The notes beneath the pieces were generated by a model. The model saw only the letters and a list, made by a program, of their open reading frames with translations. It had not been told where the DNA came from and made no database searches. This document shows, piece by piece, positions 1 to 47,487 of a stretch of DNA of 47,487 nucleotides. Every line of letters begins with the position of its first letter. Within the stretch, counting starts at the first letter, position 1. This stretch comes from Bdellovibrionales bacterium (GTDB taxonomy: Bacteria; Bdellovibrionota; Bdellovibrionia; Bdellovibrionales; UBA1609): NCBI GenBank assembly GCA_013216195.1, contig JABSOQ010000012.1, forward strand, positions 1-47,487, in the 5' to 3' direction. The position numbers and the translations under genes were made by a program.

Positions 1-211
1 GATTTGACTGACTGACGACAACAAGGCACTCAAGATTCAAGCTCGACTTAATCAAGTCATCTACAGAGTTATCCACACTACCGTCGTCGACCAAGACAAT
101 GTAGCTCGTGTTTGGCAACTCTTTGCAGACCTTTAACCACTGCTCAATCGCGACCTTCAGCCCAGCGCCTTCGTTGTAGCTTGGGATAACAATCGCAACC
201 GATGAACTCAT
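1..211 (-). CDS. Family 2 glycosyltransferase, N-terminal fragment
   Basis: Partial gene: only the first 70 codons lie in the window and the rest runs off the left edge. Reading leftward from ATG at 211, the product begins MSSSVAIVIPSYNEG and continues to VLVDDGSVDNS. These are the two signature pieces of a GT-A family 2 glycosyltransferase: the first beta strand with the PSYNEG turn that binds the nucleotide, and the DDGS segment of the nucleotide-sugar site. Such enzymes move a sugar from a nucleotide donor to a lipid-linked or growing glycan at the cytoplasmic face of the inner membrane. It is divergent from the UDP-galactopyranose mutase gene with 92 bp between them, which fits a surface polysaccharide locus. 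Acceptor and sugar cannot be told from the fragment. Confidence 0.85.
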   Translation of the reverse strand, partial: MSSSVAIVIPSYNEGAGLKVAIEQWLKVCKELPNTSYIVLVDDGSVDNSVDDLIKSSLNLECLVVVSQSN

Positions 212-303
212 TTCTATCTACCTCAAATTTCGCACAGCATAAGCAATCTCTTACGAGTAACTGTTATGCTCTCATGAGAACACACCGGATTAAAGGTTGT
301 TAC

Positions 304-1431
304 ATGGCTTCTCCATTAAAAAATTCGATTCTGCTTGTAGGAGCAGGACCTGTTGGCTGCACTGTAGCCAGAGTGTTAGCTGAATTGGGTTACCAATGCC
401 ATATTTTGGAGGCAAGGGACCACATTGCGGGCAACTGTTATGACACGTTCGATAAGCATGGTGTACTTATTCACAAGTACGGTCCCCATTGTTTTCGCAC
501 AGATGATGATGAGGTCTTTCAATTCTTGAGCCGATTCACCAAATGGATCCCTTCTGAATACATTGTAAAGAGTCAGATAAACGACGAGCTGTTTCAATTT
601 CCAATCAACATAGAGACTCTCGAACAAGTCTTCTCAAAGAAGCTCGACAAAGAGAGTGCCGCCGAGCTGTTAGAGGAACTGCGAGACAATTCGATTACCC
701 AACCGGCAAATTCTGAAGAGTTTGTTTTGAGCCGAATTGGCAAACGGCTGTTTGAGATGTTCTACAAAGATTATACCAGCAAACAGTGGGGCAGGCCTGC
801 GTCTGAACTTTCTCCTTCTGTATGTGGCAGGATTCCGGTGAGACTTGATCGCTACCCAGGCTATGTAGAAGCTAAGCACCTTTGCACTCCTGAAGAAGGG
901 TTTACAGCTCTGTTCAAGAAAATGATTGATCACCCTAACATAAAGCTAACCCTCAATTGTGCAAAAGATCATTGGCGTGAAGAGCTCCCTCGACACCAAG
1001 CCACAGTTTACACGGGCACTATAGACTCCTATTTCGACTACAAGATTGGAAAGCTTGATTGGCGAAGCCTAAGCTTTGAATTTAAGAACTACCAAACCGA
1101 GCTTAAGCAACCCTGCCTTCAAATCAACTACCCTAGCAAGGACTTCGAATACACTCGTTCGGTTGAGATAAAGCACATCACCAAACAAAAGATCTCGTCG
1201 ACCACTGTTTCTTACGAATACCCTAAATCTAAGGGAGAACCTTACTACCCAGTACCGGCCCCAAAAAACCAGGAGCTCTATGCTAAATACCAAGAGCTTG
1301 CCGAGCAGGAGCTCAAGGAGAGGTTTGTATACTTTTGTGGTCGATTAGCTGAGTACACTTACATCAACTCAGATGAGGCCGTAAAAAGAGCCCTAGACCT
1401 CTCCGCTAAAATAAAAGACCAACTGAGCTGA
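304..1431 (+). CDS. glf: UDP-galactopyranose mutase
   Basis: Flavoenzyme that interconverts UDP-galactopyranose and UDP-galactofuranose, the donor for galactofuranose in surface glycans. The 375-aa product has the family's usual length. Visible marks are the N-terminal Rossmann FAD motif (LLVGAGPVGCTVAR), the YGPHCFRTDDDEV segment matching the substrate-loop region, the FYKDYTSKQWGRP block, and the KIGKLDWRSLSFEF block typical of the family. I chose ATG 304 because it has AAAGG about 8 nt upstream and sits directly before the FAD motif. An in-frame ATG at 202 would add 34 residues unlike the family and would overlap the divergent glycosyltransferase start. It is the only gene in this island with a clear known reaction, and it points to a galactofuranose-containing polymer. 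Confidence 0.93.
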   Translation: MASPLKNSILLVGAGPVGCTVARVLAELGYQCHILEARDHIAGNCYDTFDKHGVLIHKYGPHCFRTDDDEVFQFLSRFTKWIPSEYIVKSQINDELFQFPINIETLEQVFSKKLDKESAAELLEELRDNSITQPANSEEFVLSRIGKRLFEMFYKDYTSKQWGRPASELSPSVCGRIPVRLDRYPGYVEAKHLCTPEEGFTALFKKMIDHPNIKLTLNCAKDHWREELPRHQATVYTGTIDSYFDYKIGKLDWRSLSFEFKNYQTELKQPCLQINYPSKDFEYTRSVEIKHITKQKISSTTVSYEYPKSKGEPYYPVPAPKNQELYAKYQELAEQELKERFVYFCGRLAEYTYINSDEAVKRALDLSAKIKDQLS

Positions 1432-1470
1432 TAGCCCACCTTCAATACAAGCTCCCGAAATCCAATTATT

Positions 1471-1499
1471 TTGACTTTCATTTGCTGTAGCTAAATAAT
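1471..1499 (+). promoter_or_regulatory. Candidate sigma-70 promoter placing +1 at the radical SAM ATG
   Basis: TTGACT at 1471-1476 and AATAAT at 1494-1499 are separated by 17 bp. Six bases then precede the ATG at 1506, so transcription would start at or next to the start codon. No Shine-Dalgarno sequence is visible before that ATG. Together these suggest a leaderless transcript. Seen by eye only. Confidence 0.35.
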
Positions 1500-1505
1500 T
1501 TAGCA

Positions 1506-2678
1506 ATGTCTGACGCTCCTAAAACAATGTGCTCATTCCCTTGGGAAATGTATAGTGTCGATGTCGGCTTCGGATGGTGGAGACCGTGCCCAAGAATAGA
1601 TTTTCAAAAACTCAATGACCTCGATCTCTTTAATCATGACCGACTCAAGCTACTGAGAAAGAACCTGCGCTCAAATGTACAAGACGAACTTTGTAACAAA
1701 TGTTGGGACGACGAAAAAAGGGGCCTCAGAAGCTACAGGCAAGTATTAAACCAAGATCGGCTAAACGAGTTTGCAGACTCGACTGAGCTCTCTTCACCAA
1801 CGATCCTTGAAATTAAATTTCAAAACTACTGCAATCTCAAGTGTATGTTCTGCTCCAGAAACTGCTCATCGCAGTGGGAAGCCAGCGAGCCGTTTGAGGC
1901 AAGCGAGTTAGGCTCTATCAAGGGTGAGATGGCAAAGCAAGCCAGTTACGAACTGTTAGAGAGAGAAATCGATAACATTCGAACTATTCAGGTGTTTGGT
2001 GGTGAACCAGTTTTACACCCTGAGTTTTCACATGTGGTGAAAACTCTGAATCGGCTCGCCCCAGAAGGTGGTAAAGAACTGAGTTTCAGCACAAACTTGT
2101 TTTTCTCACCAAAAATCATGTCTCGCTTCATCGAAGAAATCGAAGAGGTTCTTCGATCTGGCCATAAACTCTACCTCAGAGTTTCTATCGATGGTGTCGG
2201 ACAGCAAGGTGAATACCTCCGTGAGGGTCTTAAGTGGAGTGTCTTTGAGAGGAACCTCTTTATACTAAGAGACTTCCTTGCCAAACAAAAAGACTTTGGC
2301 AGGGCTAAGTGTAACATCGCTCTTAATATACTGAATCTCACAAGCCTCGGTGACATTGTCAGCTACCTTCAAAGTCATGAGTTGACTCTCTTTCAACCCC
2401 ACTACAATTACGTTGGCAAACCCTCTATGCTCACTTTGTCGAGCTTTGGCGAAAAGATCGCCCCAGCGGTTCAACAGGTGCGAGACACAGACTTTGGTAT
2501 TTATCAAAGCTACAAAGATCACGTGCTTTCTCTAGCGGAGCCTGTAGCGAGGATCGCTCCGAACACCGACTCAATGGAAAAACTTAAACTGTTTCTGTCA
2601 ACCCAAGCACACTTCACGTATAATGAATTCTTTGAAGCATTTCCAAATAATGAGTACATACGAGAGGCCCTCAGATGA
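1506..2678 (+). CDS. Radical SAM protein with N-terminal twitch/SPASM-like cysteine module
   Basis: A 390-aa radical SAM enzyme. The [4Fe-4S] motif CNLKCMFC lies at residues 109-116, and a GGEP segment (FGGEPVLHPEF) for SAM binding follows about 70 residues later. Ahead of the core is a cysteine module: Cys9 in CSFPW, Cys28 in RPCPR, and Cys63/Cys66 in CNKC. It ends in a GLRSYR segment and probably holds an auxiliary iron-sulfur cluster. The same layout is found in the proteins at 8051-9250 and 10675-11760, so the three are paralogues in one island. Proteins of this architecture modify peptides, sugars or other small molecules; the substrate is unknown here. Its stop overlaps the next gene as ATGA, so the two are translationally coupled. 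No ribosome binding site is seen, and it may be leaderless. Confidence 0.85.
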   Translation: MSDAPKTMCSFPWEMYSVDVGFGWWRPCPRIDFQKLNDLDLFNHDRLKLLRKNLRSNVQDELCNKCWDDEKRGLRSYRQVLNQDRLNEFADSTELSSPTILEIKFQNYCNLKCMFCSRNCSSQWEASEPFEASELGSIKGEMAKQASYELLEREIDNIRTIQVFGGEPVLHPEFSHVVKTLNRLAPEGGKELSFSTNLFFSPKIMSRFIEEIEEVLRSGHKLYLRVSIDGVGQQGEYLREGLKWSVFERNLFILRDFLAKQKDFGRAKCNIALNILNLTSLGDIVSYLQSHELTLFQPHYNYVGKPSMLTLSSFGEKIAPAVQQVRDTDFGIYQSYKDHVLSLAEPVARIAPNTDSMEKLKLFLSTQAHFTYNEFFEAFPNNEYIREALR

Positions 2679-4264
2679 AATTGGCTCTACTTCTTCTTTT
2701 GATGACCCTCAGCTTTTCTAGCAAAGCCGTTATTTTACAAATGACTGAAAAACAAAAAAAGACGATACGAGGCATCGTAACCAAAGTGCAGCAGGGCAAG
2801 AAAAAAGAAGCTCTGAACAGTATTACACCTTATCTCAATAAGACGTTGGCTAAGAAATCGATATCTGTTGGCAACCTTCCATTTTTACAAGAGCTCATTA
2901 ATCTCGGTTTTATAATTTCGAGAGAGGCCTATTGGCCAGGCATTAAAACGACTCTAAAAATCAATAAAGATCTTAATAAAAACCGTCACAAACAGCAGGC
3001 CGTCTACTTTCAAGAATTCATCGTCGAAGCTGTAGAGAGTTATAAATACCACTACGTCAACATTATGATTTTGGCCAAGAAAATCAAAATTGTACGTGAT
3101 GCCAATTGGTTTAATCATTACGTAGAAGTTGAAACCAAGCCTATGAAGATCGCTGTCAACAATGGTTCACCAATTAGGCCTGAAACATTTAAAAGTGTAA
3201 GAGTTTTTGGTAAATGGGCCGGACTACTGTTCGACGACAGCGATGATTCTTTCCCTGATTTCGAAGCTGCACTTTTTGACCTCTACATTGAGGCGAATAG
3301 CACTCTTCAGAAAGATAACGCAAGACAACTCTTAGGCCTCTTGTTAGATGTTTCACCTAAAGGCATTCGAAGATTCAACGCTCTAAGAAAGCTTTGGAAA
3401 AGCGCTCGAAGCGAAGGAAACATTAAACTTGCCCTTGGCTACTTGAACTGCAATGACGTAGAAAGAATGACAGCTAAGCCCATCAACAAAACTGTCAAGG
3501 CCGACCTCGAGCTGCAGTGCATATCACTTTATGCTAGAACTTTGAACTATAGCTACAGTACTGACGGCATTAAAGAGTTTATTGATTCTACCACAAGTAA
3601 ATACAAGTTCACAGAGTCAGAGTCTAGACCCGGGGCAATTGAACTGATTTCTTCTCTTATTGAGCTTAATAGACGCATAGGTCAGCTTGATAAAATTGAA
3701 CCTTTGCTTAAGGTGATTAATGCTGCCTCGATTAATCAAACTAATTTTTATAGTACATACTGTGACTCTGTAGTTCGTTACCAGTCTTTAAAAGGCGAAC
3801 AATCAAAGCTTATTTCAAATTGCATACGCAATATTTCAGAGGGCGCTCGCCAGGCCATTAAGTACATTAGTAACTTTGCTTTTATTTACGTCGAAATCTC
3901 AAGGTACTACAGAACGATTGGTGATAATCAAAAGTCGTCAGACTACGCAAAGAAAGCTATGAAAGCCGCCGAAAAGAACCGGCCTAACCGTGGCTACTTC
4001 AAGTTTGAAGTTTTCCTAAACCAGCTTCAGGATCGAATCGCTAACAAAGATATGGTACAAGCTTCAAGAGTTCACAAAAAAATTGAAGCGCTACTTGAAA
4101 ATAACCCTTTTGGCCTCAAGCTCAGCCCACTTGTGAAGGCCCACAAAGGTTTATTGAATGGTGATTTGAAGGGGCCTGAGTTCTTGAAGCAAGTGAAAAG
4201 AAACTACCCGAGCGATGCGCTCATTCAGTTCGATGCTGCTGCTTTGGCCAAGGTCGTTCAGTAA
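2675..4264 (+). CDS. Large secreted helical (TPR-like) protein
   Basis: A 529-aa protein of unknown function. The N-terminus (MKLALLLLLMTLSFSSKA) is a signal peptide, so the mature protein is periplasmic or secreted. The rest is alpha-helical and rich in Lys, Leu and Asn. It contains repeats reminiscent of tetratricopeptide units, for example the stretch around residues 390-450 (YYRTIGDNQKSSDYAKKAMKAA). No catalytic motif is apparent. It starts inside the last codons of the radical SAM gene (ATGA overlap), so the two are made together. It may be a partner, a scaffold or the substrate of that enzyme, but the last two are inference. It converges with the minus-strand radical SAM gene with only 4 bp between stops. 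Confidence 0.75.
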   Translation: MKLALLLLLMTLSFSSKAVILQMTEKQKKTIRGIVTKVQQGKKKEALNSITPYLNKTLAKKSISVGNLPFLQELINLGFIISREAYWPGIKTTLKINKDLNKNRHKQQAVYFQEFIVEAVESYKYHYVNIMILAKKIKIVRDANWFNHYVEVETKPMKIAVNNGSPIRPETFKSVRVFGKWAGLLFDDSDDSFPDFEAALFDLYIEANSTLQKDNARQLLGLLLDVSPKGIRRFNALRKLWKSARSEGNIKLALGYLNCNDVERMTAKPINKTVKADLELQCISLYARTLNYSYSTDGIKEFIDSTTSKYKFTESESRPGAIELISSLIELNRRIGQLDKIEPLLKVINAASINQTNFYSTYCDSVVRYQSLKGEQSKLISNCIRNISEGARQAIKYISNFAFIYVEISRYYRTIGDNQKSSDYAKKAMKAAEKNRPNRGYFKFEVFLNQLQDRIANKDMVQASRVHKKIEALLENNPFGLKLSPLVKAHKGLLNGDLKGPEFLKQVKRNYPSDALIQFDAAALAKVVQ

Positions 4265-4268
4265 CCTA

Positions 4269-5315
4269 CTAACCAAGATCGGTAACATCGACGGATGTGA
4301 TGTTGTGATGCTTTCGATTGCATTTCTTCCAGCATTCTTTCAAAACCCGATCGCCATAGCTCCAGGAAGATGGCAGCTCCTTAAAGAACCTGGAATTGAG
4401 AATTTCACCAACACTATAGCGTTCTAGCACATTGAACTCTGAGCCATATCGTTGCTCAATTTGTTTACCCGTTACATTCACCGGAAAGTAATCTGACACA
4501 TAACTGCAGGGCCACAGCCGACCAAATGCTGAAACAAATAGCTTCTTATGACTACGAAAATCACAATCGATATTAAGCTTGGCAGGCTGATTGTTGAGGT
4601 ACTGATCATGGTACTCATATCGATCACTGTTTTCTCCTGGTGGCCGGAGTTCTTTTTCGAAACCAGAAACATCTATATACTTAAAGCTGTCTTGCCCTTT
4701 AAACCGACTGGTCTTTCTAGCTTCGAAACCCTGGAAACCCAGTTTTTCTGCGAGTTCTTTTGCTTCAGCAACCTGATGTGAATTGTGATCGAATATGAGA
4801 TAGCTCCAGATTGCCCTCCCACCACCTTCGATAAAAGCTTTTGCTGAAGACATGATTTTACCCCAAGAGGTCTTTTGCCTATACATTGAGTTCGTATCTT
4901 CAAGACCATCTATTGCAAAATAGATTTGGCCACGGCCTCCAATCAGATTGCCGAGCTCCCTCCAAACTTCTGAATCGCGCAGACTTCCATTGGTGTATAT
5001 TGAGATCAAAAGATCGGGTTTTAGAAATCTCAGATGCCTAACAAAGTCCACTATTTCGGGATGAACTAATGGGTCTCCAAAACGCCCGTTAAAAAGTACA
5101 CTCCTAAGGCCAGAAAGCACATTTTTATCGAACCTATTAATGAAAAGCTCAAGAGGCAAGTTGCTCATCGGCAGCTGTTCACTTGGTCGTCGTGTATCCC
5201 AGGTAGAGCTCTGCTCCCATACTCTTCGAAATCTAGAGCACATAGGGCATGCGGCATTGCACTTGGTAGTAAGTTCAATTGAGAATTCTTCTACCTGATC
5301 GAGAGCTAAGTAAAT
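4269..5315 (-). CDS. SPASM-type radical SAM protein, apparent ATT start
   Basis: Radical SAM enzyme of 348 aa if it starts at ATT 5315. The first in-frame ATG (5243) lies inside the [4Fe-4S] motif: the reading frame upstream of it encodes IELTTKCNAACPMC, giving CxxxCxxC at residues 19, 23 and 26. Before that the frame holds only 18 codons down to an in-frame TAG at 5319-5321, and none is ATG, GTG or TTG. ATT at 5315 lies 6 nt from a strong AAAGGGGGG Shine-Dalgarno sequence. A C-terminal cysteine set (CDFRS, PCSYV, LKECWKKC) looks like a SPASM auxiliary-cluster domain. It follows the B12-binding radical SAM gene, whose stop codon overlaps the Shine-Dalgarno sequence. Substrate unknown. Confidence 0.8.
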   Translation of the reverse strand: MYLALDQVEEFSIELTTKCNAACPMCSRFRRVWEQSSTWDTRRPSEQLPMSNLPLELFINRFDKNVLSGLRSVLFNGRFGDPLVHPEIVDFVRHLRFLKPDLLISIYTNGSLRDSEVWRELGNLIGGRGQIYFAIDGLEDTNSMYRQKTSWGKIMSSAKAFIEGGGRAIWSYLIFDHNSHQVAEAKELAEKLGFQGFEARKTSRFKGQDSFKYIDVSGFEKELRPPGENSDRYEYHDQYLNNQPAKLNIDCDFRSHKKLFVSAFGRLWPCSYVSDYFPVNVTGKQIEQRYGSEFNVLERYSVGEILNSRFFKELPSSWSYGDRVLKECWKKCNRKHHNITSVDVTDLG

Positions 5316-5321
5316 GCCCTA

Positions 5322-5330
5322 CCCCCCTTT
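5322..5330 (-). promoter_or_regulatory. Shine-Dalgarno sequence serving an ATT start codon
   Basis: On the minus strand AAAGGGGGG is followed by 6 nt and then ATT (5315-5313). It overlaps the TAA stop of the upstream gene (5331-5329). The only in-frame codon between the upstream in-frame TAG and ATT is GGC, so this ribosome binding site decides the start of the radical SAM gene. Confidence 0.55.
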
Positions 5331-6783
5331 AGGAACCTGTCTCTGCAGAGAACTTCTCATCTGCAGCAAAAACCAAAAGGTTCTTCAGATGCACAAAATT
5401 CTCAGATACAAATTTTTTGAGCGAATGGACTCTCTGCCGACGAATCTTGGGGTCTAACATCTCACCATTTGAAAGCTGGGTCTGCCATGCATCTCTGGCT
5501 AAGTCATCTTCAGGGTCTATATTGTCAAACACACCGGTGTCTTTAGCAAAATCAAACACAGGTGTGCGCCTTGAAATATAGAGTTCATTGACCACAACCA
5601 TTTCGATTGCCTCATCTAGCTCACGCCTTTTTATCTCTCTCAGAAACTCAAGGTTCTCCTGAAACATCTCTTCGGTTTCGTTGATGTAACCGGCTATCAA
5701 AAGCAGGTTCACTTTAATGCCGTACTTCTTACACATCTCTAGTGAAAAGAAAATGTCATCATTGGTTTCTTTCTTGCCAATGTGCTCTCGAACGTCAAAG
5801 CTGCCAGACTCGACCCCTATCTTAAGACGACAGATACCAGCTTTAGCAGCCAAGGCAAAGTCTTCTTCTTGAGTTATCTGAGCTCTTCGAATTCTAAAAA
5901 AGCATATGATCTTCGGGTCGAGCTGCTTTTCTTCTTTTAGTCGAATGAGTTCGTGGCACATTTTTCTAAACTCATTTGGAGCAGCATTTGTAATACTGTC
6001 AGCTAATTCAATGTAGTTGGTATTGTACCTTTCTTGTGCGTTCATGATCTCACGAGCGAATTCTACACCATCTTTGTATCTGTACTTCTGAGTCATGGCA
6101 GGGACATTGCAAAACGAGCAGTTGAAAACGCAACCTCGTGACCCAATCAGGTAAAGTCTATTGCCTTTTGCTTTCTGCTTGTAATACTCAACGTCACTAT
6201 CTGAAAAGTCAGGCTCTGGCAAAGCTCGAAAGGCCTCCTGACTAATGGGTACAGGTATCTTGCCGTCTATGTTTGGATGATTTGTTCCGCCACTCAGCAG
6301 CTCTAGGAAAGCCTCTTCTCCATCGCCCACCACGTAGTGATCGACCCAGCCATTTTGCTTCCATTCGATGCCAAGATCTAATGCAACCGGTCCACCAGTT
6401 ATAATTTGCACCCCAGGTGCTCTTCGTCTGATTTCATTAGAAATTGGTTCGATAAAGAACTTGCTTGCCCAAGCGTGCGTGCTGAGCCCAATAATCTTTG
6501 GGTTGTATTTGAAGACCTCATCTAACCAAAGGTTCACTTCTTCTAGCAAGAGAGCCTTGTCTTTAAACACCTCTTCGAAATTATTGTAAGGCCACCCCTC
6601 CTGCTCTTTACTATTGAGCCTGCTATATATGCCAGGAGATGGATCGTAGCACACCACACGAAAGCCCTTGTCCTCAGCATAAGCTTTTAGAAGCGCAGGG
6701 GCCAGATGAGGACCCAGCAAAAGGATTGGCGGCACACTGAACAGTACGCAGTCCACGTTTTTTTGTAATTTGATCATTTTCAT
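5329..6783 (-). CDS. B12-binding radical SAM protein
   Basis: A 484-aa protein with an N-terminal cobalamin-binding Rossmann-like domain (about residues 10-165: PPILLLGPHLAPALLKAYAE, IIGLSTHAW, ITGGPVALD, VVGDGEEAF). A radical SAM core follows, with CVFNCSFC at 218-225. The middle of the core (CRLKIGVESGSFDV) matches the family's SAM-contacting strand. Known relatives methylate unreactive carbons or rearrange ring systems using cobalamin and SAM; which one applies here cannot be told. The ATG at 6783 has GGAAAC close upstream. It sits between the binding protein-like gene and the ATT-initiated radical SAM gene, all on one strand with small gaps, so co-transcription is likely. Confidence 0.87.
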   Translation of the reverse strand: MKMIKLQKNVDCVLFSVPPILLLGPHLAPALLKAYAEDKGFRVVCYDPSPGIYSRLNSKEQEGWPYNNFEEVFKDKALLLEEVNLWLDEVFKYNPKIIGLSTHAWASKFFIEPISNEIRRRAPGVQIITGGPVALDLGIEWKQNGWVDHYVVGDGEEAFLELLSGGTNHPNIDGKIPVPISQEAFRALPEPDFSDSDVEYYKQKAKGNRLYLIGSRGCVFNCSFCNVPAMTQKYRYKDGVEFAREIMNAQERYNTNYIELADSITNAAPNEFRKMCHELIRLKEEKQLDPKIICFFRIRRAQITQEEDFALAAKAGICRLKIGVESGSFDVREHIGKKETNDDIFFSLEMCKKYGIKVNLLLIAGYINETEEMFQENLEFLREIKRRELDEAIEMVVVNELYISRRTPVFDFAKDTGVFDNIDPEDDLARDAWQTQLSNGEMLDPKIRRQRVHSLKKFVSENFVHLKNLLVFAADEKFSAETGS

Positions 6784-6808
6784 TGTTTCCAGCTAACTCA
6801 ATTCAAGA

Positions 6809-7981
6809 TCAAGCGGCGCCAAGACCAACTACGGCCATCTTTGACACCAATTTGCCCTCAATTTCATCGTAGAAAGCTGTTGAGTTCAAGTGAAGAGCTG
6901 CTCGTGAAGCAACTTCTAGTTTTGCTGTTTGATTGTTGATTCTCTTAGGTGAAGCTAATTGATCAGCAATAAGTGAGAGCTGGGCAAACACTCTCGTAGC
7001 GGCCTGGAGAGGCTGCCTTCTAAATTTTGCTTCATATAACTTTTCAAGCTGATTTCGATTAGATCTCAAAAGCGACGTCGGAAGCAAAGTCATAACGTTG
7101 CTAAACACACCCGTCTCAACATACTTTAAATTAATATCTGAAATAGAAGGTAGATAAATAGGCTTCACATCTTTCGACTGCGCCTGAATGGCATCGATCA
7201 ATGACTTTAAGTGATTGCTATATCTATTTACCACTAGAACATCAGCCTGCTGAATCTTATGCCTCAAGCTTTTGTCAAAGTGACTGAAGAAGATATTGAT
7301 ACGAACGAACTCGGCGTCGAGGCCCTCGCGCTCTGCAATTTTAACTTGCTCAGCTTCAAGTTCTCTTCCCCACTCATAATCATCACTCAGTACTAGAACC
7401 TTAGGGTTTTCAAATCGGTTATGGATATCGTGGAGAATCAGCTCTGACGAATTTGCCAAGTCAGCACCAATTGGTGCCACGGCTCCACTCATCTGAGAAG
7501 CATTAAATCGTTGGCAGGTACCTGGTAAATGAACCCAATTGTACTTGGCTGCATATTTAGCCTGCTCGGCAGTTACTTTCGAAGAAGAGCCACCCGCAAT
7601 GACTTTGATCAAACTTGGCTCCACCCCTTCAAGAGCAGACTCGATACTCGACACAACATTTTCACTGCGGCATTGATTGTCGCTGACTAGCACTCCCCAT
7701 TTACATGAATGTGGTAAGCTCTTGTTCAGTTCATCAACATAGAGCTGTACGGCATTAACTTGCTGAAGACCTTCTTCCTGGTAAGCACCACTCAAATCTG
7801 CGTTTACTAATATGTACTGAGAACCCTCTCTGCTCTCTAAATCATTGCGAAACACATCAATGTTTATTTGAAAACCCGGTAAGCTCGATGCCGGAACAAC
7901 GATAGGTACAACAACTCGTAACTGCTTAATAAATTCTCTTCTCTGCCATTTTCCCATATATAGAGTATAGGGCTGCATCAT
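6809..7981 (-). CDS. Periplasmic binding protein-like (LivK/type 1) protein with twin-arginine-like leader
   Basis: A 390-aa protein with the fold pattern of type 1 periplasmic substrate-binding proteins (branched-chain amino acid receptor class). Strands such as WGVLVSDNQCRSE, VIAGGSSSKVTAEQ and PKVLVLSDDYEWGRE alternate with helices. The N-terminus holds QRREFIKQL followed by a short hydrophobic run, resembling a Tat signal (RR-x-F-[IL]-K); a Tat substrate would cross the membrane already folded. ATG at 7981 and ATG at 7957 (closer to the RR) are both possible and neither has a clear ribosome binding site. No permease or ATPase gene is nearby. In this setting it may deliver or sense the product or precursor of the radical SAM/oxygenase pathway, which is inference. 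Confidence 0.7.
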   Translation of the reverse strand: MMQPYTLYMGKWQRREFIKQLRVVVPIVVPASSLPGFQINIDVFRNDLESREGSQYILVNADLSGAYQEEGLQQVNAVQLYVDELNKSLPHSCKWGVLVSDNQCRSENVVSSIESALEGVEPSLIKVIAGGSSSKVTAEQAKYAAKYNWVHLPGTCQRFNASQMSGAVAPIGADLANSSELILHDIHNRFENPKVLVLSDDYEWGRELEAEQVKIAEREGLDAEFVRINIFFSHFDKSLRHKIQQADVLVVNRYSNHLKSLIDAIQAQSKDVKPIYLPSISDINLKYVETGVFSNVMTLLPTSLLRSNRNQLEKLYEAKFRRQPLQAATRVFAQLSLIADQLASPKRINNQTAKLEVASRAALHLNSTAFYDEIEGKLVSKMAVVGLGAA

Positions 7982-8050
7982 TTTGATCGCAATAAAAAAG
8001 CCTTAGCTTGAATTCTCATTATGAGACCAAACCAATTTACCTTAACTGAC

Positions 8051-9250
8051 CTATAGGTACCTGGTATACTCAGAGTCTAATGACAACAAGCTTGTCTGCC
8101 GCCTTTCATCAAGAAGAGCTGTTACACGAGAGAATTCTTGAAGTTTTTTATCTTCTCTTTCGACCAAAAACTTAAGCAAAGGTTTAAGCATTAAGTCTAG
8201 GTTTTCTTCACTCTGCCCGTCAAAAACCTCAATCAACTGGTTGCGAATCATTTTGAGATCATCTGCATTCAAATTGCCTAGCTGAAGGTAGGGTTGAATG
8301 ACATGCAGGATGTGAATTTTGGGGTAATAGCTATGAGGATTGCCAATCAACTTCGACTCAACTTCTAAAAACCATCTTGCAAAATCCGGTATGTTGTAAG
8401 CATTCCAGAGTTGAGCGACAAAGGTTACACCCATTGAAATCTCACTGTGTGACTCAAGGTTTCTTACGATTTCTAGGTTCTTCAGTAAATTGCTCCAAAC
8501 ACCACCCGTGCGTATATACTCATAAGTATCGCCTGTTCCATCTATACTAATTTGCAAATGAATTCTCTTAACCTTCGCAGACTTGAGCGCGTTTAGTGCG
8601 CGCTCACTCAACTTTGAAAGGTTGGTAAGCACGACAACTGTTAAATTTGGTAGATCGCCTAACTTTTCAAGAAGCTTTAAGGGTTCATCCATTATCAAAG
8701 GCTCGCCACCAGCAAACTTAAGAAGTACCAGCTTATCTAAAGGTATGTGATCTACCATTTCAGAAACTTTTCGAGTGTCATCATAGTGCCACTCACCGAC
8801 GCCTTCTTCTTTGGCTATGAGATTGGAATTTGATGGCGTACACATTCTGCATTTAAAATTACACAAATTCGAAGACCGGTAGTCTAACAGGTAGATGTTT
8901 TCTGACTCCGTGCCCTTTTCAACACTCCATTCGAGCGGTTCATCGATCTGATCTAACAATTTGTTGTATTTGTCTTTAGGAGACTTTAGCCCCTGCTTAC
9001 TTAACCTTTCACAGCCCCGGCAGACAGTATGGAACTCACCAGAAAGGAGAGACTTTCGAATTTCTTGTGCGAGCGGGTTCTGCATGATGTCCTGGACACT
9101 CTTAAACTCTTCGACTAGGTAAAGAGGTGATATGTCATCATGATATTGAGCATCACAACAGGGCCTGTAGCTTCCTTCAAATTTCTTGTCGAAGCCTTTG
9201 TTGCCACGCCAATCGAAACCAACAAATGGGGCAATACAAATAGGCTTCAA
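8051..9250 (-). CDS. Radical SAM protein with N-terminal twitch/SPASM-like cysteine module
   Basis: A 399-aa paralogue of the enzymes at 1506-2678 and 10675-11760. Motifs are Cys5 in ICIAPF, the pair Cys31-Cys32 in RPCC, Cys77/Cys80 in CRGC, then CNFKCRMC at residues 130-137 and FAGGEPL about 65 residues later. The start is TTG at 9250, directly after the TAG of the upstream oxygenase gene. It must start about there because the conserved Cys5 follows at once, and no in-frame ATG precedes it. The zero-gap junction suggests coupling with the oxygenase, so the two may act on the same molecule one after the other. Function unknown beyond radical SAM chemistry. Confidence 0.85.
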   Translation of the reverse strand: MKPICIAPFVGFDWRGNKGFDKKFEGSYRPCCDAQYHDDISPLYLVEEFKSVQDIMQNPLAQEIRKSLLSGEFHTVCRGCERLSKQGLKSPKDKYNKLLDQIDEPLEWSVEKGTESENIYLLDYRSSNLCNFKCRMCTPSNSNLIAKEEGVGEWHYDDTRKVSEMVDHIPLDKLVLLKFAGGEPLIMDEPLKLLEKLGDLPNLTVVVLTNLSKLSERALNALKSAKVKRIHLQISIDGTGDTYEYIRTGGVWSNLLKNLEIVRNLESHSEISMGVTFVAQLWNAYNIPDFARWFLEVESKLIGNPHSYYPKIHILHVIQPYLQLGNLNADDLKMIRNQLIEVFDGQSEENLDLMLKPLLKFLVEREDKKLQEFSRVTALLDERRQTSLLSLDSEYTRYL

Positions 9251-9919
9251 CTAAATACCCCGAGCATTACAGAGTTCGTCAAAGTCGCCAAGAACACCAA
9301 AAACCAAATGAACCCGTTTGAGTTTGTGAGTTCCGTTGAATGCTGTGTGAAAGTACTTAGTATCGCAAAAGTAACCTTCTCCGTCAGACGGCATGTGGGC
9401 AACCTCAGAATCTATAACCATCTGGCAGGCCGGATCAGTTCTCACCGCGTAGTGAATTCGCAAGTCGTTGTCAGTGTGATAGCTCATACACTTTTTAGGA
9501 TCTAACCTCATGAATCTCATTCTTCTCACTGGAAAAGCTGCCGACACAATCTTGTAGACCTCTTCGATATAAGTGCCAGAAAACTCTTTGTTGAACTCTG
9601 TGAACTGAGACTCATGGAGCTTCACCTCACGCTCTTTCAACGCACCCTTGTTATTATAGGGTTCAAAACTCCATTGATAGGTTAATGATCCACAACCTTC
9701 AAAGTGAAGTGGAGCCTTCGAAGGGTAATCAAGCGGAGTATGGGTGAAACAGATCTGTTTGGTTGCAGGGTCCCAAAGATCATCAGGAAGTGAATCCAAA
9801 AAAGAACTCAATTCGGCTGGATCTACTTGCAGGCCTGTTTTACGAAATCTCCGCAACATTGAGAAGTCAGTTTGATATTTGGAGCAGTCAAAGTTAACCA
9901 CATCAGCCTTTCTAGCCAC
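9251..9919 (-). CDS. Aspartyl/asparaginyl hydroxylase-like Fe(II)/2OG oxygenase
   Basis: A 222-aa protein whose second half carries the iron ligands of a double-stranded beta-helix oxygenase. These are H148-T-D150 in MSYHTDND and a distal H191 in YFHTAFNGT, followed by R202 in KLKRVHLVFG, a candidate 2-oxoglutarate anchor. The spacing and the HxAxNxT...R segment resemble the aspartyl/asparaginyl beta-hydroxylase group, which hydroxylates peptides or free amino acids. The start is GTG at 9919. It heads a minus-strand unit of oxygenase, radical SAM, binding protein-like, B12 radical SAM and ATT-start radical SAM genes, and is divergent from another oxygenase gene 70 bp away. Substrate unknown. 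Confidence 0.75.
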   Translation of the reverse strand: MARKADVVNFDCSKYQTDFSMLRRFRKTGLQVDPAELSSFLDSLPDDLWDPATKQICFTHTPLDYPSKAPLHFEGCGSLTYQWSFEPYNNKGALKEREVKLHESQFTEFNKEFSGTYIEEVYKIVSAAFPVRRMRFMRLDPKKCMSYHTDNDLRIHYAVRTDPACQMVIDSEVAHMPSDGEGYFCDTKYFHTAFNGTHKLKRVHLVFGVLGDFDELCNARGI

Positions 9920-9934
9920 GACTCTAAAGCAAGA

Positions 9935-9963
9935 TTGAAAATCTCACTAATCTGATCTAACAA
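9935..9963 (+). promoter_or_regulatory. Candidate promoter for the plus-strand oxygenase
   Basis: TTGAAA at 9935-9940 and TAACAA at 9958-9963 are separated by 17 bp, in the 70-bp gap between two divergent oxygenase genes. A good GAGAGGAGA ribosome binding site follows at 9972-9980. The promoter match is moderate and was judged by eye. Confidence 0.3.
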
Positions 9964-9989
9964 TACATGTTGAGAGGAGAAAATCAATT

Positions 9990-10700
9990 TTGCAGGTCGT
10001 AGAAAGAACTGAAAACTTCATCATAATCGATGACTTTTTGCCTCAAGACGCTTGGGCCCAATTGCTCGATCAGCTGGAGTGCGAAATCTACAAGCCTGTA
10101 GAGCTCGGCCAAGACAAAGTTTACAAGCTAAACTCTGGTCTGATCTACAAAAGCCTGAATAAGTATTGGTTTTCTAAGCTTCCCTGGCAGAATAACTACA
10201 CCCCCTTCGGAGAGCACCTCCAGGCATTGCTGCGGGAGGACATCTCCTTCATACCCAAGTATGAAGACCTCTCAATGATGGTTCATTGCTACCAAGCAGG
10301 TTCTGAAATTGGCTGGCATAGAGACTCAGGCGTTCTTGCAGCCTACACCTTTTACTGTCATCAAGACTGGCACCCTATGTGGGGCGGTAACCTCATGATC
10401 GCCAGTGAAAAGACATCTTGGGATAGAGTTAGACTCAACACTGACCCACTGCCTGGCACTCACCTAAAAGATAGCTTCGGCGAGCTGTATCAAACTAAGG
10501 GTGTGACTTTTGATCACTCTATCGAGAAGCAAGTTTTGCAAAGCCCTGGCCTCGGCTCTTTTGTTATGCCCAAGCCAAATCGCTTAGTGCTCATCAGCAA
10601 CAAGGTTTTTCACAAAGTCGAAAGGGTCGATGCTGCCGCTGGCTCGCACTCTAGGGTCAGCCTCACCGGTTTTTTTACAGATTCTTCGCCCAAGGGTTAA
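9990..10700 (+). CDS. Fe(II)/2-oxoglutarate oxygenase (prolyl 4-hydroxylase-like)
   Basis: A 236-aa oxygenase with a clear iron triad, H110-R-D112 (IGWHRDSG) and H208 (NKVFHKVERV). R222 (SHSRVSLTGFF) follows and would bind 2-oxoglutarate. The order and the HKV...SR-S-L-T-G-F ending match the prolyl 4-hydroxylase-like 2OG-Fe(II) group. The start is TTG at 9990, set 9 nt after GAGAGGAGA; an upstream ATG (9967) is out of frame. It is the only plus-strand gene between two minus-strand operons, and its last 26 bp overlap the 3' end of the converging radical SAM gene. That placement suggests it belongs to the same pathway but is expressed separately. Substrate unknown. Confidence 0.8.
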   Translation: MQVVERTENFIIIDDFLPQDAWAQLLDQLECEIYKPVELGQDKVYKLNSGLIYKSLNKYWFSKLPWQNNYTPFGEHLQALLREDISFIPKYEDLSMMVHCYQAGSEIGWHRDSGVLAAYTFYCHQDWHPMWGGNLMIASEKTSWDRVRLNTDPLPGTHLKDSFGELYQTKGVTFDHSIEKQVLQSPGLGSFVMPKPNRLVLISNKVFHKVERVDAAAGSHSRVSLTGFFTDSSPKG

Positions 10701-11760
10701 TATCTTCAAAACTATTGCCTCTGACCTGATCAAGCTTATTAAGCCACTGCTTTGAGCGCTCAAAGCCTTTGTGTTCTGAGACCTTTAGCTTGTTCGCCAC
10801 ATGAGAGAGTTCTGAAACACCCTCTATCAAGCTGAAAGCCTGAGCTCGAGCTGTTTCAGGTAAACAGTCTATTGCCAACATATCTGGTGCATCTAGTATT
10901 CGAAAAAAAATGGGAGCTTCTGGCAGAGAGCCATCTCGCCACTGCAAAATCTCTTTGAGGTGAAAAACGTTGAGTATTGAAACAACAGTATTAATTTCGA
11001 ACTCCGCATTTGAAAGGGTCATCATTTTGCCAACAACCTCTTTTACATTTCGCCAAGAAGCAGGAAATCTCGCATACTCAAATACTTCGTCTACTCCGTC
11101 TATGCTTAAAATCAACCTCACTTTTTTAAACTTTTTCCATAGCGCGAGAATTCTATCGGTGCAGATCGTTGCATTGGTAACATAGTTCAACGAAATGTTA
11201 GGTGCTCGACCCCGCTCTACAAGCTTTTCAAGAAATTCTAGGTGCGTGTTCATGAGCAAGACTTCGCCACCAGCAAACTTGATCCATTCGACTGTGTCTA
11301 AAACGGCTTCGGGAATTTTTGCCAGGTCTACATTTTCAACTCTGTCGAGCTTAGCTTTACCCTCAAGCTTCACTTCATCTTTTATCCAAGACGAACTGTT
11401 AAAGCTGCTACATGTGACACACTTCAAGTTACACAAGTTTCCCATGTAGAGATCAAGAGCCTTTAACGACGGCACCGAAGATTCAGGCTCGTTCTCAAAA
11501 CTTCTTTCGTTCCAGAAGTCGCGATGACTTTTGCCACCTATTGATTCATGTGACCAGCATCTTTTACAGCCCTCTAGCTGCTCCCCTTCGATCATTCGTC
11601 GTTGAATCGTCTCAACCTCTGCCCCACCAAAGAAGTCTTGGATCTCTGGAAGAGAGCGAGCCCTCTTCTCAAGCTGAGTTTGATCATACCAACAACATGG
11701 TCTCATCTTTTGGCCATTGAAATAAACTGATCTAAAGGCAGCTTTGCAAAAACCTTTCAT
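10675..11760 (-). CDS. Radical SAM protein with N-terminal twitch/SPASM-like cysteine module
   Basis: A 361-aa third paralogue of the set. Motifs are Cys5 (GFCKAAF), Cys22-Cys23 (RPCCWYD), Cys65/Cys68 (CKRC), CNLKCVTC at residues 110-117, and FAGGEVL about 65 residues later, where the usual GGEP has become GGEV. The ILSIDGVDEVFEYARFP stretch is typical of the core and is also found in its paralogues. It is the last gene of a tightly overlapping minus-strand operon; its ATG overlaps the GNAT gene stop as ATGA. Its 3' end overlaps the converging oxygenase gene by 26 bp. Substrate unknown. Confidence 0.85.
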   Translation of the reverse strand: MKGFCKAAFRSVYFNGQKMRPCCWYDQTQLEKRARSLPEIQDFFGGAEVETIQRRMIEGEQLEGCKRCWSHESIGGKSHRDFWNERSFENEPESSVPSLKALDLYMGNLCNLKCVTCSSFNSSSWIKDEVKLEGKAKLDRVENVDLAKIPEAVLDTVEWIKFAGGEVLLMNTHLEFLEKLVERGRAPNISLNYVTNATICTDRILALWKKFKKVRLILSIDGVDEVFEYARFPASWRNVKEVVGKMMTLSNAEFEINTVVSILNVFHLKEILQWRDGSLPEAPIFFRILDAPDMLAIDCLPETARAQAFSLIEGVSELSHVANKLKVSEHKGFERSKQWLNKLDQVRGNSFEDINPWAKNL

Positions 11761-12239
11761 CTTACCTGGAACCTGCTCGCTATTTTAAGCATCGGAGTGT
11801 GATCATCATACCAAGCTTCAGTAAGCCGTTCGAAACCATGTTTCAAAGACCAATCCAGGTGAGTTCTTCTCACCCAACCAAACACATGTTTGTTTGGCCA
11901 GTAATTCTGATGAGCGAGTCTCAAAAGTTCGTGACCCAAGCCCGCCCCTCTATACTGCTGCCTAACGTGAATCGTTCTGTACCTCACCCAGCTTTTGTTC
12001 CAGTTCACCAGCTGAGTTGCGGCTACGATCTCTTCTCCATCAGCAAAGGCAAATGACTGAAACGGTGGCTTTTCAAATTCACTTAGATAAGGGCCAAGGT
12101 GTCTAACGTAAACCTTACTTACCGAGTCTGAGCCCCTAAAATGATTGGTTTCACGCCAAAAGTCGCTAATCTCTTCGAATGAAATCGCTTTAAACTCGAA
12201 CTGTTGACCACCTACCCCAGAATCTACAAAGCTGCTCAT
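11757..12239 (-). CDS. GNAT-family N-acetyltransferase
   Basis: A 160-aa protein of standard GNAT length. The acetyl-CoA pyrophosphate loop is QQYRGAGLGHELL at residues 94-106, preceded by the RTIHVR strand. The family transfers an acetyl or similar acyl group from CoA to an amine. Both ends overlap their neighbours as ATGA (PLP-enzyme gene upstream, radical SAM gene downstream), so the three are probably made in step. A sensible reading is that it acylates an amine installed by the PLP enzyme, as in amino-sugar biosynthesis, but this is inference. Confidence 0.8.
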   Translation of the reverse strand: MSSFVDSGVGGQQFEFKAISFEEISDFWRETNHFRGSDSVSKVYVRHLGPYLSEFEKPPFQSFAFADGEEIVAATQLVNWNKSWVRYRTIHVRQQYRGAGLGHELLRLAHQNYWPNKHVFGWVRRTHLDWSLKHGFERLTEAWYDDHTPMLKIASRFQVR

Positions 12240-13129
12240 AGAGACCTTCGCAAATTCTCAGAGATGCAGAGCCTATTTACCAGACCTGAACGACTAAAAT
12301 GGTCGAACTCTCGGTTTTGAGTTAGTCCAAACAGCACCGTATCACTTGCCTCGACCCGAAACTCTTCGCAGATTTGCAACTGATGGCTCCGATACTTCTG
12401 CCACAAATAGCTAGCACTAAACTCTGACATCAACAACCGATGAATCTTTAAGTTCAGATGATTCACATAAGACCACTCGTTCAACACTGTGGCTGAATTC
12501 TTACTCCATAAGTTGCGGGTGAACAACAAGCCTGATCTCATTCGGCCGCTACAAAAATACTTGCTAAGACTAAAACAAACCGCCTCAACACAAGAGTGCT
12601 CGAAAAGATCTTCCAGGTTCTCATTTGAATTGAACAAATAAGCGCAGTCTAAAAACACAGCAATTTTCTTTTCCGTACATGCGCTTAATAGATCTTCTAC
12701 ACCTTCATAGCGACAACCTGAAGCTGAGAAGGGATGACTCAAAAACAATCTCGAGCCCTCTGGAACAGAGCCTAAGTCACCTGCGACTTGAGCTCCTATC
12801 ATCGCGTGATAAGGGTACTCACCCTTTAGCACGAAGTACTCACGTTTTGAGTACTCGGCATTAAAGGCTTCGATCCCACCAGTAACTCCCTCTACGATAT
12901 GGCAACTCCAATTTGCAGTTTGCGTGACAAATCTACCGGCATGACTAGCCATCCAGGCCTTAAACTCAGATTTGAAAGCCTCAATCTGTTCTGATATTGG
13001 AGAAACCTCACTGCCTTCAAAGAGGTCACCACCACTAAGCTTTCGCAAAAAGCCGTGAACCTCGGGGTCGAGGATGGGGCGGGCACCCTTTGTAATTAGA
13101 GCAGAGCTTTTAGCTTGTCTGGCAGGCAT
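12236..13129 (-). CDS. PLP-dependent aminotransferase-fold enzyme
   Basis: A 297-aa protein with fold type I PLP features. D161-x-A-Y164 (VFLDCAYLF) would contact the pyridine nitrogen and ring. S187-L-S-K190 (CFSLSKYF) supplies the Schiff-base lysine, and the GRMRSG stretch resembles the phosphate-binding Arg of class I/II aminotransferases. It is shorter than typical members (350-400 aa), mainly in the C-terminal small domain, so it may use an unusual active-site arrangement. The start ATG at 13129 overlaps the upstream kinase-like gene by 34 bp, and its stop overlaps the GNAT gene as ATGA. It could transaminate a keto-sugar or an amino-acid precursor; the substrate cannot be told. Confidence 0.75.
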   Translation of the reverse strand: MPARQAKSSALITKGARPILDPEVHGFLRKLSGGDLFEGSEVSPISEQIEAFKSEFKAWMASHAGRFVTQTANWSCHIVEGVTGGIEAFNAEYSKREYFVLKGEYPYHAMIGAQVAGDLGSVPEGSRLFLSHPFSASGCRYEGVEDLLSACTEKKIAVFLDCAYLFNSNENLEDLFEHSCVEAVCFSLSKYFCSGRMRSGLLFTRNLWSKNSATVLNEWSYVNHLNLKIHRLLMSEFSASYLWQKYRSHQLQICEEFRVEASDTVLFGLTQNREFDHFSRSGLVNRLCISENLRRSL

Positions 13130-13638
13130 TCGTTGATTTTAACAAAGTAATTTTCATAAGAGAACACCTCTTTCTCAAGCCCTGTGGGCCTTTCAGTGGC
13201 CCACTTAAAATCAAATGCCACCAGGCGTCCATCGCGTTGGGTTAAATTGCTAAGAGACCCGTTCCTCTTAAACACATTCATAGTCTTAAAGAACCTATGC
13301 ATTTCGAGTACTTGCTCCTCCACGTCGGGGATTTCTTTATGTAGCCTCGGTTTGATGTCTAAAAGTGAATGCCCATAAAACTCTTGAATCGTCCAAAGAC
13401 CCTCACGGCTATGATCAACTAGCTTAGGCAGCCACTCAGAATCTAAACGTTTCAGCCAAAAGATTTCATTATCAAAGAAATCGACAGCCTCTTGTTTAGA
13501 AAAGCGACTTGGTTGCCCCGAGACAGTCGCGCCTTCTGGGTCAAAAACTCTTTTAATTAGACCGGCCTGTTCATCAAGAAAAACCTGACAAAGTGTTCCG
13601 AGCCCTGAGTGATGAGTCTGATATCTAACCCAATTCAT
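13096..13638 (-). CDS. Kinase-fold-like protein without the catalytic-loop Asp
   Basis: A 180-aa protein that reads like a shortened protein-kinase or aminoglycoside-phosphotransferase fold. LIKRVF holds a candidate ATP lysine (K29), FDNEIFWLKRL a candidate helix-C glutamate (E58), and WTIQEFYGHSL fits the hinge. A metal-binding DF pair is in VAFDFKWA (D143, F144) with Lys where Gly is expected. The catalytic loop reads NGSLSNLT (126-133), so the usual HGD/HRD aspartate is absent and Ser stands near its place. It may be a pseudokinase, or a divergent small-molecule kinase. It overlaps the oxygenase gene upstream (14 bp) and the PLP-enzyme gene downstream (34 bp). Assignment to the kinase fold is tentative. 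Confidence 0.55.
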   Translation of the reverse strand: MNWVRYQTHHSGLGTLCQVFLDEQAGLIKRVFDPEGATVSGQPSRFSKQEAVDFFDNEIFWLKRLDSEWLPKLVDHSREGLWTIQEFYGHSLLDIKPRLHKEIPDVEEQVLEMHRFFKTMNVFKRNGSLSNLTQRDGRLVAFDFKWATERPTGLEKEVFSYENYFVKINECLPDKLKALL

Positions 13639-14374
13639 CTTGTATTTCTTTTGAACTAAAATAAGTCAGTGACATTTTCTCGGTATGCGAACCAGAAAAA
13701 TTATTGCTCGCATGAAGTTGACTGCAATCAAAGACAATCACATCACCAATACTCCATTCCACAATTCGATCAATCGACAACCCAAAAAGATTCTCGTAAG
13801 GCAAATGGGTAAGATACTTTTCGTAATCATCTTGATCGAAGTGCTCATTGGTGAAACCAATCAGATCTTGATAATCGGTGACCTTAAAATTGTATTTTGG
13901 TACCTGACCTTCGAATCGCTCTCCCCGCCAAAAATGTGAGGCTTGCCCAAAATTCCTCTGATTAAAAAAGATGGTTGAGAGCTGCTGTGATTCACTTGAA
14001 GCGCTTAGCGGAATCAAGATATTCTTATAAGGAAAATACTGATCGCCCATTTCGTCGGTCTTTCCTGTATCCGTGTGCACATGAAAAGGCACAGATGTGC
14101 TGACGAAAGAACCTCCATGCCTCACGATTTTACCTAGATAGGGCTCCATAAGACTCTCAATAAACCCTTCAACCACTCCACCTTTATCGTATTTGAAATT
14201 CAGTATGCCTGGGTTCTTTTTAGCAAGTCTGCAATGTTGCTCTCGCTCTCTCAACCACTGAACCTGCTTGTCATTCAGCAAGCCTTCATATCGAACCGGG
14301 GCGCTCCGCTCTTTCGCAACGGCTTGCTCTATTCTCTGATCGAATCTGTTTACACGAATCAGCTGCTGTAACAC
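13625..14374 (-). CDS. Fe(II)/2-oxoglutarate oxygenase (phytanoyl-CoA hydroxylase-like)
   Basis: A 249-aa protein with the oxygenase iron triad H100-T-D102 (FHVHTDTGK) and H221 (CSQLHASNNF). A basic residue (K233, TEKMSLTYF) follows at the place of the 2-oxoglutarate anchor. The distal HAS-N-N motif is like small-molecule hydroxylases of the phytanoyl-CoA type, which also include halogenases and desaturases. An Asp is present after the first His, so this one should bind iron with three protein ligands and hydroxylate rather than halogenate. The start is GTG 14374, with AGGAA about 8 nt upstream. It is the second gene of the operon after a 72-aa protein and overlaps the kinase-like gene. Substrate unknown. 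Confidence 0.75.
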   Translation of the reverse strand: MLQQLIRVNRFDQRIEQAVAKERSAPVRYEGLLNDKQVQWLREREQHCRLAKKNPGILNFKYDKGGVVEGFIESLMEPYLGKIVRHGGSFVSTSVPFHVHTDTGKTDEMGDQYFPYKNILIPLSASSESQQLSTIFFNQRNFGQASHFWRGERFEGQVPKYNFKVTDYQDLIGFTNEHFDQDDYEKYLTHLPYENLFGLSIDRIVEWSIGDVIVFDCSQLHASNNFSGSHTEKMSLTYFSSKEIQDELG

Positions 14375-14397
14375 TCTCTATTTCCTAAACCACGAAT

Positions 14398-14616
14398 TCA
14401 GTTGTCTTGAGACTCTGGAATGTCGCCAGCTTTAAAGTGAAAATTTAGTGCGGTGAGAACTCGCTCCATATTGGCAAACTGGTCTGATTGATAATCAAGC
14501 TTAAGCTCAGTCATGCATTTTTCAATGTGATCACTGTTTGGCTCAGACTTTTTAAATTCATCAATTAAATCTCTGTAAATCTGCTCATTTTGTGAAATGA
14601 CCGGCCCAGTTCTCAT
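14398..14616 (-). CDS. Small acidic protein heading the modification operon
   Basis: A 72-aa soluble protein starting MRTGPVISQNEQIY, with no signal peptide, membrane segment or known motif. It has one Cys (EKCMTEL) and is mildly acidic and probably helical. A run of G before the ATG (GGGGG about 4 nt upstream) can serve as ribosome binding site. It stands first in the unit that continues with oxygenase, kinase-like, PLP, GNAT and radical SAM genes, 23 bp before the oxygenase start. A small first gene in such an operon could be a peptide substrate, a carrier protein or a regulator. No Ser-phosphopantetheine motif and no clear leader/core division are visible, so I leave the function open. Confidence 0.55.
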   Translation of the reverse strand: MRTGPVISQNEQIYRDLIDEFKKSEPNSDHIEKCMTELKLDYQSDQFANMERVLTALNFHFKAGDIPESQDN

Positions 14617-14748
14617 GACACCCCCAACTGACTACCTTCAAATGATTCTAGTAGCAGAACCTCAGCAATAAAACAGCCAACCCTAGTTTTTGAAGCAGTG
14701 CTTCTAAATCGCTTAAAGATCAAATTCGTTGAAAATCGTCCTCCACTC

Positions 14749-14778
14749 AAAAAAAACCGAGTTCATCTTTGAACTCGG
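14749..14778 (-). terminator. Rho-independent terminator (minus strand)
   Basis: A perfect 9-bp stem (CCGAGTTCA / TGAACTCGG at 14757-14765 and 14770-14778) with a 4-nt loop. On the minus strand it is followed by eight T (A-tract at 14749-14756). It ends transcription arriving from uppP or from a small RNA gene in between. The nearest minus-strand stop is 264 bp upstream, a long distance for a simple operon end. Confidence 0.85.
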
Positions 14779-15041
14779 CCGCATTCCCCTTGTTTTCCCA
14801 TCTATTCGCACATTCCCCTATGCGACTAGGCAATTGTTAGCTTCAAAAACAGCAATATTGAGGCAAACGTAAGAGCCCCATTTATTACTGCCAAATAACT
14901 CAGTTTTTTCTCTCCCGACACACATACATCTAACATTCTTTCCCCTTTGCTTGCCGTTTCCATAATTAGAGTAGAACAAAGCGGATGCACCCACTATAGA
15001 CAAAACTGGCTCGGTATAGCTCAAAATGAAATGTTTTAGGG
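14779..15041 (-). ncRNA. Non-coding stretch ending in a terminator; possible small RNA
   Basis: There are 263 bp between the uppP stop and a strong terminator, with no convincing gene (an 89-aa frame here overlaps uppP and has no family features). Read on the minus strand it contains the 9-mer AGGGGAATG twice (14790-14782 and 14819-14811), plus AAAGGGGAAAG near 14943, GATGGGAAA and CGGGAGAG. Repeated GGA in likely loops is the hallmark of CsrA/RsmA-binding RNAs, but no promoter or fold was computed. It could equally be a long 3' UTR. Confidence 0.25.
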
Positions 15042-15869
15042 TCAACTCAAAGCAGACCAGCTCAGAATCGCTGCAGCGACTAGCCATAAGTAGTAGCTAA
15101 ACAGATGAAGCCGCCCTTTTTTAACGTAGTGAAGTACCAACTTCAAACCTACAACCCCTGAAACATAGGCTACTGCAAATCCAACAGCCAAGTTGATCAA
15201 CATACTCGGCTCAAACTGGTCGAGATCTTTCAATTGCAAAAGACCTGCACCCAAAATAGCCGGTATGGATATCATAAAGCTAAAAAGAGCCGCTACACTC
15301 TGAGGAAGGCCAAGCAGCATTCCTGAGGCAATTGTCATACCTGAGCGAGAAATGCCAGGAGCTATTGCAAAAGCTTGCGCAAAACCAATCAATATAGCAA
15401 TTCGCCAGGTTAGAGGTTTTAAATCATCGACTGAGAAGTTTAAGAAATCAGCCTGGTCTTGATCAGGGCTACGCCACTTTGAAAACATGAGAATCGCCCC
15501 TGTGATTGAAAGACAAACAGCCACACCAGAGAGATTCGAAAACATGGCCTCAAAATAATCTTTAAGCAAGAGGCCAATCACGCCCGTAGGTACACTCGCA
15601 AAAATAACCAACCTTAATAGCAATTTGTTGTCAGCATTGAGACTATACGGCTTTGAAAAGGTCTGCTTCACCGTCTTCGCGATAAAACTTCTGTAAACGG
15701 TGAAAATAGAGGCCAGAGTGCCAAGGTGAGCTGCTACATCAAACTCAATTGAGTGCACCTCTACACCTAAAAGCTTCTGAAAGAGAACCAGGTGACCAGA
15801 GCTCGAAACAGGCAAAAACTCAGTGAAGCCCTGAACAATACCCAGAATTATTGCCTGTAAATAATCCAG
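15042..15869 (-). CDS. uppP: Undecaprenyl-diphosphate phosphatase (BacA/UppP), apparent CTG start
   Basis: Integral membrane enzyme that recycles the undecaprenyl carrier for peptidoglycan and surface glycans. The 275-aa product has the family's usual length. It begins LDYLQAIILGIVQGFTEFLP then VSSSGHLVLF, the conserved QGxTEFLPxSSxGHL active-site loop; a second conserved loop is GISRSGMTIASGMLLG. The first TTG/ATG-type start in frame would fall inside the active-site motif and remove the first helix. Upstream of it only CTG at 15869 is reasonable: it lies 1 nt after the TAA of the kinase gene and 9 nt after GGAG. An in-frame TAG stands three codons earlier. Coupled to the kinase gene, it may be co-expressed with it. 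Confidence 0.88.
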   Translation of the reverse strand: MDYLQAIILGIVQGFTEFLPVSSSGHLVLFQKLLGVEVHSIEFDVAAHLGTLASIFTVYRSFIAKTVKQTFSKPYSLNADNKLLLRLVIFASVPTGVIGLLLKDYFEAMFSNLSGVAVCLSITGAILMFSKWRSPDQDQADFLNFSVDDLKPLTWRIAILIGFAQAFAIAPGISRSGMTIASGMLLGLPQSVAALFSFMISIPAILGAGLLQLKDLDQFEPSMLINLAVGFAVAYVSGVVGLKLVLHYVKKGRLHLFSYYLWLVAAAILSWSALS

Positions 15870-15870
15870 C

Positions 15871-17064
15871 TTATTCTACTCCCGGTGAGTCTAGGTCGTT
15901 GTCATTAAGGAGCTTATTCTCGCCCGGTTGCAGTGTCAAAATCATCTCTCCACTGCCTTCTGGGCTAGCCCACTTCAAAATGTGTTTACCAGGAGTTAAT
16001 CCTTTGAGAGTTGCCGGAGTGTAGCCACTTCTCTTGCCATCTATCCAAATTTCTCGCCATGACTTCGTACGAATTTGTAAGGTTGCTGGCGTCTTTGAAA
16101 CCTTACTGGCGCTCAACTTCTCGGGCAATTTGCCTATTTGCAGTACGAATACAGCAAAAAGGGTAGCCAAAGAGGCAGATATACCCAAACGCAATGCTAT
16201 TCGCCTCCAGTCAATCTGAGCTGATGGCCCGATGTCTTGAGATTCTTTTTGGGTGACATAGTCAAACGACTCGGCTTGAACCATAAACTCTTCAGTCTGT
16301 GGCTGAGCCGAACGTTTTTCGCTTAGCTTACTTGTTACAATCTCTGCCAAGCGTGCTTTACCTACTGGGCTCGGCTGTAGCTGTTCGGCTTTGTCAGGAG
16401 TGACTTCTGCCTCTACCGCAACTTGAGTGCCCAACTCATGAAGATCTCTGTTGCCATGTCGAACTCGCTGGCCACTCCAATTGATGAGTCGACCAAGAGA
16501 GAACAAGTCTGACTCTTTGCTGGGCGCTCCACCATTAATTAGTGAGTCATGAACGAAAAAAGGAGTTCCTCTCCGAACTTTGTCGTCAAAGTTTCCAAGA
16601 CCAAAATCAAGAAGCTTGACCTGGCCATCATTTGCCACCATCACATTCATCGGGCTGAGATCGCCGTGGCACAGACCTGAGCTCCAAAGGTCTTGCAACC
16701 CCATCAATGCCTGTGCTGAGATTTCTATGATATCTCGCTCTTCAAGGCTTTGGCTGTCGAGCAATTCAACCAGGGTCAAACCCTCCACTAACTCCAAACA
16801 TAGAGCCGGTTTATTCATCGCCCATTCAAAACTGAAAACTTTCACACAAAAAGGAGAGGAAACTCCAAGTAACGAGCTGAATTCTCGCTTCCAGACCCCT
16901 ATATGTTCTTCAGATGAGAAGACCTTTAGAGCAACCTCAGTTTGGATAGACTCAGAACGATCGCGCTTGATAGCTTTGTAGACCGTACTCGTTGCCCCTT
17001 CACCTAAAATGTCGACAACGTGATATTCGTTCTGACTCGTTACAGTCTGATTTTTCATGACCAT
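15871..17064 (-). CDS. Membrane Ser/Thr protein kinase with C-terminal PEGA domain
   Basis: A 397-aa Hanks-type kinase. It has a Gly loop GEGATSTVYK (21-30), ATP lysine K47 in VALKVF, catalytic loop HGDLSPMN (133-140) and DFG at 153-155. After about 100 linker residues comes one transmembrane helix (about 293-311), then an extracytoplasmic PEGA domain (IWIDGKRSGYTPATLKGLTPGKHIL, about 330-385). The family phosphorylates proteins in response to envelope or growth signals. The catalytic residues are complete, so it should be active. The kinase domain is rather short after DFG, with few residues for the substrate-binding lobe. It lies just before uppP and after a secreted Cys-rich protein, suggesting a link to the envelope. 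Confidence 0.9.
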   Translation of the reverse strand: MVMKNQTVTSQNEYHVVDILGEGATSTVYKAIKRDRSESIQTEVALKVFSSEEHIGVWKREFSSLLGVSSPFCVKVFSFEWAMNKPALCLELVEGLTLVELLDSQSLEERDIIEISAQALMGLQDLWSSGLCHGDLSPMNVMVANDGQVKLLDFGLGNFDDKVRRGTPFFVHDSLINGGAPSKESDLFSLGRLINWSGQRVRHGNRDLHELGTQVAVEAEVTPDKAEQLQPSPVGKARLAEIVTSKLSEKRSAQPQTEEFMVQAESFDYVTQKESQDIGPSAQIDWRRIALRLGISASLATLFAVFVLQIGKLPEKLSASKVSKTPATLQIRTKSWREIWIDGKRSGYTPATLKGLTPGKHILKWASPEGSGEMILTLQPGENKLLNDNDLDSPGVE

Positions 17065-17085
17065 TCTAGAGTAGCTGATTTCGAA

Positions 17086-17502
17086 CTAACGCGAACCAAA
17101 GAATTTAGGTCTTGGTAGATCTTTCGCCTCAACCTGATACTCAAGCAGCTCGATTTGTTTTGAAATCTGCCTTTGGCAGTTCTTTGAAACAGCACACTTA
17201 GAATAAACTGACTGCAATAGAGCTAGATCAGTTTGATGTTGCGTAGTGGCAATGCACAACTGATCCAGCCTTGCTACGTCGACCTTGTCTGCATGATAAC
17301 AGTGGCAAGGTGGCTGCTTGAGTTTCATTTCCCAACTGCAGGCAACTATCGAGCTTTTTGTCGCCTGCCATTTCTCTAATTTGCGGCTGAACTCCTGTTT
17401 GGTTTTGGCCGACAGAAGCTGTGAGAAAGCGACATCTTCAGCTTTTGCAAATATTGAAAACAAACTCGAGAGCAATACAGCGAATGTGGTCATGTGTTTC
17501 AT
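17086..17502 (-). CDS. Small secreted Cys-containing protein
   Basis: A 138-aa protein with a signal peptide (MKHMTTFAVLLSSLFSIFAKA, cleavage before EDVAF). Six cysteines are spread through the mature part (CSW, CHCYH, LCIAT, KCAVSKNC), likely forming disulfides in the periplasm. No family recognised. It starts by overlapping the end of the TadC-like gene (4 bp) and precedes the PEGA-kinase gene by 21 bp, so it belongs to the same transcription unit. GAGG lies 7 nt before the ATG. Confidence 0.65.
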   Translation of the reverse strand: MKHMTTFAVLLSSLFSIFAKAEDVAFSQLLSAKTKQEFSRKLEKWQATKSSIVACSWEMKLKQPPCHCYHADKVDVARLDQLCIATTQHQTDLALLQSVYSKCAVSKNCQRQISKQIELLEYQVEAKDLPRPKFFGSR

Positions 17503-17927
17503 AGATTGGCCTCAGAGATACTCAAAGCACCTAAAACGGGGCCAACTATCAGCAACAGGTAGGCTGGCAAAAAGCAAAAAACGAGTGGCAAACTAAGAAG
17601 TGTTGGCAACTTGTCTATGTGAAGTTCAACATCTTCAGCGCATATTTCTTTCATATGCTCCTCGAATGCTTTGAGTTGCTCCAATATGGGTGCACCCACT
17701 AAACCCATCTCAAGTAAGCAAAAAAACTGATTTCGAACCATATTTTTGCCCTGCCTAGCTTGTTTTTGACCCTCTTTTTGACTGATCAACCAGTTAGTAA
17801 CTTCTTCTGCAAAAGGCGTTTGAGACTGACTTAGAGCTTTGGTTAGAGCCTGCCGAAACCCCTGACCTTTACCAAGCTCAAGCTGAAGATAAATAATGAG
17901 ATCGAGTGGTTCAGCTATATACGCCAC
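17499..17927 (-). CDS. TadC-like type II/IV secretion platform half
   Basis: A 142-aa protein resembling the C-terminal half of a T2SSF-domain protein: an amphipathic helical region (QGFRQALTKALSQSQTPFAEEV) followed by two membrane helices near the end (LPLVFCFLPAYLLLIVGPVLGAL). TadB and TadC together form the inner-membrane platform of Tad/Flp pili. The start is GTG 17927 with GGGAGG about 8 nt upstream, inside the last codons of the TadB-like gene. It is shorter than a usual TadC (about 280-300 aa), so it keeps essentially one T2SSF domain. No pilin, ATPase or secretin gene lies near. Confidence 0.6.
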   Translation of the reverse strand: MAYIAEPLDLIIYLQLELGKGQGFRQALTKALSQSQTPFAEEVTNWLISQKEGQKQARQGKNMVRNQFFCLLEMGLVGAPILEQLKAFEEHMKEICAEDVELHIDKLPTLLSLPLVFCFLPAYLLLIVGPVLGALSISEANL

Positions 17928-18688
17928 TTGATTCGCCTCCCGAGATAAAAAGAGCAGAGATGCCCGAGCACCATCAGCAGCATTGAAACCGCCAAGAAGG
18001 GTAAAACTTTACTGAAACCAAAGATTGAGATCATGAAACTGGCTAAAGCAAGCTGAATACCAGTCAGAATCCAAGCCTGTAGCAGCACCTGAGCCTTAGC
18101 TTTTCCGGACTTACGTCGAAAGTCGGACAGTAGTTTCTGGGTATGAATCACATTTTTTAGTGCTTGAATTGCCCCATATTCAACTGTCGAAACATAGCAA
18201 AGCTCACTCGATAAGCGGTTGAGTCTATTTGAGTTGAACTCGCGTTTATTTTGTTGTGGAAAAGTCACAGAATGATAAAGCTTCTGCAAAAGTCTCTGAA
18301 AATCATCAGCTGATTGATTGCGAAGCTGAGCCTTAAATGCGCTCTTTAAGCTCTCCCCCATAGACATCTTCAAAGACAAATTCATTAGAACATCAACGAC
18401 CTGTTCCTCAAATCTCTTTTCTCTTAAAACTACCAACAGTAAAGGAAAGCACGCGATTAAGGTCAGCAGAGAAACGATTACTAATGTGTAGAGTAAGACA
18501 GAAGAACTCGCTATTGGTAAAAACAAAAATGACATCGCAAGATACAAAGTGCCAATTTTTGTCAGCACCTTTTCACTTAAGAAGCTTTTTTCTTCGTAAC
18601 TTTTTAAAATTCGAAATGCGGATACGAATCCGAATACAAAAACTAACCAACACACTTGCTTCACCTCTCGTTTGAAAATGGAATGCAA
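17915..18688 (-). CDS. TadB-like inner-membrane secretion protein
   Basis: A 257-aa membrane protein with hydrophobic segments at about residues 13-25, 45-65, 70-90 and two near the C-terminus (LTGIQLALASFMISIFGF, LPFLAVSMLLMVLGHLCSF). A cytoplasmic T2SSF-like domain with VVDVLMNLSLKMSMGESLKSAF lies in the middle. This matches TadB-type platform proteins of Tad pili or type II secretion. The start is TTG at 18688; an alternative GTG at 18655, with GAGAGG upstream, is at least as good. It overlaps the TadC-like gene by 13 bp and leads the unit that goes on to the PEGA kinase and uppP. Confidence 0.62.
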   Translation of the reverse strand: MHSIFKREVKQVCWLVFVFGFVSAFRILKSYEEKSFLSEKVLTKIGTLYLAMSFLFLPIASSSVLLYTLVIVSLLTLIACFPLLLVVLREKRFEEQVVDVLMNLSLKMSMGESLKSAFKAQLRNQSADDFQRLLQKLYHSVTFPQQNKREFNSNRLNRLSSELCYVSTVEYGAIQALKNVIHTQKLLSDFRRKSGKAKAQVLLQAWILTGIQLALASFMISIFGFSKVLPFLAVSMLLMVLGHLCSFYLGRRIKWRI

Positions 18689-18719
18689 GCAAAAAAAGTG
18701 CTTAAGTTATGTTTTTTCA

Positions 18720-18757
18720 TTGACGAAGAGAGTCACGTAAGTACACTAAAAAGTGTA
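18720..18757 (+). promoter_or_regulatory. Promoter with palindromic operator candidate before the histone-like gene
   Basis: TTGACG (18720-18725), a 16-bp spacer and TACACT (18742-18747) form a good sigma-70-like promoter. The -10 box is the left half of a perfect inverted repeat, TACACT-AAAA-AGTGTA (18742-18757). A regulator bound there would block the promoter, or the repeat could form a small 5' hairpin in the mRNA. The ribosome binding site is AGGAGGAG near 18793-18800. Confidence 0.5.
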
Positions 18758-18803
18758 GGCAACATTGCTAACAACAAAGTTTCAAACATCCTAGGAGGAG
18801 ACA

Positions 18804-19091
18804 ATGGCAAAACGTAAGACAGCAGCAAAGAAGAAAACTGCTAAGAAAAAGACAACAAGAAAGGCAGCTAAGAAAAAGACAACTAAGAAAGCGGCTAAGA
18901 AAAAGACTACTAAAAAAGCGGCTAAGAAAAAGACTACTAAAAAAGCTGCTAAAAAGAAGACTACAAGAAAAGCTGCTAAGAAAAAAACAGCTAAGAAAAA
19001 GACAAAAAAGAAAGCTACTAAGAAAAAAGCTGCTAAGAAAAAGACTACTCGTAAAAAAGCAGCTAAAAAGACATCTCGTCGCAAAAAGTAA
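18804..19091 (+). CDS. Lysine/alanine-rich histone H1-like DNA-binding protein
   Basis: A 95-aa protein made almost only of Lys, Ala, Thr and Arg. It contains a 9-residue unit TTKKAAKKK repeated five times (residues 17-61), followed by looser copies. It resembles the C-terminal tail of eukaryotic histone H1 and the bacterial H1-like proteins (Hc1/Hc2, AlgP type), which neutralise DNA charge and compact the nucleoid. There is no globular domain. It has an excellent AGGAGGAG ribosome binding site, its own promoter and its own terminator, so it should be a strongly expressed single gene. The low-complexity coding DNA makes it prone to gaining or losing repeat units. Confidence 0.85.
   Translation: MAKRKTAAKKKTAKKKTTRKAAKKKTTKKAAKKKTTKKAAKKKTTKKAAKKKTTRKAAKKKTAKKKTKKKATKKKAAKKKTTRKKAAKKTSRRKK
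18852..18986 (+). repeat. Five tandem 27-bp units inside the histone-like gene
   Basis: Each unit encodes TT(K/R)KAAKKK. Codons for Lys, Ala and Thr vary between units (for example AAG/AAA and ACT/ACA), so the repeat is kept at protein level more strictly than at DNA level. It is coding and not a CRISPR or minisatellite in a non-coding gap. Confidence 0.8.
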
Positions 19092-19120
19092 TCTTTTTGA
19101 ATTAGATAGTGTTGTTGAAA

Positions 19121-19148
19121 CCTCCGACTCAGGTCGGGGGTTTTTTTT
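19121..19148 (+). terminator. Rho-independent terminator after the histone-like gene
   Basis: An 8-bp stem CCTCCGAC / GTCGGGGG (19121-19128 with 19133-19140, one G-T pair) with loop TCAG is followed by eight T. It lies 30 bp after the stop codon. Confidence 0.9.
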
Positions 19149-19157
19149 GCCAAAACA

Positions 19158-19189
19158 AGAAAAAGCCCTCTTTACCCCTAGGTAAAGAG
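19158..19189 (-). terminator. Rho-independent terminator (minus strand) after the lipoprotein gene
   Basis: A 9-bp stem CTCTTTACC / GGTAAAGAG (19168-19176 with 19181-19189) has loop CCTA. The A-rich run at 19158-19164 gives a U tract on the minus strand. It lies 33 bp beyond the stop of the lipoprotein gene at 19222. Confidence 0.85.
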
Positions 19190-19221
19190 AGCCCTGACAA
19201 ACTCAGTCACCCCAGAACCAT

Positions 19222-19794
19222 TTAAGAACAAAACTTCCCTTTTAGTTCAGCGATTTTTGCTCGGAGCCCGTCCGGTAAGCCTTCTCGATTCTCGTCTTGA
19301 GTCAATCTTTCACAATCTGGCTTAGGTGGCTCAAGCGTGCCCGACTCAATCTTTTGTTTAATTTCAGCGAGCTTTGTACGAACTCGATCCACCAGCACCT
19401 GCCAAGTATCAGAGTCTGACTCTAGGAGTCGAAGCCTTTCCTTAAGCCTCTCTATTGCCTGATCAAGCTGATCTTCATTTAGAGGATGTGCAATTTCACC
19501 TGATTCTAGCTTTGAGATAATGCTTTTTAGCATTTCTTTATGCCGATCAACTATCTCTTCATCAGTTCGCTCTAGCAGCTGACTCAATCGGTTCGCGCCC
19601 TCATCTGCAGCTGATCCGACCAGTTTTTCGGCGAATTGGTTTGCTGATTCGCCTTGCAAGGTTGTCGAACTCACCTGATCTGCCTCGATACTTTTAGGCT
19701 GAGTCTGTGCAATCACACTCGCCGGCCCAGATCCGCAACCAATACTAGAAGCAAATGACAGCAGAACCAGAATTTTTAAGCTTGATATCTTCAT
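19222..19794 (-). CDS. Predicted lipoprotein with coiled-coil helices
   Basis: A 190-aa protein starting MKISSLKILVLLSFASSIGCGSG. This is a lipoprotein signal with Cys20 as the lipidation site (SIGC). The mature part is hydrophilic and Glu/Lys/Leu-rich with heptad-like helices (about 90-165: RHKEMLKSIISKLES, LDQAIERLKERLRLLES), so it is probably a coiled coil in the periplasm. A C-terminal pair of Cys (DCERL, KFCS) may form a disulfide. The start is clear, with AAGGAG 7 nt upstream. It has its own terminator and lies 22 bp after a small secreted-protein gene. No family recognised. Confidence 0.7.
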   Translation of the reverse strand: MKISSLKILVLLSFASSIGCGSGPASVIAQTQPKSIEADQVSSTTLQGESANQFAEKLVGSAADEGANRLSQLLERTDEEIVDRHKEMLKSIISKLESGEIAHPLNEDQLDQAIERLKERLRLLESDSDTWQVLVDRVRTKLAEIKQKIESGTLEPPKPDCERLTQDENREGLPDGLRAKIAELKGKFCS

Positions 19795-19816
19795 GATGGT
19801 CTCCTTTCTTTATTGC

Positions 19817-20185
19817 TTACTTAGACACCTTGATAGAACCAATTTTTTCAAATGCACCAACTCGATTAATGACATGAACGTCACTCGTGACTCCATTGGT
19901 AGTAACAGCAGTGTGGTGTTGACCATCTTTCATAAAGTAGGCACCTACCCAGTTTTTGTAAGGGCCATATCCACAATAGCGATAGTATTCGAGTGCACGC
20001 TGAGCACATCTCTTGGGGCTCATTTGAGCTAGACCATCGCCATCTCTGAACAGAGAATTAGGTTTGATTCTATGTTTACAAGGCTTGCTATCGCCCACAA
20101 TGATGTTGCAAGAAGTACCCGCTAGGCCACTTTGAGTAAAAGTCGCTGCAATAAAAAGAGCAGCAGTTGTCATTAGTTTTTTCAT
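19817..20185 (-). CDS. Small secreted protein with disulfide-type cysteines
   Basis: A 122-aa protein with a signal peptide (MKKLMTTAALFIAATFTQSGLAG). The mature chain has four Cys (TSCNI, KPCKH, KRCAQ, RYCGY), a basic character and an aromatic Tyr/Gly patch (EYYRYCGYGPYKNW). ATG at 20185 is preferred over an upstream in-frame start at 20224 because AGGAGG lies 8 nt before it and the signal peptide begins there. Function unknown. Probably co-transcribed with the downstream lipoprotein gene. Confidence 0.65.
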   Translation of the reverse strand: MKKLMTTAALFIAATFTQSGLAGTSCNIIVGDSKPCKHRIKPNSLFRDGDGLAQMSPKRCAQRALEYYRYCGYGPYKNWVGAYFMKDGQHHTAVTTNGVTSDVHVINRVGAFEKIGSIKVSK

Positions 20186-20372
20186 TCTTATCCCTCCTGT
20201 GAGATGTACTTTGTTTTCATTCACAGGTTAGGGCTTGTTGACGAAAATCAAGACTGACAAATCTGCAGCGGTATCAGAGGACAAGTCGGCTCGCAGCTTA
20301 AACAGTTGATACCATTAAGTTTTTGTTTTGAGTTTGAAATCTAAGCTTGATTCAAAATGAGATGACCCGAAG

Positions 20373-22166
20373 CTATTCACCAATCAATTGGAGAGCTTTC
20401 TTAGCCCTGTTGACCGTGGCGTATCCAGCTTTTTCATCTGAGACGACCTTTTTCAGTAAAGGCTTAGCCTCTTTTGCAGCCGGCCCAACTAGGCCCAGCA
20501 TTTCAATCGCCAAATCTTGATTGCGATTTGTGTTGTCTTGGGCAATTGGAATGAGGCTTACCAACAACCTAGCTCCCAGCTTTTCAGAGAGTTTACCGTA
20601 GTCGTAGACTCGGTCCCAAGAGGCCTTGAGAAGTACATCTATCTCAGCCTTCTCTTTAATCGGAGTGTTGACCAAAGCTTTGAAACTGTTGCTGCGCGAC
20701 CTATGATTTCCACGGCCATCAATTAACTCAAGTAGTTTTGATCTCAATTGAAAAGCAAGCTCGGGCATATAAATTAGATATTCTGTGGTTTGCTCTAGAG
20801 TCTTCTTTTTTTTGCTCCCAAGTCTTTTTTCAATGCTCGCTGCTGAAGGCACGATCTTGTTACAGTTAATCTCATTCTTTAAACAAAAGAGTATGGCATC
20901 TTTAAGCCTATGATCTCTTTCAACCTTGGCGAATAACTGCGACTTCTGAGCTTTGGCGAGTTGAATGATTACACCTCTATCAGATTTAAGTTGATCGATG
21001 CGAACAGCTTCTTTGTCGATAGTTTCATCAAGCTTTTCAATAGAGCGATCAATTTCACTAACAAAGCTCATGAAAAACTCTCGACTATCGTCATGACTCA
21101 CCGCCAATTTTGAAGCTAAGGCCATCCACTCGAGCACTTGGCTATTTTGCTCTTTTGAAAGATCAAATTTTCGAAGACTCTTCAGAGCTTCAAGCACTCT
21201 CTTTGAGGTGTCTACTGGTGATTTCACACTCGACTTCCAAGTGCTGAAGATCGGTTTTACAAACCAAAGCTGATCTTCATTATCCGGTTCACGTATCAAT
21301 GAAGGCAATCTTCTAGAGATCTTATGTTTACGAGGAAACCCCATCTTGCCAGTATCGATATCTTGAATGAGGCCTTTCAATCTTAAAATCTGAGTTTTTC
21401 GGTCTTTCGTGTCGAGATGAAAAGCCAAATTAAGCAACCGACTGAAATCCATGCTCGTCGAACTCTGTAGTGCTGAATAGAGCAGTTTCCAGTCACCTGC
21501 CCCCCAGGGGCCTATCTTAGATAGAAATTCGAAAGTCCCCAAAACCCTAGAGTCGCCCCAATTTGAGTCTAAGGTTCGAAGAAAAGATCTAAGAAACTGA
21601 ATATAAGATTTTGGAAAAACCTGAAGCTCTGACATGAGATACATGTACCTAAAGTGCGTTTTTACGCAGCCTTCTCTAAAGGGTATCTTTTTCATCTCTA
21701 AAGCAGATTGATTCGTTTTGCGCTTCTTAACTAAACTCTCAATGGCCTCATAGTCATAGTCGCAAATTCCGGGCCCGACCTTCTCCTGCTCTTGCTCTTC
21801 TTTCTTGATCACCACTTCGACAGTATTAATCAAGTTCTGAGTGGGTTTGGCTCGCTCCGGCGTTTTTGTTTTCTTTTTGCCAATAGCTACAGCTATGCCC
21901 CGATAGCATTTGTAACCCGTTTTTGTTTTCTGGCATTCATTTCGAAGTGGCTCAACCGACAACTCATGCCCTTTGCAATCAGAAGATCGGTCACAAATGG
22001 CATCTAGCTCTTCATAGGCCTTTTTAAGGGCATCAGATCTCGCGGCTGATTCCACTTTGCCAAGACCTATCCCACAGGCTGTAATGGTCTGAAACTCTTT
22101 TATAGAGCTCGCCTCATGACAAAGCCACTCTGCCTGCAGTTCACCAGAGATCAAAAAATACAGCAC
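20373..22166 (-). CDS. Large secreted protein with HEAT-like C-terminal repeats
   Basis: A 597-aa protein. The GTG start at 22166 opens a short signal-like segment (LYFLISGELQAEW); an in-frame TAA two codons upstream excludes an earlier start. Residues about 15-95 form a Cys-containing domain (WLCHEAS, TACGIGLGKVESAARSDALKKAYEEL, AICDRSSDCKGHE). Its alternating helix pattern is reminiscent of LPP20-like domains that begin by acting on 'ARxDAxxKA' segments. The rest is helical. The last 70 residues (IEMLGLVGPAAKEAKPLLKKVV) look like HEAT repeats, so binding to another protein is plausible. It follows the TPR gene by 18 bp in the same unit. Confidence 0.65.
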   Translation of the reverse strand: MLYFLISGELQAEWLCHEASSIKEFQTITACGIGLGKVESAARSDALKKAYEELDAICDRSSDCKGHELSVEPLRNECQKTKTGYKCYRGIAVAIGKKKTKTPERAKPTQNLINTVEVVIKKEEQEQEKVGPGICDYDYEAIESLVKKRKTNQSALEMKKIPFREGCVKTHFRYMYLMSELQVFPKSYIQFLRSFLRTLDSNWGDSRVLGTFEFLSKIGPWGAGDWKLLYSALQSSTSMDFSRLLNLAFHLDTKDRKTQILRLKGLIQDIDTGKMGFPRKHKISRRLPSLIREPDNEDQLWFVKPIFSTWKSSVKSPVDTSKRVLEALKSLRKFDLSKEQNSQVLEWMALASKLAVSHDDSREFFMSFVSEIDRSIEKLDETIDKEAVRIDQLKSDRGVIIQLAKAQKSQLFAKVERDHRLKDAILFCLKNEINCNKIVPSAASIEKRLGSKKKKTLEQTTEYLIYMPELAFQLRSKLLELIDGRGNHRSRSNSFKALVNTPIKEKAEIDVLLKASWDRVYDYGKLSEKLGARLLVSLIPIAQDNTNRNQDLAIEMLGLVGPAAKEAKPLLKKVVSDEKAGYATVNRAKKALQLIGE

Positions 22167-22184
22167 ATAGGCTTACAGTTCTTA

Positions 22185-23042
22185 TTAAGGGCATTTGAGC
22201 GCCTCAACTGAAGAAAGAATTGATTCTTTTTTCATCTTTTCGTCTAATTGGGCAGTTGCTGTTTTCATATCGTTAATAATGGGATCTATCACTTCATTAG
22301 TCATATTGAACTTCGTCTTATAACAGGCTCGTAGCCGAGCCAACAGACTCTCACCGGTCGCATTGCTAACCGTGGCCTCTTTTTGGCTACGCTTTTGAAA
22401 GTCTTCACGAAACTTACACGAATTTGAGTGCCCCGCATCACAAGCCAATTTGTAGTTCTTCAACGCCTCTTTATTATTTTTACGAACCCTTTCATTAATA
22501 AAGCCCAAATAAAAGTGACTTGAGGCCTTTGCCGCGGGCAATTTGCTAGCCTTTTCGAAATGAGGGTAGCTATTACCCATCATCTCTTCGTCTTCTCCTA
22601 GCTGAAGGCCTTGCTTAAAAATAGAGAGGGCCAAGTTGTAGGTCGACTTCAACCTCTGGTTCTCATTTTTACTTACCTTAATAGCTTTCTTTGAGGCTTC
22701 AATCGCATCATCAAAGCGCTCAAGCTCTAACAGCATAGCAGAGGAGTTCATATGACCTAAAAAATAGTCAGGCCCCATTTCAGTAGCTTTCGTGAAGTAC
22801 TCAAGAGCCTTTTCGAGGTCTTTCTTGTAAACTTGCTGGCTCCGCCCCATTAAAATCACAATATTGTAGTTAGGCTTACACGACTTTAAGATTGCTTCAG
22901 ACAGTTCTTGTGCTTCTTTGTATTTTCTCTGCCCAAAGAGCTCTTCTGCCGCATATGTTCGCTTCATGCAGTCGTCTTCTGCAAAAGTCAGGGTTGAAGA
23001 AATCATACCGAATAAGACAATACAAAAAGTAAGTAGTTTAAT
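22185..23042 (-). CDS. Secreted TPR protein, apparent ATT start
   Basis: The reading frame from ATG 23006 gives a 273-aa TPR protein (units around FTKATEMGPDYFLGHMNSSAML and DDAIEASKKAIKVSK) beginning with only half a signal peptide. The frame continues upstream as IKLLTFCIVLFG before that Met. Together this is a full signal peptide with an SPase I site (LTFA before EDD). The extension has no ATG, GTG or TTG; ATT at 23042 is the only near-cognate codon, and TAA stands three codons earlier. From ATT the product has 285 aa. The ATT also lies exactly 7 nt after a candidate -10 box. A small indel near an out-of-frame ATG at 23047 is the alternative explanation. Confidence 0.65.
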   Translation of the reverse strand: MKLLTFCIVLFGMISSTLTFAEDDCMKRTYAAEELFGQRKYKEAQELSEAILKSCKPNYNIVILMGRSQQVYKKDLEKALEYFTKATEMGPDYFLGHMNSSAMLLELERFDDAIEASKKAIKVSKNENQRLKSTYNLALSIFKQGLQLGEDEEMMGNSYPHFEKASKLPAAKASSHFYLGFINERVRKNNKEALKNYKLACDAGHSNSCKFREDFQKRSQKEATVSNATGESLLARLRACYKTKFNMTNEVIDPIINDMKTATAQLDEKMKKESILSSVEALKCP

Positions 23043-23048
23043 TGCATA

Positions 23049-23078
23049 AGGTTAGCGACCAGCCGGCAAAACTGTCAA
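23049..23078 (-). promoter_or_regulatory. Promoter candidate for the secreted TPR operon
   Basis: On the minus strand TTGACA (23078-23073) and TAACCT (23054-23049) are separated by 18 bp. The -35 box is perfect. The expected +1, 7 nt beyond the -10, is base 23042, the A of the proposed ATT start, so this mRNA would be leaderless. No Shine-Dalgarno sequence is seen. Confidence 0.4.
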
Positions 23079-23112
23079 AGAACATGTACCGCCTAGACCA
23101 AAACTAGGTCTC

Positions 23113-23718
23113 TCACTTTGGTGGATCAATTTTTCTACCATCGAACAGCACACATCTCGACAGTTCATCTGTTGCTTCGGCAAAAGTATAACATTTGGTT
23201 ACGACTACTTTTCTTTTTACAAAACGACCTTCATAGTTGAAACCGGATCCAGCCCCCTCGATTTCTGCGTTAATTGTCCTCAGCAAGCCTTTTTCACTAA
23301 GACCCAGCTTGTAAACACACTGATTGCATTCTTGATTTGCCCGTAGGTCTTCACCTGGATGAGGAACTGTGGCAACCGAACGATTAACAGTGCCTTTATT
23401 AATACGTATAAAGTGAAGTCCTCTGTCAATACCGCCCTGGGACTCACCAAAATCAACTAAAGCATACTGGTGTTGCCGAGAAGTCCTTTGCACGAAGAAT
23501 TGAGGACACCCATAAAAACTACTCAATTCGCTGCAATTCTTGCTGGCCTCAATGTATCGAGTGAAGAGCCTTTTGTAGTAAGTTGACATGCTCTGTTTCT
23601 CGATCAGCTTTAGGGTAATCGTACTCTCTGAAGCAGCCTTCGAATCCTCGGCCAAGGCAACAGAATAACCGGCAATTAAGAGCACAACAAAAAAGAGGCT
23701 TACCAAGTTGAAAAGCAA
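23113..23718 (-). CDS. Secreted protein of unknown function
   Basis: From TTG 23718 the product is 201 aa with a signal peptide (LLFNLVSLFFVVLLIAGYSVALA before EDS). An upstream GTG at 23751 would lie in the barrel-protein gene and put 11 polar residues before it. TTG 23718 is 5 bases past the TAA of that gene and is preceded by AAAGAG, so I favour it, though not strongly. The mature part has Cys in pairs (NCSEL, YGCPQF, ECNQC, TKCYT, SRCVL), which suggests disulfides, and no recognised family. It is probably co-expressed with the barrel protein. Confidence 0.55.
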   Translation of the reverse strand: MLFNLVSLFFVVLLIAGYSVALAEDSKAASESTITLKLIEKQSMSTYYKRLFTRYIEASKNCSELSSFYGCPQFFVQRTSRQHQYALVDFGESQGGIDRGLHFIRINKGTVNRSVATVPHPGEDLRANQECNQCVYKLGLSEKGLLRTINAEIEGAGSGFNYEGRFVKRKVVVTKCYTFAEATDELSRCVLFDGRKIDPPK

Positions 23719-23722
23719 CTCT

Positions 23723-24331
23723 TTAGAAGTAAAAGAAGGCACCGAACTCACCCGTGGGCGCAGAGACTAAATCGTCGAGATCAAGCAGCATCATGACCTG
23801 GGCATATAAAGAAAAACCTGCCCACTTGCCCTTAAGTTGAAAATATTGAACGCCCGCCATCGGATAAAACAAATGCTCATCAAATCTGCCAGTGTTCAAT
23901 TCTCGCCTCGAAAGAAATTTGTCAGCCAGTAGCCCAGGTGAGGTCTCTTGAATTCTGCCATTGTCATCAGTAACTGTGTACCACCTGGCATAGCCTCCAC
24001 CAACATAGGGCACAAACCAGCTGCCACCAATTGAGTGTTTGTATTGAAGAGCATAGCTTTGATAGCTGTCGCCCATTCCAAAACCGCCCATAAAGCTATC
24101 TTGAGGTGTGAAGTTGATCTCAATATTTGCACCTAAAAAGCCAAGAGCTCCTGCCGTAGAGAGACCAACGCCAACTTTTCTTCTGTCTTTAAAGGCCAAA
24201 CCGCGACTTTCTAACTGGTAAGTGCTTTTGCTCGGCTCTATAACTCTCGAATCATCTACCTCAACAGCAGAAAGGGCTTGAAACGAAAAAACAGCCAAAG
24301 CGGTAATCAATAAACAGTGCTTAGAAGTCAT
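23723..24331 (-). CDS. Outer-membrane beta-barrel protein
   Basis: A 202-aa protein with a signal peptide (MTSKHCLLITALAVFSFQALSA before VEVDD). The mature part alternates polar and hydrophobic residues in short strands (VGVGLSTAGALGFLGANIEI, YALQYKHSIGGSWFVPYVGGGYARWY, AGFSLYAQVMMLL). It ends in an aromatic Phe-Tyr-Phe, the usual C-terminal signal of barrels inserted by BamA. The size suggests an 8-stranded barrel like OmpA/OmpW types. A Shine-Dalgarno-like GGGGA lies upstream of ATG 24331. No ligand or function can be told. Confidence 0.7.
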   Translation of the reverse strand: MTSKHCLLITALAVFSFQALSAVEVDDSRVIEPSKSTYQLESRGLAFKDRRKVGVGLSTAGALGFLGANIEINFTPQDSFMGGFGMGDSYQSYALQYKHSIGGSWFVPYVGGGYARWYTVTDDNGRIQETSPGLLADKFLSRRELNTGRFDEHLFYPMAGVQYFQLKGKWAGFSLYAQVMMLLDLDDLVSAPTGEFGAFFYF

Positions 24332-24429
24332 AAACCTGGTCCCCGGAAGATCTGTTTCTTATAATACCAAAACTGCACGAGTGTTCCCCTACAGTTTTCA
24401 TTTTAAAGACATTTAACATGAGGCGTAAA

Positions 24430-25206
24430 TCAGAATAGCTTCGCCTTTATGCCCTCTTCCTGAAGAAACGTCTTTATCGTCTTGGCATCAAGGCCTTTCA
24501 ATCTATGAATCAACTCGTTGACTAGCTTTACTGTTTTTTGGCCTTCTGGTCCTCTTAACTCAGCTGTAAAAAAAGCGACATCGTCTGAAATTGCTGAGAC
24601 ATTTTTGATCAACTTGCGAGCGTCTCTATTCTGAGTTGTTTTATCTACGAGCTTCAGTGTCTTGTTTAGGTTCGAGACCAAACTGTTCATCATGTTGATG
24701 GTATCGATAACGGAGGTTTCATTGCTTTCTACGAACTCCATGACTTTGCCTGCAAGGCCATACGATTGACTTATGAGTTGGTCCACTCGAGGTGGATCTT
24801 CCCCCCGCACAGACTGACCAGGCTTAAGAGTATCTGACTCAAGGCTGCCTGGTGAAATCTCAATGAACTTTTCACCGATGACCCCAGCCAAATTGATAAA
24901 AAACCGAGAATCTTGCCTAACGGTTTTCCAGGCTTTTTTGTCGACTGTAATATCGACCTTGAGTTTCACCTCTCTCCCCTTGGCATCTTTTCCCATAGGA
25001 TCAAAACGAATATCTGTAACTCTCCCAACCTTGATGCCCATCACTCGTACAGGAGAGCCAACTTCAATTCCACCTGCGAAGTTGTACATAACCGTGAGTT
25101 TGTTCGCATTGGAAAAAGGGTTGAAGGCTCCTAGGTAGAATGCAAAAGCCGCAACTAGCCCAATCGTTAACAAAAATAACAACCCAACTTTAATTTCTGA
25201 TCTCAT
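24430..25206 (-). CDS. MCE-domain lipid transport protein (MlaD-like)
   Basis: A 258-aa protein with one N-terminal membrane anchor (IKVGLLFLLTIGLVAAFAFYLGAF, 5-28). A single MCE domain follows at about residues 35-115 (YNFAGGIEVGSPVRVMGIKVGRVTDI through FFINLAGVIGEKFIEISPG). The C-terminal tail is helical (about 130-250) and could form the pore or bridge. MCE proteins form hexameric rings that carry phospholipids across the periplasm. It is the last gene of the operon of two ATPases and two permeases, and the only MCE gene there, so it is likely their shared periplasmic component. Confidence 0.9.
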   Translation of the reverse strand: MRSEIKVGLLFLLTIGLVAAFAFYLGAFNPFSNANKLTVMYNFAGGIEVGSPVRVMGIKVGRVTDIRFDPMGKDAKGREVKLKVDITVDKKAWKTVRQDSRFFINLAGVIGEKFIEISPGSLESDTLKPGQSVRGEDPPRVDQLISQSYGLAGKVMEFVESNETSVIDTINMMNSLVSNLNKTLKLVDKTTQNRDARKLIKNVSAISDDVAFFTAELRGPEGQKTVKLVNELIHRLKGLDAKTIKTFLQEEGIKAKLF

Positions 25207-25244
25207 CGCAAACCCTTTTGCTTGGATGGCACTTCCATTGCCAC

Positions 25245-26027
25245 CTAATACATGTAAGAAAAAATGTAACCCAATATAAAATCTAGTACAATAATGGCGA
25301 CAGAAGTACTGACCACACTCTTAGTTGTAGCCGATCCAACACCATCTGCCCCCGACTCACATCGAAAACCGTAGAAGCAGCTAAAGAGTGGTATCACCGC
25401 ACCAAAACAAGCGCCTTTGATAGCTGCAAAAATGAGATCTTGAAAAGATACAAATGAGCGCATAGCCACAATGAAGCTGCCTGGGCTGTAACCAAGCTGC
25501 ACCTGACTCACAAGCATAGCAGCGTAAAGGCAAACTAAGTTGGCTATAATACTCAAAACAAAGCCTCCGATTACACAGGCCAAAAATCGAGGCACCACCA
25601 GATATTTAATTGGTTGAATGCCTAGCATTCTCAAAGCATCTATTTGCTCGGTGACTTTCATTGTGCCCACCTCTGCGGCTAGACCGGCACCGACTCGCGA
25701 GGTAATCAAAAGTGCAGAAACGACTGCACCAAGCTCTCTCAGTATCAACAAAGCTGCAAAACCGGGCACTAGAGCATCGTTCTTAATCACAAGTTTCATG
25801 TGAAACGAGGCCTCTATAATTGTCACAATTGCAGCAAAACTTACGGAAAAGATCACGACCGGGGCACTTTGCCATATTACAAAGTCTAGCTGCTTAACCA
25901 AATCTTTAACCCGGTATGGTGGCTGTACGATGCCGACAAGGGTCTTGGCAACAAGTGACAAGAACTCTAAGACCGGCTCAAACACCAATCGCCAGAATGG
26001 ATTAGGCTTACTTACAACTACTTCCAC
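25245..26027 (-). CDS. MlaE-like permease, second copy
   Basis: A 260-aa inner-membrane permease. GTG at 26027 overlaps the stop of the other permease (TAGTG) and has GGGG about 6 nt upstream. A start farther upstream at 26081 would put 18 extra residues inside the neighbouring gene. The core (LLILRELGAVVSALLITSRVGAGLAAEVGTMKVTEQIDALRMLG) is the family signature, and there are several membrane helices. It differs clearly from the adjacent copy outside the core, so the pair is not a recent duplication and probably forms a heterodimer, as the two YrbE permeases of mycobacterial Mce systems do. Confidence 0.9.
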   Translation of the reverse strand: MEVVVSKPNPFWRLVFEPVLEFLSLVAKTLVGIVQPPYRVKDLVKQLDFVIWQSAPVVIFSVSFAAIVTIIEASFHMKLVIKNDALVPGFAALLILRELGAVVSALLITSRVGAGLAAEVGTMKVTEQIDALRMLGIQPIKYLVVPRFLACVIGGFVLSIIANLVCLYAAMLVSQVQLGYSPGSFIVAMRSFVSFQDLIFAAIKGACFGAVIPLFSCFYGFRCESGADGVGSATTKSVVSTSVAIIVLDFILGYIFSYMY

Positions 26028-26803
26028 TACATCCCCAAATAGACCATGGTGACAGAGTCCCCAATTACACTCGTTAACCAATCGGCCACCACGATACCAA
26101 CCATAGTTGCCACGGCTGTGTTTACCACAGCTTTACCTACGCCTTTCGCACCACCAGAGGCTGAGTAGCCTTTGTAGGTGCAAATAGTAGCCAATACCAC
26201 AGCAAATACAAAACACTTGAAGAGACCGCTTAAGACTGACCCTCCGGCAACAATGGTGGGAATGTGTCGGAGATACTCATGCACATTGATGCCAGCGAAA
26301 AAGATGCCCATCAATAGCCCGCCTAGTACCGACATCAACAGACCGGCAACTAAGAGAAAAAAGCTTGAAGAGATAATACCTAGAAACCTCGGCAAAATGA
26401 GCTCTTGCATAGGGTTAGCGCCCAGACATCGAATGGCATCGATCTGTTCGGTAACTTTCATGGTTCCAAGTTCAGCAGACGTGTAGGCACCCACCTTGCC
26501 GCTCAACATGAATGCAATAAGTAGTGGGCCAACCTCGCGAATGGTGCCACTGGTGGCCAAACCACCCAAATAGCCCAAAGCCCCAAATTGCTTAACTTGC
26601 ATGGTAAATTGAATCGTTGAAATGCCGCCAACAAAGAAGCCAGCCATAGCAGTTGTCGACATACTTTGAATGGTAACCTTCCAGGTTTGATCAGTGATTT
26701 CTTGCAGACGACAAGGCTTCGTCAACCCTTGCCATACGATCTGCTTGAAGAAGATCACCCCTCCACCAATATCAGCAATGATGTTGTTGAGAGAAACTAG
26801 CAT
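26027..26803 (-). CDS. MlaE-like permease, first copy
   Basis: A 258-aa permease with the family core IREVGPLLIAFMLSGKVGAYTSAELGTMKVTEQIDAIRCLGANP and about five hydrophobic helices. ATG 26803 follows the ATPase stop with no gap (TAGATG). MlaE permeases exchange phospholipids between the inner membrane and an MCE protein, powered by an MlaF-type ATPase. The second permease copy and two ATPases in one operon suggest a heteromeric transporter. Confidence 0.9.
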   Translation of the reverse strand: MLVSLNNIIADIGGGVIFFKQIVWQGLTKPCRLQEITDQTWKVTIQSMSTTAMAGFFVGGISTIQFTMQVKQFGALGYLGGLATSGTIREVGPLLIAFMLSGKVGAYTSAELGTMKVTEQIDAIRCLGANPMQELILPRFLGIISSSFFLLVAGLLMSVLGGLLMGIFFAGINVHEYLRHIPTIVAGGSVLSGLFKCFVFAVVLATICTYKGYSASGGAKGVGKAVVNTAVATMVGIVVADWLTSVIGDSVTMVYLGM

Positions 26804-27532
26804 CTAAACAATCTCCATCAAAAAGTCTTTCACCAAAGGCTGCTCACTGTTTTTGAGATCTTCTGGAGTGCCCTCTTCGATCACCTCACCTTTATCAAGC
26901 ACCATAATTCGATCTGCAATATCTAGGGCACAATGCATGTCGTGACTGACCACTAAAGAAGTGGTTTTTAGCTCTCTAGACAAATCAAAAATTAACTGAT
27001 TAATTGCGTTTGTTGTTACTGGGTCTAGACCTGTGGTTGGCTCGTCGAAAAGCAACATAGTAGGATCTACGGCTACCGTTCGAGCGAGACTGACTCTTTT
27101 CTGCATACCATATGAAATCTCAGCAGGTTTTTTATTTTCAATGCCGTGAAGATGAACTAACGAGAGGCATTTTTTCACCCTCGCTTCAATCTCTTCTTCG
27201 GTTGTCTCTGGCCGATGCTTCCGAATGCCATAAGCTACATTTTCAAAAACCGTCAATGAATCAAATAGTGCCGGGTGCTGAAAAACCATTCCGCACTTCT
27301 TGCGAATTCGAAAATACTCGTTTTCAGTAAACTGGCTAACCTCCTCCCCATCGATCCAAATCTCACCAGAAGTTGGCTTTAGTAGGCCTACAATATTCTT
27401 TAACAACACGCTTTTGCCTGTGCCTGAGGTTCCTAAAATGAACAGAATCTCTCCTTGCTTAGCTTCAAAAGAAACGCCTTTTAAAATTGTTCGGTCACCG
27501 AACCGCTTGACCACAGATTTGAATTCAATCAT
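26804..27532 (-). CDS. MlaF-like ABC ATPase with complete catalytic residues
   Basis: A 242-aa ATPase. It has Walker A GTSGTGKS (34-41), Walker B LLFDEP with Asp163 and catalytic Glu164, and switch His197 (VVSHD). The signature is ISYGMQ (139-144), with Tyr in the place of the usual Gly. So this subunit can catalyse ATP hydrolysis but offers an atypical signature to its partner. The start overlaps the preceding ATPase gene as ATGA. With the next entry it forms a matched pair of one complete and one degenerate nucleotide site. Confidence 0.92.
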   Translation of the reverse strand: MIEFKSVVKRFGDRTILKGVSFEAKQGEILFILGTSGTGKSVLLKNIVGLLKPTSGEIWIDGEEVSQFTENEYFRIRKKCGMVFQHPALFDSLTVFENVAYGIRKHRPETTEEEIEARVKKCLSLVHLHGIENKKPAEISYGMQKRVSLARTVAVDPTMLLFDEPTTGLDPVTTNAINQLIFDLSRELKTTSLVVSHDMHCALDIADRIMVLDKGEVIEEGTPEDLKNSEQPLVKDFLMEIV

Positions 27533-28290
27533 TGAGCCTCCGTAAGCGGACCGCTTAGGTCGCCGTTTATGAATTGACTTACTCGCGGATCGGCATGTGA
27601 CTTTGTGTCTGCGACACTGCCCGTGATAATTAGCTCGCGATCTACAATCATGCCGATTCGGTCGGCCATCTGGTAAGCTCGCCCCATGTCGTTGGTGATC
27701 GCGATAACGGTCGAATCGTTTTGCTCCCTCAACTGTAAAATAAGATCAATGATGGTCCGACTTGTTATGGGGTCGAGGCCAGCTGTTGGATCATCGTAAA
27801 AAATAAGTTTTGGATTGAGCGCCAAGGCTCTCGCTATACCCAAGCGCTTTTGCATTCCTCCGCTGATCTCATGCGGATAAAGATCTCGGGCATGCGGGAG
27901 CTCAACCGCCTCTAAAAAATGGCCAATTTTGTCTTGAATTTCAGCCTCAGACTGGTCGGTGATCTCCCTGAGTGGAAAGGCAATATTCTCAGCGCAGGTT
28001 AGCGAGTCAAAAAGGGCATTTTTTTGAAACAGCATCCCGATATCTTGCATTTTCAGATTTCGCTTCGAATCTGAAATCTGGTAGAGGTTGTCACCTTGAT
28101 GCAGAACCTCACCCTGACTCGGTGGCATAAGGCCGCAAAGAATTTTCAAGAATACAGATTTACCCTGACCACTTGGCCCAATGAGAACAAAAGTCTCGCC
28201 CTTAGAGATCTGTAGCTGAATCGAATGAAGCAATAGTACATCGTCGAAGGCTTTTGAGACTCCTCGACATTCGATTTCAAACTGACTCAC
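27529..28290 (-). CDS. MlaF-like ABC ATPase, catalytically degenerate
   Basis: A 253-aa ABC ATPase. Walker A is intact (GPSGQGKS, 38-45) and so is the signature ISGGMQ (142-147). In Walker B (LIFYDDP) the catalytic Glu is Asp (D167), and the switch-loop His is Asn (N200 in AITND). Its own nucleotide site should therefore hydrolyse ATP poorly, while its normal signature completes the site of the other ATPase. GTG 28290 has GGGGAAAG upstream and begins the operon. The gene is divergent from mdh with a 253-bp gap. Confidence 0.9.
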   Translation of the reverse strand: MSQFEIECRGVSKAFDDVLLLHSIQLQISKGETFVLIGPSGQGKSVFLKILCGLMPPSQGEVLHQGDNLYQISDSKRNLKMQDIGMLFQKNALFDSLTCAENIAFPLREITDQSEAEIQDKIGHFLEAVELPHARDLYPHEISGGMQKRLGIARALALNPKLIFYDDPTAGLDPITSRTIIDLILQLREQNDSTVIAITNDMGRAYQMADRIGMIVDRELIITGSVADTKSHADPRVSQFINGDLSGPLTEAQ

Positions 28291-28406
28291 AGATGACTTT
28301 CCCCTCTTGAAGTGACCAGTTTACTGAAGCTCGGTCGGGGTTCAACAGAGCAGTATTATGCAGAGCTTCATAATGTCATATATCTTTATTATAGATACCC
28401 GCTTGA

Positions 28407-28434
28407 TTGAACTCCTTCTCTGATCTGCTATAAC
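28407..28434 (+). promoter_or_regulatory. Candidate promoter for the mdh-sucCD-ndk operon
   Basis: TTGAAC (28407-28412), a 16-bp spacer and TATAAC (28429-28434) lie in the divergent gap. About 100 bp of leader would then precede the ATG of mdh. Confidence 0.4.
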
Positions 28435-28543
28435 TTCGCTGTTTGAATCACATAACCCGAGGTGATGGCTTGTCTGAAGGTCTAGCTGACTGACCGGACT
28501 GGCTCCCCTCAACTGACCTATTTTCATTAAAAAGGAATGCGAC

Positions 28544-29488
28544 ATGCTACACAAACGTAAAAAAATCACCGTTGTCGGTGCTGGTTTCGTCGGATCAACT
28601 TGCGCACACTGGGCAGCAGCAAAAGAGCTTGGCGATGTTGTTCTTGTAGATATCAATGAGGGTGCGGCTAAGGGTAAAGCACTCGATCTTTTCGAAGCTT
28701 CTCCCGTTGAAGGCTTTGACTCAAAGGTAACTGGTACTTCTGACTACAAAGACACGGCAGGTAGCGATGTTGTTATTATCACTGCAGGTCTGCCTCGTAA
28801 GCCGGGCATGAGCCGCGATGACCTACTTCAAACTAACGCGAAAATTATGAAATCTGTTTGTGAAGGCGTAAGAGAGTACTCTCCAAACTCTGTTGTGATC
28901 GTTGTGAGCAACCCTCTGGATGCCATGGCCTTCGTTGCAAAAGAGACACTTGGCTTTCCGAAAGAACGCATTATCGGTATGGCTGGGGTTCTTGACAGTG
29001 CTCGCTTCAGATCATTTATCGCTGAAGAAACGAATGTGAGTGTCAAAGACATTCAAGCCTTTGTTTTAGGCGGTCACGGCGACACAATGGTGCCGATGCC
29101 TCGGCACTGCGCAATTGGCGGGGTGCCTTTGACAGAGATGATTCCTCAAGATCGTATTGATGCAATTGTCGATAGAACTCGTAAAGGTGGTGCTGAGATC
29201 GTTGGTTTGCTTCAAACAGGGTCAGCCTACTACGCGCCTTCAGCAAGTGCAGTCGCAATGGCCGAGTCAATTTTGAAAGATCAAGGCCGAATTCTACCTT
29301 GCGCTGCCTACCTCGAGGGTGAGTATGGCGTAAAGGACATGTTCTTGGGTGTTCTCTGTAAGCTCGGTGGCAATGGCCTAGAGAAAGTCGTTGAGCTTGA
29401 ACTCAACGAAACTGAAAAAGCTGGATTAGAAAACTCTGTCAACGCTGTGAAAGACCTTGTGCAGGCTCTCAGCAACCTCGACTACTAA
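28544..29488 (+). CDS. mdh: Malate dehydrogenase (NAD, LDH-like type)
   Basis: TCA-cycle enzyme, malate to oxaloacetate with NAD. The 314-aa product has a Rossmann VGAGFVGST motif (11-19), Asp36 at the end of strand 2 (NAD-specific), and the mobile-loop Arg set in [11 protein letters not shown] (R85, R91). It also has Asp151/Arg154 in VLDSARFR, and the catalytic H178 in [10 protein letters not shown]. Arg at the loop position marks malate rather than lactate specificity. A good AAAGGA ribosome binding site lies upstream of ATG 28544. It heads a metabolic operon with sucC, sucD and ndk and is followed by sucC after 11 bp. Confidence 0.96.
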
Positions 29489-29499
29489 AGGAGATCATC

Positions 29500-30669
29500 G
29501 TGAATATTCATGAGTATCAGGCAAAAGGAGTTCTAAAAAAGTACGGCGGTGTTGTACTTGCGGGTGGCGTTGCCTCCACTCCAGATGAAGCGGTCAAAGC
29601 TGCTGAACAAATTGGTGGCAATCTTTGGGTTGTAAAAGCTCAAATTCACGCCGGTGGCCGAGGTAAGGGCGGCGGAGTGAAAATTGCGAAGTCTCTAGAC
29701 GAAGTTCGCTCTCTCGCCACAGACATGATCGGTATGCAGTTGGTCACTCACCAAACTGGCCCAGAGGGCAAAGAGGTTCAGAAGGTCTACATCGAAGCCG
29801 GCTGCGATATCCAAAAAGAGTACTACGTTGCTGTTTTGCTAGACCGAGCTTACGGCCGAGTCATCATGATGGCTTCGTCTGAGGGCGGAATGGACATCGA
29901 AGAAGTGGCAGACAAGACACCTGAGTTGATTCACAAAGTGGTCATTGACCCGACGACAGGTCTGATGCCTTTTCAAGCTCGCCAGCTCGCGTTTGCTATT
30001 GGCATGAAGGGCAAGGTTGTTAATAAGGCAGTGAAGTCTTTTATTAGCCTGTACAACGCTTACATTGACAGTGATTGTTCTCTTGCCGAGATCAACCCGC
30101 TTGTTGAAACAAAAGACGGCGATGTTATCACTCTCGATGCAAAAATGAACTTTGATTCAAACGCTCTCTACCGACAACCTGAGATCATGGAGCTTCGAGA
30201 CCTCACAGAAGAAGATCCTGCTGAAGTCGAAGCCAGTAAATACGACCTTGCTTTTATCAAGCTCGATGGCGATATCGGCTGTTTGGTTAACGGAGCCGGC
30301 TTGGCCATGGCAACACTTGATATCATCAAGCTACATGGGGCAGAGCCTGCCAACTTTCTAGATGTCGGCGGTGGCGCCAACAAAGAGAAAGTGACAGAGG
30401 CATTTAAGATCATTCTTGAAGACGCCAACGTTAAGGGCATCTTGGTAAACATTTTCGGCGGCATCATGAAATGTGACATCATTGCTGAAGGTGTGATTGC
30501 GGCTTCTAAAGAACTCGGCTTAGAAGTTCCCCTAGTTGTTAGACTTGAAGGAACCAATGTTGAGAAGGGTAAACAACTTTTGGCAGATAGTGGGTTGAAC
30601 ATCACACCTGCTGACGACCTCTCAGATGCTGCACAAAAAATCGTAGCAGCTGTGAAAGGAGCAAAATAA
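29500..30669 (+). CDS. sucC: Succinyl-CoA synthetase beta subunit
   Basis: A 389-aa ATP-grasp subunit ([16 protein letters not shown] start, [12 protein letters not shown] loop, [29 protein letters not shown]). It binds the nucleotide and, with SucD, converts succinyl-CoA to succinate with substrate-level phosphorylation. The start is GTG at 29500, with AAAGGAG about 6 nt upstream; the first residues match the family. Length is typical. Its TAA overlaps the sucD ATG (TAATG), coupling the two subunits. Confidence 0.97.
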
Positions 30670-31535
30670 TGGCAATTATGATTAACAAAGACACCAAAGT
30701 CATTTGCCAGGGCTTTACGGGCGCCCAGGGTACTTTTCATTCTGAGCAAGCCATCGCTTACGGCACACAAATGGTCGGAGGAGTGACCCCTGGCAAAGGT
30801 GGCACAAAGCACTTAGACCTACCCGTGTTCGACACTGTGGGCGAAGCCAAAGAGCGCACTGGCTGTAATGCATCTGTAATTTATGTTCCTCCACCCTTTG
30901 CTGCCGATGCAATCATGGAAGCTGTAGATGCCGAACTTGACCTTGCGATTTGCATCACTGAGGGCATCCCTGTTGCCGACATGGTGAAAGTTAAGCGCTT
31001 CATGGAAGGTAAGAAAACACGCCTTGTAGGCCCAAACTGCCCAGGTGTGATCACTCCTGATCAGTGCAAAATCGGCATTATGCCTGGACATATTCACAAA
31101 GCGGGAAACATCGGTGTGCTCTCTAGATCTGGGACACTAACTTACGAAGCTGTTGGTCAGCTTACTCGAGTTGGGCTTGGTCAGAGCACATGTGTTGGTA
31201 TCGGTGGAGATCCAGTCAATGGCACAAACTTTATCGATGTTCTCGAAATGTACAACGCAGACCCTGATACTCAAGCTGTGATCATGATTGGTGAAATCGG
31301 CGGAACAGCTGAAGAGGAAGCTGCTGAGTACATTAAGCGTGAATTCAAAAAACCTGTGACTTGTTTTATCGCTGGTGCCTCAGCACCTCCGGGCAAACGC
31401 ATGGGTCACGCTGGTGCGATCATCAGTGGCGGCAAAGGAACTGCTGAAGCCAAATTTGAAGCTCTTGAATCTGCTGGATGCAAGATTGCAAGAAGCCCTG
31501 CTGACTTAGGATCAACTTTAAAAGCATCACTGTAA
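30669..31535 (+). CDS. sucD: Succinyl-CoA synthetase alpha subunit
   Basis: A 288-aa partner of SucC. The CoA-binding N-terminal Rossmann region includes [14 protein letters not shown]. The active-site histidine that is phosphorylated is H247 in [12 protein letters not shown], with GPNCPGVI and [10 protein letters not shown] as further conserved blocks. Length is standard. Its ATG overlaps the sucC stop. Confidence 0.97.
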
Positions 31536-31554
31536 AGTGAACGAGGAGAATACA

Positions 31555-31980
31555 ATGGCTACAGAAACAACTTTTAGTATCATCAAACCAAATGCGATTA
31601 AAAAGAACGCGATAGGCCCCATTATTGGCAAGTTTGAAGAAAACGGCCTTAAGATTGCCGCAGCAAAGCTTGTGACAATCGATCGTCCAAAGTGCGAAGA
31701 GTTTTATGCAGAACACAAAGAGCGCCCTTTCTTTGGCGAGCTTGTAGACTTTATGACTTCGGGCCCAGTTATGCTTATGGCTCTATCAGGTGAAGGCGCA
31801 ATCATGAAAAACAGAGAAATCATGGGTGCAACAAACCCTGCAGAAGCTGCTGATGGCACTATTCGCAAGCTTTTTGGCGACAGTGTTGGTGAGAATGCCG
31901 TTCACGGTAGTGATTCACCTGAGAGCGCTGAGCGCGAACTTTCATTGTTTTTTGAAAAGTCAGAGCTAGTAAACCAGTAG
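31555..31980 (+). CDS. ndk: Nucleoside diphosphate kinase
   Basis: A 141-aa enzyme that balances NTP pools by phosphate transfer. It has K11 in IIKPNA and the phosphohistidine H117 in [12 protein letters not shown] 31555 has GAGGAGAA 4-5 nt upstream and agrees with the family start; a GTG 18 bp earlier is in frame but would add six extra residues. It is the last gene of the metabolic operon, followed by a terminator 14 bp after the stop. Pairing with SucCD is known in other bacteria, where Ndk can use the GTP/ATP made by that enzyme. Confidence 0.96.
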
Positions 31981-31993
31981 AGAATGCAAAGAC

Positions 31994-32017
31994 GGTCATT
32001 AGTGGCCTTCTTTTTTT
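31994..32017 (+). terminator. Rho-independent terminator after ndk
   Basis: GGTCA / TGGCC (31994-31998 with 32003-32007, one G-T pair), loop TTAG, then a T-rich run at 32008-32017. Confidence 0.65.
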
Positions 32018-32023
32018 CTAATC

Positions 32024-32080
32024 AAGCCTATCTCAACGGTATCTCTTCGCAGAGACCCTAAACTGAGATAGGCTTTTTTT
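32024..32080 (+). terminator. Second, nested terminator directly before the rlmD-like gene
   Basis: A 12-bp perfect stem AAGCCTATCTCA / TGAGATAGGCTT (32024-32035 with 32064-32075) encloses a smaller hairpin (GGTATCTCT / AGAGACC at 32038-32057). It is followed by a run of seven T ending at 32080. The next base is the A of the ATG of the methyltransferase gene. Confidence 0.85.
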
Positions 32081-33214
32081 ATGTCTAGTGAGCTGAGAGT
32101 AAAAGTGGGAGACCAAGTCTCTTTGAGAATAGAGCGATTGTCGTTTGGCGATGGCGATGGCGTCGCCAGGCTAGATAAATTGGTGGTATTTGTTCCGTTC
32201 TCAGCACCTGGGGATACAGTTCAAGCCGAGATCACATTTAAGAAAAAGAATTTTGCACGGGCAAAAATTATTGAAATCACTAAACCTAGTTCAAGCCGTC
32301 GGAGCGCCCCCTGCCAGGTGTTTGGAGAATGTGGTGGCTGCCAGTGGCAACACATTGATTATAGTCACCAGGTTAGCGCGAAGCATGAGCTCTTGGTCGA
32401 TGCAGTAACAAGAGCTGGTTTATCGGTAGCAAAGTTTCATGATATTGTAGCTTCGAAATCTGAGTATCATTACAGAAACCGAATTCAAATGCAGTTTTCT
32501 GGTGATCAATTTGGCTTCAGAGCCCGAAAAAGTCACAAGTTCGTTGCCACAGACGAGTGCCTAATAGCTGAAACAGAGCTAAACGAACTGGCCATCAAAA
32601 GCCGAGGTAAGCTCGAGGGCCGACATGAGCTCTACCGAGCACCTAACAATAAAATTATGATGAGAAACTCAAGCGCAGATGAAGAGGGTCATTTCTTTTC
32701 GCAGATCAATAGCGAAATGAACCTTGAACTGCAAAAACTGGTTGTCGGCGACGCGCCCAGAGGCCAATGCACTGTTTGGGATCTTTACGGTGGCAGTGGC
32801 AACTTCTCTTTGAAGATAGCCTCACAAAACCCTGATTGCCAGATTTACTGCGTAGATGCGAATGCCAAGAACATTGAAAATGGTCGAATTCAAGCTGCCG
32901 AGCAAAACATTGCAAACATCGAATTTGTGCCTTCCACAACCTTCGAATTTCTGGAGCAGAATAGAGAAACTGACCATTGCGTAGTGGACCCTCCCCGATC
33001 TGGTCTCGACGCCAAAACACTCGACATGCTTTCTAAAGACGTCAACCTCAAGTCTCTCATTTACATTAGCTGCGATCCGATGACCCTGATTCGAGACCTC
33101 AAACACTTTCAATCTGCAGGCTGGGCCATAAGCTCGATGCAGGCTATCGATATGTTTCCGCAAACACACCATCTCGAGGTGTACACCAGGCTTTCACCAC
33201 CCTCTGACGCTTAG
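32081..33214 (+). CDS. 23S rRNA (uracil-5-)-methyltransferase, RlmD/RumA family
   Basis: A 377-aa SAM-dependent methyltransferase that forms 5-methyluridine in rRNA. The TRAM domain (about 5-65) leads to an iron-sulfur motif C78xxxxxC84xxC87 (CQVFGECGGCQWQH). The SAM region (VWDLYGGSGNFSLKIA) follows, and the catalytic Cys motif YISCDPMTLIRD with DPPRSGLD is near the end. The ATG at 32081 has no ribosome binding site, since the preceding bases are a terminator U tract. In-frame GTG at 32105, with GAGAG upstream, is an alternative that keeps the TRAM domain. The exact target (U747 or U1939 class) cannot be told. Confidence 0.85.
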   Translation: MSSELRVKVGDQVSLRIERLSFGDGDGVARLDKLVVFVPFSAPGDTVQAEITFKKKNFARAKIIEITKPSSSRRSAPCQVFGECGGCQWQHIDYSHQVSAKHELLVDAVTRAGLSVAKFHDIVASKSEYHYRNRIQMQFSGDQFGFRARKSHKFVATDECLIAETELNELAIKSRGKLEGRHELYRAPNNKIMMRNSSADEEGHFFSQINSEMNLELQKLVVGDAPRGQCTVWDLYGGSGNFSLKIASQNPDCQIYCVDANAKNIENGRIQAAEQNIANIEFVPSTTFEFLEQNRETDHCVVDPPRSGLDAKTLDMLSKDVNLKSLIYISCDPMTLIRDLKHFQSAGWAISSMQAIDMFPQTHHLEVYTRLSPPSDA

Positions 33215-33290
33215 CGCTCTAAGTTTTGCCGAATCGCTTACAGATCACGAATTAGTTTCTCAGAGTCTGAAACTTTGTTACTGTTATCGC

Positions 33291-34082
33291 ATGCTTAGAA
33301 CCTTAAAGGTGTTGATTACGACTTTAACCGTGTGCAGCTTGATTGCGTGTTCAAGCCTGAATGAATCTCAACGAGCGAACAAGTCAGAGCTTCACACGCG
33401 TATCGGCACTGGTCTTCTTAGTAACAATAAGCTTCCACAGGCAATCGGAGAGTTTCGGACCGCTATTGAATTGGATCCAACCAACCATGTGGCTCACAAC
33501 AATCTTGCCCTTGCCTATTTTTTACGAGGTAAGACGGAGCTTGCTAAAACTCATTTGAAAAAGGCTTTAAAACTAAAACCTAGCTACACCGAAGCTCGCA
33601 ACAATTTAGGGCGCGTGTACGTGGAATTGAAACAGTACGAGACAGCCATTCAGATTCTTGAAAAAGCGCAAGAGGATCTCGTTTACCCGTTTCCAGCAAA
33701 AATTCTAACCAACCTTGGGTATGCTTACCTCGAATATGGACGGCTATTGAAAGCGCAGCAGCTGCTCAAGCAGGCCGTTGATCTTAATCGATCTAGCTGT
33801 CTCGCAACAAACCTTTGGGCAAAAACCTATTACAAACAGGCTAACTTTTATCAAGCCGCTATCGGCTTCGACCAAGCCATTCAAGTTTGTAAGCCAAGCG
33901 CTTTTGCAGAACCTCAGTACTTATCTGGAGTTTCTTATTTTAAAGTTGGCCGTCGAGAAATGGCCCGGACTCGTTTTCAAGAACTATTGAAAGAGTACCC
34001 GGTTGGCCCCTTCCATGGCGATGCATCCAAAATGCTAAGTCAACACTGGCCCAAGAAGAAAAGGTCTAAGTTGCAACGATGA
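33291..34082 (+). CDS. TPR lipoprotein, PilF/PilW-like
   Basis: A 263-aa lipoprotein. The signal ends in LIACSS, lipidated at Cys20. Five or more TPR units follow (for example LPQAIGEFRTAIELDPTNHVAHNNLALAYF and KTELAKTHLKKALKLKPSYTEARNNLGRVY). The arrangement resembles PilF/PilW, which helps secretin assembly, but secreted TPR lipoproteins with other roles look the same. No ribosome binding site is seen, and TACTGT lies 6 nt before the ATG, so it may be leaderless. Its last bases overlap the RodZ-like gene. Confidence 0.75.
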   Translation: MLRTLKVLITTLTVCSLIACSSLNESQRANKSELHTRIGTGLLSNNKLPQAIGEFRTAIELDPTNHVAHNNLALAYFLRGKTELAKTHLKKALKLKPSYTEARNNLGRVYVELKQYETAIQILEKAQEDLVYPFPAKILTNLGYAYLEYGRLLKAQQLLKQAVDLNRSSCLATNLWAKTYYKQANFYQAAIGFDQAIQVCKPSAFAEPQYLSGVSYFKVGRREMARTRFQELLKEYPVGPFHGDASKMLSQHWPKKKRSKLQR

Positions 34083-35221
34083 AAAAGACGGGTGAAATCT
34101 TAAAGAAAGAGCGAGAACGTCAAGAAGTAAGCTTGAATGAAATTTCAATGGCAACAAAGATTAGTGTGAGAATGCTAAAAGCCGTTGAAGAGGGCAATCT
34201 CAACGACCTTCCCGCTAAAACTTTCTTGCGAGGGTTCGTTAAGAGTTACGCTAGCCAATTGAAGATGGATGTTGATGATGTGCTTGAGACATTTCATGAG
34301 GAAATGGGCTCTACACTTGTTCAAACTGACGCTCCAACACAAGATGAACCTGTTAGGCCAGTGGTTACTGCCGCACCTGAAGAAACGGTCACCAAGCAAA
34401 GCGACGAGCCCTCGACAGAGTCTTCAGCAGCTGCAATGCCCGAGTTTGGCGAATTGTTAAAGAAATATGGAGTTCTGTCTAAGCTGTTCTATGCGGGTGT
34501 ATTGGTCGCATTGGTCTTTCTCATTTATGGTGTGCGCAACGTCGTAATTAAGTATGAAAAAGAAAGCCAGGTTGAAGCGCCAAAAGACCTTAAAGGGCTT
34601 GAGAATACGGCAAACACAAATCAACAGAGCCCTGAAGATCAGAAGCCGGATGCCCCAGAGCAAACTGGCCAAGAAGACAAAGCGAATCTAGTGAAGGCCG
34701 AAGCCGACGCAAAACAACAGAAACCCGTCGCCGATCAGCCAAAGCCTCAGTTAAGCCCGATTCAAGAGAAACCTAAGCAGATTGCAGAGCAAAAGCCGCA
34801 AAAGCCAAAACAGGTTGAAGTGCCTAAAGAGCCCGAGCAACCAAAAGAGACTGAAAGCACTCCTAAGCCTGAGCCGCAAAAGGTCGCAGAACAAAAGAAA
34901 CCTGAGACCTCTGCGCAAGTTAAACCAAAGCCCGAAGCTGAGAGTAAGCCCGCTCCTGTGCCGTCCACTGCTAGCAATGCTTTTGTCGATAAAAATGAAA
35001 TCATCATTGAAGCTTTAGACAATGTTGAAATAGAGTTCCGCATCGGAAAAGGCGACTTACAGAGAGTCAATCTGAACCCCGATCAAGTTCACACAATTAA
35101 AGCCAATGCCCAAGTGCGAATCGACTTTTCTGACGGTGGAGCAGTAAACATCACTCATAATGGCAGAGATAGAGGAGTCCCCGGAGACCTTGGAAAGCCA
35201 AAGAAAGTGATCCTTCCTTAG
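34079..35221 (+). CDS. RodZ-like membrane protein
   Basis: A 380-aa protein in RodZ order. A cytoplasmic helix-turn-helix of the HTH_25/Xre kind comes first (about 1-70: LKKERERQEVSLNEISMATKISVRMLKAVEEGN, LPAKTFLRGFVKSYA). One membrane helix follows (about 138-160: LSKLFYAGVLVALVFLIYGV). A long Lys/Pro/Gln/Glu-rich periplasmic linker (about 165-305) leads to a beta-rich end (IIEALDNVEIEFRIGKGDLQRVNL) like the RodZ C-terminal domain. RodZ links MreB filaments to the rod-shape complex. It overlaps the TPR lipoprotein gene by 4 bp, and its TAG overlaps the GTG of the next gene. Confidence 0.8.
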   Translation: MKKTGEILKKERERQEVSLNEISMATKISVRMLKAVEEGNLNDLPAKTFLRGFVKSYASQLKMDVDDVLETFHEEMGSTLVQTDAPTQDEPVRPVVTAAPEETVTKQSDEPSTESSAAAMPEFGELLKKYGVLSKLFYAGVLVALVFLIYGVRNVVIKYEKESQVEAPKDLKGLENTANTNQQSPEDQKPDAPEQTGQEDKANLVKAEADAKQQKPVADQPKPQLSPIQEKPKQIAEQKPQKPKQVEVPKEPEQPKETESTPKPEPQKVAEQKKPETSAQVKPKPEAESKPAPVPSTASNAFVDKNEIIIEALDNVEIEFRIGKGDLQRVNLNPDQVHTIKANAQVRIDFSDGGAVNITHNGRDRGVPGDLGKPKKVILP

Positions 35222-36558
35222 TGGAACAAAGAGCTAGTATGCTCACTATCAAGAACCTTTTTGTTTTCAGTTTTGTATTGAAGCTCATAATCGGAGTTCT
35301 CTTACCCCTCTCTCCAGATGAAGCTTACTACTGGGTATGGGGTCAAAAACTGCAACTGAGCTATTTTGACCACCCTGCTTTCGTTGCCTGGCTGAATTTA
35401 TTGGGGCAACCCTTTGAATCGATCGGCAGCGGGATCCGCATACCCGGCATGATAATGAGCCATGCGACACTGGGAATTTGGTTGCTACTCTTGAGAGACT
35501 TACTTACCCGAACCCAACTTCTATCTTTCTTAACTCTGATGCTATGCCTTCCGTTCACCGGTGCCGGCGGCATGATTGTCACACCTGACATACCACTGAT
35601 GTTTTTCTGGTCACTCACTCTTTTGCTGGTTAAAACTGCTAACAAAAGCCAAAAGGTCAGCGATGCTTTTCTAGCGGGGCTAGCTCTCGGCCTTGGTTTC
35701 GTATCGAAGTACACAATGATTCTAATTCTACCCGTTATTCTTTTCTGGATGTTCTCTTCCAAAAAAAGCTGGAGACAATTTTCTCAGTTTGTTGCTGTAG
35801 GCGTGGTTGGCTCATTGATAACATCATTCCCAGTTTGGTATTGGAACCTTACTAACGACCTGACTTCGGTCGGCTTTCAGCTTAGTCATGGTTTCTCTGA
35901 CAAGTTTAAGATAGAGAACCCAATCGAATATCTACTGGGGCAGGTTGCTTTTTTATTTCCAACTACTGTTTTCTTTGCTTACAAAAGTCGACATCTGGCT
36001 CCAAGCTGGCTTTTGTTTGCGGCCCTGTGGCCACTAGGCTTTTTTGGCTTTGCGAGTATCTTTGCAAATTCAGAGGTGAATTGGCCAATTGTCGCACATC
36101 CCGCAGTAATGGCCATCGCACTTCTGGGAGTTCAAAACCAGCTTGCAAGTTGGGTCAAATGGACTTCGCTAATCTTTGCAACTTTAGTTGTCTTGGTCAT
36201 CTTGGAGGTATTCTTCACTTGGATACCTTCAGACAGACAAGAAATTCGCACCGACGTCTTTCGAAAATTTAATCGGGTCGCTGAGTATGTAAAAGATAAA
36301 GAGAATATCTATGCCCGCTCATACCAAATGGCCTCAGCGGTGTCTTATGCTAACAAGAAGATGTTCTTTAAGCTCAGACATATGAATCGCACCGACGTTT
36401 TCGATTTCTGGCCAGAATCGCTTCCCAAAGAAAATGAATTTGATTTGATTATGAGACGTGGCGAACGATTTAAACGCACCATTCGAGATAAATATAAGGC
36501 AGTCTCAAGACAAAAGATCGATGATCAATTCGATGTTGTTAGGGTTCAAAAGCAATGA
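35221..36558 (+). CDS. Polytopic glycosyltransferase of the PMT/ArnT (GT-C) type
   Basis: A 445-aa membrane protein of about ten helices. The conserved first periplasmic loop SPDEAYYWVWGQKLQLSYFDHPAF carries the catalytic Asp-Glu pair of the PMT-2 family, which uses lipid-linked sugars. The GTG at 35221 overlaps the RodZ-like gene stop; ATG 35239, with AAGAG upstream, is an alternative start. The C-terminal part is soluble and periplasmic (about 335-445: SYQMASAVSYANKKMFFKLRHMNRTDVFDFW), as in relatives. Donor, acceptor and role are unknown. Stop and next start overlap. Confidence 0.8.
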   Translation: MEQRASMLTIKNLFVFSFVLKLIIGVLLPLSPDEAYYWVWGQKLQLSYFDHPAFVAWLNLLGQPFESIGSGIRIPGMIMSHATLGIWLLLLRDLLTRTQLLSFLTLMLCLPFTGAGGMIVTPDIPLMFFWSLTLLLVKTANKSQKVSDAFLAGLALGLGFVSKYTMILILPVILFWMFSSKKSWRQFSQFVAVGVVGSLITSFPVWYWNLTNDLTSVGFQLSHGFSDKFKIENPIEYLLGQVAFLFPTTVFFAYKSRHLAPSWLLFAALWPLGFFGFASIFANSEVNWPIVAHPAVMAIALLGVQNQLASWVKWTSLIFATLVVLVILEVFFTWIPSDRQEIRTDVFRKFNRVAEYVKDKENIYARSYQMASAVSYANKKMFFKLRHMNRTDVFDFWPESLPKENEFDLIMRRGERFKRTIRDKYKAVSRQKIDDQFDVVRVQKQ

Positions 36559-37757
36559 AGAGTATGATTGTAGCATTCACTTCAATTTTGATCATACTCG
36601 TATATGGCGTCTATTTGAATCTCTACTCAGTCAAGATTATTCCAGATACTCTGATCACTGAGCCACCACGTGGACTGAATGATTACAAGGGTGTGATCAA
36701 TGTTCACTCCAATAAGAGCCTTGGCTCAGGCTCCGTAGAGGAGATCATCGAAGCCGCCAAGGCTAACGATCTCGACTTTCTAATTTTTAATGAACTCAAT
36801 GATTTTGAAGCTCATAGCCCCTCTAAGTATTTTCAAGATCTTCTAGTTTCATTTGATGGCGAGTATTCGTATAGAAATTCTCGCCTACTTAATCTTTTTA
36901 GCAAACAGGGCATCGGCTACAGCAATTCTGGTGAAGTTCAAATGCTGCTTCCTAACAAATTGCAATCAGAGTTAGGCGAAGATTCAGAACTCTTCGTACT
37001 CGCCCACCCAACAAAACCCGGCTTTAAATGGAAGGATGAGTTTCCACCAGGCCTGTTAGGAGTCGAAGTCTTAAACCTTACCTCGATTTGGGAACGGGCA
37101 TGGAACAAAAAGAAAGTTTCGTTTTTTTGGACTCTGTTTACCTTCTTGTTCAATGACCACATTGCACTGATTCGCCTTCTTGATGGCAAAGACCCTGACC
37201 TTAGGTTTTGGGATAGCTTGCAACAAAACAGAAAAGTCTTTGGTTTTGCTGGCAGCGACGCTGTTGCAAAAATACGAGTTACGGCGCAAAGCCATTTGAA
37301 GTTTCCGTCATACGAGACCCTCTTGGGGCTTGTCTCTAACCATGTTTTGATTGAGAGTGAACTCACAGGGAACGCGAAGAGTGACCAATTGAAACTCAGA
37401 GAAGCTTTTTCTAAAGGTCAGTTCTACCTCAGCTTTGATGCTCTGGCAGACCCAACTGGTTTCAATGCTACGATTGAAAAGAAAGATGGCACCAGACACC
37501 TCATGGGCTCTTCAATTGCATTTGAAGAGGGTTCAGAACTCGTGGTCAACCTGCCACAAAAGCCAGAGGTGCCCTTTGATGTTGTGATTTATCGCGACGG
37601 GCAAAAAGAGTTCACATCAAACTCAAAGACCACCCGTTGGGTCATTCATGAACCCGGGGTTTATCGAATCTACGTGCGGGTGATCCCAACTTTTCCTATA
37701 CCTGATGGCAAGCGATGGATACCCTGGATCTACACCAACCCATTTTATATTCGTTAA
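36555..37757 (+). CDS. Membrane-anchored PHP-like protein with altered metal site
   Basis: A 400-aa protein with one N-terminal membrane helix (about 5-23). A domain resembling PHP phosphoesterases follows: GVINVHSNKSLGSGSVEEIIEAAKANDLDFLIFNELND (46-83), then LAHPTKPG and FGFAGSDAVAK. In canonical PHP proteins the first motif is HxHTxxSDG and the second TDH. Here the first His is Asn49 and the TDH His is Leu81, while H51, the AHP His and the GSD motif remain. A reduced or altered metal site is likely. The C-terminus holds a beta-rich segment like those fused to PHP proteins of other bacteria. Coupled (ATGA) to the glycosyltransferase gene. Confidence 0.6.
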   Translation: MKSMIVAFTSILIILVYGVYLNLYSVKIIPDTLITEPPRGLNDYKGVINVHSNKSLGSGSVEEIIEAAKANDLDFLIFNELNDFEAHSPSKYFQDLLVSFDGEYSYRNSRLLNLFSKQGIGYSNSGEVQMLLPNKLQSELGEDSELFVLAHPTKPGFKWKDEFPPGLLGVEVLNLTSIWERAWNKKKVSFFWTLFTFLFNDHIALIRLLDGKDPDLRFWDSLQQNRKVFGFAGSDAVAKIRVTAQSHLKFPSYETLLGLVSNHVLIESELTGNAKSDQLKLREAFSKGQFYLSFDALADPTGFNATIEKKDGTRHLMGSSIAFEEGSELVVNLPQKPEVPFDVVIYRDGQKEFTSNSKTTRWVIHEPGVYRIYVRVIPTFPIPDGKRWIPWIYTNPFYIR

Positions 37758-37824
37758 AGCTGTTGGGTTTTGGGCCCCGAATCTAACCTGTAAGTGTTAG
37801 GCGCGCGACACCTGCTAGCGATTT

Positions 37825-37853
37825 TTGTCGTTTATGTTAAACGATTTTATGTT
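37825..37853 (+). promoter_or_regulatory. Candidate promoter before the ABC1-kinase gene
   Basis: TTGTCG (37825-37830), a 17-bp spacer and TATGTT (37848-37853). The surrounding 190-bp gap (37758-37947) has no convincing gene. Confidence 0.3.
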
Positions 37854-37947
37854 TGCATTGCTCTTAAGCCACTTAGCAGACATCTGCTGCCTAACTATGG
37901 CCCTGGCCTTGCAGATTATGCGCTAGTCCGTAGACTTGGAGAGGAAT

Positions 37948-40188
37948 GTGAGAGCGATTTTATTATTCTTGATATTTTCGATTGTACTCAACGTACCCGC
38001 CTGGGCTGAAAGCCAGAGCGAAGAACTTCACTGGCCCAAAGAAGCACTAATTTTTGTAAAGTTCATGTTGGCAAGCTCAGGCAAGTCTGAGGCAGAAAAA
38101 ATTAAGGCATTCGACGATGCTTACCGCTTTCTTAGTGCTTATTGGTCTAAAAGCAATGGAGCGATTGTGCCATCTTCTTTGCAAGAATACGTGAAGTTCA
38201 GCGACGGCAATCGAGAGCTATTCTTGAACCTCGAGACAGAACTTCAGTCATACCGAGAGGGCAATTTCAGAAGATTTGATATACTTGAAGCAAGAGATCC
38301 TCAGGTTCAGGCTGAGATTGAAGCCTACAGGGCAAAACAGGCTGAACTGGCCGAAACCTACCTCGATCAAGCTTTGGCAGCAGCACAAACATCGACACCT
38401 AACTTTAGGTCAACCCCTGCCTTTTTTGTTCTACAGAAGCTTTTTTCAGACTGGAATCAGGTCAGAGACCAGACTCCTCAACTACTTGCTAGTTTTCCTC
38501 TCGAACAAATAGATCAAAGTACGAAGCTTCAGGTTGCAAACGCGTTCGAGGGCATTTTCAGCAAAGTCATGCAAGAAATTCGGAGCCTTGGTGATATGGT
38601 CGGGCAAAGTATGGCAACACCTGACGTGCCTCACATTCAAGCCTCAGTTGAAACACTTTTTGGTGAGTATTTTAGAAACGAGACAGACCCCGCGATAAAG
38701 AATATGATCTCGGGCTTACTAGATGACCCAGGTGAGGACGACAACATAAAAAGAATGGGCATTGTGTTGCAATACGCTGCCCCCAACCTGCTTAAGCTTT
38801 TACAGCTGATCGCAAGACAAGACGGCATAAGCCCTGAGGCTGTTGAAGTCTTAACGAAACTCGAAGACGAGGTTCAGGGTGCCTCGTTTTATGCTATTCG
38901 GCAGCTGCTAGAAGCAGAAATTGCCGATATGGCAGAGCAAGGCATTCATATAGACATAGACAAAATTGACCCAGTGGCGCTGAAGGCTGCAACGATCGGG
39001 CAAATCCACCTTGGTGAGGTTGAGCTCTCGATACCCCAAGAAGCTATTCTTTACGATGAAGATTCTGGAAGGCTATCTCAAACAAACTTAGTAGGGCCAT
39101 TAAAGGTGGTTTTTCGGTTTACCAAACCGGGCAGCGAACAAAGAGCTGAAGAGGGCAGAGAAATCATGCGTATAGTAGCAAGGGCTATGGACAACCACCC
39201 CGTCTTAATTGCAGCAGCTGCACCTAAAGCTGAGCCGATGGTTGATGCTTTGTATGAGGGCATTGTAAACGATATGGACATACCCGGCACAAGTAGGAGG
39301 CATCAAACTGGCATTGAAAAGTACAGTTTTGAAGAGCTCGTTTCTTTGCCCTCTGGCGAAAAAGTTCGCCTGGTATTTAAAGTGCCACATCTTTTTTATG
39401 TCGGTAAGAGCTTTACCATCTTGGAGGCCGTGCAAGGCGATAAGCTTAGCTCTGTCTATGATGTCGAGCCAACAGTTGCGCAGGCAATAGCCAATCGCAT
39501 GAGCTTCAAATGGTTTTACGAAGCTTACTTTATGTCGGGCTTCTTTCATGCCGACCTACACCCAGGCAACTTCATGGCGAAAGCTGTTAAAGACTCGATA
39601 ATATCTGTAAAGAGACGCGTGCTACCTGGCCGTCGCAATCAGTCAGTACCAACTTATGTTATCAATGTACTTGATTTTGGAATGGGCGGGGTCGCTGGCT
39701 TTGAACTCAGACGTGGAGTCTTTGGAATGATGGTCGCTGCAATGGCTTTCGATTCAAAGCTATTAGCCCAGATCGCTTGGAGAGAGAGACTTGCAGAAGC
39801 CTCTGAGGTTCAAGACGAAGAAGAGTTTCGTAGACGTTTCTTTGAGTCAATTGAAGCCGCCAATCGCAATGCAACTGACAAGAAAGCCAAGGTTCGCCTC
39901 TACATTAATGCGGTCAACGAATCGGGAATCACTTTCGACCCGATAATGGCCGGTCTAATGAGAGGTACCGTGATCAATAGCCTTGTCGCCAACACCGTTA
40001 AGCAACCAACTACTTTTGCGGGGTTTGTTGGCCGAGTGCTAAGAAGACACCCGGCTCTGCTGAAGAGCCTATTGATGTCTGATGACCTTCTTGAATCAGA
40101 GCCAAGGTGGGTTGGTATCTACGACATGGCCAGAAAAGCCCGCAACAAAGCGGCATGTTGGCTGAATCTAGCCAAGCCAGATCAATAA
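37948..40188 (+). CDS. ABC1/AarF (UbiB-type) kinase-like protein with a signal peptide
   Basis: A 746-aa protein. GTG 37948 follows GGAGAGG by about 5 nt and begins a clear signal peptide (RAILLFLIFSIVLNVPAWA before ESQ); a TTG 12 bp earlier is less likely. After a helical N-terminal extension comes the ABC1 core. It includes the KAATIGQIHLGE loop (the AAS-IGQ-H motif with Thr in place of Ser), a lysine in LKVVFRF, HADLHPGN (catalytic) and LDFGMGG (metal). AarF proteins are cytoplasmic or membrane-facing ATPases of coenzyme Q synthesis; an exported form would face a compartment without ATP. Either the leader is an uncleaved anchor or this is an unusual exported relative. Confidence 0.75.
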   Translation: MRAILLFLIFSIVLNVPAWAESQSEELHWPKEALIFVKFMLASSGKSEAEKIKAFDDAYRFLSAYWSKSNGAIVPSSLQEYVKFSDGNRELFLNLETELQSYREGNFRRFDILEARDPQVQAEIEAYRAKQAELAETYLDQALAAAQTSTPNFRSTPAFFVLQKLFSDWNQVRDQTPQLLASFPLEQIDQSTKLQVANAFEGIFSKVMQEIRSLGDMVGQSMATPDVPHIQASVETLFGEYFRNETDPAIKNMISGLLDDPGEDDNIKRMGIVLQYAAPNLLKLLQLIARQDGISPEAVEVLTKLEDEVQGASFYAIRQLLEAEIADMAEQGIHIDIDKIDPVALKAATIGQIHLGEVELSIPQEAILYDEDSGRLSQTNLVGPLKVVFRFTKPGSEQRAEEGREIMRIVARAMDNHPVLIAAAAPKAEPMVDALYEGIVNDMDIPGTSRRHQTGIEKYSFEELVSLPSGEKVRLVFKVPHLFYVGKSFTILEAVQGDKLSSVYDVEPTVAQAIANRMSFKWFYEAYFMSGFFHADLHPGNFMAKAVKDSIISVKRRVLPGRRNQSVPTYVINVLDFGMGGVAGFELRRGVFGMMVAAMAFDSKLLAQIAWRERLAEASEVQDEEEFRRRFFESIEAANRNATDKKAKVRLYINAVNESGITFDPIMAGLMRGTVINSLVANTVKQPTTFAGFVGRVLRRHPALLKSLLMSDDLLESEPRWVGIYDMARKARNKAACWLNLAKPDQ

Positions 40189-40259
40189 GACCCTACAGTC
40201 TGAACCATGACCTAGGCGGCATTCTACTGTGACTAAGTCTTGAACAGCCGATTGCCGAT

Positions 40260-40290
40260 CTGGGCCTAATTGCGGCCACGCAAGGCCCAG
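40260..40290 (+). other. Strong hairpin in the gap before a secreted-protein gene
   Basis: CTGGGCC / GGCCCAG (40260-40266 with 40284-40290) encloses TTGCG / CGCAA (40270-40274 with 40279-40283) with tetraloop GCCA and a TAA bulge on the 5' side. No U tract follows, so it is not a standard terminator. It could be a 5' leader element of the gene at 40365 or part of a small RNA. Confidence 0.35.
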
Positions 40291-40364
40291 GGACCCTGTG
40301 TTCGATTAGAGCTGGTCCGATTCATGTAATTACTTAGAAGTGAGAGATTTTTAAGGAGATTAAA

Positions 40365-41000
40365 ATGAAAGCTCTTCTATTTTTATTGAGTGTTGTGTTC
40401 GTTCCGGCCGCTTTCGGTATGCAGGACCTACTGACAAATGCAGGTAACTGCATGATCACCCCTGAAGGCTATGCTGTGAGAATTGAAATCGAAAAGGTCG
40501 ACAATCAGTTGATTAAGCGTGAGTTTGTATACAGAACCAGAAACTGTAGACAGGGCACCGTCGGGGCCGTTCGAGAAGTTAACTACTGGATACGCTCATT
40601 CGAACATGGGCCTGACACTGGTAATGGCAGGGAGTACATCTTGAGAGTCTCTCCCCAAGGCGAAACCATGCGATCAATGGCAGACCCAAACGTTTTCAAT
40701 CAAGCCTATGATGGCAACAAAGGTCCTCTAGCCTATAGAGTTTGCCCCAACGATAGAAGACAACTAACCCTCAGTGAACCAAATGATGTCGTGCGCACCG
40801 AGTGTATCGAAGAATCTGCCTTTACCTACCCAATTCGAGTCGATGAGTACGACAATGGAATTCAGCTTCCATCAATATCTGGCATGAGCAATGTCTTTTT
40901 ATCCCGAGGAGGAGAACCAACTCGAGGAACTGCTCACGGAGGCACTAACGGTGCTGGTGGTTCAGGAGAAGTTGCTGTCCAAGATCGCCAAGTGTTCTAA
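40365..41000 (+). CDS. Secreted protein of unknown function
   Basis: A 211-aa protein with a signal peptide (MKALLFLLSVVFVPAAFG before MQDLL). It has four Cys in the mature part (GNCMI, RNCRQ, RVCPN, TECIE) and a Gly-rich C-terminal tail (TAHGGTNGAGGSGEV). AAGGAG 6 nt before the ATG supports this start. No family recognised. The 207 bp between it and the next gene hold an inverted repeat GAGGCCTT / AAGGCCTTC but no T run. Confidence 0.65.
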   Translation: MKALLFLLSVVFVPAAFGMQDLLTNAGNCMITPEGYAVRIEIEKVDNQLIKREFVYRTRNCRQGTVGAVREVNYWIRSFEHGPDTGNGREYILRVSPQGETMRSMADPNVFNQAYDGNKGPLAYRVCPNDRRQLTLSEPNDVVRTECIEESAFTYPIRVDEYDNGIQLPSISGMSNVFLSRGGEPTRGTAHGGTNGAGGSGEVAVQDRQVF

Positions 41001-41207
41001 GCCAAACTTTCTACCCGAATTGAGGCCTTTGTTTTTAAGGCCTTCGACAGATGTCACCCGATTGATAAGAGTTTTAACTAGAAACTCGACAGTCCGGTGA
41101 CATTTTTGCGTTTGCACCCTCTCACCTGCCCCTACCCAATCTCAAATAACTGATATTACTCATGTTTTCTCTAGCTGTTTGGCGAACAATTTGCTCTCTA
41201 TACTGAT

Positions 41208-42974
41208 ATGATCAAAGGATCTCGAGTCGCCCTTTTGGCATTTATCTTTAGCATGCTTTCGGCTTCTGCTCAGCAAGTTGGCCAAAGCCTTGTGCTTTCA
41301 GACCACACGGCACTAAGAGTTAGCGCCGACATGACCTCTGATCTTTCAGCAATGCTCGTGTTTGAGCCATCTCGGGCAGTCGAAGTCGTAAGTGGCGAAG
41401 TTCAAAACGGTATGATTCAAGTCCGAGTCACAGCCAATTCAACTGGCCAAGTGATAACTGGCTGGATACCCACTGAAAACGTTGAAACTTTAACTCCAAC
41501 AAGCCCAACCAACACAACAAGAGAGACTGAAGGGAGACCGGCTAGAAACAGTTCGACTGCTTACGCTGAATCAGTGAGAAGAATCATTCTTTTGAAAGAC
41601 CCAGAGATTCCTGATTCAGAGGACGATCTCGTGACCGGCTCTTTGCCAGTTGGAACGCGAGTGGTGCTTCTAGACACTCAGTCACACCCCGAATACTACA
41701 GAGTTGCCGTTAGCATCAGAGGTGAAATTCAAAGAGGGTGGGTACCTAGAGCTCAACTTTCTACAATACCTGTTGCAGCTCCTGAAAGGCGGCAGGCTGA
41801 TGCCCCAACTCAGACAGAGCCCTATGATCAAAGAAGGCCTGACAATGAGTACTGCCACAATCTCGACATACCAGATAGTGTTCGAGTGCTTCCCACAATT
41901 GGAGCAACGATTCCTAACCGCGTGAATCTAACTAAAATAATTAATGGCGTGCAAGTGCCCTGCCCAGAGCTTGGTTCAATACCAGCTGGTTCACCAGCTC
42001 GAGTTTTAAAAATTGAAGGCGATTCAGTGCAAGTCAGAATGTACTCCCCTCAGATGGGGTACATTGTTGGCTGGCTAGAACGCGACCAAGTTAACCTCAC
42101 CGAACAAGAAGACACTGAAGCCTTTTGCTACAACTGTGCTGTTCACGAAGAGACACGCCCAAACAATCTCAGAATTCAAGGCACACCTGACACCAGGCCC
42201 GGCCAAAACCCTGGTTATCAAAGCGATCGATATGTTGGACTGCAAAGAGCTGATTACGATCGTTTTGAATGGTGTAATGACCACAAGTCTCGACTTCGAG
42301 CTGCACCAACACCAACGTTTCATTCTCTAGACGCGCCTTTGTCGAACGGTCTTACCAAGAGACAAAACATCATTGCTTCAGGAGTCGATGCCGCAGCTTT
42401 GGCGAATGCTTACGACTTTTATCAAAACAATCGAGGCATAATAAAGAACTCTGACTATATGACTATTGTTGACTACTCAAAGCGTTCAACTCAAAAACGC
42501 TATCACGTGGTGAATATGAGAACAGGAACTGTTAAGTCGTACTACACTCATCATGGTAATGGCAGCGAGACAAATGCAGACAGAAACCGCAACCCAGGTT
42601 GGGCAAGGCGTTTTGGTAATGGAGAACGTGATGTTGACGGTGATGGTGATACTGAACCGGTAAGTAGCACCAATCTCACCTCTCTGGGTTTTTCTATAAC
42701 TGGCTTCAGGTACTACCCATCTGATTATTACCCTGGCTATGACGATTCAAGAATTCCTGGTCAAAGAATGAGCTTGCACGGTCAGACACGAGGGCCAGAG
42801 GGCAACGACAACAACTGTGGTAGAACCATCGTGACTCACCCTGCACTCGACAATCAATTTCATCCGCATTCTTCTTACTGGAGAAGTAACGGTTGCCCGA
42901 CAGTGCCTTTGAGTGACTGGCCCGAAGTCTCTGAGGCTATTGAAGGTGGCTCAGTTTTTTATCAGCACAATTGA
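41208..42974 (+). CDS. Secreted L,D-transpeptidase-like enzyme with SH3 repeats
   Basis: A 588-aa protein with a signal peptide (IKGSRVALLAFIFSMLSASA). Three SH3-like bacterial repeats follow (about 25-95, 115-185 and 210-300), each ending in a GWI/GWV/GWL strand (VITGWIPTENV, IQRGWVPRAQL, YIVGWLERDQV) that could bind peptidoglycan. The C-terminal third (about 400-588) resembles the YkuD_2 murein L,D-transpeptidase-like family: HVVNMRTGTVKSYYTHHG, MSLHGQTRGPEG, and the nucleophile Cys in WRSNGCPTV. A calcium-like DGDGD loop is inserted. It should remodel or bind peptidoglycan in the periplasm. Six more Cys suggest disulfides in the SH3 part. Confidence 0.75.
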   Translation: MIKGSRVALLAFIFSMLSASAQQVGQSLVLSDHTALRVSADMTSDLSAMLVFEPSRAVEVVSGEVQNGMIQVRVTANSTGQVITGWIPTENVETLTPTSPTNTTRETEGRPARNSSTAYAESVRRIILLKDPEIPDSEDDLVTGSLPVGTRVVLLDTQSHPEYYRVAVSIRGEIQRGWVPRAQLSTIPVAAPERRQADAPTQTEPYDQRRPDNEYCHNLDIPDSVRVLPTIGATIPNRVNLTKIINGVQVPCPELGSIPAGSPARVLKIEGDSVQVRMYSPQMGYIVGWLERDQVNLTEQEDTEAFCYNCAVHEETRPNNLRIQGTPDTRPGQNPGYQSDRYVGLQRADYDRFEWCNDHKSRLRAAPTPTFHSLDAPLSNGLTKRQNIIASGVDAAALANAYDFYQNNRGIIKNSDYMTIVDYSKRSTQKRYHVVNMRTGTVKSYYTHHGNGSETNADRNRNPGWARRFGNGERDVDGDGDTEPVSSTNLTSLGFSITGFRYYPSDYYPGYDDSRIPGQRMSLHGQTRGPEGNDNNCGRTIVTHPALDNQFHPHSSYWRSNGCPTVPLSDWPEVSEAIEGGSVFYQHN

Positions 42975-42984
42975 TACTCACGGA

Positions 42985-43281
42985 CTAAGGTAGTTTTAGT
43001 TTTAAACCCTCAATGGGCTTGATTTGGCATGCTAGTCGCTCATTGTCGGCAAAGCCTCTTTCATCAGCACGTTCCTGCTCAATTTCGGTGCGTGGCCCAG
43101 CATCACCGTCTAAAACGAAAACTCGGCAGGTGGTACACGAACCCATACCCTCACAGGTATGACCGATGTCTAGTTTATTACTGAGTGCAACATCAAGCAC
43201 AGTCTCTTTGCCCCCAATTTTCAGGGGTTTAGGGTGAGGCTCAATACGAATTGTCGCGCTTGATTTTTGAAACCATTTCAT
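42985..43281 (-). CDS. 2Fe-2S ferredoxin
   Basis: A 98-aa protein with four cluster ligands C43xxxxxC49xxC52 (TCEGMGSCTTC) and C85 (ERLACQ), typical of adrenodoxin-type ferredoxins. These carry electrons to iron-sulfur assembly or P450-like partners. The start is ATG 43281; an in-frame start at 43380 would add 33 residues within the divergent exonuclease gene. It is convergent with the SH3 protein gene. As a one-electron donor it could supply radical SAM enzymes elsewhere in the window, but nothing links them directly. Confidence 0.88.
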   Translation of the reverse strand: MKWFQKSSATIRIEPHPKPLKIGGKETVLDVALSNKLDIGHTCEGMGSCTTCRVFVLDGDAGPRTEIEQERADERGFADNERLACQIKPIEGLKLKLP

Positions 43282-43321
43282 TTGTTGTCTCGAATTCCAA
43301 TCTTCAGTATCACTATACTCT

Positions 43322-43945
43322 ATGAGATTTATCGCATTTGATTTAGAAACTACAGGAACATTGCCCGGCGTTGATCGCATCGTAGAAATTGGAGCTGTTC
43401 GCTTCGTAAACGGTGAGGTTGAAGCTGTTTATTCAACTCTAGTTGATCCAAAAATCCCGATGCCTGAAGGGGCCTCGAGAGTAAATGGAATCACTGATGA
43501 CATGCTTCAAGGCAAACCCTTGATTTGCGATCTACTTGAGTCATTTGCTGAGTTTTGTGGTGATGACTATGTGATCGCCCACAATGCACCTTTTGATACT
43601 CAATTCTTAAAGTCTGATATCGAAAAGTATGAGTCTAAAGCTCCTAGGGGCGCAGTTCTCGACACTTTTATCATGGCTAAGAAGGTGCTACCTGGTTTAG
43701 CTAACTACAAATTGGGCACCCTAGTTCAGCACTTGAATATTCCGGCTGGTGAATTTCACAGAGCTGAAGAAGATGCCTCTTATTGTGGTCGATTATTCAT
43801 CAAGATGATGGAGAAAGTTACTGGCCTCAGTAACATGATGCCACCCGAAGAAAACTTGATGGCCCTGAATGGTGGGAGCGTTTTGAGGTTTCCTCAGATC
43901 GAGCCACAACCAAAACAGTTAGATCTGTTAGACGGCCTGCTTTAA
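43322..43945 (+). CDS. DnaQ-like 3'-5' exonuclease
   Basis: A 207-aa DEDDh exonuclease: Exo I FDLETTG (Asp7, Glu9), Exo II AHNAPFDTQFL, Exo III HRAEEDA. It has the size of stand-alone epsilon-like exonucleases, proofreading or RNA/oligonucleotide trimming. ATG 43322 is 40 bp from the divergent ferredoxin start; no ribosome binding site is seen. It ends at a bidirectional terminator. Confidence 0.88.
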   Translation: MRFIAFDLETTGTLPGVDRIVEIGAVRFVNGEVEAVYSTLVDPKIPMPEGASRVNGITDDMLQGKPLICDLLESFAEFCGDDYVIAHNAPFDTQFLKSDIEKYESKAPRGAVLDTFIMAKKVLPGLANYKLGTLVQHLNIPAGEFHRAEEDASYCGRLFIKMMEKVTGLSNMMPPEENLMALNGGSVLRFPQIEPQPKQLDLLDGLL

Positions 43946-43947
43946 AA

Positions 43948-43973
43948 AAAGAGAGGCTTCCCTGCCTCTCTTT
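43948..43973. terminator. Bidirectional Rho-independent terminator
   Basis: A 10-bp perfect stem AAAGAGAGGC / GCCTCTCTTT (43948-43957 with 43964-43973) has loop TTCCCT. A- and T-rich flanks let it work for the exonuclease gene and for the small secreted protein gene that converges on it. Confidence 0.9.
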
Positions 43974-43997
43974 CTACCTTTGATCTAAAATTTAATA

Positions 43998-44270
43998 TTA
44001 CTTTTTCGAAATTAGAGTCACCGTTAGAGACTTGTTTGGGTCTCTGTCGATTTCAATCTCGTCTGTCTTTTCGCCCTTAAGCGAACTCAAAACGACTCTG
44101 ATCTGCTGCTCTTGTTTAGAGATTTCATCATCTAGATTCAGCAAAACACCTGCTTCTGTCGACGCTTCAAACTCAAGCTCGTCATTAGCGACTTCAGCAA
44201 AAGCTGAGGCTCCAAGAAATAGTCCTAAAAGTACGAGAATAACTAATGTGGTTGCTCCAGATTTGGTCAT
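43998..44270 (-). CDS. Small secreted acidic protein
   Basis: A 90-aa protein with a signal peptide (MTKSGATTLVILVLLGLFLGASAFA before EVAND). The mature chain of about 65 residues is acidic and helical (LDDEISKQEQQIRVVLSSLKG). GGGGG close to the ATG provides a ribosome binding site. No recognised family; possibly a periplasmic coiled-coil protein. Terminates at the shared hairpin. Confidence 0.6.
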   Translation of the reverse strand: MTKSGATTLVILVLLGLFLGASAFAEVANDELEFEASTEAGVLLNLDDEISKQEQQIRVVLSSLKGEKTDEIEIDRDPNKSLTVTLISKK

Positions 44271-44413
44271 AAATCCCCCTCTCCCATAGCATTAGACCCG
44301 CCAATGATGCCTTGGGTTAAAGAGTGGCGAAAATAATTGTATCTGATTGAAATTATTGAGTTTATTTTTCTAGATGCAACCAAACTAAGACAGTATTTAT
44401 AAACTAAGTTTGT

Positions 44414-46039
44414 TTATTTTAGTGCGCAATGGGCAAGGGGAAGTCTGCGACCCATACCAAAGGCGTGCTCTGAAACCTTTAAAATAGGTGGAGACTGCCA
44501 GCGTTTGAACTCACTTCTCATCAATGAGCTCAAGACTCTTTTATCAAGTTCACCGCGAGCAGGGCTCAAGCCCTCTACAAATTTCTCTACCCTAGAATCA
44601 AGCTGAGGATATGGAGGTAAACTGTCTGAGTCTTTCTGATTAGGTGCTAACTCAGCGGAGGGAGGTCTCGTGATGATCTCACTAGGTATGACTTCAGCCT
44701 CTTGATTGTAGTGCTTTGCTAAATCATAAACCTCTGTTTTTAACAGATCACCTATTGGCATAATGCCGCCGTTCATGTCTCCGTAAAGAGTCGAATAGCC
44801 CATAGCGAGTTCACTTTTGTTTGAGGTCGCAATTAGCATCGCCCCCGAAAAGTTACTCATAGCCATAAGAAACAACCCGCGCAAACGAGCCTGCAAGTTC
44901 TCATTAACTAAATCAAAGCCTTTATGCCCAGTAGAGCTATCAAAAACATCTTTCACCTGCTCGTAACTGTCTTGAATCGGCAAAGTCAAAAACTCTGTGC
45001 CTAGATTCTCGGCCAGTTGCTTGGCTAACTTCTCGCTTTTCGAATCATTGAATTTTGAAGGCAGTGCTATGGTGGTTACATTCGATGGCCCCACAGCATC
45101 TGCAGCCAAGCAGATACAAAGTGCCGAATCTATGCCGCCGCTTGAGCCCAGAACGAGCTTTTTAAACCCCGTTTTTTTCACAAAATCGCGAAGACCAAGA
45201 ACGATAGCTTGCCTTCTCACTTCATTCACGTCTTTGAGTGAGGGTTGTTTTTCACCACTCAACTTATCAACATCGACGATGTTGAGGTCCTCTTGAAAGT
45301 GAATAGCCTGGGCGATAACTTTACCCTTTTTGTCGACAGCAAAACTGCCACCGTCAAAGATTAGCTCATCTTGAGCCCCAACCATATTCACATACACAAG
45401 TGGCGCTTTCAGTGCTTTTGCCGTGGCCTCGACAGTCAGTAGCCTCGCTTGCTTTTTAACATCGGTGAAAGGAGAGGCGCTCAAATTCAGTATGAGATCT
45501 ACATCTGACTTTTTGATTTTAGCTAACGGATTAGCACCATAGTGAGAGTACTTAGGGCTCCCTTTATGGTTCCATGCCCAAATATCTTCGCAAACTGTGA
45601 CCAGAATCTTTTTACCTTTATAAGAGAAAAAGTTTTTAGCTACCTGACCGGGCTCAATATGCCTCGCTTCGTCGAACACATCGTAAGTGGGCAAAAGTTG
45701 CTTAGCAAAAATTTTGGCTGCCTTACCAATTCTCAACAGCACCGCAGAGTTTTGATAGGGCTTACCTTTTTTGTTCTTCGACTCGGTGATGGCTCCGACT
45801 AGTACTGCTACACCCTCCGGAATCTCTTTGTGTAGCTTTGCCAATTCTTTCAGCTGGGCCTTCACGACCTCGGGCCGTTCAAGCAGGTCCATCGGGTGAT
45901 AACCAAACAAACTGGCTTCAGGGAATACGATAATCTCGGCCCCTTCGGCCTTCGCCTGTTTAACCTTTTCTTGAATCTTTCTACGATTGCCGACGAAATC
46001 GCCTAAGTAGGCGTTCATCTGTGCCATAGCCACTTTCAC
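44414..46039 (-). CDS. nadE: Glutamine-dependent NAD synthetase
   Basis: A 541-aa two-domain enzyme completing NAD synthesis from nicotinate adenine dinucleotide. The N-terminal nitrilase-like domain (about 1-260) releases ammonia from glutamine, with catalytic Glu in VFPEASLFGY, Lys in AKQLLPTYDVFDE and Cys in VTVCEDIWAW. The C-terminal synthetase has the PP-loop LGSSGGIDSAL and a SNKSELAMGYSTLYGDMNGG segment. GTG 46039 has GGGAG about 7 nt upstream. Typical length and full active-site set. Confidence 0.95.
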   Translation of the reverse strand: MKVAMAQMNAYLGDFVGNRRKIQEKVKQAKAEGAEIIVFPEASLFGYHPMDLLERPEVVKAQLKELAKLHKEIPEGVAVLVGAITESKNKKGKPYQNSAVLLRIGKAAKIFAKQLLPTYDVFDEARHIEPGQVAKNFFSYKGKKILVTVCEDIWAWNHKGSPKYSHYGANPLAKIKKSDVDLILNLSASPFTDVKKQARLLTVEATAKALKAPLVYVNMVGAQDELIFDGGSFAVDKKGKVIAQAIHFQEDLNIVDVDKLSGEKQPSLKDVNEVRRQAIVLGLRDFVKKTGFKKLVLGSSGGIDSALCICLAADAVGPSNVTTIALPSKFNDSKSEKLAKQLAENLGTEFLTLPIQDSYEQVKDVFDSSTGHKGFDLVNENLQARLRGLFLMAMSNFSGAMLIATSNKSELAMGYSTLYGDMNGGIMPIGDLLKTEVYDLAKHYNQEAEVIPSEIITRPPSAELAPNQKDSDSLPPYPQLDSRVEKFVEGLSPARGELDKRVLSSLMRSEFKRWQSPPILKVSEHAFGMGRRLPLAHCALK

Positions 46040-46134
46040 GCTAGTTCTCCCAAAACAGGCCCTGAGCCTATCTTAAGAACAAATTGGCTTCAATAGACTA
46101 TCGAAGCCCAGACCAGAATTCGGCGCTATCTACC

Positions 46135-46566
46135 CTAGGTATCTCGGCTTCTGTCGAAAGAGTAGATTCCACGACTGCGATTGCTCTCTTCTTTATCGGC
46201 GATAAGCTTTCTACCCGAAAAGCCATCGTCGTAGGCGTGCCAGTATAAGAGTTCTTTTTCTGGATATTTCCAGCAATAGAAGCCATCACCACTGTCGAAG
46301 TCGACCAACCAAAGCCCTTTTGGTTTGGCTCCCAGCTTTTTGACCTTGGCATGCCAAGCCTTAATTAGCTCGTTAACCTCATCTTCGAGTACATTAATGG
46401 CTTCAATTTCGTTTGGATTCATCGCCTCGAGCCTGGCAATCAAAGACTCGACGCGAACACTGAAATCTTGAGTGATTTTGCGGACAACCGGCAGAACCTC
46501 ACGTGCCTGAGGCAGCGTGAAAACACCTGACCGGTTGATCGTGATAACTCCACGATCTAATTGCAT
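46135..46566 (-). CDS. DUF2203-type protein
   Basis: A 143-aa protein. FTLPQAREVLPVVRKITQDF at the N-terminus and the C-terminal segment GLWLVDFDSGDGFYCWKYPEKELLYWHAYDDGFSGR match the DUF2203 family as I remember it, whose function is unknown. ATG 46566 has GGGGGG about 7 nt upstream; a TTG 15 bp earlier gives a worse start. It follows the Gly/Asn-rich gene by 173 bp. That gap shows nothing convincing. Confidence 0.7.
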   Translation of the reverse strand: MQLDRGVITINRSGVFTLPQAREVLPVVRKITQDFSVRVESLIARLEAMNPNEIEAINVLEDEVNELIKAWHAKVKKLGAKPKGLWLVDFDSGDGFYCWKYPEKELLYWHAYDDGFSGRKLIADKEESNRSRGIYSFDRSRDT

Positions 46567-46739
46567 TGTATTTCCCCCCAATTACCAAACCCAAGGTCTT
46601 CCCCAATCCCTTTGGCTTGCTAACAAACCAGTGGTACCCCCCACTGCTAGCAGTTTCAACATGAACTTGTGAAATTTTAGTAAAGATTGGTTCTCGCCGC
46701 GTAATCGATCGTAAAGTTTACTTTTTGAACCTTGCCCGA

Positions 46740-47487
46740 CTAATCCATTGACTTTGATATTTGTAGGGCTTGACCACCGAAGAATAGAACCAGAGCTACG
46801 ATAATAGCCGCAATGATTAGCCATCGTAAAAATCCGCCAACACCAAAACCACTGTCGTCGACTTCTATTTCACCTTTAGCTGCAGGCTTTCTCTCTTCGG
46901 TAAAAACTTCTTCTTTTTTCTTTTTTTGAAGCTCTTCTTTAGTAACTTTGACAGGTATGGGAGCCTCGCGATCTTCTTCATCGGCTTGAGAAATACCAAA
47001 CCCACCTTTTAGATTTCCTTCTTCTTTAAAAACTTTTGGCGCACCACTTCGGTTCGAACCATAGTTCATTGACGAGAAGCCTGTGCTCCCGGTGTCGATT
47101 GCATCATCTTGACCACCGCCGCCTCCAGCGCCTGCACCGCGGTTGCCCCTGCGGGCTGGTTGGTAACCCGCGATTCGACCAAAACGGCCGCTAGTGCCCG
47201 AAGAACCACGGCTGTTGCCTGGTGCTCCCTCAGACAATTTTGATTGCCTCGAACGGTTGCTACTTCCGTTACTGCCGCCGTTACTCGAGTTGTTGTTTGA
47301 AGAGCCGTTTGACCCGCCATTGTTACCGCTGCCCCCACCAGTTGGCCCACCATTCGGGTCACCACCTATGCCCTCAATGTCGGCTCCTTGAAATGAAGCA
47401 AAAAACTGAGAACAAGTTGAACTATCGGCGTCTTCAGCACTGAGGGCCGGCAGTGCTCCCGTTTCGAGTAAGCACGCTAAATACTCG
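46740..47487 (-). CDS. Gly/Asn/Ser-rich protein with C-terminal membrane anchor, partial
   Basis: Partial at the right edge. The frame stays open from the window end (EYLACLLETGALPALSA) to TAG 46742, at least 248 codons. The often-tempting TTG at 47237 is therefore not its start. Residues of the visible part form a low-complexity linker of Gly, Asn, Ser and Pro, then RFGRIAGYQPARRGNRGAG. A charged region (KVTKEELQKKKKEEVF) and one membrane helix near the C-terminus (GGFLRWLIIAAIIVALVLFFGGQAL) follow. It looks like a surface or envelope protein tethered by its tail. Family not recognised. Confidence 0.65.
   Translation of the reverse strand, partial: EYLACLLETGALPALSAEDADSSTCSQFFASFQGADIEGIGGDPNGGPTGGGSGNNGGSNGSSNNNSSNGGSNGSSNRSRQSKLSEGAPGNSRGSSGTSGRFGRIAGYQPARRGNRGAGAGGGGGQDDAIDTGSTGFSSMNYGSNRSGAPKVFKEEGNLKGGFGISQADEEDREAPIPVKVTKEELQKKKKEEVFTEERKPAAKGEIEVDDSGFGVGGFLRWLIIAAIIVALVLFFGGQALQISKSMD

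Follow-up and report, generated by a model that had tools for sequence, protein, structure and literature searches.

What do the clustered enzymes at one end of a Bdellovibrionia contig act on, and do they belong to one pathway? The window (the whole stretch of DNA that was analysed, 47,487 nucleotides) comes from the draft genome of a bacterium related to predatory Bdellovibrio and carries an enzyme island at positions 304-14374. An earlier note proposed that its radical SAM proteins, oxygenases and transferases together make one heavily modified molecule.

The island and its borders

The island encodes five radical SAM proteins (three of the N_Twi_rSAM family, one B12-binding and one SPASM-type), three Fe/2OG-type oxygenases, a fold-type I PLP enzyme (PLP), a GNAT acetyltransferase, a kinase-like protein (KIN), a UDP-galactopyranose mutase (UGM) and two exported proteins. 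With their flanks, the features are:

2-211, minus strand: GT2 glycosyltransferase (ArnC/DPM-like), N-terminal part; Pfam Glycos_transf_2, 8e-6
304-1431, plus strand: UDP-galactopyranose mutase (GLF); Pfam GLF, 1.5e-59
1506-2678, plus strand: N_Twi1, N-terminal-twitch radical SAM protein; NF033640, 199 bits
2675-4264, plus strand: 529-aa exported-looking protein; signal-peptide-like N-terminus read from the sequence
4269-5315, minus strand: SPASM-type radical SAM protein; likely ATT start, from homologue alignment
5329-6783, minus strand: B12-binding radical SAM protein, methyltransferase-like; Radical_SAM 1e-19, B12-binding 4e-7
6809-7981, minus strand: Peripla_BP_6 solute-binding-like protein; Pfam 5e-11, Tat-like leader (RREFIK)
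8051-9250, minus strand: N_Twi2, radical SAM protein; NF033640, 223 bits
9251-9919, minus strand: AAH, Asp/Asn beta-hydroxylase-family Fe/2OG oxygenase; Asp_Arg_Hydrox, 3.5e-9
9990-10700, plus strand (opposite its neighbours): P4H, 2OG-FeII_Oxy_3 oxygenase; Pfam 8.5e-10
10675-11760, minus strand: N_Twi3, radical SAM protein; NF033640, 278 bits
11757-12239, minus strand: GNAT acetyltransferase; Acetyltransf_1, 7e-5
12236-13129, minus strand: PLP, short fold-type I PLP-dependent enzyme; alignment A1 and PDB aminotransferases
13096-13638, minus strand: KIN, kinase-like protein (a weak label); 45% identity to viral L165:10001-10546
13625-14374, minus strand: PHY, Fe/2OG-type oxygenase; HxD...H...K, no Pfam oxygenase match
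14398-14616, minus strand: 72-aa ORF; backbone, marks the right edge of the island and is not a member
15042-15815, minus strand: bacA (UppP); backbone flank, Pfam BacA 1.5e-62 and synteny

The earlier note had the genes joined throughout by ATGA or zero-gap junctions. Four junctions are of this kind (2675/2678, 9250/9251, 11757/11760 and 12236/12239); the others are gaps of 13-74 bp or longer overlaps, and both strands are used. The 72-aa protein, formerly counted in the island, is a backbone gene: three relatives (G002, G006 and G020) have a syntenic homologue flanked by bacA and by a gene of cystathionine gamma-synthase type (CGS), in the order kinase-bacA-small ORF-CGS. On this ground it is rejected as a RiPP precursor. 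Its single-sequence structure model was uninformative. In the window the island occupies the place of CGS, behind the 72-aa ORF, and no CGS match was found in this genome. In a further genome (G031) a different radical SAM island neighbours the same site.

No flanking repeats or tRNA were found as insertion marks at the island, and composition gave no sign of a recent foreign origin, as island GC, GC3 and codon use resemble those of the backbone. We tentatively regard the island as a recombining tailoring cassette, a view on which belief and doubt are nearly balanced.

The enzymes

All five radical SAM genes are borne out. The three N_Twi proteins exceed the curated cut-off of NF033640 N_Twi_rSAM (170 bits), a named family to which no substrate is assigned and for which a literature search found no published function. 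The C..CC..CxxC module said to be common to the three is exact only in N_Twi2 and N_Twi3, N_Twi1 having PCP where the others have PCC; the CX3CX2C motif and four N-terminal cluster cysteines are invariant in all three (alignment A7). The genome holds 18 N_Twi_rSAM proteins above cut-off, and since nine of them lie on one 54-kb contig, their grouping goes beyond chance. One relative genome gives 26 matches to proteins of this type.

The SPASM-type protein has a CNAACPMC motif and a C-terminal Cys. Four of its six aligned homologues begin MYxxL at the ATT position, and the gene likely starts with the ATT at 5315, which would make the version in the ORF list truncated. The B12-binding domain of the fourth enzyme scores 30.2 bits against a cut-off of 32.1, though with an E-value of 4e-7; the nearest models are PhpK/ladder_B12 and, in the PDB, TokK (3e-7).

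The three oxygenases likewise stand. AAH is over the PF05118 gathering score (37.1 versus 22.6 bits) and has the motif HTD...H...R. PHY, read as phytanoyl-type, matches no Fe/2OG oxygenase model in Pfam or NCBIfam, and is placed by an HxD...H...K that is invariant in an alignment of seven, with H100, D102 and H221 as the facial triad. PLP has no family match in Pfam or NCBIfam; its assignment is upheld by invariant G81, D161, K190 and R198 in the 12 members of alignment A1 and by its PDB profile matches. The kinase-like protein fared less well: it has a viral relative, but no kinase model in the Pfam or NCBIfam libraries matches it, its AlphaFold model is of low confidence (pLDDT 38) and its catalytic residues are doubtful.

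The GNAT, mutase, binding protein-like and large exported proteins are all present as described. UGM clears Pfam GLF (201.6 bits, gathering 26.3) and narrowly misses the TIGR00031 equivalog (298.2 bits, cut-off 303.75). The GT2 fragment beside it matches positions 7-68 of NF007986 and is truncated where the contig stops; positions 150-218 of the model are matched at the end of contig C55 (E 0.008), where the missing C-terminus probably lies. A weak ARM-repeat is the only Pfam match of the 529-aa protein, which probably consists of helical repeats. Tat-leader proteins were rejected as a shared island feature (11 of 601 near, 12 of 456 far, p 0.4).

Relatives of seven of the enzymes lie together in an IMG/VR contig

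Strong support for one pathway comes from L165, an ocean contig of 30% GC in IMG/VR whose viral status is taken from that membership and from weak tail-fibre matches in a sibling contig. Relatives of seven window enzymes form one overlapping, single-strand operon there (5375-11091), with identities of 34% for N_Twi1, 29% for an N_Twi3-like protein, 40% for PHY, 33% for PLP, 45% for P4H, 45% for KIN and 36% for AAH. The first of these (L165:5375-6613, 6e-87) is the best relative of N_Twi1; PHY is 40-41% identical to L165:7720-8481, and P4H 45-46% to L161 and L165. Gene order differs between window and operon. The viral cassette showed no UGM, ArnC/DPM-like GT2, GNAT, exported proteins or close relatives of the B12 and SPASM genes, and the island may therefore combine two separate functions.

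Elsewhere, a KIN relative in L116 lies directly upstream of a B12-binding radical SAM gene, an amidinotransferase-like gene occurs in viral L169, and phage Mosig has an AAH relative (37%). Phage records gave no match for PHY, GT-like, methyltransferase-like, SDR-like and second AAH proteins, and single-protein viral scans with AAH and P4H found nothing. For DNA-pattern scans with PLP the 12-member alignment was too diverse; a 3-member alignment worked.

Among 144 genomes of the class the exact island set is not conserved, and strict orthologues of its genes are absent from nearly all. The scattering that the earlier note named as a refutation holds for strict orthologues within the class and not for the cassette. 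PLP is found no more than 3 kb from an N_Twi_rSAM gene in 8 of 12 loci and, out of sample in a second class, in 6 of 7. Recurring neighbours, relative to control, include GT2, SIS, SDR, carbamoyltransferase, methyltransferase and amidinotransferase types, where the methyltransferase, amidinotransferase and some SDR labels are sequence-motif readings. Glycosyltransferases near N_Twi genes are modestly enriched (5/144, control 2/148), and GNAT relatives occur near PLP in L062 and L068. Given the seven-enzyme L165 operon and the PLP-radical SAM link in two classes, the island enzymes likely share one pathway, as first supposed.

What the cassette may act on

We propose that the N_Twi radical SAM proteins, the Fe/2OG hydroxylases, the short PLP enzyme and the kinase-like protein would act on one shared substrate, to which the B12-binding and SPASM-type enzymes and GNAT would probably contribute methyl, C-H and acyl modifications. 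The substrate may be an envelope glycan or glycolipid on undecaprenyl carriers, with UGM providing for galactofuranose alongside the ArnC/DPM-like GT2. Variation of that surface structure could be the selected trait, which would explain phage cassettes in host-recognition regions. This reading draws on the UGM and GT2 genes that begin the island on its left side and on a pelagimyophage host-recognition precedent (PMC7029224). As a whole it is our best explanation, held at just short of an even chance; the glycan link itself, from gene neighbourhood only, is a perhaps. Of the original suggestions, the galactofuranose-linked or amino-sugar glycan has UGM and the GT2 in the island, neither of them seen in the viral cassette, and for the modified peptide no precursor was found.

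It is unlikely, but conceivable, that the product is instead a small secreted metabolite derived from an amino acid or nucleoside, hydroxylated, aminated, methylated and acetylated, with the glycan genes as bystanders. The best solved relative of AAH is Cpz10 (7v4f, 1e-33), a nucleoside-antibiotic hydroxylase (PMC9814697), the best PDB profile matches of PLP are amino-acid-type aminotransferases, and an amidinotransferase-like gene (motif reading) adjoins PLP in L063, L064 and L065. NRPS, PKS, ligase and dedicated exporter genes were, however, not seen in the island.

Slightly less probable is modification of a peptide or protein, either RiPP maturation or the alteration of a protein that is exported or part of the virion, for instance a tail fibre. 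Peptides are frequent substrates of SPASM/twitch radical SAM enzymes, the N_Twi profile matches SkfB and 8vpo in the PDB, and cyanophage S-CAM4 has its P4H relative near a tail fibre gene. Against this, the island gaps hold no non-overlapping ORF of at least 25 aa, and the 72-aa ORF belongs to the backbone; RiPP maturation is less likely than glycan tailoring because no precursor ORF was found.

That unrelated genes simply collected in a hypervariable site is very unlikely. The replacement of CGS at a site that also borders another radical SAM island, the gene order unlike the viral operon with P4H on the other strand, and the rarity of strict orthologues would all fit, but in a viral contig the same seven types follow one another with overlaps, at 29-45% identity, and the PLP-radical SAM link holds in two classes. 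The most improbable reading is hypermodification of nucleic acid, of the kind seen in phages whose bases are elaborately modified: DNA hypermodification does involve oxygenases, kinases, PLP enzymes and radical SAM enzymes, viral contigs share the cassette and a sister island has QueC-like PP-loop genes, but the cassette has no recognised base-specific enzyme and, in the chromosome, its neighbours are genes for glycans and exported proteins.

We can also entertain, with more doubt than belief, a further-reaching claim: that the seven enzymes constitute an undescribed pathway which passes between chromosomes of Bdellovibrionota and marine T4-like phages and attaches a new class of chemical decoration to a molecule of the cell surface or the virion. 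With relatives of the cassette in a bacterium as well as a viral contig, the question of N_Twi_rSAM function is reduced to about seven co-expressible enzymes, and the unnamed PLP family can serve as a marker in looking for others. Should a surface glycan be the target, radical chemistry would be tied to the recognition of hosts by phages; a protein or metabolite as target would open a new biosynthetic class.

Comparison with known systems

In line with the earlier note, no described cluster with this combination was found in the literature; modules of several radical SAM genes with an amidinotransferase have been known since 2010 from Campylobacter phages (PMC2853527). In CP220 and CPt10 five radical SAM genes are packed closely together with a putative amidinotransferase, and the CP220 module also has proteins of nucleotide-sugar-transferase fold; the radical SAM module is interchangeable, the two phages differing in it as a unit (Timms 2010, PMC2853527). 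The island resembles it as a multi-radical-SAM array, with only distant similarity between the radical SAM proteins. In contrast to the island, the phage module has no annotated PLP, AAH, P4H or KIN relatives, and the window island has no amidinotransferase.

Cpz10, the beta-hydroxylase of caprazamycin biosynthesis, belongs to the same oxygenase family as AAH, a likeness limited to one enzyme (PMC9814697). In the portion of the pelagimyophage study used here, radical SAM cassettes stand with LPS-type glycosyltransferases in a hypervariable host recognition cluster and an Asp/Asn beta-hydroxylase is a core gene; within that portion the seven-enzyme set and a chromosomal counterpart are not described, and it is by these that the island differs (PMC7029224).

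Enzymes of the island

The window contig (C24) comes from a 4.1-Mb draft genome, and those related genomes that have named records are MAGs of Bdellovibrionales/Bdellovibrionia. ORFs and family matches mostly bore out the gene list of the earlier note, with some corrections. Three proteins score above the cut-off of the N_Twi_rSAM model (NF033640), and an alignment of 15 sequences retains CX3CX2C, GGE and four N-terminal cysteines. The SPASM-type gene probably starts, judging from the sequence, at an ATT at 5315, upstream of CNAACPMC; in four of six aligned homologues MYxxL begins exactly there. This apparent start of the 4269-5315 gene is preceded by AAAGGGGGG, and the homologues have ATG at the same codon; the ATT is either a rare start or a point error of the draft.

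The third oxygenase, PHY, had no oxygenase match in Pfam or NCBIfam, and its HxD...H...K is invariant among seven aligned sequences. The PLP-dependent enzyme (PLP) likewise had no match in Pfam or NCBIfam; its PLP lysine and aspartate are kept in an alignment of 12, and its profile matched aminotransferases in the PDB. The kinase label of KIN is weak. P4H (9990-10700), with an Fe/2OG oxygenase domain, matches phrog_19810/phrog_274, whose PHROG label, 'DNA endonuclease V', is probably a misannotation.

A related operon on a viral contig

A scan of IMG/VR with a DNA pattern built on three PLP relatives gave six viral contigs. One of these, IMGVR_UViG_3300020442_004286 (30% GC), carries relatives of seven window enzymes, all in one direction, with genes overlapping or abutting.

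Window genes with relatives in the viral operon (coordinates, strand, product, identity)
1506..2678 (+), radical SAM protein N_Twi1, 34% (6e-87)
9251..9919 (-), oxygenase AAH, 36%
9990..10700 (+), oxygenase P4H, 45%
10675..11760 (-), radical SAM protein N_Twi3 (N_Twi3-like relative), 29%
12236..13129 (-), PLP, 33%
13096..13638 (-), KIN, 45%
13625..14374 (-), PHY, 40%

No better match to P4H, KIN, PHY or N_Twi1 turned up anywhere in the analysis. The contig has several additional N_Twi genes and two SPASM relatives, together with one amidinotransferase-like gene and with PP-loop and desaturase-like proteins; these last three labels come partly from motif reading. Its viral status is based on the IMG/VR listing and a sibling contig, 3300020419_001420, which has similar order and 68% identity at one gene and encodes part of a protein that weakly matches tail fibres. 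A further locus, L164, combines a more distant PLP relative with baseplate-hub and SbcC-type phage genes.

Linkage of the PLP gene to radical SAM genes

The earlier note took the set to act as one. Within the class its genes are individually sparse (own genome included, PHY matched in 6/144 genomes, KIN in 3/144 and P4H in 1/144), and the window radical SAM proteins share only ∼24–33% identity with their best relatives among the fetched loci. The PLP gene, present in 11/144 class genomes, is nevertheless linked to N_Twi: of 12 PLP loci, 8 have an N_Twi gene within 3 kb, and 10 have a radical SAM gene of any kind. With chance co-location assumed to be 5% at each locus, the binomial tail for N_Twi is 1.6e-8, or 2e-7 with a near-duplicate pair counted once. 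In an independent set of seven PLP loci from another family outside the class, six have N_Twi within 3 kb, and the seventh adjoins an AAH relative, near a B12-rSAM relative. AAH is next to PLP in L061 and L062, and GNAT relatives are close to it in L062 and L068.

Chromosomal site

Three relatives, G002 of the same genus and G006 and G020 of the same family, have a kinase gene followed by bacA and then by an ORF of 66-71 aa; next comes a cystathionine gamma-synthase-type gene (CGS), which either directly adjoins this small ORF or overlaps it. The window reads kinase, bacA, 72-aa ORF (placed by alignment; E 1.8e-7 to its G002 counterpart), then island, and a search for CGS found no match anywhere in the window genome. 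The 72-aa ORF, previously counted as an island member, is therefore a backbone gene, and the island occupies the CGS position. The island's composition resembles the backbone. The 66-72 aa family between bacA and CGS (L120:4249-4449, L121:8115-8330, L125:1277-1483) is undescribed.

On the left side, the tRNA-dihydrouridine synthase gene (DUS) is beside CGS in G006 and on contig C55 in the window genome. C55 terminates within a fragment matching the ArnC model NF007986 at 150-218 (E 0.008), and the first window ORF matches it at 7-68; since the two ends match separate parts of the model, C55 and C24, which share no end overlap, are probably neighbours with ∼80 codons missing between them. In G031 a different radical SAM island directly adjoins DUS, which suggests that the site is a hotspot. 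Elsewhere in the window, on the strand opposite a low-complexity ORF (18791-19153), a Lys/Ala-rich histone H1-like protein would be encoded, and G002 and G006 apparently have it at the corresponding position.

Sister islands

Two radical SAM cores of three genes each occur repeatedly, with identities of ≥45%. Core A (CNYxCSYCWPY type, N_Twi and SPASM) is in the window genome (G000), G002, G006, G021 and G035, and genes resembling it are present in G173, G175 and, in part, G147. Core B (SPASM, B12 and N_Twi) is in G000, G002 and G035. The window set is a divergent case, separate from both. The CNYxCSYCWPY triad, its N_Twi member bearing RVCCTANASS, is kept in L032, L096, L098, L090, L041, L154 and L155, at times adjoining PLP, GT-like and methyltransferase-like genes.

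A second island of the window genome (G000:C275; L029/L030/L031; ∼45 kb) holds about nine N_Twi and several SPASM-type proteins and a single B12 radical SAM protein, together with a carbamoyltransferase and three PP-loop proteins of QueC-like type. Elsewhere in this genome a TAG stop interrupts an N_Twi gene (L035, G000:C1:10387-11475). A membrane-protein pair (∼165 and ∼290 aa) recurs beside such islands (L041:17924-19286, L156:3556-4846). A small Tat-leader family, a possible substrate or scaffold, occurs in islands of two distant genomes (L089:12264-12692, L156:3136-3543; E 7e-10). A KIN relative separated by five bases from the B12 radical SAM gene downstream of it (L116:1567-2490) has an apparent Tat leader, as do methyltransferase-like proteins in L061 and L062.

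Possible pathway and known relatives

Observed here are the enzyme families, their intact motifs, the replacement of CGS, and a genetic linkage that extends over bacterial families and a viral contig. In the scheme proposed, the enzymes would share a common substrate. The three oxygenases would hydroxylate it and the N_Twi proteins carry out radical C-H steps; PLP-dependent and kinase-like steps would also act, with methylation and acetylation as possible additions. A peptide target seems less likely, as no small ORFs of 25 aa or more were found within the island. We prefer a glycan, because UDP-galactopyranose mutase and an ArnC/DPM-like transferase lie at the island end, sister islands contain sugar-type transferases, and a published survey groups rSAM cassettes with LPS-type glycosyltransferases in host-recognition clusters of pelagimyophages (PMC7029224). 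Enrichment of glycosyltransferases near N_Twi is only modest, at 5/144 versus 2/148 in the control.

A literature search found no functional study of N_Twi_rSAM. P4H and AAH have relatives in S-CAM4 and Mosig phages, and N_Twi in KVP40-like phages. Campylobacter phages CP220/CPt10 carry an interchangeable module, of unknown function, with five radical SAM genes and a putative amidinotransferase (PMC2853527). An exchangeable multi-radical-SAM module is a known class of object; the enzyme combination, the chromosomal site and the match between bacterium and virus appear to be new.
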